From the NCBI GenBank assembly GCA_024224665.1, contig JAAENG010000096.1, forward strand, positions 1 through 32,978: 32,978 nucleotides of DNA. The letters are read 5' to 3'. The position numbers and the translations under genes are program-made. Under the pieces are notes generated by a model. It saw only the letters and a list, made by a program, of their open reading frames with translations. It was not told where the DNA came from and did no database searches. Shown here piece by piece: positions 1 to 32,978 of this stretch; positions within the stretch are counted from its first letter, which is position 1; each line of letters begins with the position of its first letter. This DNA comes from Chloroflexota bacterium (lineage in GTDB: Bacteria > Chloroflexota > Anaerolineae > J102).

Positions 1-123
1 ATCATTGTTGCGCTCCTGCTATTTTGTGAGAGGACTAAGAGCGCAAGATTCTAGCAGTATCCAAGGCTTATGTCTACATATTGCTACGATATACATGCTC
101 TTTTATGACCGTGCTGAGTATAT
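1..123. other. Left-edge non-coding stretch
   Basis: This is the sequence downstream of the stop codon of the minus-strand gene that ends at 124. I see no convincing gene, no RNA gene and no clear hairpin terminator. The short open frame across it has no ribosome binding site and runs antisense into the next gene. Confidence 0.4.
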
Positions 124-1548
124 CTATTTCAGACCTAGCTCGGTTAACGCTCTGGCTGCACCGTCCAGATTGGTGAGCATCATGCTGGCATAATTGGGCG
201 CGAAAATCACACCCCGCCCGCCGGCACGATAAGTGGCAAGTACGCTGCGATAAACGATGTCAGGTGTGCACTCAGCCTGATCAGCCCGCACACGTGGCGC
301 ATCAACGCCGATTCCCATATAGACAGGAACTTGTCCGCCCACACCTCTCACGGCATCTGCGCATTGGCCGAAAACGTAAGTATCAGGATCCATGCCTTGC
401 TGCGTGAGTTGATCCCAGGATGCTTCATCCAAGCCCAACATCTTGTACATGATGGGCGTCATCTCATCTGGCGTGACATCTCGCAAGATCGATTTGTGGA
501 AATCTGTCATCTCGTTGACGTAGATCTGCCCCGACTGGTGCTGATAGGTGATCGGCTTAACCCAATCAGCGTAGCGGGTTTGCTCTTGCCATGGCCACTG
601 CGCCTTACGAAACGGGTTAAAGTGATTGCGGTTCCACACGTTGAGTCCAAATTCAAGATCGGCGTTGCACCATTTAACGATGCCATAGAGTTCCCGGTCC
701 AGGTCCTTGTTGCGTTCTAACCAGAATCGCTCCCAAATCAATACCTCCGGATTGCGTAACAGCACCCGCAGGAATTCCACTAACCAGCCATCGATGAATT
801 CGTCGCCCGCTCGAGCGTCCTGGAAATACTGGTATACCTCCAGAAATGCCTGGCGAACTGGCTCGACGTCGATCCCACGCTGAATAGCCTCCCGGCGGCA
901 GTGTTCGCAGAAGCAACCGGGCGCTTGCCCGGCTATCATCCGATCCAATGGGCTGCGTCGTTCATTGCACCACATGATGCCATCGATATCATAGCTGCGG
1001 CACTGATCCTCGATTAAGCTGTGCCACCAGCGACGATAATCGGGATGACTCGTACAAGGTTCCGAGGCGTAGCGTCCCAAAACATCAACTTCGAGGTACT
1101 GGGGTAAGTTGGAGATCTGGACATTATTGACCGAACCGTGACCTGCGTACTTGAAGACCGGCTCCATTAACTCCGGCATCACCTTCATTCCCCTTCCTCG
1201 TGCTGCCGGAATAATCATTTCCAAAACGTCAATACCGTCCATCTCTGGGTCAGTCGCTCGGAAGTCCTTGATGGCCGTGTTGCCGTAATACTGCGGATGG
1301 GGGTGGTAGTAGGCGCCACCCTTCATGGTGAGAGGCTCGGACACACCATGATCAGGCCATCCATCTATGGCGTGGGAAATACTGCGTCCAGCCTTGAGGC
1401 CGAGCCAAGATGCGGTTCCGACCATCAGGACATTGACCCCGACGCGATCCTGAAGGATTTCCAGCACTTCTTCTACCCCTTCGTCGATAAAACTGATTGG
1501 ACTGATTTGGATACCGACAAACTTATCATTGGGATACGGTTGGGACAT
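124..1548 (-). CDS. TIM-barrel glycoside-hydrolase-like protein
   Basis: A 474-residue protein without signal peptide or membrane segment, so probably cytoplasmic. It reads as a (beta/alpha)8 barrel: an early segment predicting strand-helix repeats, the PELMEP segment near 125-130, and YDIDGIMWCNE (186-196), which resembles the strand-4/strand-6 ends of hypothetical glycoside hydrolases where Asp and Glu line the pocket. A Cys cluster GCFCEHC (C212, C214, C217) follows, as in several uncharacterised hydrolase-like barrels. The precise family is not recognised; the substrate could be a sugar or something else. The ATG at 1548 is chosen because the 5' end lies about 90 bases downstream of a well-formed promoter and operator (1612-1671); no strong Shine-Dalgarno is visible. 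It shares that operator with the aminotransferase operon at the other end of the window, which suggests a common pathway or inducer. Confidence 0.8.
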   Translation of the reverse strand: MSQPYPNDKFVGIQISPISFIDEGVEEVLEILQDRVGVNVLMVGTASWLGLKAGRSISHAIDGWPDHGVSEPLTMKGGAYYHPHPQYYGNTAIKDFRATDPEMDGIDVLEMIIPAARGRGMKVMPELMEPVFKYAGHGSVNNVQISNLPQYLEVDVLGRYASEPCTSHPDYRRWWHSLIEDQCRSYDIDGIMWCNERRSPLDRMIAGQAPGCFCEHCRREAIQRGIDVEPVRQAFLEVYQYFQDARAGDEFIDGWLVEFLRVLLRNPEVLIWERFWLERNKDLDRELYGIVKWCNADLEFGLNVWNRNHFNPFRKAQWPWQEQTRYADWVKPITYQHQSGQIYVNEMTDFHKSILRDVTPDEMTPIMYKMLGLDEASWDQLTQQGMDPDTYVFGQCADAVRGVGGQVPVYMGIGVDAPRVRADQAECTPDIVYRSVLATYRAGGRGVIFAPNYASMMLTNLDGAARALTELGLK

Positions 1549-1611
1549 GGTTCGTGGCCTATGGCGAGCGTAAATCAGGGTGAAAAATGGATGTCAATGC
1601 CAAACTGCTGA

Positions 1612-1628
1612 CTGTCAACAGTTGACAG
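1612..1628. promoter_or_regulatory. Operator palindrome, copy 1
   Basis: CTGTCAAC-A-GTTGACAG is a perfect 8+1+8 inverted repeat. It lies just downstream of the -10 of the minus-strand promoter, at about +8 to +24 of the predicted transcript, a position typical of repressor binding. The block 1601-1630 matches 32593-32622 at 29 of 30 positions, the only difference being the central base. The symmetry and spacing would suit a dimeric GntR-type or similar regulator (inference); no regulator gene is present in the window. Confidence 0.8.
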
Positions 1629-1642
1629 ATGCAGCAAGTTGA

Positions 1643-1671
1643 TTTATATCATATGTGGACTTTTGTGTCAA
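1643..1671 (-). promoter_or_regulatory. Sigma-70-type promoter of the barrel gene
   Basis: Read on the minus strand: -35 TTGACA (1671-1666), a 17-base spacer and -10 TATAAA (1648-1643). Predicted transcription start is near 1636, about 88 bases upstream of the ATG at 1548. Architecture and flanking bases match the promoter at 32635-32663. Confidence 0.75.
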
Positions 1672-2144
1672 TCACCAGACGCGATCAGGCAGGACACGAT
1701 CACGAAACGTTGTAATAACCCTGCCATAACTCCCCGCACGCTGAAGGAGAACGTCACTCAGATATAGCGACAACCTGTCATCGACGGCAGCTAACTACCC
1801 CGGCCGGAGTTCAACCAGGTACATACGGTCTGCCGACCACCTTGGGTGAAACCGAATCCGGTTCGGGAAGCCCCGGGAGGAATGTAGCAATAGGAAGCCA
1901 GTACAGAGCAGGTCGTACACGACCGCCATCGCACCCACCGACCCAACGGTACGGCATGAGGTTTTCAGAGAGACGCATCCTGCTTAGGTCTCTGCCGCAG
2001 TCGACCATGACAGAGAGACGGACACACTAATTTTTCACAACCTCATCCTCAAATCGGCCACCCCATCGTCGAGTACTGACTTGTTCTGGACTCCAACGGC
2101 GGGGATACGGTCAGGAGGACATAAAGAAATAAAGGAGGCACCCA

Positions 2145-3527
2145 ATGTTGGACATAGCCATCAGAGGAGGCACGGTTGTTAATGCTACTGGTCTCATCAA
2201 AGCCGATATTGGTATCGAATATGATACCATCGCTGTCGTAGCCAGTAGCGGCGCCATGCCTGCAGCACGGCGTGAAATTCAGGCCGACGGCAAGCTGATC
2301 CTTCCCGGGGCCATTGATATTCATTTCCACGTGCGAGCCCCATCCAATCCAGAGCGCGGCACTTTCGCCACCGAAACCCAGGCTGCAGCAGCCGGTGGGG
2401 TCACAACTATCCTGGAGATGCCCATCAGTTCGCCCTGTTGTACGCGTTCAGAGATTTTGGAGAGTCGCAAGGCGTTGGGACTCTCGCAAACTTATGTGAA
2501 TTTCGGCCTTTATGGCGCTCCGGGCCTGCTCGATGAAGAGGAGGTGCTGGCCATGGCTGAGGCAGGAGCATGTGGTTTCAAGATCTTCACCCACGCGGTT
2601 CCCCTTGGGCGGGAGGATGAATTCTTGGGACTTTGTCTGGAAGATGAAGCGGATCTTTACAGGACGCTGGAACTCGTCAAAGAGACAGGTCTCTTGATTT
2701 CGTTTCATGCCGAAAACCAACGCCTAATTGATCTGTTCGGGCAGCGGATTCACGCTACCGGACGCAAAGATCCCGCGGCCTTCACAGCCAGCCGTCCGCC
2801 CGTGGTTGAGGCCATGAGCGTCGCCCAGTTGGCCCAGCTCTGCAAGGCTGTCGACGCCAGCGTCCACATCGCCCACGTCTCCTGTGCTGCAGCCCTGCAG
2901 GCTTTGCAGTCTGCGCAAGCCGAGGGCCTCCCCATGACAGGTGAGACCTGCCCACATTATCTTCTATTCACTGAGGATGACATGGTGAAGCATGGCCCAT
3001 TTGCCACCATCAAACCGCCGTTGCGCACCGAGGAAGATCATCGAGCGCTCTGGCGGGGATTGCTGGATGGATCGCTCTCTGCGATCACGACCGATCATAG
3101 TCCTTTTACCCTAGCAGAAAAGGAACGAGGATTGGAGAACATCTGGCAGACTGCCATCGGCGCGCCAGGGGCAGAAGCGTTGGTGCCATTTGTCTTGACG
3201 GAGGCGTTGAGTGGCCGGTTTAGTCTTGAGCAAGCCGTCGGATTTATTAGCACCCAGCCGGCCCGCCTGTTCAACTTCTTTCCTCACAAAGGCACGATTC
3301 AACCTGGCGCCGATGCGGATGTGATAATCTTCGATCCAGAACCGGAAGGCATCATCGACAGTAGCCGCTGGTTTAGCAAATCGAGAGTGACTGACCGGCT
3401 ATATAACGGCATGCGACGCCGAGGGACCATCGATATGACCCTGGTAAACGGCGCTGTGGTGTTCGAGCAGGGGCAAATCGTAGCTGAACCGGGCACGGGT
3501 CGATTCGTTCGACCTACACTGTTGTAG
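2145..3527 (+). CDS. Dihydroorotase/hydantoinase/allantoinase-family amidohydrolase
   Basis: A 460-residue cytoplasmic amidohydrolase expected to hydrolyse a cyclic amide (hydantoin, dihydropyrimidine, allantoin or similar). The binuclear metal site of the family is complete: HFH (H60, H62), the lysine normally carboxylated in GFKIFTH (K146), HAE (H188), HIAHVS (H244) and TTDH (D317). The GETCPHYL motif (266-273) is shared by allantoinases and hydantoinases, and total length is normal for them. A strong AAAGGAGG at 2131-2138 fixes the ATG at 2145. The HFHVRAP start of the barrel is closer to allantoinase/hydantoinase than to pyrimidine-pathway dihydroorotase, and no other pyrimidine gene is near. 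It fits the surrounding theme of amide-bond opening; the exact substrate cannot be read from sequence. Confidence 0.9.
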   Translation: MLDIAIRGGTVVNATGLIKADIGIEYDTIAVVASSGAMPAARREIQADGKLILPGAIDIHFHVRAPSNPERGTFATETQAAAAGGVTTILEMPISSPCCTRSEILESRKALGLSQTYVNFGLYGAPGLLDEEEVLAMAEAGACGFKIFTHAVPLGREDEFLGLCLEDEADLYRTLELVKETGLLISFHAENQRLIDLFGQRIHATGRKDPAAFTASRPPVVEAMSVAQLAQLCKAVDASVHIAHVSCAAALQALQSAQAEGLPMTGETCPHYLLFTEDDMVKHGPFATIKPPLRTEEDHRALWRGLLDGSLSAITTDHSPFTLAEKERGLENIWQTAIGAPGAEALVPFVLTEALSGRFSLEQAVGFISTQPARLFNFFPHKGTIQPGADADVIIFDPEPEGIIDSSRWFSKSRVTDRLYNGMRRRGTIDMTLVNGAVVFEQGQIVAEPGTGRFVRPTLL

Positions 3528-3560
3528 CTTATAAACCTTCCGCTAAAATGCTTATAAGGC

Positions 3561-3589
3561 TTGACACAAATCCCATACGATGCTATGCT
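3561..3589 (+). promoter_or_regulatory. Sigma-70-type promoter of the main plus-strand operon
   Basis: TTGACA (3561-3566), a 17-base spacer and TATGCT (3584-3589). Predicted start of transcription is near 3596, about 70 bases before the aldo/keto reductase ATG. The -35 with its following C (TTGACAC), the spacer length and the downstream operator match the other two promoters of the window. Confidence 0.7.
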
Positions 3590-3601
3590 TTTTGTGTTAA
3601 T

Positions 3602-3616
3602 TGTCAACAGTCAACA
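3602..3616. promoter_or_regulatory. Operator, degenerate copy 3
   Basis: TGTCAACAGTCAACA differs at two positions from the perfect TGTCAACAGTTGACA of copy 1, so the left half-site is intact and the right half-site is weakened. It sits at about +6 to +21 of the predicted transcript, the same place relative to the promoter as copies 1 and 2. A weaker site suggests a different threshold for the main operon (inference). Confidence 0.6.
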
Positions 3617-3665
3617 CTTGGATTTGCTACCATTTGAATCGCTCGCAGTAGAGTAGGAGATCACT

Positions 3666-4604
3666 ATGGAATTCCGACAACTAGGCAATTCCGGCGTTCG
3701 GGTGTCTGTTATTGGGCTTGGCACGAACACCTTTGGCTCCGAACAGGTACCGTTGGACGCAGTCAAGAATATCGTCGACGCCGCACAGGATCACGGCATT
3801 AATATGATCGATACGGCCGATCAGTACTCAGACGGCCAGTCCGAGGTAGCTCTCGGTGCTGCCCTGAAAGGTCGTTGGGATCGATTTGTGGTGGCCAGTA
3901 AATTTTATTTCCCCATGGGTGAAGACACCAACGACTGGGGGACTTCCCGCTACCACATGATGAACATGCTCGATGCAAGTCTGCGTCGTTTGCAAACCGA
4001 GCACATCGACCTTTATTACATCCATCGTTGGGATGAAAACACGCCCATTGCTGAAACCATGCGCGCTCTTGACGACGTGGTACGAATGGGTAAGGTGCGC
4101 TACCTGGGCGCATCGGTGTTTGCAGCCTGGCAATTAGCCAAGGCCAATATGCTGGCCGAGTTGCGTGGTTGGGCCCCGTTAGTGGTGCTGCAATCTCGTT
4201 ACAACATGCTGGACCGAGAACTCGAGAGCGAAGTCCTACCCTATTGCCAGGCCGAAAATATTGGCTTCATTCCCTATTCGCCTCTGGCCGGTGGATTCCT
4301 GACCGGAAAATATAAGCGAGGCCAGCCAGTCCCCGAGAATACTCGCGCCAGCTGGCACCCTTACGTTCAGAGTTTTCTGACCGATGCCAATTTTGACCGG
4401 ATCGAGGCGCTACAAGCTTGGTGTCAGGCACGCGACCGAGGTTTGAACGAGCTGGCACAGACCTGGATATTGGCCCAGCCACAGGTGTGTTCAGTCATCT
4501 CGGGGTCAACCAGCCTGGAACATGTCCTAAGCAATGTCAAGGCAGCGGAATGGAAGCTGTCGGACGAAGACTTGACCGAAATCAATCAGATCCTTGATAA
4601 TTAA
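3666..4604 (+). CDS. Aldo/keto reductase
   Basis: A 312-residue soluble NAD(P)H-dependent oxidoreductase of the AKR superfamily, a single (beta/alpha)8 barrel of normal length. The catalytic tetrad is complete: D49 and Y54 in MIDTADQYSDG, K79 in VVASK and H120 in LYYIH. The C-terminal part carries the usual VCSVISGSTSLEHVLSN cofactor-binding segment. The start is supported by TAGGAGA at 3654-3660. It is the first gene behind the promoter and operator at 3561-3616, and only 11 bases separate it from the M24-fold gene that follows, so the two are cotranscribed. It may reduce or oxidise a carbonyl product of the amide-hydrolysis steps. The substrate is unknown. Confidence 0.92.
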   Translation: MEFRQLGNSGVRVSVIGLGTNTFGSEQVPLDAVKNIVDAAQDHGINMIDTADQYSDGQSEVALGAALKGRWDRFVVASKFYFPMGEDTNDWGTSRYHMMNMLDASLRRLQTEHIDLYYIHRWDENTPIAETMRALDDVVRMGKVRYLGASVFAAWQLAKANMLAELRGWAPLVVLQSRYNMLDRELESEVLPYCQAENIGFIPYSPLAGGFLTGKYKRGQPVPENTRASWHPYVQSFLTDANFDRIEALQAWCQARDRGLNELAQTWILAQPQVCSVISGSTSLEHVLSNVKAAEWKLSDEDLTEINQILDN

Positions 4605-4615
4605 CGGAGACTAAG

Positions 4616-5752
4616 ATGCACACTGTTGCCGATCTCAATGAGCGAGATACCCGTTTTAAGCGGCTGCGTGCAGCCATGGCTGAGGCCGAATTAGATGCAT
4701 TGATTATCGCGGCCAAGGGACATTGGTGGAGTGGACGTGGCTACTTTCGCTATCTAACCGATTTCGGGCTATGGGCACATGATGGCTTGATCCTCTTTCC
4801 ACTGGAAGGGGAGCCGATGTTCACATTGTCCAGCGGCGCTCTGGCAAGTATGGTCGCTGATAGAGGTTGGATCAGTGATGCACGGGGGGATATTGACGTC
4901 TCTACAGAGATCGTCAAAGCGGTTAAAGAGAAGGGGTTGGATCGGAGCAAAATCGGTCTTGCCGGCCGTCATATGATCTTACCGGTTGGAGTCCATGAAA
5001 TCTTGATCGGCGGCCTGCCTGATGTTGATTTCGTTGATGCCGACATGCTCATGGATCGGACACGCGCCATCAAGAGTCCGCTAGAGATTCAGCAGCAACG
5101 CGAGCTCTGGGACGTAGCCAAGCAAGCTATGGAACGTTTCGTGGAGGTGCTCGAGCCAGGCAAGACTGACTACGAGCTTACCGCCGAACCACAGAAGCTG
5201 CTTATCGAGAACGGCTGCCGGGATGTCCTGCGCTTCTTGGGCGGCGTCCCCAGCGGCAAGGTCGTGAATTTGGAGGATATCGTCAGTTACCATCTGGAGA
5301 TTGAAGGCCCCAGCGGCCATTGGTGTGAGTTGACGGTCGCGCCCATGTTCCGGCCAATCACCGATTTGGAAGAGAAGCGTTGGGCTACGGAACTGCGGAT
5401 ATTCGATGAGATCTGCAAAATGGCGGTACCCGGAGTGACATTAAAAGAGATGGCCGACACGATGGAACGCGTCTATCTGGAAGATGGCTGGACCCTGAAA
5501 GATACACAGGCTCCCCACCACGATTTCCACGGCCAGGGCATCGACGTCATCGAGTGGCCCTGGTATGGCCCTCTTGATGATCGGCAAGGTGATGTGGTGC
5601 TACAAGCCGGCATGTGTTTCTCTTACCACCCGAGGCGGGATATCCTACCCGAAGTGCGCGGCACCGGCATCAATCAGAACATCGTGATTACAGAGGAGGG
5701 TGCCAAAGGCCTGGCTGAGCCATGGGATATGCGCTGGCGCGCCATGGTTTAG
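4616..5752 (+). CDS. M24-fold hydrolase A with altered metal ligands
   Basis: A 378-residue protein with the creatinase/prolidase N-terminal domain (about 1-155, with the conserved GHWW-GRGYFRYL-DF stretch at 35-50) and a pita-bread M24 domain (about 160-378, after RAIKSPLEIQQQR). The Asp-Asp-His-Glu-Glu metal set of M24 metallopeptidases is not there: by my alignment the five positions read H226, E238 (GPSGHWCEL), H305 (HHDFHGQG), H338 (FSYHPRR) and N353. Paralogues B and C, also 378 residues, keep nearly the same set. Creatinase is a known metal-free M24-fold enzyme and ectoine hydrolase shares the fold, so a C-N hydrolase other than a classic aminopeptidase is likely. GGAG at 4605 supports the ATG. 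Confidence 0.88.
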   Translation: MHTVADLNERDTRFKRLRAAMAEAELDALIIAAKGHWWSGRGYFRYLTDFGLWAHDGLILFPLEGEPMFTLSSGALASMVADRGWISDARGDIDVSTEIVKAVKEKGLDRSKIGLAGRHMILPVGVHEILIGGLPDVDFVDADMLMDRTRAIKSPLEIQQQRELWDVAKQAMERFVEVLEPGKTDYELTAEPQKLLIENGCRDVLRFLGGVPSGKVVNLEDIVSYHLEIEGPSGHWCELTVAPMFRPITDLEEKRWATELRIFDEICKMAVPGVTLKEMADTMERVYLEDGWTLKDTQAPHHDFHGQGIDVIEWPWYGPLDDRQGDVVLQAGMCFSYHPRRDILPEVRGTGINQNIVITEEGAKGLAEPWDMRWRAMV

Positions 5753-5889
5753 ACGCAACTGTCGATTCTTGGTCAAGCTTTAAGCAAGAGCAACATAAGG
5801 AGGTGATGCCCCACGAATGATCAAAGATGATGAGTCTCTTAGCTACAGATCGATTGATTCACCCATGTATTCCACGAGGAGATAACACC
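5753..5889 (+). promoter_or_regulatory. Leader of the first binding-protein gene with extended SD and possible 22-codon leader ORF
   Basis: AAGGAGGTGAT (5797-5807) is a full complement of the 16S rRNA 3' end but lies 82 bases before the lipoprotein ATG. Nine bases after it, ATG 5817 opens a 22-codon frame that stops at 5883-5885, four bases before the lipoprotein start at 5890. That could be a leader peptide coupled to the binding protein, or chance. A second AAGGAGGTGATG stands 214 bases before the other binding-protein gene, at 19086-19097, without an equivalent leader frame. Confidence 0.3.
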
Positions 5890-7536
5890 ATGAGAAAGTT
5901 GTTTATGTTGCTGGCAGGGTTGCTGGTCGTAAGTTTTGTACTCTCTGCCTGTGTAGCGCCGGCCGCACCAGCACCGGCAGCGCCGGCTGAGGCGCCTGCT
6001 GTTGAAGAGCCGGCAGAGGAAGATGCGGCTCCTGTAGAGGAAGCTGAAAAGAGGGTACTTATTGTAGCCCAGGGCGAGGGCGTCGAGTCTTGGGATCCGC
6101 CGGCAGGCTGGGACTCAGCCTCCGAGTGGATCGAGATGAACGTCTACGACTGTCTGGTCTACCCTGATCGCGATACCGGCGAAATGGTAGGTTGGTTGGC
6201 CGAATCCTGGGAGGCTCTGAGTGATACTCTGTGGCAGATAAACCTGCGAGAGGGCGTCAAATTCCACAATGGCGATGACTTTACAGCCGAAGACGCTAAA
6301 TACTCCATCGACCGCATCCTCAATGGCAGTAAGGAAGAATTCATCGTTTATGACCAATGGTCTTTCGTTAAGGAAGCACGGATTATCGATGACTATACCC
6401 TTGAAATAGAGACCACCAAACCTGATCCAGCCTTTCTTAGCGAGCTAAGTGGTACCGGTTGTGGCGTAGTGTCCAAGGATTATGTCGAAGAAGTCGGCAA
6501 CGATGGTCTGGCCAACTTCGGTATCGGCACCGGTCCCTTCAAGGTCGTGGACTACGACCGAGAATCCTTTGTCCGCCTGGCAGCGAACGAGGATTGGTGG
6601 GGTGGAAAGCCAGAAATAGACGAGCTGATTTTCCGAGTTATTCCAGAGCCCTCAACCCGCGTAGCTGAGCTGCTCTCCGGCGGTGTCAATTTGACCACCG
6701 GTGTTCTGCCCCAGGACTGGGAGCGCATTGAAGCGGACCCCAACCTGAAGGTCCAACAATTCCTGACCGACCGCGTCTATGGGCTCACTATTGCCCACGA
6801 ACCCCCTCCGGGTGTGGATGCCGTGGCAACCTCTAATCCTGATATTCGCGCTGCCATCGATTACGCCGTCGACCGCCAAGAACTAATCGACCTGGCTGGT
6901 GGCTTTGGTGTGCCGACACTGACCCGGCTCACCCCTCCCATCCCCTGTAACGATGCAGTCGATCCACCGCTCTACAACGTCAACCCCTATGATCCAGAGA
7001 AAGCCAAAGAATACTTGGAGAAGGCGGGTTATCCCGATGTGGAAGGCGGACCAGAGATCGTTCTTCACGGCACCTTCGGCCAGTATATTGCCCAGAAGGA
7101 AATTGCCGAGACCATCGCAGCGATGTTGGAAGAGGTCGGATTCGAAGTCAAACTGGACATCCGCGAGTTCTCGACCTTCCGTGAGACAGTCTACCAGGGT
7201 AATAATGAAGAGCTGATGTTGCAAAGCCTCGGCAACTTCACGACTGATCCCTGGCTGTACATCCTGAACTATGACTCGCGATTCGGCGAACGCATCCCCA
7301 CCCGTGGCCGCTTCTCCAACCCGGAGATCGATGAGCTGGCAGCCCAGGCTAACACGGCAATGGATCCCGACGAGCGCTGCAGCATCCTCAACGAATTTGC
7401 TCATACGGTCGCCGAGTTCCGGCCGACCATCGAGCTGTTCCAGATGTCTGATGCCCTTGGCATGAGCTCCAACATTGAGTGGATTCCACCGGCAGACGGC
7501 AATCTGATGATGGTCAACGTAGGCTACAACGACTAA
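5890..7536 (+). CDS. ABC transporter substrate-binding lipoprotein 1 (SBP_bac_5, dipeptide/oligopeptide type)
   Basis: A 548-residue extracytoplasmic binding protein of the DppA/OppA type. The start is set at the ATG at 5890 because GAGGAG (5876-5881) precedes it and the protein then begins with a lipoprotein signal: MRKLF, a hydrophobic core and lipobox LSAC with C21 as the lipidated residue. A low-complexity Ala/Pro/Glu linker (about 22-54) tethers the domain to the membrane. The mature part shows family landmarks LREGVKFHNGDDFTAEDAKY, a GTGPF turn and FRVIPEPSTRVAELL. It should capture a peptide-like or amino-acid-derived ligand for the permeases at 10250-12119. A perfect 32-base palindrome directly after the stop probably protects or terminates its transcript, giving excess binding protein over permease. 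Confidence 0.95.
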   Translation: MRKLFMLLAGLLVVSFVLSACVAPAAPAPAAPAEAPAVEEPAEEDAAPVEEAEKRVLIVAQGEGVESWDPPAGWDSASEWIEMNVYDCLVYPDRDTGEMVGWLAESWEALSDTLWQINLREGVKFHNGDDFTAEDAKYSIDRILNGSKEEFIVYDQWSFVKEARIIDDYTLEIETTKPDPAFLSELSGTGCGVVSKDYVEEVGNDGLANFGIGTGPFKVVDYDRESFVRLAANEDWWGGKPEIDELIFRVIPEPSTRVAELLSGGVNLTTGVLPQDWERIEADPNLKVQQFLTDRVYGLTIAHEPPPGVDAVATSNPDIRAAIDYAVDRQELIDLAGGFGVPTLTRLTPPIPCNDAVDPPLYNVNPYDPEKAKEYLEKAGYPDVEGGPEIVLHGTFGQYIAQKEIAETIAAMLEEVGFEVKLDIREFSTFRETVYQGNNEELMLQSLGNFTTDPWLYILNYDSRFGERIPTRGRFSNPEIDELAAQANTAMDPDERCSILNEFAHTVAEFRPTIELFQMSDALGMSSNIEWIPPADGNLMMVNVGYND

Positions 7537-7565
7537 AGTGATACGGGCGTCTGACGTCCAATCAT

Positions 7566-7597
7566 ACGGGGCGGCCGATGGCCATCGGCCGCCCCGT
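7566..7597. terminator. 32-bp perfect palindrome after binding-protein gene 1
   Basis: ACGGGGCGGCCGATGG followed directly by its reverse complement gives a 16-bp GC-rich stem. It lies 29 bases after the lipoprotein stop and 28 bases before the M14 start. No T-run follows, so it is more likely a partial terminator or mRNA-stabilising hairpin than a full stop. Confidence 0.7.
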
Positions 7598-7625
7598 TCA
7601 CTATCATGTTCGGAGAAACATCGTA

Positions 7626-9341
7626 ATGACAGCCATCCCACCTGCTGACAACAACCAGTCTAGGGTCGAGATCGATTTCGGTAAATATCACACTTATGAA
7701 GAGATGAGCGATGGTATGCAACAATTGGCCGACGCTTATCCCGAATTAGCTCGCCTGCAATCCATCGGCCAGAGCCACGAAGGACGGGAAATGTGGTTGA
7801 TGGAGATCACCAACCTGGCTACTGGCCGCGCTGAAGACAAACCAGCACTCTATATTGATGGCAACTGCCACGGCGAAGAGATAATCACCTCTGAAGCCGC
7901 TTTTCATACGGTTTGGTACGCGCTCACCAAGTACGGTGACGATCCATTTGTCACAGCGCTTTTGGACACGCGTACGCTATACATCTTGCCGCGCCAGAAT
8001 CCAGATGGCGCCGAGTGGAGCCTGACCACACCTTATCACCATGTCGGTAACGGCCACTATCCCTTCTGGGAAGAACCGCTGACCGGACATCGGACCAAGG
8101 ACCTAAACGGCGACGGGCGCGCCACTGACATGCGGGTCATAGACCCATCTGGTGAATGGAAGATCTCCGAAAAAGATCCGAGACTGATGGTGATGCGGGA
8201 ACCAGGAGACATCGGCGGGGTCTATTACCGACTCTACCCGGAAGGTGAGATCATCGACCACGATGGTTTAGATGTCCGGGTCAGCAAGCCACGGCACGGT
8301 AACCTCAATCGCCAGTACCCGGCCAATTGGGGCCCGGAAGCCGTTGAGTATGGAGCCGGAGAAGTGCCTCTTAACGAGCCGGAAGGCAGGGCCATCGCCG
8401 AATTCATCCTAGCTCATCCTAACATCACCGGAGCCCAGGCTCACCATAGCCATGCAGGCGTCATTCTTAGCCAACTCAGTGCAATGCCAGGCCAGGCGAT
8501 GCCTGCCCGCGACATACGGCTGTTCGAATTCATTGGCGAGATGGGAACAAAAATAACCGGTTATCCACTACTGACAGCATCAGATCACTTCTCGCCGGCC
8601 GGCATCGACGATGTTCGTCATGGCGTGTTCACCACATGGCTCTACGGATTTCTAGGCCTCGTAACTTACACTATCGAGTTCTGGGATGTCGAGACAGAGG
8701 CCGGGATCGAGAAAACTGAGTTCTTCATGGAGCGCGGTCGGACCGATGAAGAGATGATCAAGCTGCTTACTTGGGCCGACGAAAATTGCGACGGACAAGG
8801 CTATTACGATTGGAAACCCTTCGATCATCCTCAATTGGGTCCTGTGGAGATCGGTGGTTGGAATCGAATGTTCGTCTTCCGCAACCCACCGGCCAAGTAC
8901 ATTGAGGGAATGGCAGAGAAAGGTACGCTGTTCGCACTGCGCCATGCCGCTTGCTCACCACTCATCCGCATCCAGGAAATCGAAACGAAACAAGTAGCCC
9001 CCGGCTTGATCAACATCACGGTCGTTATCGGCAACGAGGGTTGCCTCTCGACCAATTTAACCGAAAAGGCATTGCAACTGAAAAACATCGATGGCGTCAG
9101 CGCAACCCTGGAATTTAGCGATGATGTCGAATTGATCATGGGTTCAGTAAAACAAGATCTGGATCATCTCGCAGGCTATTGGGAGCGCCGCGATCCATGG
9201 AATGCCTGGGGCCCCCCTTGGAACGATACTCGGCGCAAAGCAGAATGGCAGGTACGAGTTCCTGTAGGGCAGCAGACCTCTCTACAGGTAATTGCCTCTG
9301 CGCCAAAAGGCGGAACCGTAAGACAGGAAGTAACTCTGTGA
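7626..9341 (+). CDS. M14-family zinc carboxypeptidase
   Basis: A 571-residue M14-type metallopeptidase. Zinc ligands and catalytic residues are in order: H82 and E85 in GNCHGEE, NPDG (125-128), NLNRQYP (N228, R229), H274 in AHHSHAG and the general base E351 in YTIEFWD. A DLNGDGRATD loop (159-168) resembles a calcium-binding segment and is found in some M14 branches. The last 170 residues look like a beta-rich accessory domain. No signal peptide is visible, so it may act on peptides after import. ATG 7626 is preferred over the in-frame ATG at 7578 because GGAGA (7612-7616) precedes it and 7578 lies inside the palindrome. It sits between the binding-protein gene and the permeases, an unusual place that ties it to the imported ligand. 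Confidence 0.92.
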   Translation: MTAIPPADNNQSRVEIDFGKYHTYEEMSDGMQQLADAYPELARLQSIGQSHEGREMWLMEITNLATGRAEDKPALYIDGNCHGEEIITSEAAFHTVWYALTKYGDDPFVTALLDTRTLYILPRQNPDGAEWSLTTPYHHVGNGHYPFWEEPLTGHRTKDLNGDGRATDMRVIDPSGEWKISEKDPRLMVMREPGDIGGVYYRLYPEGEIIDHDGLDVRVSKPRHGNLNRQYPANWGPEAVEYGAGEVPLNEPEGRAIAEFILAHPNITGAQAHHSHAGVILSQLSAMPGQAMPARDIRLFEFIGEMGTKITGYPLLTASDHFSPAGIDDVRHGVFTTWLYGFLGLVTYTIEFWDVETEAGIEKTEFFMERGRTDEEMIKLLTWADENCDGQGYYDWKPFDHPQLGPVEIGGWNRMFVFRNPPAKYIEGMAEKGTLFALRHAACSPLIRIQEIETKQVAPGLINITVVIGNEGCLSTNLTEKALQLKNIDGVSATLEFSDDVELIMGSVKQDLDHLAGYWERRDPWNAWGPPWNDTRRKAEWQVRVPVGQQTSLQVIASAPKGGTVRQEVTL

Positions 9342-10228
9342 AACCATCTGGACCGTTAGTTACTACGTTCTCCATTGTCGGCTTCGATCCTGCCAATGGC
9401 GATCTGGGTGTGGCCGTGGCGACCAAGTATATCGGCGTTGGTTCCAGCGTGCCGCACGCCAAACCCGAGTTAGGCGCTATTGCGGTTCAGGCCCATGCCA
9501 ATCCGAAGCTGGCTCCCCTGGGGCTGGCGCTGCTGGCTGAGGGCAAACAACCAGATAAAACCATCGATAGCCTGATGGCCGATGATGAGGGGCGGGATTA
9601 CCGACAGCTTGGTATCGTAGATGCGCAGGGACGGCCCGCTACCTACACCGGAACCCAATGCGAGGCGTGGGCTGGTGGCATGTTAGGCCTGTATTGTGCT
9701 GCGCAGGGTAACATGCTTCTTGGCGAAGAAACAGTCCAGGCCATGATAGACTGGTTCACCTCTCACGATGGCCCACTTGCTGATCGCCTTGTCGATGCAT
9801 TGCGAGCCGGTGAGCAGGCCGGCGGTGACAAGAGAGGACGGCAATCGAGCGCTTTACTTGTGGTGCGGCCAGGTGAAGGTTTCCGTGTTTACGATGATAA
9901 GCTGGTGGATCTCCGGGTAGATTCTGACCCCAAACCCTGTCTTCGCCTCCGTAAGTTACTCGACGAATACTATCAGGTGCAGGTGCGGACACCCGCCAAT
10001 GAGTACGTATCACTTACAAAGGAGATGGTAAGCGACATGCAACTGGCCCTTTACCGGCTCGGCCGATTTACAGGCGAGTTTCACGGCCAGTTCGATGAAA
10101 TGACTCGCAACGCGCTTTGGGGGTTCTGTGTAGCAGAGAACCAAAAGGAGCGCTGGAGCGACAACGACACCATCGATCCAAGACTATTCAGATTTCTGGT
10201 GGACTTCGCCGATCAGGCGCGCCAGTAA
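9338..10228 (+). CDS. DUF1028 protein with C-terminal peptidoglycan-binding-like domain
   Basis: A 296-residue protein. TTFSIVGFDPANGDLGVAVA (9-28) and GGDKRGRQSSALLV (162-175) are signatures of DUF1028, a family with an Ntn-hydrolase-like appearance and no settled function. From about residue 225 a short helical domain (MQLALYRLGRFTGEFHG) matches the putative peptidoglycan-binding domain often fused to DUF1028. The start is GTG at 9338, overlapping the M14 stop codon by four bases (GTGA), which implies translational coupling. Upstream in-frame codons lie inside the M14 gene. The location between binding protein and permeases suggests processing of an imported amide- or peptide-like compound. 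No signal peptide is seen, so binding of intact cell wall is unlikely. Confidence 0.9.
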   Translation: MKPSGPLVTTFSIVGFDPANGDLGVAVATKYIGVGSSVPHAKPELGAIAVQAHANPKLAPLGLALLAEGKQPDKTIDSLMADDEGRDYRQLGIVDAQGRPATYTGTQCEAWAGGMLGLYCAAQGNMLLGEETVQAMIDWFTSHDGPLADRLVDALRAGEQAGGDKRGRQSSALLVVRPGEGFRVYDDKLVDLRVDSDPKPCLRLRKLLDEYYQVQVRTPANEYVSLTKEMVSDMQLALYRLGRFTGEFHGQFDEMTRNALWGFCVAENQKERWSDNDTIDPRLFRFLVDFADQARQ

Positions 10229-10249
10229 ATGGAGAGAGGTTGAGGAACT

Positions 10250-11185
10250 ATGGGCAGATACATCATCCGACGTGCATTGCAGATGATTCCAGTCTTGTTT
10301 CTGGTTTCCTTGGTCGTGTTTTTCATCGTCCGCATCAAAGGGGATCCCGTGCTGATGCTGGTACCCGATTGGTACACAGAGGACCAAATTGCAGAGGTAC
10401 GGCAGGCGTATGGCTTTGATCAACCGATCTACATTCAGTATATCCAGTTCGCCAGCAAGGCACTGCAAGGAGACTTCGGCCGTTCCTTCCGAAACCGCCA
10501 ACCTGCCTGGGATATGGTCATGCATGCATTGCCACGTACCGCTCAGCTGGCTTTCGTGGCGCTGTTCTTCGGCTTAGTCATCTCGCTTCCCTTGGGTATC
10601 CTGTCGGCTATCAAGCGAAATTCACCCCTTGATCTGGTGGTAACATCGCTGTCTATTGGAGGACGTGCTCTGCCCAGCTTCTGGCTGGGCATTATGTTGA
10701 TTCTGCTCTTTTCAGTAACCTTGAAATGGCTCCCAGTGTCAGGTACGGGGGCTGTCAGGGGGGAGTCTGATCTCAAGTATATTATCTTGCCGGCTTTCGC
10801 ATTGTCGGCGGGACTGATCACGACAATGACGCGACTGATTCGATCATCGATGCTTGAGGTCATGCAGCAAGAGTATGTCACTACCGCGCGCGCCAAGGGC
10901 TTGCGGGAACGAACAGTCTTGATACGCCATGTCCTGCGCAATGCGCTCATTCCCGTTGTTACGGTCTTGGGTCTAAACATAGCTTGGCTTCTTGGCGGTG
11001 CAGTCATCATCGAACAGGTTTTTGCATGGCCAGGAATGGGTAGACTCATGATTCAGGCCATTTACGCTCGTGACAACTCTGTCGTTCAGGCCGGTCTTGT
11101 CGTTTCTGCTGTTATCATCATGATTGCAAACCTATCTGTAGATATTGTGTATTCGTACCTGGACCCGCGAATCAGATATTCGTAG
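10250..11185 (+). CDS. ABC transporter permease 1 (DppB/OppB type)
   Basis: A 311-residue inner-membrane permease with six predicted transmembrane helices; the first begins immediately (MGRYIIRRALQMIPVLFLVS). The cytoplasmic EAA loop that contacts the ATPase is intact: EYVTTARAKGL, then IRHVLRNALIPVVT (about 205-235). The C-terminal DPRIRYS ending is typical of the DppB/OppB family. A GAGGA sequence stands about ten bases before the ATG. It forms a heterodimeric channel with the next gene. No ATP-binding subunit (DppD/DppF) is encoded in the window, so the energising ATPase must come from elsewhere in the genome. Confidence 0.95.
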   Translation: MGRYIIRRALQMIPVLFLVSLVVFFIVRIKGDPVLMLVPDWYTEDQIAEVRQAYGFDQPIYIQYIQFASKALQGDFGRSFRNRQPAWDMVMHALPRTAQLAFVALFFGLVISLPLGILSAIKRNSPLDLVVTSLSIGGRALPSFWLGIMLILLFSVTLKWLPVSGTGAVRGESDLKYIILPAFALSAGLITTMTRLIRSSMLEVMQQEYVTTARAKGLRERTVLIRHVLRNALIPVVTVLGLNIAWLLGGAVIIEQVFAWPGMGRLMIQAIYARDNSVVQAGLVVSAVIIMIANLSVDIVYSYLDPRIRYS

Positions 11186-11192
11186 ACAACAC

Positions 11193-12119
11193 ATGAGTGA
11201 TTCGAAAGATAACAATTTGCAGGCAGAATCTGAAAACCGCTTCGGTTTCAAGAGGCGCTCATCGCCGAGAGCGATTCTCTTCAGACGGTGGCGGCGCAGT
11301 CCTGTAGGCATTGTTGGTACATTCATGGTACTGACTGTAATAATCATGGCATTGGCCGCGCCACTAATCGCACCTCACGACCCGACCCAGCACCATCGCG
11401 ACCAGCGGTTTACACCCCCAGTCTGGATGGCTGAGGGCAATCCCGAGTACGTCTTGGGTTCCGACCAGCTGGGACGAGATGTATGGAGTCGCATCCTCTA
11501 CGGAAGCAGAATCTCGGTGGTTGTCGGTGTGGCAGCGGTGGTAATCGGGGGAACTGTGGGCACAATCATGGGCTTGACTGCCGGCTTTCGGGGTGGACGA
11601 ACCGACGCCATCATCAGTCGTTTTCTGGACGCGTTTCTTTCTATTCCCTTCATCATCTTGGTACTGGCATTGGTAGGTGTCTTGGGTCCCAGCCTGGGTA
11701 CTATCATCCTGGTTCTTGGCGTCACGGGATGGGCGAGCTACGCGCGCGTGGTCCGGGGTGAGTCGCTGTCTGTTAAAGAGCGAGAGTTCGTTTTAGCGGC
11801 CGAGGTAGTTGGCGTAAAATCCACACGCACGGCGTTCAAACATGTATTGCCAAATGTCTTCGCTTCGATTATCGTCCTGGCAACTCTGGATGTAGCGGCG
11901 ACTATTTTGGCGGAATCCAGCCTGAGTTATTTGGGCTTAGGGGTTCAGCCTCCCACCGTCACATGGGGCACCATGATTGCTGATGGCCGTGAGTACCTTT
12001 CCTCGGCCTGGTGGTTGGCAGTTTTCCCGGGACTCGCCATCATGTTCACAGTATTGGGCGTGATTTTCTTAGGAGACTGGCTGCGTGACGTTCTCGACCC
12101 TAAACTGAAAGAAGATTGA
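11193..12119 (+). CDS. ABC transporter permease 2 (DppC/OppC type)
   Basis: A 308-residue partner permease. A soluble N-terminal stretch (about 1-40) precedes the first membrane helix, the DppC/OppC layout, followed by LGSDQLGRDVWSRILYGSRI (about 92-111), a strong OppC signature. The EAA loop REFVLAAEVVGV...HVLPNVFASIIV is present and the C-terminus ends GDWLRDVLDPKL. ATG 11193 lies seven bases after the stop of permease 1; a longer frame from 11145 would overlap that gene and adds a non-conserved tail. Confidence 0.95.
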   Translation: MSDSKDNNLQAESENRFGFKRRSSPRAILFRRWRRSPVGIVGTFMVLTVIIMALAAPLIAPHDPTQHHRDQRFTPPVWMAEGNPEYVLGSDQLGRDVWSRILYGSRISVVVGVAAVVIGGTVGTIMGLTAGFRGGRTDAIISRFLDAFLSIPFIILVLALVGVLGPSLGTIILVLGVTGWASYARVVRGESLSVKEREFVLAAEVVGVKSTRTAFKHVLPNVFASIIVLATLDVAATILAESSLSYLGLGVQPPTVTWGTMIADGREYLSSAWWLAVFPGLAIMFTVLGVIFLGDWLRDVLDPKLKED

Positions 12120-12139
12120 TTTTCTCACGAGGTGAAACT

Positions 12140-12976
12140 ATGAAAGTTTATATTACCAGCGATATGGAAGGAATCTGCGGTGTTGTCCATCCCGAGCATA
12201 CGGGCGTGGACGGCAGGCGGCACTATGAAGCGCGAAAGTGGATGACGGAACATATTAATGCGGCAGTTGAGGGAGCCTTCGAGGCCGGAGCTTCAGAAGT
12301 GTGGGTGTGCGATGGTCACAGCAATGGCCGCAATGTCATTTTGGATCTGTTCCATCCAGGTGCCAGGCTACTATGGGGGCGTCAAAACCGGCGCTCGGGT
12401 CAGGTAGAAGGTATCGACGAGAGCTTTGATGCCCTGGCTATGGTAGGTTTCCATGCCCGTGCGGGCACCCTGGGCGTGCTCAACCACACGACCAATAGTG
12501 GCGTCGTACACGAGATGAAGGTTAACGGTATGGCGGTGGGCGAGATTGACATCAACGCAGCCACTGCAGGTGAATTTGGTGTACCGGTGGTCATGGTGTC
12601 TGGCGGAGCCACGGCCACTGCTCAGGCCAAAGAAAATATGCCATGGCTTGAAACCGCAACGGTCATGGATCCAGTCGGCACTTATTCGGCCAATTTGTTA
12701 CCTCTGGGAACGGTCCACAACCTGGTACGGGAGGCGATCAAGCAGGGCCTGGCCCAGCGCAAGGACATGCCGCTTTTCCGCTTCGAGGGACCTATCCGCT
12801 TGGAGATGACATTCCACGATACGGCAATGGCCGATGCGGCAGCAATGGTGCCCGGTAGCGAACGTCTGGCACCGCGCACTTGTCTGTACACGGCGGCTGA
12901 TTTTTTGGAGGCCTTCCGAGTCCACTGGGTCATGATTGTCCTGGCCACCTCAGAACGATGGGTACAGACAGCATAA
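12140..12976 (+). CDS. M55 D-aminopeptidase, DppA-like
   Basis: A 278-residue cytoplasmic zinc aminopeptidase. Active-site residues fall almost exactly at the positions of Bacillus subtilis DppA: D8 and E10 in ITSDMEGI, H60 in VCDGHSNG, H105 in VGFHARAG, H116 in LNHTTNSG and E135 in VGEID. The family forms ring-shaped oligomers and releases N-terminal D-amino acids. GAGGTG at 12129-12134 selects ATG 12140 over an upstream in-frame ATG at 12116. It follows the two permeases closely, as in B. subtilis where dppA is part of the dipeptide-permease operon. This suggests that ligands of importer 1 contain D-residues or similar unusual peptide bonds (inference). Confidence 0.93.
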   Translation: MKVYITSDMEGICGVVHPEHTGVDGRRHYEARKWMTEHINAAVEGAFEAGASEVWVCDGHSNGRNVILDLFHPGARLLWGRQNRRSGQVEGIDESFDALAMVGFHARAGTLGVLNHTTNSGVVHEMKVNGMAVGEIDINAATAGEFGVPVVMVSGGATATAQAKENMPWLETATVMDPVGTYSANLLPLGTVHNLVREAIKQGLAQRKDMPLFRFEGPIRLEMTFHDTAMADAAAMVPGSERLAPRTCLYTAADFLEAFRVHWVMIVLATSERWVQTA

Positions 12977-13047
12977 CAACTCACAGCAGTAGCCTATAGC
13001 GAGCCCCGGTTCGCTTCAAATATCTTGAATAACGGAGAAAAGTAGCA

Positions 13048-14115
13048 ATGAAAATTGGAACGGCAGAAAGCAAACCTGGTGAGATCGCCTATGGCGTGAT
13101 CACGGTCGGCTACACGATGGGACGGTTCCCCATCGAGATCCCTGTGGTGATCGTCGAGGGCAGCGAAGAAGGACCTACATTGGCAGTAAGCGGCGCAGTA
13201 CATGGGGCTGAATTACTAGGACCGATGGGTATCCACGAGTTCTTGCATCAGGTGGACCCCACTAAGGTCAAGGGCAGGATCATTCTCGTGCCTGTGGTCA
13301 ATCCGGGCGCATTCGAATTCGGTTTGCGTAACACCAAGTGGGATGGGCAGAATCTCAACCGTGAAGGGCTGGGCAAGATCGATGGCACTATCACCCAGCA
13401 GATTGCCTACCACTTTGTGCACGACGTCGTCGTAAAAGCTGATGCACTTGTTGACATTCACTCCGGCACCGAAGATGGTTTTGTCTGGTACACGATCTAC
13501 GAAGCCGCTTGTGAGGGAGTCGATCCGCAGGTGATCGAGAAATCGAAAAAGCTCGCTGTGGCCTTCGGACTACAGGAAATCATGGGGCAATGTCCCGATC
13601 GTTGGGCGGGCGGTTACATGGACGATGTACTACGAGCGGGCGTGCCCGCAGTCACCGTGGAGATCGGTGGTGGCGGCGATTACTTCATCAACGGCAAACA
13701 GCAGATCGAGATGTGCGCACAAGGCATAACGAACGCAGCGATCCTGTTGGGCATCATGGAAGGAGAGATCGTCACCGAGCTGGATGAAGTCACCTTCTGG
13801 CGCGGCGAGGCCGAGATCATCGCTGGAGCAAAAGGTGGCCTACTACGCACCAACGTTCAAATCGGTGATTTCTGTGAAGAAGGCAGTGTTTGGGGCGTGC
13901 TCTACGATCCCTATACCGGTATGGAAGTCGAACAACTTATCATGCCCATCGACTGCTATCAGTTGGCCAGCCTGCATCCGTGGCCGGCAGTTCGCCCTGG
14001 ATCGGCCATGTCGGTTCTGGGCAATAAAATGGGTGATGGCACAGTCAAGGTTAAGAGCATCCTGACTGATGTACCCGTGCGCGTTGGTGGAGCATACAAG
14101 ACCCGTCGAGATTGA
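13048..14115 (+). CDS. AspA/AstE-family deacylase 1
   Basis: A 355-residue soluble protein of the succinylglutamate desuccinylase/aspartoacylase group, a carboxypeptidase-like fold that removes acyl groups from N-acyl amino acids. Zinc ligands are H52 and E55 (VHGAE) and H138 (VDIHSG). NLNR (102-105) supplies the substrate-binding Asn/Arg pair, and E205 in VTVEIGGGG is the likely general base. The C-terminal 130 residues form a beta domain usual in this family. GGAG at 13035 supports the ATG. It is the first of five paralogues and is followed after 29 bases by a near-duplicate. DoeB/EutE, the N-acetyl-diaminobutyrate deacetylase, belongs to this superfamily, but the true acyl substrate here is unknown. 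Confidence 0.9.
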   Translation: MKIGTAESKPGEIAYGVITVGYTMGRFPIEIPVVIVEGSEEGPTLAVSGAVHGAELLGPMGIHEFLHQVDPTKVKGRIILVPVVNPGAFEFGLRNTKWDGQNLNREGLGKIDGTITQQIAYHFVHDVVVKADALVDIHSGTEDGFVWYTIYEAACEGVDPQVIEKSKKLAVAFGLQEIMGQCPDRWAGGYMDDVLRAGVPAVTVEIGGGGDYFINGKQQIEMCAQGITNAAILLGIMEGEIVTELDEVTFWRGEAEIIAGAKGGLLRTNVQIGDFCEEGSVWGVLYDPYTGMEVEQLIMPIDCYQLASLHPWPAVRPGSAMSVLGNKMGDGTVKVKSILTDVPVRVGGAYKTRRD

Positions 14116-14144
14116 AGACAGAGCGAAATAAAGGAGCAACAACT

Positions 14145-15212
14145 ATGAAAATCGGAACAGCAGAGAGCAAAAAGGGCGAAATCACCTATGGCGTGATCAC
14201 GGTCGGCTACACCATGGGGCGATTTCCTATCGAGATTCCCATTGTGATCGTCGAGGGTGTTGAGGATGGCCCCACCCTGGCGGTGAGTGGCGCCGTACAT
14301 GGCGGCGAACTGCTAGGGCCCATGGGCATCCACGAGTTCCTGCATCACATCGACCCGCAGGAGGTCAAGGGGCGAATCGTCCTCGTGCCCGTAGCAAATC
14401 CGGGCTCATTCGAGTTCGGGATGCGCTCGACACCATGGGACGAGGTGAACCTGAACCGGGTTGGCCTGGGCAAAGCCGACGGTGGCATCACCGAACAGAT
14501 CGCCTATCATTTTGCCAACGAGGTTGTTTTGCAAGCCGATGCACTGGTAGACATCCATTCTGGCACCGCTGACGGTTTCGTCTTCTACACCATTTACCGG
14601 GCCGAGACCGAGGGTGTCGATCCCCAAGTGCTCGAAATGTCCAAAAAGATGGCTGTAGCCTATGGCCTTCAAGAGATCATGGGCGCAACACCAACGCGCT
14701 GGGCCGGCGGCTATATGATGGACATTCTCAGATCAGGTGTACCCGCTATCACGGTAGAAATCGGCGGTGGCGGAGACTACTTCATCAACGGCAAACAGCA
14801 GATCGAAATGTGCGCACAAGGCATCAAGAACGTGGCGATCTTGATGGGTATGATGGAAGGCGAGATCATCACCGAACTGGATGAGGTTACCTTCTGGCGT
14901 GGCGAGGCTGAAATCATTGCCGGCTCGAAGGGTGGTCTGCTGCGCACTGACGTGCAAATCGGCGATTTCTGCCCGGGAGGCGGTGTGTGGGGCGTGCTTT
15001 ACAACCCCTACACCGGCGAGGAAGTCGAACGTCTTATCACCCCCATCGACTGCTACCAGTTGGCCAGCCTACATCCATGGCCGTCGGTACGGCCAGGCTC
15101 TGCTCTATCTGTACTGGGCAACAAGATGGGCGACGGCACCGTCAAGGTAAAGAGCGTCCTCACTGATGTGCCCGTTCGCACCGGAAAAGCATACAAGACA
15201 CGTCGAGACTAG
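14145..15212 (+). CDS. AspA/AstE-family deacylase 2 (tandem duplicate)
   Basis: Same length (355 residues) as deacylase 1 and about 80-90 percent identical by eye, with long runs of identical DNA, for example around GDYFINGKQQIEM. H52, E55, H138, NLNR and E205 are all retained. Differences cluster around residues 95-115 (WDEVNLNRVGLGKADGG against WDGQNLNREGLGKIDGT), next to the substrate-binding Asn/Arg, which would suit altered substrate preference. AAGGAG at 14131 selects ATG 14145 over an in-frame ATG at 14112 that overlaps the previous gene. It is followed after 26 bases by an M24-fold gene, so a deacylase-hydrolase pair is cotranscribed. Confidence 0.9.
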   Translation: MKIGTAESKKGEITYGVITVGYTMGRFPIEIPIVIVEGVEDGPTLAVSGAVHGGELLGPMGIHEFLHHIDPQEVKGRIVLVPVANPGSFEFGMRSTPWDEVNLNRVGLGKADGGITEQIAYHFANEVVLQADALVDIHSGTADGFVFYTIYRAETEGVDPQVLEMSKKMAVAYGLQEIMGATPTRWAGGYMMDILRSGVPAITVEIGGGGDYFINGKQQIEMCAQGIKNVAILMGMMEGEIITELDEVTFWRGEAEIIAGSKGGLLRTDVQIGDFCPGGGVWGVLYNPYTGEEVERLITPIDCYQLASLHPWPSVRPGSALSVLGNKMGDGTVKVKSVLTDVPVRTGKAYKTRRD

Positions 15213-15238
15213 ATAGACGCTGGCCTTAAGGAGGAAAC

Positions 15239-16375
15239 ATGGCTACAGTACCTGGCTTAGATGAACGTGACTCACGCTTCAAACGATTGCGAGAGGCAAT
15301 GGTGCGCGAGGGTTTGCAGGCCCTGGTGATCGCCGGCAAAGGGCACTGGTGGACCGGTCGCGGCTATTTCCGTTACCTGAGCGACTTTCACCTTTGGGGT
15401 CATGATGGCGCGATACTCTTTTCCGTGGAAGGAGACCCCTTTCTGACACTGACAAGCGGGGCAGTCGCCGCCCGCATCGGCCGTCGGGGCTGGATCGACA
15501 ATGTCCGCGGCGACCCCGAGATCGTTGTTGAGATCATGGCGGAGATGAAGCAACGCGGGCTAACCAAGGGCAAGGTAGGTGTTTGCGGATACGAGTACAT
15601 ACTTCCAGCTGGCATCCATGCCGCTCTGACCAGCGGTTTACCGAATGTCGAATTCGTCAACGCTGATCACGTCATTGATCGGGTACGTTCGATCAAGAGT
15701 CCTCTGGAAATTCAGCAGCAACGGGAGCTCTGGGTCTTGGCCAAAGCGGCTATGGCACGTTATGTCGATGAACTGGAAGCAGGAAAGAGCGAGTGGGAGG
15801 TTGCCGCTGCCGCCAGTCAAGTGGTTCTGGCCGGCGGAGGTCGAGACATCCTTGTCTTCTTCGGTGGCAACATCCCCGCAAACCGTCCCGTGAGCCTGGA
15901 GGGAATTCTGGGCTATCACATGGAGATTACAGGCCCCAGTGGTCACTGGTGTGAGTTAACTGTGACCCTGGCGTTTCGGGAACCGACTGACCTCGAGTTT
16001 AAGCGCATGGCGTCTGAGTTGCGCGCTTACGAGGAGATTCGTCATCAGGCCCGTCCCGGTGCACGCCTGAGCGATGTCACCGCCATCCTTGAAAGAGTCT
16101 ATCTCGAAGACGGCTGGAAATTAGCCCCCGAGCAGTCGCCCCACCATGACCTGCACGGCCAGGGAATGGACACTATCGAGTGGCCGCTATGGGGTAACCT
16201 AGACACCCGCCAGGATACCCTCTTCGAGGAAGGCATGACATTCTCCTTCCACCCCAGACGCAACCTACTTCCTGAAGTCCGAACAACCGGCATCAACGAA
16301 AATATCCTCATCACGGCTGATGGAATCGAGCGCCTCTCTGAGCCGTGGGACCTAAACTGGCGCGTGGTTAAGTAA
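15239..16375 (+). CDS. M24-fold hydrolase B with altered metal ligands
   Basis: A 378-residue paralogue of the protein at 4616-5752, with the same N-terminal GHWWTGRGYFRYLSDF block and the same replaced M24 ligand set: H226 (GYHMEI), E238 (GPSGHWCEL), H305 (HHDLHGQG), H338 (FSFHPRR) and N353. It is closer to paralogue C (shared VVLAGGGRD and FHLW-HDGAIL). A strong AAGGAGG just upstream supports ATG 15239. It probably folds like creatinase and hydrolyses a C-N bond in a small molecule. Xaa-Pro aminopeptidase annotation, which automatic pipelines would likely give, is not supported by the active-site residues. Confidence 0.88.
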   Translation: MATVPGLDERDSRFKRLREAMVREGLQALVIAGKGHWWTGRGYFRYLSDFHLWGHDGAILFSVEGDPFLTLTSGAVAARIGRRGWIDNVRGDPEIVVEIMAEMKQRGLTKGKVGVCGYEYILPAGIHAALTSGLPNVEFVNADHVIDRVRSIKSPLEIQQQRELWVLAKAAMARYVDELEAGKSEWEVAAAASQVVLAGGGRDILVFFGGNIPANRPVSLEGILGYHMEITGPSGHWCELTVTLAFREPTDLEFKRMASELRAYEEIRHQARPGARLSDVTAILERVYLEDGWKLAPEQSPHHDLHGQGMDTIEWPLWGNLDTRQDTLFEEGMTFSFHPRRNLLPEVRTTGINENILITADGIERLSEPWDLNWRVVK

Positions 16376-16482
16376 GCTAGGTTTTGTTGACGTTTCGATG
16401 AATTCATCACAAATGGAACAAATTCAACCTTTGGCCTGATAACAACAAATGTCAACAGAACCTAGGATAGAGAGGAAAAAGT

Positions 16483-17619
16483 ATGGCTACGAAGCCTGGA
16501 ATTGAAGAGCGCAATTTGCGTTTCGAGCGACTGCGAGAGTCGATGTCGAGCGATGGTCTAGACGCACTGATCCTCGCCGGCAAAGGCCACTGGTGGACAG
16601 GCCGTGGCTATTTTCGGTATCTGACCGACTTCCATCTGTGGGCTCACGACGGCGCGATCCTGATGCCATTGGCGGGTGAGCCGATGTTAACGCTGACCAG
16701 CGGTGCAGTGGCGGAGATGATCGCAGAGAACGGCTGGATCAGCGATGTGACCGGCGACCCCAAGATCGTCGTAGAAATCGCTCGGGCGATGAAGCGCAAA
16801 GGGCTGACCCGGGGCAAGGTGGGAATTGCCGGCTACAGCCAAACCATGGGTGTCGGCACTTACGAGATCCTCGCCAACAGTCTACCTAACGTTGATTTCG
16901 TCAACGCCGACCACGTTATGGATCGAGTTCGGGCGATAAAAAGCCCTTTGGAAATCGAGCAAAATCGAGAACTGTGGGTGCTGGCCAAAGCAGCCATGGA
17001 ACGCTTTGTCGAGGTGTTGGAGTCGGGTAGAACTCAGGCAGAACTGGCTGCCGAGGCTTGCAAGGTCGTCCTGGCCGGAGGTGGTCGTGATCTGCTGGTA
17101 TTCTTCAACGGTGACATCCCAGGAGAGAAAATCGTCTCCCTCGACGGACTGGTAGACTACCACATGGAGATTACAGGGCCGAGTGGTCACTGGTGCGAGT
17201 TGAACGTTACCTGTGCATACCGAGACCCCACCCCTTTAGAATTGAAACTGATGGAGACAGAGTTGCGCGCATACGACGAGATACGAAAGCAAGCCAAACC
17301 TGGCGTACGGCTTAGTGAACTGACAAGTACCTTGGAACAAGTGTACATTGAGGACGGCTGGAAGCTAGCCGAAAAACAATCTCCGCATCACGACATTCAC
17401 GGCCAGGGAATGGACGCAATCGAGTGGCCATTATGGGGAAATCTGGATACAGCGCAGGATGCTGTATTGGAGGAAGGAATGACCTTCTCTTTCCATGCCC
17501 GCCGTAACATTGAACCCTTTGCCGGTTTCACTCACATCGACGAGAACATCGTCGTTACCGCAAACGGCGCCGAGCGGTTTTCTGTACCCTGGGATCTACG
17601 CTGGCGCGAGATGCCATGA
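16483..17619 (+). CDS. M24-fold hydrolase C with altered metal ligands
   Basis: The third 378-residue paralogue, with GHWWTGRGYFRYLTDF, YHMEITGPSGHWCEL (H226, E238), HHDIHGQG (H305) and FSFHARR (H338). It departs from A and B at the fifth ligand position, where HIDENIVVT places Asp at 353 instead of Asn, and just before it (EPFAGFT instead of LPEVRTT). Those changes are at the expected active-site rim and suggest a different ligand. AGAGGAAA precedes the ATG. The 107-base gap from paralogue B holds isolated TGTTGAC (16385) and GTCAACA (16451) half-sites but no convincing operator. All three paralogues being identical in length argues for repeated duplication under constraint. Confidence 0.88.
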   Translation: MATKPGIEERNLRFERLRESMSSDGLDALILAGKGHWWTGRGYFRYLTDFHLWAHDGAILMPLAGEPMLTLTSGAVAEMIAENGWISDVTGDPKIVVEIARAMKRKGLTRGKVGIAGYSQTMGVGTYEILANSLPNVDFVNADHVMDRVRAIKSPLEIEQNRELWVLAKAAMERFVEVLESGRTQAELAAEACKVVLAGGGRDLLVFFNGDIPGEKIVSLDGLVDYHMEITGPSGHWCELNVTCAYRDPTPLELKLMETELRAYDEIRKQAKPGVRLSELTSTLEQVYIEDGWKLAEKQSPHHDIHGQGMDAIEWPLWGNLDTAQDAVLEEGMTFSFHARRNIEPFAGFTHIDENIVVTANGAERFSVPWDLRWREMP

Positions 17620-17654
17620 GAAAAGCATCGCCTAGATTTCACCGAGATTTAGTT

Positions 17655-17683
17655 TTGACCCGCGACGTACGTTATGCTAGGCT
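17655..17683 (+). promoter_or_regulatory. Possible internal promoter before M24-fold gene D
   Basis: TTGACC (17655-17660), 17 bases, TAGGCT (17678-17683) in the 187-base gap between M24-fold genes C and D. It resembles the promoter at 3561 but lacks the downstream operator palindrome. A weak -10 makes this tentative. Confidence 0.35.
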
Positions 17684-17806
17684 CGTCACGTTGTGTTTGT
17701 CGGTTTTCAACATCTGCATGTACGGCATTTTGTCTGGCAAACGGGTCATCGCCTATTGCGTCCATCCCTATCCTCCCGGTCGCCCAGGTAAGGAGACATC
17801 CTGGTC

Positions 17807-19006
17807 ATGATGATCGAACTTCCACCTGAGGAATATACCGCAAGACTCGACAGGGTTCGAGAAGCCCTGCGAGACGCAGAAAGGGACGCCCTCTGTATCT
17901 TCAGTGCAGTAAGCATTTTATACTTAACCGGCTTTCGGCACTCGCCGAGTGAGCGCCCTGTGGTTTTACTCGTGCCAGCCGACGGTGAACCGGGCATCCT
18001 CGTCCCAGAGTTGGAAGAGGCGCATCTGCCGATCCGTGTACCCTGGCTCAAGACTGTACAGGTCTATCCGGAGTATCCCGGTCTCCGCCATCCGATCGAG
18101 TACCTTGTTGAGCTTATCACCAGGATGGGCCTCTCGCCCAACCGCCTGGCAGCCGACTCCCTCTCTTATGGCGCACCGGGTTACCGTGGCCCTTCGTTGT
18201 CCGACATCTTGGGCGGCATCAAGATCGCAACCTGGCCCCATTTAATCGAGGAAATGCGGATGATCAAGTCCCCGGCCGAGATCCAACTTATCCGTAACTC
18301 GGTCATCTTTGGCAATATGCAACATCGCTTCATCCAGGATATCATCGCGCCTGGCAAGACGGAGATCGAAGTCAGTCTCGTGGCTTGCGCCGAGGGGGTG
18401 AGTATGATGTTCGATGAATTAACGAAGCTGGGCATCGACTATATTGGCCAGGACAACGGCAGCATCCCTGTGCCCGGAGGGCTGATTTCCGGCCCTACCA
18501 GCGCCTTGCCTCACCCGTTAGATACCAACCGTCCCATGGAGGCCGGCGATGTTATCATTAGTTGGTCCGGCGGCGCCATTCTGGACGGGCACTCCAGCGA
18601 ACTAGAACGTACTATGATCCTGGGTACGCCTACGGCGGAGCAGCGGCGGCTCTTCGACATCATGCACACAGCCCAAGACATCGCCTTCGAGACAATTCGG
18701 CCAGGGATACCCTGTAAAGAGGTGGATGAGGCGGTCTACGATTTCGCGGACAAGGCCGGCGTGTTGCATATGCGCCACCATCACACAGGTCACGGCCGGG
18801 GCTACGAGGGGCATGAGATGCCTTTCTTCGATCTCGGCGATGAAACAATTCTGCAGCCCGGCATGGTAATGAGTGTAGAGCCGGGTTTCTATGCGCCCGG
18901 TATTGGTGGTTTCCGCCATTCCGACACCATTGTTGTGACAGAGTCTGGCTGCGACATTTTGACAAACTACCCGCGCAGTTTGGAGGAGCTGACGATAGCA
19001 GTCTAG
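17807..19006 (+). CDS. M24-family protein D (creatinase/prolidase-like, degenerate metal site)
   Basis: A 399-residue two-domain M24 protein from a different branch than A-C and closer to ordinary Xaa-Pro peptidase-like sequences: N-terminal ILYLTGFRHSPSERP, linker RMIKSPAEIQLIR, then the pita-bread domain. Of the five classical ligands only H329 (HTGHGRG) and E358 (MSVEPG) are kept; the first Asp is W253 (GDVIISWSGG), the second is E265 (GHSSELERT) and the last Glu is S372 (GFRHSDT). A classical two-metal site is therefore unlikely. AAGGAG at about 17790 supports ATG 17807 over upstream frames. Ectoine hydrolase DoeA/EutD is another M24 protein of about this length, but I cannot assign that function from sequence alone. 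Confidence 0.87.
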   Translation: MMIELPPEEYTARLDRVREALRDAERDALCIFSAVSILYLTGFRHSPSERPVVLLVPADGEPGILVPELEEAHLPIRVPWLKTVQVYPEYPGLRHPIEYLVELITRMGLSPNRLAADSLSYGAPGYRGPSLSDILGGIKIATWPHLIEEMRMIKSPAEIQLIRNSVIFGNMQHRFIQDIIAPGKTEIEVSLVACAEGVSMMFDELTKLGIDYIGQDNGSIPVPGGLISGPTSALPHPLDTNRPMEAGDVIISWSGGAILDGHSSELERTMILGTPTAEQRRLFDIMHTAQDIAFETIRPGIPCKEVDEAVYDFADKAGVLHMRHHHTGHGRGYEGHEMPFFDLGDETILQPGMVMSVEPGFYAPGIGGFRHSDTIVVTESGCDILTNYPRSLEELTIAV

Positions 19007-19310
19007 CCTCATTACACATCTGCCCCATAGCACAAGACGTGTTGGCAATCAACGACATTAGCAAAACGCACTTGCTGTAAGAAAAAAGGAGGTGATGGAT
19101 AGCATAAACTTAAGCTTCGAGTCTCGGCTGTTGAACAGCCAAAAGTGTCCCCACCGATCGTGAGTAAGGCTTTTTCAGAAAATGATGATCCCGTTCAGCC
19201 TGAAAAAGCCCCAAGCGAATACCTGAATCGCGTGAATCTCTGGATTATTGTTTCCTGGTATTCGCCTAAACCCATCTAGAACCATTGACCTTTGTCAAGG
19301 AGAGCCAAAA
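19007..19310. other. Intergenic leader of second importer operon
   Basis: About 300 bases with no gene. It contains AAGGAGGTGATG (19086-19097) with no usable start codon at the right distance, the hairpin at 19168-19210, and TTGAC-CTTT-GTCAA (19285-19298) overlapping the Shine-Dalgarno of the lipoprotein gene. The last could be a small operator or RNA hairpin masking the ribosome binding site. I found no convincing -35/-10 pair. Confidence 0.45.
19168..19210. terminator. Hairpin upstream of the second binding-protein gene
   Basis: GGCTTTTTCAG and CTGAAAAAGCC form a perfect 11-bp stem with a 21-base loop. It could end transcription coming from the M24 genes or act as a leader structure. There is no T-run after the stem, so the terminator call is weak. 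Confidence 0.4.
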
Positions 19311-20912
19311 ATGAAGAGCAAACTGTTTTTACCACTCAGCCTGATCCTGGTAGCCGTCATGCTGGTAACTGGCTGCGTTGCGCCGGCCGCTCCAGCCGCT
19401 CAGCCGCCGGTCGTAGAGGAGGAACCTGCTGCCGAAGCACCGGCAGTGGAAGAAGCCCCCGCCGAGGTGCAAAAGACCCTGACAGTCGGCATTGCCGAGG
19501 ATGTCTCGTCACTGGATCCGCCCACGGACTGGGCCATCGTCACCACCTGGGTCGTCTCGAACATGTTCGACTGCCTCGTGTGGCGCGGCCGCGTGGACCA
19601 TGATGATTTCGCACCGGTGCTGGCTGAAAGTTGGGAGATCATTGACGACCTCACCTGGCGATTCAAGTTACGAGAGGGTGTCAATTTCCACAACGGCGAA
19701 CCTTACAACGCCGAGGCAGCTAAATTCAGCATCGACCGCATCCTCAACGATGATCAGATGATCGTGCATTCTCAGTGGACACATATCGACGAGGTAAAAA
19801 TCGTCGACGATTACACCATCGATATCGTAACAGCCTATCCCGTTCCCGACATGCTCTCTAAGCTTGCCGGCACAGGCTGCGGTAACGTTCCGCCCAAGCT
19901 AGTGCAGGAGATCGGCAAAGATGAATTCGCCAAGAACCCGGTCGGCACCGGTCCCTTCATGTTCAAAGAATGGGTGCGCGATGATCACATCTCCATGGTC
20001 GCCAATCCTGATTATTGGCAAGGTCCTGCGGAGATCGAGGAACTGACATTTCGCGTCATCCCCGAGCCTTCCACAAGGGTGGCTGAACTGTTGACCGGAG
20101 GCGTTGACATCACCGATCCGGTCGAACCGCAAGACTGGGATCGCATCGAAGAGGCCGAGGGCCTCGAATTGATCAAAGCTCCTACGACCCGGACGATGTT
20201 GCTTGTACACCGCGCCGATGAGGGCTTTGTTACCGCAGATCCGTTGATTCGTGAGGCCATCGACTACGCCATCGATGACGCCGCCTTAGTGGAGCTGATC
20301 GGAGACATGGGTACCCCGGTACTCTCGCGCGTAACGCCACCGACCATGTCATGGAGTCCCGACTATTTCGACCAGTACAACTACGATCCCGAGAAGGCGA
20401 AGGCGCTGATGGAGGAGGCGGGATACGACGGTGAGCCGATTACCTTGCACTCTACGACATCCTGGTTCTTACAGAAAGAAGTGGCCGAGGCGACTGCTGC
20501 CATGTTGACCGAAGCCGGATTCAATGTTGACCTTCAGATCATGGAACCCAGCACCTTCCGCGAACAGGTCTACTATCCACAAGACGCCAACAAAGAGATT
20601 ATGATGCTGGCGCTTGGCAATAGTTTCTTCGATCCCTGGATCGCCATGAAGGGCTTCCACTCCGGAGAGTCCCGCCAGCGTTCCCATTGGAAGAACGAAG
20701 AATTCGATGAGCTTTGGCGATCCGCCTTGGTGGAAATGGACCCGGAGGTTCGGGAGCAGATGTTCCTCGATATGCAGGCCCTTGTGGCCGAAGGACGGCC
20801 GTACAACACGCTGTATTTCATGAAGACCGCGTACGGCAAGGACAAGAGCCTGGATTGGCCGATCCCACCCGATAACTTCTACTGGATGCACAACGCTCAT
20901 TTCACCGAGTAG
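19311..20912 (+). CDS. ABC transporter substrate-binding lipoprotein 2 (SBP_bac_5 type)
   Basis: A 533-residue binding lipoprotein homologous to the one at 5890. ATG 19311 follows AAGGAG (19298-19303) and begins a lipoprotein signal: MKSKLFLPLSLILVAVMLVT with cysteine 22 (lipobox VTGC), then an Ala/Pro/Glu-rich tether. The mature domain shows REGVNFHNGEPYNAEAAKF, VGTGPF and FRVIPEPSTRVAELLTGGVD. The ligand-contact regions differ from protein 1 (TTRTMLLVHRADEG here, against a VYGLTIAHEP-type segment), so the two importers probably take related but different ligands. It is followed by a hairpin and then its own permease pair. Confidence 0.95.
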   Translation: MKSKLFLPLSLILVAVMLVTGCVAPAAPAAQPPVVEEEPAAEAPAVEEAPAEVQKTLTVGIAEDVSSLDPPTDWAIVTTWVVSNMFDCLVWRGRVDHDDFAPVLAESWEIIDDLTWRFKLREGVNFHNGEPYNAEAAKFSIDRILNDDQMIVHSQWTHIDEVKIVDDYTIDIVTAYPVPDMLSKLAGTGCGNVPPKLVQEIGKDEFAKNPVGTGPFMFKEWVRDDHISMVANPDYWQGPAEIEELTFRVIPEPSTRVAELLTGGVDITDPVEPQDWDRIEEAEGLELIKAPTTRTMLLVHRADEGFVTADPLIREAIDYAIDDAALVELIGDMGTPVLSRVTPPTMSWSPDYFDQYNYDPEKAKALMEEAGYDGEPITLHSTTSWFLQKEVAEATAAMLTEAGFNVDLQIMEPSTFREQVYYPQDANKEIMMLALGNSFFDPWIAMKGFHSGESRQRSHWKNEEFDELWRSALVEMDPEVREQMFLDMQALVAEGRPYNTLYFMKTAYGKDKSLDWPIPPDNFYWMHNAHFTE

Positions 20913-20926
20913 CTGCTGATAGGCCG

Positions 20927-20954
20927 AGAGGGGACGTCGTATGATGTCCCCTCT
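20927..20954 (+). terminator. Hairpin after binding-protein gene 2
   Basis: AGAGGGGACGTC and GATGTCCCCTCT pair as a 12-bp stem with one G-U pair and a GTAT loop, followed by TT. As after the first binding-protein gene, this probably lowers readthrough into the permeases or stabilises the lipoprotein mRNA. Confidence 0.65.
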
Positions 20955-21003
20955 TTGCTGAGAGTTCGACAATAAATAGGTTTCCGCCCAGGAAAGTTAA
21001 CTC

Positions 21004-21921
21004 GTGCAACGATATCTGATACGCCGTGTGTTGGAGATTATCCCGACGATCTTCATCCTCACACTGATCGTCTTCTTCGTCATCCGTTTGAAGGGTGATC
21101 CGATAGCTCAATTGGCGCCCTTCGATCTGAACCAAGAGGAGATCGAGATGCTGCGTAGCGCCTATGGGCTCGACCAGCCGTTGCATATCCAGTATTGGAA
21201 ATTCCTCTCCAAGCTGGTGGTGGGCGATTTCGGCAGATCTATGCGCTATCATGCCCCTGCCATGCCGATCGTGCTCGAACGCATCCCCGCCACCCTAGAG
21301 CTTGCCTTTGCTGCCCTGATATTTTCGCTTGTCATATCCTTACCCCTTGGGATAACTTCGGCCCTAAAACCCAACTCTCTCCTGGATCTGGTCGCCACGA
21401 CCTTCTCGGCCATTGGCCGCGCCATGCCGTCGTATTGGCTTGGAATCATGTTAATCTTATTTCTGGCAGTGGCCTATCCCATTTTCCCGGTTTCTGGTCG
21501 AGACAAGCCAGGCAGCATCATTCTGCCCATGGTCACTCTGGGCCTGGGACTGGCGACAACCTTGACCCGCATTATCCGCTCCAGCATGCTCGAGGTTGTT
21601 CGCCAGGATTACATCACCACGGCCAGGTCAAAGGGATTACATGACCGCGTCATCCTCATCAAGCATGCGCTTCGAAACGCCTTGATTCCAGTGATCACTG
21701 TCTTCGCTTTGCAGATGGCGTGGCTTTTCAGTGGTGTGGTAATCGTGGAAACGGTCTTTGCCTGGCCCGGCATGGGGCGCCTGTTGGTCAAGGCAGTTCA
21801 GACCCGAGATATGGCCGTAGTGCAGGCCGGTATATTCATTGCCGCCATGGCAGTTTTGATCATCAACCTACTCACAGATGTTATCTATACAGTCGTCGAT
21901 CCCAGGATCAGTTATGACTGA
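21004..21921 (+). CDS. ABC transporter permease 3 (DppB/OppB type)
   Basis: A 305-residue inner-membrane permease of the second importer. The frame opens with GTG at 21004 after AGGAAAG (20990-20996). MQRYLIRRVLEIIPTIFILT is the usual first helix of the family, the EAA loop is DYITTARSKGL followed by IKHALRNALIPVIT, and the C-terminus ends DPRISYD. It pairs with the gene at 21993. It is similar in sequence to permease 1, implying that the whole importer was duplicated. Confidence 0.95.
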   Translation: MQRYLIRRVLEIIPTIFILTLIVFFVIRLKGDPIAQLAPFDLNQEEIEMLRSAYGLDQPLHIQYWKFLSKLVVGDFGRSMRYHAPAMPIVLERIPATLELAFAALIFSLVISLPLGITSALKPNSLLDLVATTFSAIGRAMPSYWLGIMLILFLAVAYPIFPVSGRDKPGSIILPMVTLGLGLATTLTRIIRSSMLEVVRQDYITTARSKGLHDRVILIKHALRNALIPVITVFALQMAWLFSGVVIVETVFAWPGMGRLLVKAVQTRDMAVVQAGIFIAAMAVLIINLLTDVIYTVVDPRISYD

Positions 21922-21992
21922 CATCGAGACGCTATTTTATTGCCGCGCTTTGCTTCATCAACCGGCGCCTCTAGCCTCCCCTGGAATGCTCA

Positions 21993-22904
21993 ATGACTGA
22001 AACATCGCCATCAATGCCCCAATTGAAGCCGGCAAGAACACGACGGAACTATATGTTGAGCCGTCTGCGCAAGAGCCCGGTCGGGATCATCGGCGTGATT
22101 ATCGTCGGACTCGTATTCTTCATGGCCATTTTTGCACCCCTGATCATGCCGCACGATCCCACGGAATTCGATTTCAAGCAAAGGCTGGTTCCCCCCGTCT
22201 GGCAGGAAGGAGGATCCTGGGATTACATTCTCGGTTCGGATCAAATGGGCAGGGACCTGCTCAGCCGTCTCATTATCGGATCACGTATCTCCGTTCTCGT
22301 CGGCATAAGCGCCGTATTAATTGCTGGCTCTCTCGGAATCTCAGTGGGTCTTCTGGCAGGCTTTCGCGGCGGCTGGATCGACTCCGTATCCATGCGCGTT
22401 GTAGATGCCTTTTTCGCCGTCCCCTTCATCCTGATGGCGATGACCATCGTGGGAATGCTCGGCCCCAGCGTCCTGACTGTGGTAGTAACCCTGGGATTGG
22501 TGCAATGGCAGAGCTACGCTCGCGTGGTGCGAGCCGAGGTGTTGACCTTGCGGGAGCGCGAGTACGTGACCGCAGCTCACGTGATTGGCCAGTCCCATTT
22601 CAAGATCGCCTCTCGTCACATCCTGCCCAATGCCATGGCCTCGGTGATCGTACTGGCAACATTGCAGGTAGCGGCCACCATCATCGCCGAATCAGCGTTG
22701 AGCTTCCTGGGCGTGGGCGTGCAGCCCCCTACAGTAACTTGGGGTTTGATGCTGGCCGATGGTCGAAACTATTTGGCCGGCGCCTGGTGGCTGGCCACAT
22801 TCCCGGGAGTGGCGATCACAATTACAGTCCTCGGCATCATTTTCCTGGGGGATTGGCTGCGCGATGTCCTCGATCCCAGGCTGCGAGGAACAGGAGAAGC
22901 CTAG
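21993..22904 (+). CDS. ABC transporter permease 4 (DppC/OppC type)
   Basis: A 303-residue permease with a short cytoplasmic N-terminus, LGSDQMGRDLLSRLIIGSRI, the EAA loop REYVTAAHVIGQ...HILPNAMASVIV and a GDWLRDVLDPRL ending. A 71-base gap separates it from permease 3. The ATG at 21993 has only a weak purine-rich stretch upstream. As for importer 1, no ATPase gene follows; the next gene is an AspA/AstE-type deacylase. Confidence 0.94.
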   Translation: MTETSPSMPQLKPARTRRNYMLSRLRKSPVGIIGVIIVGLVFFMAIFAPLIMPHDPTEFDFKQRLVPPVWQEGGSWDYILGSDQMGRDLLSRLIIGSRISVLVGISAVLIAGSLGISVGLLAGFRGGWIDSVSMRVVDAFFAVPFILMAMTIVGMLGPSVLTVVVTLGLVQWQSYARVVRAEVLTLREREYVTAAHVIGQSHFKIASRHILPNAMASVIVLATLQVAATIIAESALSFLGVGVQPPTVTWGLMLADGRNYLAGAWWLATFPGVAITITVLGIIFLGDWLRDVLDPRLRGTGEA

Positions 22905-22976
22905 CCGAAAATAGTGGTCTGAAGGCTCTCCATTGGATACAACATATTTATTCACAGAACAGGAGAAAACAATACT

Positions 22977-23993
22977 ATGAAAGTTGGAGATATCGTTGGA
23001 CAGTCCGGTCAAAAGGTCAGAGGTCGGCTACTTGTCACCTATACGACGGCGCAGATCCCCGTCGAACTGCCCGTCACGATTGTCATGGGCGCAAAGCCGG
23101 GCAGAACGCTGGTGGTGACTGCAGCCCTGCACGGACGCGAGGCTATCGGCCCTCTTGGCCTAGGTAAAGTGCTACGAGAGATCGATCCTAGTCAAATGAG
23201 TGGCAACCTGATCGCCGTGCCCTGTGTGAACATGAGTGGTCGCGAGTTCGACCAGCGCCATGTCCTTTGGGACGATAAGGACCCGAACCGCCAGAAATCG
23301 GGCAAAAAGGATGGCACGGTCACCGAGCGACTTGTTTATCACCTGTTCCATGAAGTGATCCTGAAAGGTGACGCGCACGTCGATATCCATTCCAGCAGCT
23401 CGGTTGGGCTTGTCTGGTATACACTCTATCATGAGACCAAGGACACTTCTCCTGAGACGCTACGTAAAACGAAAGAAATGTCGATGGCGTTCGGTCTCGA
23501 ACAAGTAATGGGCAAGACACCCTGGCACGGTACCATTCTGGAGGAAAGCATGAACGCGGGCATCCCCGCCATTACGCCCGAGGTCGGGGGCGGTGGGGAT
23601 TTCTATCAGAACGGACGCAAGCAGATCGATTGGTGCGCTCGTGGCATTGTCAACGTGATGAAGTTGATGGGCATCTTGCCAGGTGAGATCGAGACTGAGT
23701 CGAACAAAGCGATCATCTGGGATGGTCATACCGAGATTTTGAATGACGGCAGAGGAGCGCTGATGCTTGTGGAAGCCAAGCGCGGACAGATGCTCAAAAA
23801 GGGCGACCTCTTCGCCATCAAATACGACCCGACAACGGGTGATGAGCTGGCCAGGTATTATGCGCCGGCCGACGGCACGGTTCTCAACACCGGCCTGGTC
23901 TGGCCCCACTGCCCACCGAATCAGTTCCTGGGTGTGTTGGGCGATAAAATGGACGAAGTCGATCTAACAACTCACCAGTGGACGTGGGAGTAA
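22977..23993 (+). CDS. AspA/AstE-family deacylase 3 (divergent)
   Basis: A 338-residue paralogue with the zinc ligands at the same positions as the others: H52 and E55 (LHGRE) and H138 (VDIHSS), with E202 in ITPEVGGGG as general base. The Asn/Arg motif reads KDPNRQ (101-106), with Pro replacing the Leu of NLNR, and the residues after H138 are SSSS instead of SGT/SGG. Those two changes sit beside the substrate carboxylate pocket. AGGAG at 22961-22965 precedes the ATG. The gene follows the second permease pair directly, so its substrate is likely the ligand of importer 2 or a product made from it. Confidence 0.88.
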   Translation: MKVGDIVGQSGQKVRGRLLVTYTTAQIPVELPVTIVMGAKPGRTLVVTAALHGREAIGPLGLGKVLREIDPSQMSGNLIAVPCVNMSGREFDQRHVLWDDKDPNRQKSGKKDGTVTERLVYHLFHEVILKGDAHVDIHSSSSVGLVWYTLYHETKDTSPETLRKTKEMSMAFGLEQVMGKTPWHGTILEESMNAGIPAITPEVGGGGDFYQNGRKQIDWCARGIVNVMKLMGILPGEIETESNKAIIWDGHTEILNDGRGALMLVEAKRGQMLKKGDLFAIKYDPTTGDELARYYAPADGTVLNTGLVWPHCPPNQFLGVLGDKMDEVDLTTHQWTWE

Positions 23994-23999
23994 TAGGCT

Positions 24000-24977
24000 A
24001 TGAAAACCCTGGTGACCGGCGCCATCGGCTTCGTTGGGATCAACGTTGTTCGGCTGCTGGCCGAGCAGGACAATCAGGTGGTGGCACTGTACCGCACCCC
24101 GCCCGATCAAGACGCACTTGACTTTCTAGAGCCGGTTCGTGATCGTATAGATCTGTTGCCGGGAGATGTTGAGGATCAAGAGCAGCTGTCGGCCATTGTG
24201 CAGGAGCACAGACCCGAGGGCATCATCCACGGCGCTGCTATGACGCCAAGGCCCGAGACCGAGCGTGCGATGCCGGCGCGTATCATGAACATCAATTTCA
24301 TGGGCACGATAAAGGCCCTTGACGCAGCCAGAGAAAATGGCGTTCGCTCGTTCGTCTATGTCAGTTCCAACGGCCTCTACGGCGGCATAGAGGACCCCAC
24401 CAAACCGGTGACAGAAGATACGCCGGCTCGTGGCGATAATCTCTATGCCATCGCAAAAGTCGCCAGTGAGGCGGTCTGCAACCGCTATAAGAACATGTAC
24501 GGGATAAACACCGTTTCGGGTCGCGTCTGCGCAACGTATGGTCCCATGGAAAGGCCGACTCGGTCTCGAACCGGAATGTCGGCGATCTGTGAAATGGCCA
24601 GAGCGCTGCTTGAGGGGCAGGTTCTGCGAGTTCGGGGTGTAGAAGTTGCCCGGAGCTGGACCCACGTTGCCGACATCGCAGGCGAGTTGATTGCGCTCCT
24701 GGAGGCTCCCAAACACAGCTACGATGCCTACAATGTCTCCTACGGAGTCGCCTACACTTTGCAGCAGGTGCTGGACGACTTCACAACGGTGGAGCCCAAG
24801 TTCCGTTACGAGATCGTCGGTCCAAATGACGAGGCAGATGTGGCTTATGGGCCTGATGCGCAGCGGGGTCCCCTGGATATCACCCGAATGCGAGAGGATA
24901 TCGGTTTCCAACCCAAGTTCGACCTGGCAACAGGCATAGCAGACTACATGACCTGGTTACACTCAACGACTGTATAG
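24000..24977 (+). CDS. NAD(P)-dependent epimerase/dehydratase (extended SDR)
   Basis: A 325-residue Rossmann-fold enzyme. The nucleotide-binding motif is GAIGFVG (7-13), an acidic GDVEDQ (55-60) follows, and the active site has VSSNGLYG (121-128) with Y149 and K153 in YAIAK. The C-terminal domain has a WTHVADIAG segment typical of nucleotide-sugar or hydroxyacid SDRs. It starts six bases after the stop of deacylase 3, so the two are cotranscribed. Placed between deacylases, it more likely works on a hydroxy- or keto-acid product than on sugar nucleotides, but that is inference. Confidence 0.92.
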   Translation: MKTLVTGAIGFVGINVVRLLAEQDNQVVALYRTPPDQDALDFLEPVRDRIDLLPGDVEDQEQLSAIVQEHRPEGIIHGAAMTPRPETERAMPARIMNINFMGTIKALDAARENGVRSFVYVSSNGLYGGIEDPTKPVTEDTPARGDNLYAIAKVASEAVCNRYKNMYGINTVSGRVCATYGPMERPTRSRTGMSAICEMARALLEGQVLRVRGVEVARSWTHVADIAGELIALLEAPKHSYDAYNVSYGVAYTLQQVLDDFTTVEPKFRYEIVGPNDEADVAYGPDAQRGPLDITRMREDIGFQPKFDLATGIADYMTWLHSTTV

Positions 24978-25004
24978 TCTATTCAAAGGATAAAAAGGAT
25001 CATT

Positions 25005-26024
25005 ATGAAAATCAGCAACATCGAATGTGGGCGTGGCGAACGCGCTTTTGGTTACATGCAGGTGGATGAGACCCGCGGTCGTATTCCGGTCAGCATCCCT
25101 ATCAATATCGTCCGTGGAATAGAAGATGGACCGACCTTACTGGTGGACGCAGCGCTCCACGGTGAGGAGAACATTGGCACGGTAGCCATTGGGCAACTGC
25201 TACGCACACTGGAACCCAAGGATATCAAGGGAACCCTGATCGCTGTGCCGGTCGTCAACACAGCCGGATTCGAGTTTCAGCAACGAGAGGTGACTTGGGA
25301 CGGCAAGGACTTGAATCGTCAGGGAGAAGGCGACCCCGATGGCACCGAGGCGCAGCGTCTAGCCCACGCCTACCTTAATGAGGTTGTGTATAAAGCAGAC
25401 TACTACATCGACATCCATTCCGGAGGACCCGATGCATTCGTGTGGTACACAATCTACGAGGATTCACCAGACTTGGCCCCCAAAGTGGTGACTGATAGCA
25501 AGCAAATGGCCCTGGCGTATGGTTTGATAGATGTGTTCTGCCGCACGCCCTGGCACGGCACGCTACATGAGGTCACTGTGCGCAGAGGAATTCCCACTAT
25601 CAGTCCCGAGATGGGAGGTGGTGCAGACTTTATGTGGAACGGCCAGGAGATGGTGGACATCGGTATGCAAGGAATCGTCAACGTAATGATCATGCTGGGC
25701 ATGTTGGATGGCACGATGGTACTCCAAGGGCCAAAAACCAAAATCTGGGATGCCAAGCATGAGATCACTAGCGGTCCCCACCATGGCATCTTTATGCGCA
25801 AGCGCCAATGGGGTGAGAGAATGAAAAAGGGCGAGGTCTACGGTACCATGTACCACCCCTACACCGGAGAGAGTCTGGCCGACATCCTCGCGCCCGAGGA
25901 CGGCACGATTCTTAACAGCGGCCGAGTATGGCCGGTAGTGGTGCGCAACCGCTTCGCCACTATCCTGGGAGATATGGTGGAGGAGATAACGCTGAGCGAG
26001 TCGGAGTTGGCGCAATTCATGTAG
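25005..26024 (+). CDS. AspA/AstE-family deacylase 4
   Basis: A 339-residue paralogue with H52, E55 (LHGEE), KDLNRQ (101-106), H138 (IDIHSG) and E202 (SPEMGGGAD). It is closest to deacylase 5 (shared KISNIEC/KIGNIEC start and FQQR-V-WDGKDLNRQG). An AAAAAGGAT stretch precedes the ATG. It lies after the SDR gene with a 27-base gap, in the same operon. The C-terminal beta domain is shorter than in deacylase 5. Confidence 0.9.
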   Translation: MKISNIECGRGERAFGYMQVDETRGRIPVSIPINIVRGIEDGPTLLVDAALHGEENIGTVAIGQLLRTLEPKDIKGTLIAVPVVNTAGFEFQQREVTWDGKDLNRQGEGDPDGTEAQRLAHAYLNEVVYKADYYIDIHSGGPDAFVWYTIYEDSPDLAPKVVTDSKQMALAYGLIDVFCRTPWHGTLHEVTVRRGIPTISPEMGGGADFMWNGQEMVDIGMQGIVNVMIMLGMLDGTMVLQGPKTKIWDAKHEITSGPHHGIFMRKRQWGERMKKGEVYGTMYHPYTGESLADILAPEDGTILNSGRVWPVVVRNRFATILGDMVEEITLSESELAQFM

Positions 26025-26070
26025 TGTCGAGCGCTCGTATACTCTGCGAGTGGTGTATCAATAAACCTGT

Positions 26071-26121
26071 AGTCGAGGCTTTTGGGCATCTTGCGCTACG
26101 TTACCAGCAAAAGCCTCGACT
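26071..26121. promoter_or_regulatory. 14-bp stem-loop between deacylases 4 and 5
   Basis: AGTCGAGGCTTTTG and CAAAAGCCTCGACT form a perfect 14-bp stem around a 23-base loop in a 129-base gap. CTTAGCTTTTTCAG follows the stem, so it may be a partial terminator or an RNA-processing/stabilising structure within the operon. Confidence 0.55.
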
Positions 26122-26153
26122 CTTAGCTTTTTCAGAACAATAAGGATGGAAAT

Positions 26154-27206
26154 ATGAAGATCGGGAATATCGAATGCAAGCCCGGGGAGCGCACATTTGG
26201 CTATCTGGAAGTGGATCGCACCGTCTCGGAGTTGCCCATCAGCATACCTCTGACAATCCTGTGCGGACCTAAAGAGGGCCCGACGCTGGTCGTCGATGCC
26301 GCACTCCATGGCGATGAGAACGTGGGCAGTGTAGCTATCGGCCAGTTCCTACGCAATATCGATGTAAGCGAAATCAAGGGAACGGTGATAGCGATTCCAG
26401 TGGTCAATACATCCGGATATGAGTTCCAGCAGCGCGCAGTGATGTGGGATGGCAAGGACCTCAACCGCCAAGGCGGCGGAGACCCCAACGGTACGGCTGC
26501 ACAGCGCCTGGCCTACACCTATTTCCAGGAGGTGGTTGCCAAAGCAGATGCATTCATCGACATCCACTCAGGCACGCCCGATGGCCTCGTTTACTATACC
26601 TTTTACGAGGCACATCTGGAGGGCACGAAACCGGAAGTTATCGCGCGCAGTAGAGAGATGGGGCTTGCCTTCGGCCTGGCAGACGTATTCTCTGAGACCC
26701 CATGGCCCGGTACGTTCGAGGAGGTGGCCCTCAAGCATGATGTCCCATCCATCTCGGTCGAGATCGGCGGCGGTTCTGACTGGCGTTATCGCGGGCAGTC
26801 GTTCATCAATGAATGCGAGCGGGGCATCCGCAATGTGATGATTATGTTCGGGATGTTGGATGGCAAGATCGTGACCAATGAGCCACAGGCTAAAATTTGG
26901 CGTATCACCCATGAAGTATTCAGCGGTTCCTATCAGGGTTACTTCTTGCGCAACCCTGAATTGGGTCCTGATTTTGGGATGGCGGTACAGAAGGGAGATG
27001 TGTACGGCTCCATGTATCATCCCTTTACCGGCGCCAAGTTGGGCGATATCCTGATACCCGACGACGGCTATTTGCTGCAAAGTGCTCGCCTCTGGCCGGT
27101 CATCCCGCGCAATCGTTTCCTGACCATTATCGGCGACCTGGCGGAGGAAGTAGCGTTGGAGACAACTTCGTTTGCCCACTTACTGGCGTCGAGTGCCGCA
27201 CCTTAG
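26154..27206 (+). CDS. AspA/AstE-family deacylase 5
   Basis: A 350-residue paralogue with H52, E55 (LHGDE), KDLNRQ (101-106), H138 (IDIHSG) and E203 (SVEIGGGSD). It differs from deacylase 4 by an insertion near 265-275 (RNPELGPDFGM) in the C-terminal beta domain. AAGGATGG precedes the ATG. Deacylases 4 and 5 form a second adjacent pair but are clearly older duplicates than 1 and 2. Confidence 0.9.
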   Translation: MKIGNIECKPGERTFGYLEVDRTVSELPISIPLTILCGPKEGPTLVVDAALHGDENVGSVAIGQFLRNIDVSEIKGTVIAIPVVNTSGYEFQQRAVMWDGKDLNRQGGGDPNGTAAQRLAYTYFQEVVAKADAFIDIHSGTPDGLVYYTFYEAHLEGTKPEVIARSREMGLAFGLADVFSETPWPGTFEEVALKHDVPSISVEIGGGSDWRYRGQSFINECERGIRNVMIMFGMLDGKIVTNEPQAKIWRITHEVFSGSYQGYFLRNPELGPDFGMAVQKGDVYGSMYHPFTGAKLGDILIPDDGYLLQSARLWPVIPRNRFLTIIGDLAEEVALETTSFAHLLASSAAP

Positions 27207-27259
27207 ATCTCGCCAGTATCAAACTCATATAGACTGAACGAACCTGGGCTACCTCAAAC

Positions 27260-28363
27260 ATGAATATTACAAACGATAGACTTCGAGTAGGAGTTGTAGG
27301 CGCCGATATCCACAAGCGAGGATTCGGTGCGCGGGCACATTTGCCGGCTGTCTTGGCATCGCCGGCGGTACAGCTAGACGCGATCTGCACTGCACACCCA
27401 GAGACTGCCAAAGAGTCGGCGGCTATATGGGGGGCACCCAAATACTACAGCGACCATCGCGATTTGGTTGGTGATCCCGACATTGATCTGATAACCATTG
27501 CCGTCACCGTGGAAGCGCACTATCCTATCGCAAAGGCTGCAATGGAGGCAGGCAAGACAGTTTACTGCGAATGGCCGTTGGCTTCTAACCTAGATGAGGC
27601 GCGCGATCTGGCGGATCTAGCCCATGCTCAGGGTGCTGTCGCCATGGTGGGCATGCAGGGACGATTCTCACCGGGTGTGCAATACCTTAAGGAACTATTG
27701 GATGACGGATTAGTCGGCCGCCCCCTCTTTTTCCACCTCACTCACTTTCTACCCCGCTTCCCTGTCCGTTCCGATCATTGGTGGTCAGCCACCAAAGAGG
27801 CAGGAAGCGGCGCGCTCAACATTGCGTTGGCCCATGCTACCGAGCCGACTCAATTTCTATTGGGTCAAATTGCGGCAGTATGCGGCATGGCTGGCACACT
27901 ATTACCAGGTGATTACTTTAGCGATACCGGAGAACCGTTCGACTGGACTGCCGAAGACACCGTAGCTGTGATGGCACGCACGGAGGAGGGGGTGCAGGGC
28001 GTGATCCACGTTAGCAATATTGGAACGCAGCGATCGGGCTTCCGCTTGCAGATCTTTGGAGATCAAGGGCAGGTTTTGATCCAGGCTCCCCGCTATGTTT
28101 CTTACACACCTACCCGTCTTTTCAAGGCCGTTCGGGGGGAAGCTGAACTGTTAGAGATCCCGGTTCCGGCCCATTTCTACCACGTCCCTGAACTGAGTGA
28201 AAATGAGACGGGCTATAATATTGCAGAAGCGTTGGTAACGCTGGCAAGTGCCCACCGCAGCCAGACAAGCGTCCGCCCTGATTTGTCCGATGGCTACCAC
28301 ATGCATCTTTTGGTGGATGCTATTCGCCGTTCGGTTGACCAAGGTGCTTGGGTTGATGTTTAA
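27260..28363 (+). CDS. Gfo/Idh/MocA-family oxidoreductase
   Basis: A 367-residue NAD(P)-dependent oxidoreductase with an N-terminal Rossmann domain (LRVGVVGADI, 8-17) and a C-terminal alpha/beta domain (from about 125). The usual EKP motif reads EWP here (CEWPLASN, 103-110), so the Lys that helps catalysis in most members is a Trp, as in Gal80-like relatives. A SGALNIALAHATEP segment replaces the common GG-H-D region. It may be a dehydrogenase with altered chemistry or a sensor-like protein. No good ribosome binding site precedes ATG 27260. It is the last plus-strand gene before the bidirectional hairpin at 28379-28422. Confidence 0.9.
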   Translation: MNITNDRLRVGVVGADIHKRGFGARAHLPAVLASPAVQLDAICTAHPETAKESAAIWGAPKYYSDHRDLVGDPDIDLITIAVTVEAHYPIAKAAMEAGKTVYCEWPLASNLDEARDLADLAHAQGAVAMVGMQGRFSPGVQYLKELLDDGLVGRPLFFHLTHFLPRFPVRSDHWWSATKEAGSGALNIALAHATEPTQFLLGQIAAVCGMAGTLLPGDYFSDTGEPFDWTAEDTVAVMARTEEGVQGVIHVSNIGTQRSGFRLQIFGDQGQVLIQAPRYVSYTPTRLFKAVRGEAELLEIPVPAHFYHVPELSENETGYNIAEALVTLASAHRSQTSVRPDLSDGYHMHLLVDAIRRSVDQGAWVDV

Positions 28364-28378
28364 AACTTAGAACAGAAA

Positions 28379-28422
28379 AACATGCAGAATTACGGCCTGA
28401 ACTGGCCGTAATTCTGCATGTT
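28379..28422. terminator. Terminator between convergent operons
   Basis: AACATGCAGAATTACGGCC, loop TGAACT and its exact reverse complement form a 19-bp stem. On the minus strand it is followed by TTTTTCTG, a proper intrinsic terminator for the GGT-like gene. On the plus strand the T-run is missing, but the stem could still slow polymerase coming from the Gfo/Idh gene. Confidence 0.85.
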
Positions 28423-28439
28423 ATCTGAGATCTTAGTCC

Positions 28440-30104
28440 TTAGAATCCTGCGGCAGTTCCCACGCGGCGTGGGTCAGCGCTGCTGTTGAGCAAGCCGGTT
28501 TCAGGGTCTCGCCAATTGATCTGGAAGGAGCCCATGCTGGTGTTGTAGGGCTCTAAGGGCCGCAGAAGGATACCCATTTGAGCGAGACCGGTCGCAACCT
28601 CTGTGGGGATGCGGCTCTCTATCTCGAGCATGTAATCATCGTACAAGGGGAACATGCGAGGCAGCACTGATGCCTCATAGGGATCCATACCGTAATCGAG
28701 AATACTGGTTAGCACCTGCGGAATCGTGGCGTAGACATAGCCTGGCGTCCCCAAACCCAACCAGGGCCTGCCCTCGCGTAACACGATGGTGCTGCCGATC
28801 ATCGATCGCATCCTACCACCACCTGCGAACCATCCTTCCATGGGTGCGGCCATGGATGTTTTGGCGTGGCTGCCAACCATGGGCACACCATCGACTACCA
28901 TGCCCGGTATGCCGCCCGCCTGCAGCGTATTCATCGATTGCGCCCAATTGCCTGCCGGGTCAACGATACTCAGCTCGCAGCTTCCTGAGGGTTGGTGCTG
29001 TGCGTTAGTGGCGATGGGGCTGATACCGCCGGCAGCCAATGCAGCATTCCCGGTGACAATGCGCACATGATCGCTCAAGTCCTTCTTGGGCCTACTGCGC
29101 CAGATGATGTCGGCTACAATCGCGTGGAATTCAGAGGAGAGCCACCGGTCCACCGGCACCTCAAAAACGGCCGGATCTCGCAGCATGCCCAATTCCCAAT
29201 GAGCGTAGCGCAGCGCGTGTGCCATCACATAAAGCGCCTCGGCTGTCTCAGTGTAGTGGCCCAACGACTCAAGGTCAAACTGCTTCAAAATGCCAAGTAC
29301 CAGAGCACTAAATACGCCGGTTCGCTGAGGTGGGTAGTACTGAATGACCTCATCTCCGCGGTGCTCGTAGCGCAACGGATCAACCCACTGGGGCGGTATG
29401 GCCGTCATATGCGCCAGGTTAATCGGCCAGCCCAAGGCGTTTGCCGCCGCTACAAAATGCTTTGCCCAGTCACCTTCGGTGAAATAGCCCGGCCCTTCTG
29501 TAGCCACCCGTCGCAATGTCTTCGCCAGATCTGGATTTCTGAAGCGCTCCCCCACATCCGGAAGAAACCCGTCGGGTGTGAATAGTGCCCGGCCTGATGG
29601 AAAGTATGTATAGAGGCGGAGGTCTGCCTGTAAAGCGGCATACTCAAAGGAGGACATGACATGCCCTTCCTCCGCCGCCTCGATGGCCGGTTCACATAGA
29701 TAATCCCACGGTTTGCTGGCGAATCGTTCGTGTAACGCGGCCATTGAGGGCATAAAGCCGGGAATACACGCGCACGGGTTGTGGCCAGGTCCAGAGAGAT
29801 GCACCTCAGGCAATCCAGGAACAGAACGAAAGGGGGGTAGTCCAGGAACAAGGGTTCCTGAACCGTTCAGTTGATAGGTGCGACCCGTGGCAGCCTCCCA
29901 ATATAGAAACGAGACGCTGCCAGTATGGTTGGTCATGTGTGGTTCCACCACGGCCTGGATCATGCTACCGGCAATGGTTGCATCAACTGCGTTACCACCC
30001 TCTTTCATGACTTGCAGCATCGTGTCGGTAACAAGGCTGTGTGAGCTGCTGCACACAGCCTGATTGTTTTTTACGACGGGCTTTGGCCCGAACTTCCCAG
30101 CCAT
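28440..30104 (-). CDS. Gamma-glutamyltransferase-like Ntn hydrolase with Ser at nucleophile position
   Basis: A 554-residue protein of the gamma-glutamyltranspeptidase family: SSSHSLVTDTMLQVMKEGGN and AVDATIAG near the N-terminus, PAIEAAEEGH (139-148), and a small-subunit-like part starting near 375. At the autocleavage site the family TTH-S-VVD reads SCELSIVD, so the nucleophile Thr is S375 and the next residue is C376. Ser can serve as an N-terminal nucleophile, so activity is possible but specificity is likely changed. No signal peptide is present, unlike many secreted GGTs. AAGGAG (30124-30119 on -) lies inside the end of the upstream aminotransferase gene, and the ATG is four bases after its stop, indicating coupling. 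It is the last gene of a three-gene minus operon. Confidence 0.9.
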   Translation of the reverse strand: MAGKFGPKPVVKNNQAVCSSSHSLVTDTMLQVMKEGGNAVDATIAGSMIQAVVEPHMTNHTGSVSFLYWEAATGRTYQLNGSGTLVPGLPPFRSVPGLPEVHLSGPGHNPCACIPGFMPSMAALHERFASKPWDYLCEPAIEAAEEGHVMSSFEYAALQADLRLYTYFPSGRALFTPDGFLPDVGERFRNPDLAKTLRRVATEGPGYFTEGDWAKHFVAAANALGWPINLAHMTAIPPQWVDPLRYEHRGDEVIQYYPPQRTGVFSALVLGILKQFDLESLGHYTETAEALYVMAHALRYAHWELGMLRDPAVFEVPVDRWLSSEFHAIVADIIWRSRPKKDLSDHVRIVTGNAALAAGGISPIATNAQHQPSGSCELSIVDPAGNWAQSMNTLQAGGIPGMVVDGVPMVGSHAKTSMAAPMEGWFAGGGRMRSMIGSTIVLREGRPWLGLGTPGYVYATIPQVLTSILDYGMDPYEASVLPRMFPLYDDYMLEIESRIPTEVATGLAQMGILLRPLEPYNTSMGSFQINWRDPETGLLNSSADPRRVGTAAGF

Positions 30105-30108
30105 GACG

Positions 30109-31302
30109 TCAGCCGGTGCTCCTTACCTGGTCGAGGACATCCTTAAAGCGATTCATGCCCTCTCGCAGATTCTCCTCTGTAGTCAGAAAAGCGATGCGAA
30201 TATAGTTCTCGTTGGGCGCCCCGAAACAAGAGCCAGGAATCGTCAACACGTGTCCGTCGTGTAGGAGCTTGAACGCCAGATCAACGTCCTTCACGCCTGT
30301 TCCACTGACGTCAGCAAAAAGGAACTGGCCACCCTGAGGGATTCCGTAGGGCAAGCCCATCTCATCCAGAGCATCCAGCACCAGTTGGCGTCGTCTTACA
30401 AGCACGTCAGTCATCATATGAGATGCATCCTGTGGACCGGTGAGGGCCGCCAGGGCAGCGTGTTGCTTGGCGATGGAAGAGCCGCCACTTAGAGCCTTTT
30501 TTAGCTCCTTGAAACGTGCCATAAGATCAGCCGGACCGACCACCCAGCCTACCCGCCAGCCGGTCATGGCATAGGCTTTGGAGACGGCATTCAGGGTAAG
30601 GGTGCGTTCCTTGCCGCCTGGTAGGGCAGCCGGTGTCGCATGAATGAAATCATCGAATATGAATGTATCGTAGATGTCGTCAGCCAAGATCAGAAGATCG
30701 TATCGAATGGCGATGTCCAGCATCGCTTGCATATCCTCGGGCGAAATGACATTGGCGTTAGGATTACCTGGCGAGATCAGCAACATCGCCCGCGTGCGCT
30801 CGGTGATGGCTGCCTCAACACGCTCGGGACGGATGCGGAAGTCATCCTTGGATTCGGTGAGCACGGGCTGCAAGACACCGCGCGCAAAACGCAAGGAGTC
30901 TCGGTATGAATTATAATTGGGTTCGGGGAAGAGCAAGCCATCCCCTTCGTTCAGTGCCGTAAGGTGCATCAGTCGTATGGCCTCAACCCCACCGTTGGTA
31001 ACACATACTTCGGTCGCCGGGTCGACATCTATGCCGTTGTGTGCCTTGACTCGCCGTGCAATGGCCTGGCGCAGAGCCAGGATCCCTTCGGGTGGCGACG
31101 GTTCATCGACGTGGTGGAGCATGGCTTGACGAGCGGCTTCTATAGCGTGTGCAGGGGTATCGAAATCGGGGTCTCCTCTACCCAGCGGTACGATATCGTC
31201 GTATTGTCCTGCCTCGTCAAAAAGTTGGTACATCAGCGCCGAACCTGCTTCCTGCTGCTCAAAAGCAGCATCGGCCGCTTGTCTTGTTTGCATGGTGTTC
31301 AC
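30109..31302 (-). CDS. PLP-dependent aminotransferase, class I/II
   Basis: A 397-residue fold-type I aminotransferase with all key residues: N180 (SPGNPNA), D208 and Y211 (ADDIYD), the PLP lysine K242 (NAVSKAYAMTGWRVGW) and the substrate carboxylate arginine R369 (ENYIRIAF). Length is normal. The start is GTG at 31302 with AGGAG six bases upstream; an in-frame ATG three codons later lies too far from that site. It probably transfers the amino group of an amino acid released by the hydrolases of the island. It is the middle gene of the operon that starts at the promoter near 32650. Confidence 0.93.
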   Translation of the reverse strand: MNTMQTRQAADAAFEQQEAGSALMYQLFDEAGQYDDIVPLGRGDPDFDTPAHAIEAARQAMLHHVDEPSPPEGILALRQAIARRVKAHNGIDVDPATEVCVTNGGVEAIRLMHLTALNEGDGLLFPEPNYNSYRDSLRFARGVLQPVLTESKDDFRIRPERVEAAITERTRAMLLISPGNPNANVISPEDMQAMLDIAIRYDLLILADDIYDTFIFDDFIHATPAALPGGKERTLTLNAVSKAYAMTGWRVGWVVGPADLMARFKELKKALSGGSSIAKQHAALAALTGPQDASHMMTDVLVRRRQLVLDALDEMGLPYGIPQGGQFLFADVSGTGVKDVDLAFKLLHDGHVLTIPGSCFGAPNENYIRIAFLTTEENLREGMNRFKDVLDQVRSTG

Positions 31303-31325
31303 ATGATTCTCCTAAAATGAGCAGT

Positions 31326-32429
31326 CTAATTCAGTAGTTGAAGTGCGTCGGCGATGGCATTGTCTGGTGTGACCGATAATCGGATAACACCGCGAACACC
31401 GAAGTCTGCCCCATCCGCAAAACCTAAACCATTCCTGCGCAAGGTTGGGGCTGTCATGATCTCTGACAGTTCGACTGCGACAAGGTTAACAGAATCACCC
31501 ACAAGTCTCTTACCGTTCAACCCTTCGACAGCCTGCTGATGGAGCGGGGCCAAGGTCTGGTACTGCGCGTCGTGAAGTTCTGGAAATAGCTCAGCGACCT
31601 TGATAGCACAAAGCTGATCAATCGTGCTGGTGCAGATAGAGATAGCTTGCTTATCTCGAGTGATCTTATTGCACCAATCGGGGTTGCTGGCGATGCAGCC
31701 GATATATAGCGGTTCCAACCCAACGCCTGGGAAGGCCTCGCCCACCAGCACCGCCTGTTCGTCCATACCAGGTTCGTGCCAGATCGACCGGTAGCCATCT
31801 ACCCATGGTGCCATGCCCTGATCCCAAATCACTGCTGCCTCGTATTGGACAGCGAGTCGGGCGATCTCTGCCACAGCTGCTGCTGCAAATGCTGCTCCGG
31901 TCAATCGCACCGGCGACTCAAGGAAGAGAACCTTGGCGCCGCTTTCGAGAGCCTCGCCAATGCCATCTATCGTCGGTAAAAAACCAGCCTCCCGTTCGGT
32001 TGGCAGTGGGTATGTCGCCTCCAGTGGCCGTATACCCAGCGCTTTGCGTGCGCCCGGATGCACAACCTCGGGAAGGGCAACAGGGCCGAGCAAATTGCCC
32101 AATGTTTGGATCGAGAGAAACCGTGCCTCTTGCATCCCTGCCGTGACAAGCACATTGGCGGTTTCGATACCGGAAAAGCCGGTCGCCTGCATGTGATCCG
32201 CCAGAGCCTGTCGTAGTGCAGGCATGCCCGGCACGGGCACGTAGTGAGTCTCCCCTGCCTGCAATCGCTCGTTGACATAGTCGACGATTGCAGGGTCGAG
32301 TGGCATTGTCGGTTGATCGGCACTAATGTCTTTGGGCGTGCTACCGATAGGCATCAGGGTTGGCGCCAGTAACAAATCGTTGACTACATGACGTTGAAGT
32401 ATTGCGTCTTTGGTGCGGGATTTGACCAT
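31326..32429 (-). CDS. Aminotransferase-fold protein lacking the PLP lysine
   Basis: A 367-residue protein with class I aminotransferase layout: a PGMPALRQALADHM segment (67-80), VTAGMQEA (95-102), VIWDQGMAPW (200-209) where Asp203 takes the place of the PLP-pyridine Asp, and VRGVIRLSVT near the C-terminus with the carboxylate Arg. The segment that should hold the PLP lysine (SKAYAMTGWRVGW in its neighbour) reads GEAFPGVGLEPLYIG, so Lys is Glu231. The Asn of the NPTG loop is also lost (ESPVRLTG). A PLP-dependent transamination is therefore unlikely; it could be a ligand-binding, scaffold or partner protein. A strong GAGGAGG (32447-32441) supports ATG 32429. It is the first gene of the operon. 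Confidence 0.85.
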   Translation of the reverse strand: MVKSRTKDAILQRHVVNDLLLAPTLMPIGSTPKDISADQPTMPLDPAIVDYVNERLQAGETHYVPVPGMPALRQALADHMQATGFSGIETANVLVTAGMQEARFLSIQTLGNLLGPVALPEVVHPGARKALGIRPLEATYPLPTEREAGFLPTIDGIGEALESGAKVLFLESPVRLTGAAFAAAAVAEIARLAVQYEAAVIWDQGMAPWVDGYRSIWHEPGMDEQAVLVGEAFPGVGLEPLYIGCIASNPDWCNKITRDKQAISICTSTIDQLCAIKVAELFPELHDAQYQTLAPLHQQAVEGLNGKRLVGDSVNLVAVELSEIMTAPTLRRNGLGFADGADFGVRGVIRLSVTPDNAIADALQLLN

Positions 32430-32603
32430 TCTGGTGATTACCTCCTCTTTTAAGAGACCTGACTATGGTATTATGAGACTGCCGAAGAACTACGCATTGT
32501 TACGGTGCATATGCTCCCGGAGCGCTCGTTTGGCCGATTGTCGTCGAACACACTGTTTATGGGGAATACCGACAATCTTCATCGAGCAATATCAAACTGC
32601 TGA

Positions 32604-32620
32604 CTGTCAACTGTTGACAG
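32604..32620. promoter_or_regulatory. Operator palindrome, copy 2
   Basis: CTGTCAAC-T-GTTGACAG, a perfect 8+1+8 inverted repeat, identical to copy 1 except for the central base and embedded in the same flanking sequence (32593-32622 against 1601-1630). It lies just downstream of the -10 of the minus-strand operon promoter, as expected for repression. Confidence 0.8.
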
Positions 32621-32634
32621 ATATAACGATTTGA

Positions 32635-32663
32635 GTTATATCATATACTGAAATCTGTGTCAA
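32635..32663 (-). promoter_or_regulatory. Sigma-70-type promoter of the aminotransferase/GGT operon
   Basis: On the minus strand: TTGACA (32663-32658), a 17-base spacer and TATAAC (32640-32635). Predicted start is near 32628, giving a leader of about 200 bases before ATG 32429. The TTGACAC, ATATGATATAA and operator elements are all shared with the promoter at 1643-1671. Confidence 0.75.
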
Positions 32664-32978
32664 TCATCGGGCTCCCAAAAATAGCGATTTCGCCTTTGGT
32701 TTTTGTAGCCAAAATCCACACACCATTAACCTGCTGATACCCGAGTTGATCACGCCTTTTATTGACGTAGACCAAGTCTTACGGCAAGAAATTTCTATTG
32801 AATATCTAGGTTTTTCATTGTGACAGCAAATGGAAGGATTGGACTTTTGACAAAGCTTAACCCAGCTCGACGTGAGTCGAGTTGAAATCGAACCTTTACA
32901 ATTGGATAATCGAGCCGAAATCAGGCCACTTGGGCGCTTTGCCGGCTTTTGACGACCACTTTTTGGCGTGGCCGTTTG

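Follow-up and report, generated by a model that had tools for sequence, protein, structure and literature searches.

In a Chloroflexota bacterium we find a co-regulated, locally amplified catabolic island, as a first-pass annotation had proposed, in a window of 32,978 nt (GCA_024224665.1, contig JAAENG010000096.1, positions 1-32,978). Its M24-fold and AspA/AstE-type genes are locally duplicated and lie between operator-like palindromes; the M24 proteins form a separate clade with an altered active site, the deacylases have intact zinc sites, and the two families co-occur elsewhere. We consider it somewhat probable that these genes belong to a catabolic regulon under GntR control whose substrates are cyclised or N-acylated derivatives of amino acids or peptides, similar to the enzyme pair of ectoine degradation without being a member of it. 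The recurrence of the gene partnership in other phyla points to an undescribed nutrient pathway.

Content and extent of the island

The content previously claimed for positions 4616-28363 was borne out by Pfam, with matches in the window to four M24, five AstE/AspA, M14, M55, DUF1028, SDR and GFO/IDH proteins and two sets of importer genes, while the opposite strand carries a GGT gene and two genes of the class I/II aminotransferase fold (Table 1). Within the draft assembly (5.77 Mb, 91.7% complete, 6.4% contamination), 4 of the 11 M24 matches and 5 of the 6 AstE/AspA matches fall inside a stretch of ~24 kb, and the clustering of these families is therefore not due to chance. The boundary of 4616-28363 proved too narrow: the unit starts upstream of it, and the hydantoinase-like o2, the orphan o1 and a second locus with the likely regulator had all been left outside. 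The AT2-AT1-GGT operon also belongs to the larger unit.

Table 1. Features of the window, with coordinates, strand and supporting evidence
Feature	Coordinates	Strand	Evidence
o1: orphan, 474 aa, divergent from o2 across operator 1	124..1548	-	
operator 1 (predicted), perfect palindrome CTGTCAACAGTTGACAG, between o1 and o2	1612..1628	.	
o2: cyclic amidohydrolase, hydantoinase/dihydropyrimidinase-like	2145..3527	+	Amidohydro_1
weaker operator-like site, in front of o3-M24a	3602..3616	.	1 mismatch to loose consensus
o3: aldo/keto reductase	3666..4604	+	PF00248 E 8e-78
M24a: M24-fold hydrolase, non-canonical active site	4616..5752	+	PF00557
SBP1: lipoprotein solute-binding protein, family 5	5890..7536	+	ORF from 5827; PF00496 E 5e-79; lipobox LSAC
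M14 zinc carboxypeptidase	7578..9341	+	PF00246; HGEE, H and E motifs
DUF1028 protein, C-terminal PG_binding_2 domain	9338..10228	+	ORF from 9179; PF06267 E 3e-69, PF08823
permB1: Opp/Dpp-type permease B	10250..11185	+	PF00528, PF19300
permC1: Opp/Dpp-type permease C	11193..12119	+	ORF from 11145; PF00528, PF12911
M55 D-aminopeptidase	12140..12976	+	ORF from 12116; PF04951 E 1e-86
Ast1: AspA/AstE-type zinc deacylase	13048..14115	+	PF24827; zinc ligands
Ast2: deacylase, 83% identical to Ast1	14145..15212	+	ORF from 14112
M24b: 378-aa M24-fold hydrolase	15239..16375	+	Pfam
M24c: duplicate of M24b, 67%	16483..17619	+	Pfam
M24d: 399 aa, different M24 lineage, pairs with C350 M24; first Asp ligand lost	17807..19006	+	
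SBP2: second lipoprotein solute-binding protein	19311..20912	+	ORF from 19248; PF00496 E 2e-84; lipobox VTGC
permB2: permease B	21004..21921	+	Pfam
permC2: permease C	21993..22904	+	Pfam
Ast3: deacylase	22977..23993	+	Pfam; zinc ligands
NAD-dependent epimerase/dehydratase-type SDR	24000..24977	+	PF01370 E 5e-42; homologue in L021
Ast4: deacylase	25005..26024	+	Pfam; zinc ligands
Ast5: deacylase, Ast4 sister	26154..27206	+	Pfam; zinc ligands
GFO/IDH/MocA oxidoreductase	27260..28363	+	PF01408
terminator-like hairpin, 19-bp stem, between two convergent units	28379..28422	-	
GGT-like Ntn hydrolase	28440..30104	-	PF01019 E 1e-63; below TIGR00066 cut-off
AT1: class I/II aminotransferase with PLP lysine	30109..31302	-	PF00155 E 1e-63; SKAYAMTG motif
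AT2: aminotransferase-fold protein without PLP lysine	31326..32429	-	PF00155 E 3e-14
operator 2 (predicted), perfect palindrome CTGTCAACTGTTGACAG, upstream of AT2-AT1-GGT	32604..32620	.	

A shared palindrome and a second locus

The whole 5.77 Mb assembly has three copies of the perfect palindrome CTGTCAACNGTTGACAG, against no occurrence of the reversed control: one at each end of the window and one preceding a GntR/FCD regulator gene on another contig (C350). Operators 1 and 2 also have an 80-bp similar region in common, and the palindrome that they share supports the earlier placement of the aminotransferases and the GGT-like gene in the same regulon. As the palindrome is common to the starts of transcription units and to a regulator gene, we assign the system to a GntR/FCD regulon, with binding predicted.

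The regulator heads an M24/AspA/M14/M20/aminotransferase cluster on C350, which comprises M14, M24, M20, AspA, AT1, AT2-like, Ldh_2, 2-hydroxyacid dehydrogenase, SBP and permease genes; beyond the operator, the start of a second o1 copy was read directly. It is 60% identical to the regulator adjoining a related M24/hydantoinase cluster in another genome (G256), and its identities of 60% and 46% compare with at most 28% for the other FCD proteins of its own genome that were compared. Given the draft state of the genome, contamination is a conceivable source of C350, yet this contig carries both the palindrome and the o1-like gene. In the relatives searched, the perfect palindrome is absent and only a looser form occurs (12 matches vs 0.7 expected), located at GntR promoters (L097, L098) and in divergent HyuA/HyuB, AT1/HyuB and SBP/SBP intergenic regions.

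The M24 proteins and deacylases are separate from those of ectoine degradation

M24a-c (378 aa each) are local duplicates, 57-67% identical, with their own clade in the tree, and match both PF00557 and PF01321 of the M24/creatinase superfamily. The predicted model of M24b (pLDDT 88) has EutD/DoeA (6twk) as its top fold match, with TM values of 0.7-0.8 to structures of DoeA, prolidase and creatinase and a match to creatinase 1chm at E 3e-19. Where the canonical M24 site has five metal ligands (D, D, H, E, E), the alignment gives H, E, H, H and N/D for M24a-c and S, E, H, E, S for M24d; the pocket residues of M24a-c are H227, E229, E239, H306 and H338 in M24b numbering. All five M24s of the regulon are without the canonical set, which four of the six other M24s of the genome that were examined retain in full. 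A canonical M24 metallopeptidase of the prolidase or aminopeptidase P kind was therefore ruled out for the regulon M24s.

Ectoine degradation proceeds through an M24-fold hydrolase (DoeA/EutD) and an AspA/AstE-type deacetylase (DoeB/EutE), followed by an aminotransferase. DoeA/EutD and DoeB/EutE are the nearest characterised relatives of the island's M24s and deacylases, respectively, and as DoeA and DoeB are also among the nearest solved structures and NCBIfam models, one could imagine ordinary ectoine or hydroxyectoine use with amplified DoeA and DoeB. We regard this as extremely improbable. On the DoeA/EutD models TIGR02993 and NF038259, with cut-offs of 613 and 575 bits, M24b reaches only 49.7 and 61.3 bits and M24d 75 and 94 bits, while on the DoeB/EutE model TIGR02994 Ast1 reaches 112.7 and Ast4 92.5 bits (cut-off 402.7). 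The regulon M24 clade is separate from DoeA with support of 100/100, and a tree joining the M24 group to DoeA alone was rejected (p-AU 2e-5). The DoeA active-site pattern, in which a His is kept and E, P, Y, M and T stand at the old metal positions, is not conserved: its His is absent from M24a-c. Neither an ectoine importer nor EutB nor EnuR is found in the window, and ectoine consumers have been reported only in Proteobacteria (PMC5924519). The scores, clades and active-site residues thus rule out the ectoine pathway, confirming the view that the island is not simply that known system, while the idea of DoeA-type M24 enzymes has to be given up. The trees suggested earlier were built with DoeA/EutD and DoeB/EutE references, from which both M24s and deacylases separate, and creatinase was compared by fold match.

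The five deacylases score 68-76 bits on the AspA/AstE superfamily model PF24827 (cut-off 25), and all of them retain the zinc ligands H52, E55 and H138 and the catalytic E205. A side puzzle is presented by zinc-less deacylase partners that are retained beside active ones.

The island does resemble eut/doe clusters in placing an M24-fold hydrolase beside an AspA/AstE-type zinc deacylase, an importer and aminotransferases, and one family of relatives (f19) carries an OCD/mu-crystallin-family gene, a counterpart of eutC in eut clusters. It differs from them in the clades of its M24s and deacylases, the M24 active site, an Opp/Dpp-type importer without ATPases, amplified copies, a hydantoinase-like gene and a GntR/FCD-type operator rather than EnuR. 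No earlier description of this gene cluster was found in the literature searched.

Importers, peptidases and the question of peptide use

Two Opp/Dpp-type importers had been annotated, and both consist of a family 5 solute-binding protein (SBP_bac_5) with permeases B and C; the ATPases are missing from the window, and 18 matches to oligo_HPY, the ATPase C-terminal domain, lie on nine other contigs. The DUF1028 gene has a likely GTG start that overlaps the M14 stop codon. As in dpp-type operons of B. subtilis, M55 adjoins a family 5 binding protein and a permease pair, but the operon here lacks ATPases and encodes many more enzymes.

Such a gene content might reflect general peptide scavenging, in which the importers would serve M14, M55, M24, DUF1028 and GGT, and the AspA/AstE-like proteins would be carboxypeptidases or deformylase-like enzymes acting on ordinary peptides. 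Several true peptidase kinds are equally expected under plain peptide use, and most relatives have family 5 binding proteins, M14, M55, S9 and M20 alongside the cluster. A plasmid of Cytobacillus oceanisediminis (NZ_CP062791.1, 169-187 kb) likewise has five AspA/AstE-type genes interspersed among the genes of two Opp importers, together with M20; it differs from the island in having ATPases, no M24 and a mostly separate deacylase clade. Peptide scavenging does not, however, need the recurring o2, HyuA, HyuB, OCD and dehydrogenase genes, several of which are under the same operator type, and the canonical metallopeptidase ligands are lost in all regulon M24s. We thus judge it unlikely, albeit the most serious of the alternatives.

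Recurrence in other phyla and the hydantoinase-like branch

Among 298 Anaerolineae genomes, all six with strong deacylase (Ast) homologues have this M24 clade within ~5 kb (Fisher p 5e-9, uncorrected for kinship), and a phylum-wide search for further members returned distant extras only. The M24 clade is again accompanied by the deacylases in Trueperaceae, Armatimonadota and Clostridia. Overall, the two co-occur in few independent lineages (about five). The cross-phylum f19 cluster, with the order GntR-AT2-AT1-HacidDH-SDR-Ldh2-AspA-S9-Ast-Ast-OCD-M24-PrpD-SBP-permB-permC-DegT, has close versions in Trueperaceae and Armatimonadota. Since the two families travel together across four phyla, the objection that they might occur apart in most genomes does not hold for the deacylases. 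One M24 branch nevertheless is without these deacylases (Caldilineaceae, the Trueperaceae locus L006 and the 378-aa copy of G256) and adjoins hydantoinase-type genes instead, indicating that the M24 and deacylase steps are not obligatorily coupled. Neither this branch nor the gene counts fit the one-to-one hydrolase-deacylase pairs envisaged at first.

The best solved match of o2 is L-hydantoinase 1gkr (E 2e-76), and its metal-site motifs (HFH, K, H, H, D) are all present, placing it in the amidohydrolase superfamily; it stays below single-activity equivalog cut-offs (318 vs 358 for allantoinase, 315 vs 393 for dihydropyrimidinase). In each of seven genomes the best or second-best o2 homologue sits on an M24 contig. 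The orphan o1 has no Pfam match and an unusable predicted model (pLDDT 45), and its homologues (77% identical in Trueperaceae L006, 83% in G256) both lie near hydantoinase/M24 genes.

These neighbourhoods suggest another possible substrate class, namely hydantoins, N-carbamoyl or other cyclic ureido or imide amino acids, with o2 opening the ring, M24 splitting the ureido or amide bond, and deacylases and peptidases as accessories added in this lineage. In the deacylase-free branch, the 378-aa M24 has o2 as its nearest conserved neighbour, with the orders HyuB-o2-M24 (Caldilineaceae) and HyuB-HyuB-o2-M24-o1 (Trueperaceae), and the creatinase fold match points the same way. An M24 (creatinase) fold beside cyclic amidohydrolases, with HyuA/HyuB in related loci, is also reminiscent of creatinase/hydantoin degradation, whereas the window itself has no HyuA/HyuB (N-methylhydantoinase/oxoprolinase). 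Against this, the M24s of Clostridia, f19 and Armatimonadota come with deacylases and with no o2 in the stretches read, and the catalytic His common to YpdF and DoeA is missing. We find this explanation distinctly improbable, more so than peptide scavenging.

A model for the proposed regulon

In the GntR-controlled regulon that we favour, we infer the binding of regulator to operator, the specificity of import, the order of the steps and all substrates and chemistry. The window would make up the greater part of an inducible catabolic regulon spread over two loci, in which the C350 regulator would bind CTGTCAACNGTTGACAG ahead of its own gene, in the o1-o2 intergenic region and ahead of AT2-AT1-GGT, and release these sites once an imported compound appears. 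The two lipoprotein binding proteins and permease pairs may import small peptide-like compounds with ATPases borrowed from elsewhere, M14, M55, DUF1028 and GGT would trim peptide or gamma-glutamyl parts, and o2 and the M24-fold proteins would hydrolyse the C-N bonds of cyclic or substituted amides. N-acyl groups would then be taken off by the five zinc deacylases, and AT1, perhaps partnered by the lysine-less AT2, could channel the released amino acid into central metabolism together with the dehydrogenases. Such an M24-deacylase relay would work in a DoeA-DoeB-like manner with a different enzyme lineage and presumably on other substrates. The PLP lysine of AT2 is missing in all four homologues aligned, and these lysine-less aminotransferase partners are a side puzzle of their own.

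More tentatively, the M24 clade with its His/Glu-Glu-His-His pocket might be a new hydrolase class. Together with a matched deacylase clade and a GntR operator it might then form a catabolic system not described so far, which transfer would have carried between Chloroflexota, Deinococcota, Armatimonadota and Clostridia and whose substrates would be cyclic or N-acylated derivatives of amino acids, a common but unrecognised class within dissolved organic nitrogen. The system yields small testable units: a single regulator, an operator of 17 bp and M24-deacylase sets. If our reading is true, the partnership of M24-fold hydrolase and AspA-type deacylase known from ectoine use would have a second enzyme lineage, and phyla about whose organic-nitrogen diet little is known would gain a recurrent, regulated nutrient pathway.

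Gene content and a shared palindrome

Pfam scans recovered every gene family of the first-pass annotation in its place: four M24-fold proteins, five AspA/AstE-type deacylases (Ast1-Ast5), two SBP family 5 proteins, each with an Opp/Dpp-type permease pair downstream, M14, M55, DUF1028 with PG_binding_2, an aldo/keto reductase, an SDR, a GFO/IDH oxidoreductase, a GGT-like protein and two aminotransferase-fold proteins. The draft genome (5.77 Mb, 628 contigs, 91.7% complete, 6.4% contamination) holds 11 M24 and six AstE/AspA genes, four and five of them, respectively, inside this stretch. All genes from 2145 to 28363 lie on the plus strand with mostly short gaps, and a strong hairpin separates them from the convergent operon GGT-AT1-AT2. 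Since no importer ATPase was found in the window and nine other contigs together carry 18 oligo_HPY matches, the simplest reading is that the importers share ATPases encoded elsewhere.

The perfect palindrome CTGTCAACNGTTGACAG occurs near both ends of the window, each copy within an 80-bp stretch of mutual similarity, against 0.04 occurrences expected there even allowing three mismatches. Genome-wide there are three copies and none of a reversed control, the third being upstream of a GntR/FCD regulator gene on another contig, C350. Past this palindrome, in the divergent direction, C350 terminates within a sequence that, like the start of the orphan gene o1, reads NDKFVGIQISPISFIDEG. The C350 operon encodes a 2-hydroxyacid dehydrogenase, two DUF4438 proteins, an SDR, AT2-like and AT1-like proteins, AspA and M20, followed farther on by Ldh_2, SBP, permeases, M14, M24 and M20. 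These palindrome positions support the earlier proposal that the aminotransferases and GGT belong to one regulon with the island and, together with the C350 gene content, indicate a larger one, in which a putative operator would also link o1, the hydantoinase-like gene o2 and this second locus. In the second locus, a tandem DUF4438 pair of unassigned function follows the regulator and the 2-hydroxyacid dehydrogenase.

In 23 stretches of relatives, the looser form TGTCRACNNTYGACA (up to one mismatch) occurs 12 times, compared with 0.7 in simulated sequence, including at GntR promoters (L097, L098) and in divergent HyuA/HyuB, AT1/HyuB, SBP/SBP and HyuA/MR_MLE intergenic regions (L021, L022, L024). 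With the GntR adjoining HyuB-HyuB-M24 in G256 (L023) the C350 regulator shares 60% identity, with that adjoining HyuB-HyuB-o2-M24-o1 in Trueperaceae (L006) 46%, and with the other FCD regulators of its own genome that were compared at most 28%.

Coordinates of selected features
Feature	Locus	Position	Strand
Palindrome CTGTCAACNGTTGACAG	window	1612-1628	
Palindrome CTGTCAACNGTTGACAG	window	32604-32620	
Palindrome CTGTCAACNGTTGACAG	C350	20924-20940	
GntR/FCD regulator gene	C350	20133-20837	minus
Tandem DUF4438 pair	L061	17297-19094	
Orphan gene o1	window	124-1548	minus
AT2, no PLP-binding lysine, beside normal AT1	window	31326-32429	
AT2, no PLP-binding lysine, beside normal AT1	L059	4414-5538	
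AT2 homologue, as above	L097	1262-2350	
AT2 homologue, as above	L061	15095-15991	
Zinc-less AspA/AstE paralogue beside active one	L059	10956-11942	
Zinc-less paralogue, as above	L058	8067-9035	
Zinc-less paralogue, as above	L097	10659-11654	
Zinc-less paralogue, as above	L099	3577-4587	
Zinc-less paralogues, as above	L100	8286-9578 and 10397-11551	
Broken M24d homologue of G135	L021	17847-19068	

The M24-fold proteins and the deacylases

M24a, M24b and M24c are local duplicates, and in the tree M24d clusters with the C350 M24. The 378-residue group is rare, with at least 10 loci across about 85,000 species (one genome each; a lower bound, two strict peptide patterns having been used), and within the class it occurs in 7 of 298 genomes. 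Its closest solved sequences are prolidase and DoeA, its scores fall an order of magnitude below the DoeA cut-offs, and an AlphaFold model of M24b (pLDDT 88) aligns comparably well with DoeA, prolidase and creatinase (TM 0.7-0.8). With a sister lineage it forms one clade (support 100/99 to 100/100) separate from DoeA; grouping with DoeA alone was rejected (p-AU 2e-5), and the clade may be sister to a wider DoeA-like one. The group has H, E, H, H, N/D in place of the five metal ligands D, D, H, E, E and is missing the upstream His retained by YpdF and DoeA; the sister lineage has E, E, H, H, S. E239, H306 and H338 are invariant among 16 sequences. Four of the six other M24s aligned from this genome keep the full canonical set.

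An M24d homologue in G135 is broken across two overlapping reading frames, through frameshift or sequencing error. Rhizobial plasmids (L032, L066) carry another amplified M24 cluster, closer to DoeA, in which an ABC importer, an amidohydrolase and an M20 aminoacylase, plus DUF2817 in L032, accompany two or three M24 genes.

The closest solved relative of the window deacylases is DoeB/EutE (6twl, E 9e-25), yet they score far short of its cut-off (113 against 403), and Ast1-Ast5 fall in a separate 21-member clade (support 98/98). Zinc ligands and catalytic Glu are intact in all five. Sister clusters in family f19, Trueperaceae and Armatimonadota pair an active copy with an altered one, in which one ligand His is Ser, the other is Arg in nearly all, and the catalytic Glu is His, Trp, Phe or Tyr; the arrangement spans Chloroflexota, Deinococcota and Armatimonadota. 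On a Cytobacillus plasmid (L029, NZ_CP062791.1), which lacks M24, five AspA-type genes occur together with two Opp importers that have ATPases. The 1.9-Mb Clostridia MAG G661 (L050-L056, L010) carries about nine scattered copies of the window deacylase clade, only some adjoining the M24.

Among the 298 genomes, the M24 clade occurs in 15 and the deacylase clade in nine at E<=1e-50 or six at E<=1e-75. All six also have the M24 clade, within about 5 kb (Fisher p 5e-9, ignoring kinship, five of the six being one family). The same pairing is found again in Trueperaceae (L059), Armatimonadota (L057, L058, L106, L107) and Clostridia (L010, L052). The f19 cluster (GntR, AT2, AT1, 2-hydroxyacid dehydrogenase, SDR, Ldh_2, AspA, S9, active Ast, inactive Ast, OCD, M24, PrpD, SBP, permB, permC, DegT) comes close to the window and C350 combined. 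In Caldilineaceae, G256 (378-residue copy) and Trueperaceae L006, no such deacylase lies near the 378-residue M24, and HyuB and o2 take its place; an o2 homologue, best or second-best, lies within about 25 kb on the same contig in 7/7 genomes. G135 and G256 have both settings on one contig, with deacylases of another clade. Thus, the coupling that had been proposed stands in one direction, the deacylase strongly predicting the M24, and holds only partly in the other.

o1, o2 and AT2

The metal site of o2 is of hydantoinase type and intact; the protein is closest to L- and D-hydantoinases and reaches no single-activity cut-off. No Pfam match was found for o1; its versions in Chloroflexota and Deinococcota loci are 77-83% identical, a level far exceeding that of adjoining genes and suggesting recent transfer or strong constraint. 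The PLP lysine is absent from AT2 and its homologues at all four loci aligned. Serine palmitoyltransferase has a lysine-less subunit, and by analogy we would guess that AT2 is a non-catalytic partner of AT1.

A variant of the M24-deacylase layout

On the most likely reading, the regulon would act on imported peptide-like compounds, a substrate type deduced only from the enzyme classes: M14, M55, DUF1028 and GGT would trim them, o2 and the M24s would hydrolyse C-N bonds and the Ast enzymes would carry out N-deacylation, followed by AT1-catalysed transamination and redox reactions. Ectoine use, reported from Proteobacteria only, involves DoeA, DoeB, a DABA aminotransferase and a semialdehyde dehydrogenase under the regulator EnuR (PMC5924519). 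The M24-plus-deacylase layout is common to both systems. Membership of the ectoine pathway was rejected, in agreement with the first-pass annotation, as both families form clades separate from DoeA and DoeB and score far below their cut-offs. We found no description of the system in the literature searched, subscription journals being mostly outside its scope. It thus appears to be a variant on the layout of the ectoine pair, whose M24 clade has a fair chance of being a distinct enzyme class.

Follow-up and report, generated by a model that had tools for sequence, protein, structure and literature searches.

The gene cluster and its five AspA/AstE-like copies

The window, i.e. the whole stretch of 32,978 nucleotides that was analysed (contig JAAENG010000096.1 of an uncultured Chloroflexota bacterium from the class Anaerolineae), combines two sets of solute-binding protein (SBP) and permease genes with M24-fold hydrolases, further peptidase-like proteins, and five AspA/AstE-like genes (Table 1). 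Gamma-glutamyltranspeptidase (GGT) is also encoded, and no transporter ATPase gene was found in the window. Promoter and terminator scans of the window gave no richer signals than shuffled sequences, one strong hairpin excepted.

Table 1. Genes and signals of the window, with the basis of each assignment
Feature	Position	Strand	Basis and remarks
Hydantoinase/allantoinase-like amidohydrolase	2145..3527	+	Profile match
M24a, creatinase/DoeA-fold hydrolase	4616..5752	+	Metal site reads LEHIHN, not DDHHEE
SBP1, family 5 solute-binding lipoprotein	5827..7536	+	PF00496
M14 zinc carboxypeptidase	7578..9341	+	PF00246
DUF1028 + PG_binding_2 protein, start uncertain	9179..10228	+	Profile match
Permease B1, Opp/Dpp type	10250..11185	+	Profile match
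Permease C1 (OppC_N)	11193..12119	+	Profile match
M55 D-aminopeptidase, DppA-like	12140..12976	+	Profile match, under equivalog cut-off
AstE1, predicted AspA/AstE-like zinc deacylase	13048..14115	+	PF24827, 76 bits; alignment: H52 E55 R94 N104 R105 H138 E205
AstE2, tandem duplicate of AstE1 (83% identity)	14145..15212	+	PF24827, alignment; start ATG 14145; Glu 205
M24b	15239..16375	+	26 bp after AstE2; MEHIHN; nearest solved folds EutD/DoeA
M24c, 67% identical to M24b	16483..17619	+	MEHIHD
M24d, more distant M24 protein	17807..19006	+	SEHHES
SBP2, 43% identical to SBP1	19311..20912	+	Profile match, pairwise comparison
Permease B2, 55% identical to B1	21004..21921	+	Profile match, pairwise comparison
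Permease C2, 58% identical to C1	21993..22904	+	Profile match, pairwise comparison
AstE3, lone copy immediately 3' of second permease pair	22977..23993	+	PF24827, alignment; Glu 202
NAD-dependent epimerase/dehydratase, between AstE3 and AstE4	24000..24977	+	Homologue adjoins AstE in related loci L103, L104, L108
AstE4	25005..26024	+	PF24827, alignment; Glu 202
AstE5, 55% identical to AstE4	26154..27206	+	PF24827, alignment; Glu 203
Gfo/Idh/MocA oxidoreductase, final gene of + strand run	27260..28363	+	Profile match
19-pair inverted repeat, terminator-like	28379..28422		Separates + strand run from opposed genes
AT1, class I/II aminotransferase	30109..31302	-	57-62% identity to AT1 beside relatives' arrays
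AT2, aminotransferase-like	31326..32429	-	Upstream of AT1 as in relatives; 39-43% identity

The five paralogues proposed by the initial annotation between positions 13048 and 27206 of the plus strand are real: all five open reading frames match the Pfam profile PF24827 (AstE_AspA_cat) at 68-76 bits, compared to a curated cut-off of 25, and the full active-site set present in each copy places them in the AspA/AstE superfamily. For AstE2, we use the ATG at 14145, which is preceded by AGGAG and matches the earlier residue numbering; the TTG at 14112 selected by the ORF caller would add 11 residues. The alignment bears out that H52, E55, and H138 occupy the same positions in all copies, as do N104, R105, and D136, and that the catalytic Glu falls within 202-205 (205, 205, 202, 202, and 203 in AstE1 to AstE5, respectively). 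R94, the equivalent of CPA R127, is likewise found in all five. The residue numbers are equal because the proteins are homologues without N-terminal indels; the constraint on the residues themselves is real. Together, the alignment and the fold match support a predicted zinc deacylase/amidohydrolase fold with complete active-site residues, the nearest solved structures being 3na6 and EutE/DoeB 6twm (E ~1e-17). Confidence in the underlying structure model is middling (pLDDT 66) and drops below 50 in its C-terminal part. AstE1 and AstE4 had no match in PHROGs, and no sixth or degenerate copy was found in the window.

Variation was previously said to concentrate beside the Asn/Arg motif and after H138. 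This did not hold: windows placed at random in the catalytic domain had a mean entropy of 0.97 bits and the named segments one of 0.84 bits (P = 0.83), and the highest means were obtained for residues 213-225 (1.28 bits), the C-terminal domain (1.26 bits), and residues 176-200 (1.20 bits).

Age, constraint, and copy number of the AstE paralogues

Pairwise identities among AstE1-5 range from 39 to 55%, except for a single pair at 83% (AstE1-AstE2; dS ~1.4, dN/dS 0.08). Between the window copies, dN/dS lies at 0.08-0.30, the higher values coinciding with near-saturated dS. In the tree, the five form one monophyletic group (support 99-100/96), and this group joins the AstE proteins of relatives in a larger clade (100/99-100); a topology test on the branching order of the window, intact, and zinc-less AstE clades returned p-AU values of 0.16-0.27. 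As judged from these comparisons, AstE1-5 represent one old monophyletic expansion under purifying selection. Redundant duplication for the sake of dosage, with identical activities, might be suggested by the adjacency and high identity of AstE1 and AstE2; however, the dS of this pair, along with the lower identities and near-saturated dS of the others, renders it improbable, and these same values show the copies to be old and individually retained. Given their age and the constraint on all of them, the members probably differ in which of several related substrates they act on; five divergent copies, each under its own constraint and with its active site preserved, fit such a set.

The window clade is distinct from AspA, AstE, and DoeB in both trees and profiles, with E. 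coli AstE on a distant long branch, and orthology of AstE1-5 to DoeB, AstE, or ASPA was rejected on account of their separate clades. DoeB is the top NCBIfam profile for all five, yet at 79-113 bits it remains far from the equivalog cut-off of 402.7 (TIGR02994). Among characterised proteins, DoeB/EutE comes closest by both profile and fold.

Five copies in 14 kb had been called unusual, which is correct in part. Of 80 related genomes, only 13 have a PF24827 match of any kind, and the other members of the same family carry at most one each. However, multi-copy clusters are known elsewhere: relatives carry up to five AstE-like genes in ~8 kb (locus L061), and a Cytobacillus oceanisediminis plasmid (NZ_CP062791) holds five AspA/AstE-like genes together with two Opp/Dpp-type transporters in ~16 kb. 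The plasmid array is an independent expansion from other clades, with transporter ATPases present and no M24 protein annotated. Multi-copy AstE clusters are therefore uncommon, not unique. A further family member, belonging to a different clade, is encoded elsewhere in this genome, on contig C350. Scanning genome contigs with the five-row window alignment yielded 50 pattern matches and no relatives. Mis-binning of the contig was considered and rejected: its tetranucleotide profile and GC content are nearer to the genome's other contigs than to those of relatives.

M24 partners and the paired AstE' of relatives

While the initial annotation recognised the deacylase family, it overlooked its partners, namely three co-duplicated M24 paralogues and the two SBP-permease sets, and it missed both the single clade distinct from AspA/AstE/DoeB and the pairing of intact and zinc-less copies in relatives. 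AstE1, AstE2, M24b, and M24c are adjacent, with gaps of 26-107 bp. Residue comparison showed that the canonical dinuclear site, D-D-H-(H)-E-E, is absent from M24a, M24b, M24c, and M24d, and the three paralogues M24a-c have lost the two-metal site of the M24 family. They group with the M24 proteins of relatives (SH-aLRT 99), with which they share an E-H-H remnant of the metal site.

All five best structure matches of M24a-c are EutD/DoeA, and Eut/Doe enzymes are the nearest characterised relatives of both partners. This raises the question of whether the cluster degrades ectoine or hydroxyectoine, with M24a-c acting as DoeA and AstE1-5 as DoeB, especially as an OCD gene resembling EutC (146 versus 472 bits) lies beside the cluster in relatives. 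However, the DoeA profiles, though they rank with the top NCBIfam hits for M24a-c, reach 40-61 bits against equivalog cut-offs of 575-613 (TIGR02993, NF038259). Both partners fall outside the DoeA and DoeB clades, and the M24 active site reads MEHIHN rather than EPYYMT, so that M24a-c cannot be assigned as DoeA/EutD. In addition, EnuR, Ssd, UehABC, and EhuABCD are missing, no eutABC/enuR profile was matched among the window genes scanned, and curated eutD/eutE pairs are exclusively proteobacterial (PMC8739950). Profile scores, trees, and the M24 residues led us to reject ectoine catabolism itself, which we regard as highly improbable.

The same AstE clade is present in 48 loci, mostly from Anaerolineae, with the conserved order AT2-AT1-S9-AstE-AstE'-M24-SBP-permeases. 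In the window and in relatives alike, the clade occurs together with AT2-AT1, M24, SBP, and permeases, and an S9 peptidase adjoins the arrays in 44 of the 48 loci. AstE', the downstream paralogue, lacks the zinc His, the catalytic Glu, and the CPA-Arg127 equivalent, and is nevertheless under purifying selection. Wherever the contig continues in these loci, a zinc-less copy comes after the intact one, the exception being an unpaired gene at one rearranged locus. This arrangement, and the adjacency of AstE1/AstE2 and AstE4/AstE5, might indicate that the window copies also form obligate heteromers in which one subunit is regulatory despite its intact site. We give little credence to this idea, as every catalytic residue is present in all five copies and the adjacent pairs are mutual sisters instead of members of two paralogous lines.

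Candidate substrates and comparison with known systems

Taken as a whole, the data could be explained by a lineage-specific expansion of a new AspA/AstE clade in a nutrient-scavenging cluster that parallels EutD-EutE but is not identical with it, an account to which we assign an even chance. The likely chemistry involves imported N-acyl or cyclic amino-acid or peptide derivatives, M24 hydrolysis, and AstE deacylation. Specifically, the two family 5 SBPs and the Opp/Dpp-type permeases would import small peptide-like or nitrogen-rich amino-acid derivatives, and the M24-fold hydrolases, given their fold and altered metal site, might open or cut the imported compound. AstE1-5, using H52/E55/H138 and the Glu, would then either deacylate the product or cleave the amide that is left, and the freed amino acid could pass to aminotransferases and dehydrogenases.

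Counting against this hydrolase-deacylase scheme, M14, M55, DUF1028, GGT, and the S9 peptidase of relatives suggest peptides as much as cyclic amidines. AstE1-5 could instead be dipeptidases or isopeptidases acting on imported dipeptides, with M24, M14, M55, and S9 as fellow peptidases of a scavenging cluster served by Opp/Dpp-type importers. Structures of CphZ, a hydrolase of the cyanophycin dipeptide beta-Asp-Arg that shares the AspA/AstE-like fold, are among the fold matches of AstE, and CphZ documents isopeptide cleavage and isoaspartyl dipeptidase activity in the superfamily (PMC10206079). However, CphZ is 13-14% identical to the window proteins and ranks below EutE by fold, M24a-c are devoid of the two-metal peptidase site, and the window contains neither cyanophycinase nor cyanophycin synthetase. 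We consider a dipeptidase role rather unlikely.

Returning to the hydrolase-deacylase scheme, we tentatively propose a more elaborate version, possible but with the odds against it: a new Anaerolineae system analogous to EutD-EutE would pair the new AspA/AstE clade with a mononuclear or metal-free M24 clade (E-H-H remnant). Most carriers would make their deacylase as an obligate heteromer in which a zinc enzyme is joined by a conserved zinc-less pseudo-deacylase, whereas the window lineage would have multiplied the intact form fivefold so as to act on a range of related substrates, either N-acyl or cyclic amino-acid compounds.

Little is known of what the Anaerolineae, an abundant and largely uncultured group, live on. 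The importer-hydrolase-deacylase module, conserved and often duplicated across ~50 loci, provides a concrete lead to a class of nutrients. The strictly paired zinc-less AstE' is an example of a bacterial pseudoenzyme with the AspA/AstE fold, of which the accessible part of a pseudometallopeptidase review makes no mention (PMC11266112). Comparing the zinc-less pairs with the all-intact window set could show what the dead partner contributes.

Similar to EutD-EutE/DoeA-DoeB, the window encodes an M24-fold hydrolase and an AspA/AstE-fold zinc deacylase next to each other, together with a solute importer, and the Eut/Doe enzymes provide the nearest solved folds for both partners. In contrast, the window proteins are not orthologous, remain under the equivalog cut-offs, and have another M24 active site; the importer is of the Opp/Dpp type rather than TRAP/Ehu, five AstE and three M24 copies replace the one plus one of EutD-EutE, and EnuR is lacking. 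The AstE succinylglutamate desuccinylase and ASPA share the PF24827 domain, the HxxE...H zinc site, the N-R motif, and the catalytic Glu, whereas the astCADBE context of the arginine succinyltransferase pathway is missing from the window. Large sets of old catabolic paralogues, i.e. enolases and monooxygenases, have been reported for SAR202 (PMC10444878), which belongs to the same phylum but to another class (Dehalococcoidia) and expanded other enzyme families.

The five AspA/AstE-like paralogues

Five plus-strand open reading frames carry a PF24827-type AspA/AstE catalytic domain, with scores well above the curated cut-off (AstE2, the second copy, should begin at ATG 14145). The initial annotation had placed H52, E55 and H138 at equal residue numbers and the catalytic Glu at 202-205, and alignment bears this out in all five (Glu at 205, 205, 202, 202 and 203 in AstE1-5). 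In carboxypeptidase A numbering, H52/E55/H138 are H69/E72/H196, R105 is R145 and E205 is E270 (PMC11266112), while motif order would make R94 the equivalent of R127. Variation had also been described as concentrated next to the Asn/Arg motif and downstream of H138; alignment columns in these segments average 0.84 bits of entropy, versus 0.97 in random catalytic-domain windows (P = 0.83), a weak test on five sequences whose sign is nonetheless contrary to that claim. Variation is highest in the C-terminal domain and at residues 176-200 and 213-225.

In a 96-protein tree, the five form one group (support 100/96), which joins two gene groups of another family, f19, in a clade of 39 (100/100); DoeB of Leisingera, Klebsiella and, by tree placement, Sinorhizobium falls outside it. 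A smaller tree agrees (99/96 for the five, 100/99 for the larger clade) and favours no single branching order of the three groups. The nearest tree relatives are loci of Anaerolineae, Chloroflexota, in genomes that the search assigns to the same class. Pairwise identity is 83% for AstE1-2, 55% for AstE4-5 and about 40% otherwise; dS is about 1.4 in the closest pair and near saturation in the others, and dN/dS is 0.08-0.30. The copies are old and constrained. They represent a known type of enzyme, but in a clade and an arrangement that are both new.

PF24827 matches occur in 13 of 80 related genomes and in 1 of 19 other members of the same family; within the class (396 genomes), close relatives are nearly confined to f19, where they stand in tandem. 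One relative locus (L061) holds up to five AspA/AstE-like genes in about 8 kb. A plasmid of Cytobacillus oceanisediminis (Bacillus group; L110, NZ_CP062791.1 166451-203389) resembles the window in carrying, over about 16 kb, five such genes and two transporters of the Opp/Dpp type, but its copies belong to other clades of the 96-protein tree and its expansion is independent. Five copies in 14 kb, which had been called unusual, are thus uncommon, yet such clusters arose more than once. Overall, the observation behind the initial annotation is confirmed and its interpretation is partly supported.

A multiplied and reshuffled gene set

The window is one entire contig (C96, 32,978 bp) of a draft genome (5.77 Mb, 628 contigs). 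M24a-c, three M24-fold paralogues of the window, share 57-67% identity, and between the two transporter sets identity is 43-58%; therefore, the entire module was multiplied and not the deacylase alone. No importer ATPase gene accompanies the two sets in the window, and they likely share one encoded elsewhere. At least five of the genome's 11 M24 matches lie on this contig and contig C350 (about 0.1 expected by chance, by arithmetic), which together make up about 54 of 5,766 kb and hold every one of the six AstE-type genes. Seven other genomes encode close homologues of M24a-c (51-57%), and loci from five of these (L103-L109) variously combine epimerase, DUF1028, M55, M14, permeases and a more distant AstE. 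The set is therefore a recurring, reshuffled toolkit.

Features of the window and of related loci (SBP, solute-binding protein)
Feature	Position	Strand	Content
Gene run	2145-28363	+	AstE1-5; four M24 genes; two SBP, permease B and permease C sets; M14; M55; DUF1028 with peptidoglycan-binding domain; allantoinase/hydantoinase-like protein; epimerase; MocA-type oxidoreductase
Complete SBP, permease B and permease C sets	5827-12119; 19311-22904		
M24a-c	4616-5752; 15239-16375; 16483-17619		
Hairpin	28379-28422		strong, 19 pairs, terminator-like; between converging genes; ends the + run
Opposite-strand genes		-	gamma-glutamyltranspeptidase; two aminotransferases (AT1, AT2)
AT2-AT1 aminotransferase pair	30109-31302; 31326-32429 (also L066:1261-3527)	-	best NCBIfam model, below cut-off: GntC, a PLP cyclodehydratase producing cyclic guanidine; pair conserved next to most of the relatives' clusters
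474-aa protein	124-1548	-	no Pfam/NCBIfam match; 69% identical to L108:5976-7394, adjoining an AstE-epimerase-DUF1028 run in another genome
Sixth AspA/AstE-like gene (C350)	L075:12751-13752		shares 75% identity with the outer AstE in clusters of the relatives; neighbours again M24, M14, SBP, permeases, aminotransferase
Intact and zinc-less AstE tandem	L061-L072, L114-L161, e.g. L066:9617-11653		zinc-less copy has neither of the two zinc His, nor the catalytic Glu, nor the carboxypeptidase A Arg127 equivalent; it evolves under purifying selection

A zinc-less partner in relatives

The most surprising finding is a zinc-less AstE partner in the relatives, absent from the window. With the intact relatives as queries, a search of 84,980 genomes gave 48 loci, nearly all in draft genomes of Anaerolineae/Chloroflexota, with genome names suggesting that many come from sponge samples. 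These loci show a strikingly conserved gene order: AT2, AT1, short-chain dehydrogenase, Ldh_2, S9 peptidase, intact AstE and second AstE, followed by MFS, OCD, M24, PrpD and SBP/permeases. The second AstE directly follows the intact gene in 44 of 48 loci, and in three more the sequence ends at or just past the latter; the rearranged L158 has an unpaired intact AstE beside a pair in different orientation. In several genomes the pair is duplicated as a unit. Two loci (L125, CP070651.1, and L132) come from genomes labelled Trueperaceae/Truepera, reflecting transfer to Deinococcota or mislabelled drafts.

All 54 intact relatives keep H52, E55, R94, H138 and E205, with N104 replaced by S/T in 52. 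The 51 second copies have each lost H52, R94 and E205, and 47 carry R for H138; E55 is kept in all and N104 in 49. Their dN/dS (0.10-0.19, versus 0.05-0.14 for intact copies) argues that they are functional proteins rather than decaying genes, most likely regulatory or structural partners in a heteromer.

Proposed pathway and likeness to EutD-EutE

The best solved structures for the AstE1 model (pLDDT 66; good core, poor C-terminal part) are 3na6 and product-bound EutE/DoeB (6twm), and the five best matches of the M24b model (pLDDT 68) are all EutD/DoeA chains. Both partners thus independently indicate the two enzymes of a single known bimodule. In it, EutD opens the ring of ectoine, EutE takes off the acetyl group, and efficient degradation requires both (PMC8739950; PMC13188858). 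Equivalog scores are far under the cut-off, and both the AstE and M24 trees rule out orthology to DoeA/DoeB.

At the metal-site positions, M24a-c read L/M-E-H-I-H-N/D, whereas canonical M24 proteins have D-D-H-H-E-E and DoeA E-P-Y-Y-M-T; all 48 M24 proteins of the f19 relatives have I-E-H-S-H-S. The conserved E-H-H remnant that replaces the two-metal site in both groups is neither DoeA-like nor prolidase-like, and from its residues could hold one metal ion.

Beyond the domain, residues, clade, constraint and neighbours observed, we propose that the two SBP-permease systems would import a compound, M24a-c would hydrolyse it, AstE1-5 would carry out deacylation or amide hydrolysis, and AT1/AT2 would remove the amino group. 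By analogy with the Eut-like pairing, N-acyl or cyclic nitrogen-rich amino-acid derivatives are favoured as candidate substrates; dipeptides or isopeptides are the favoured alternative, given the neighbouring peptidases and the precedent of the cyanophycin dipeptide hydrolase CphZ (PMC10206079).
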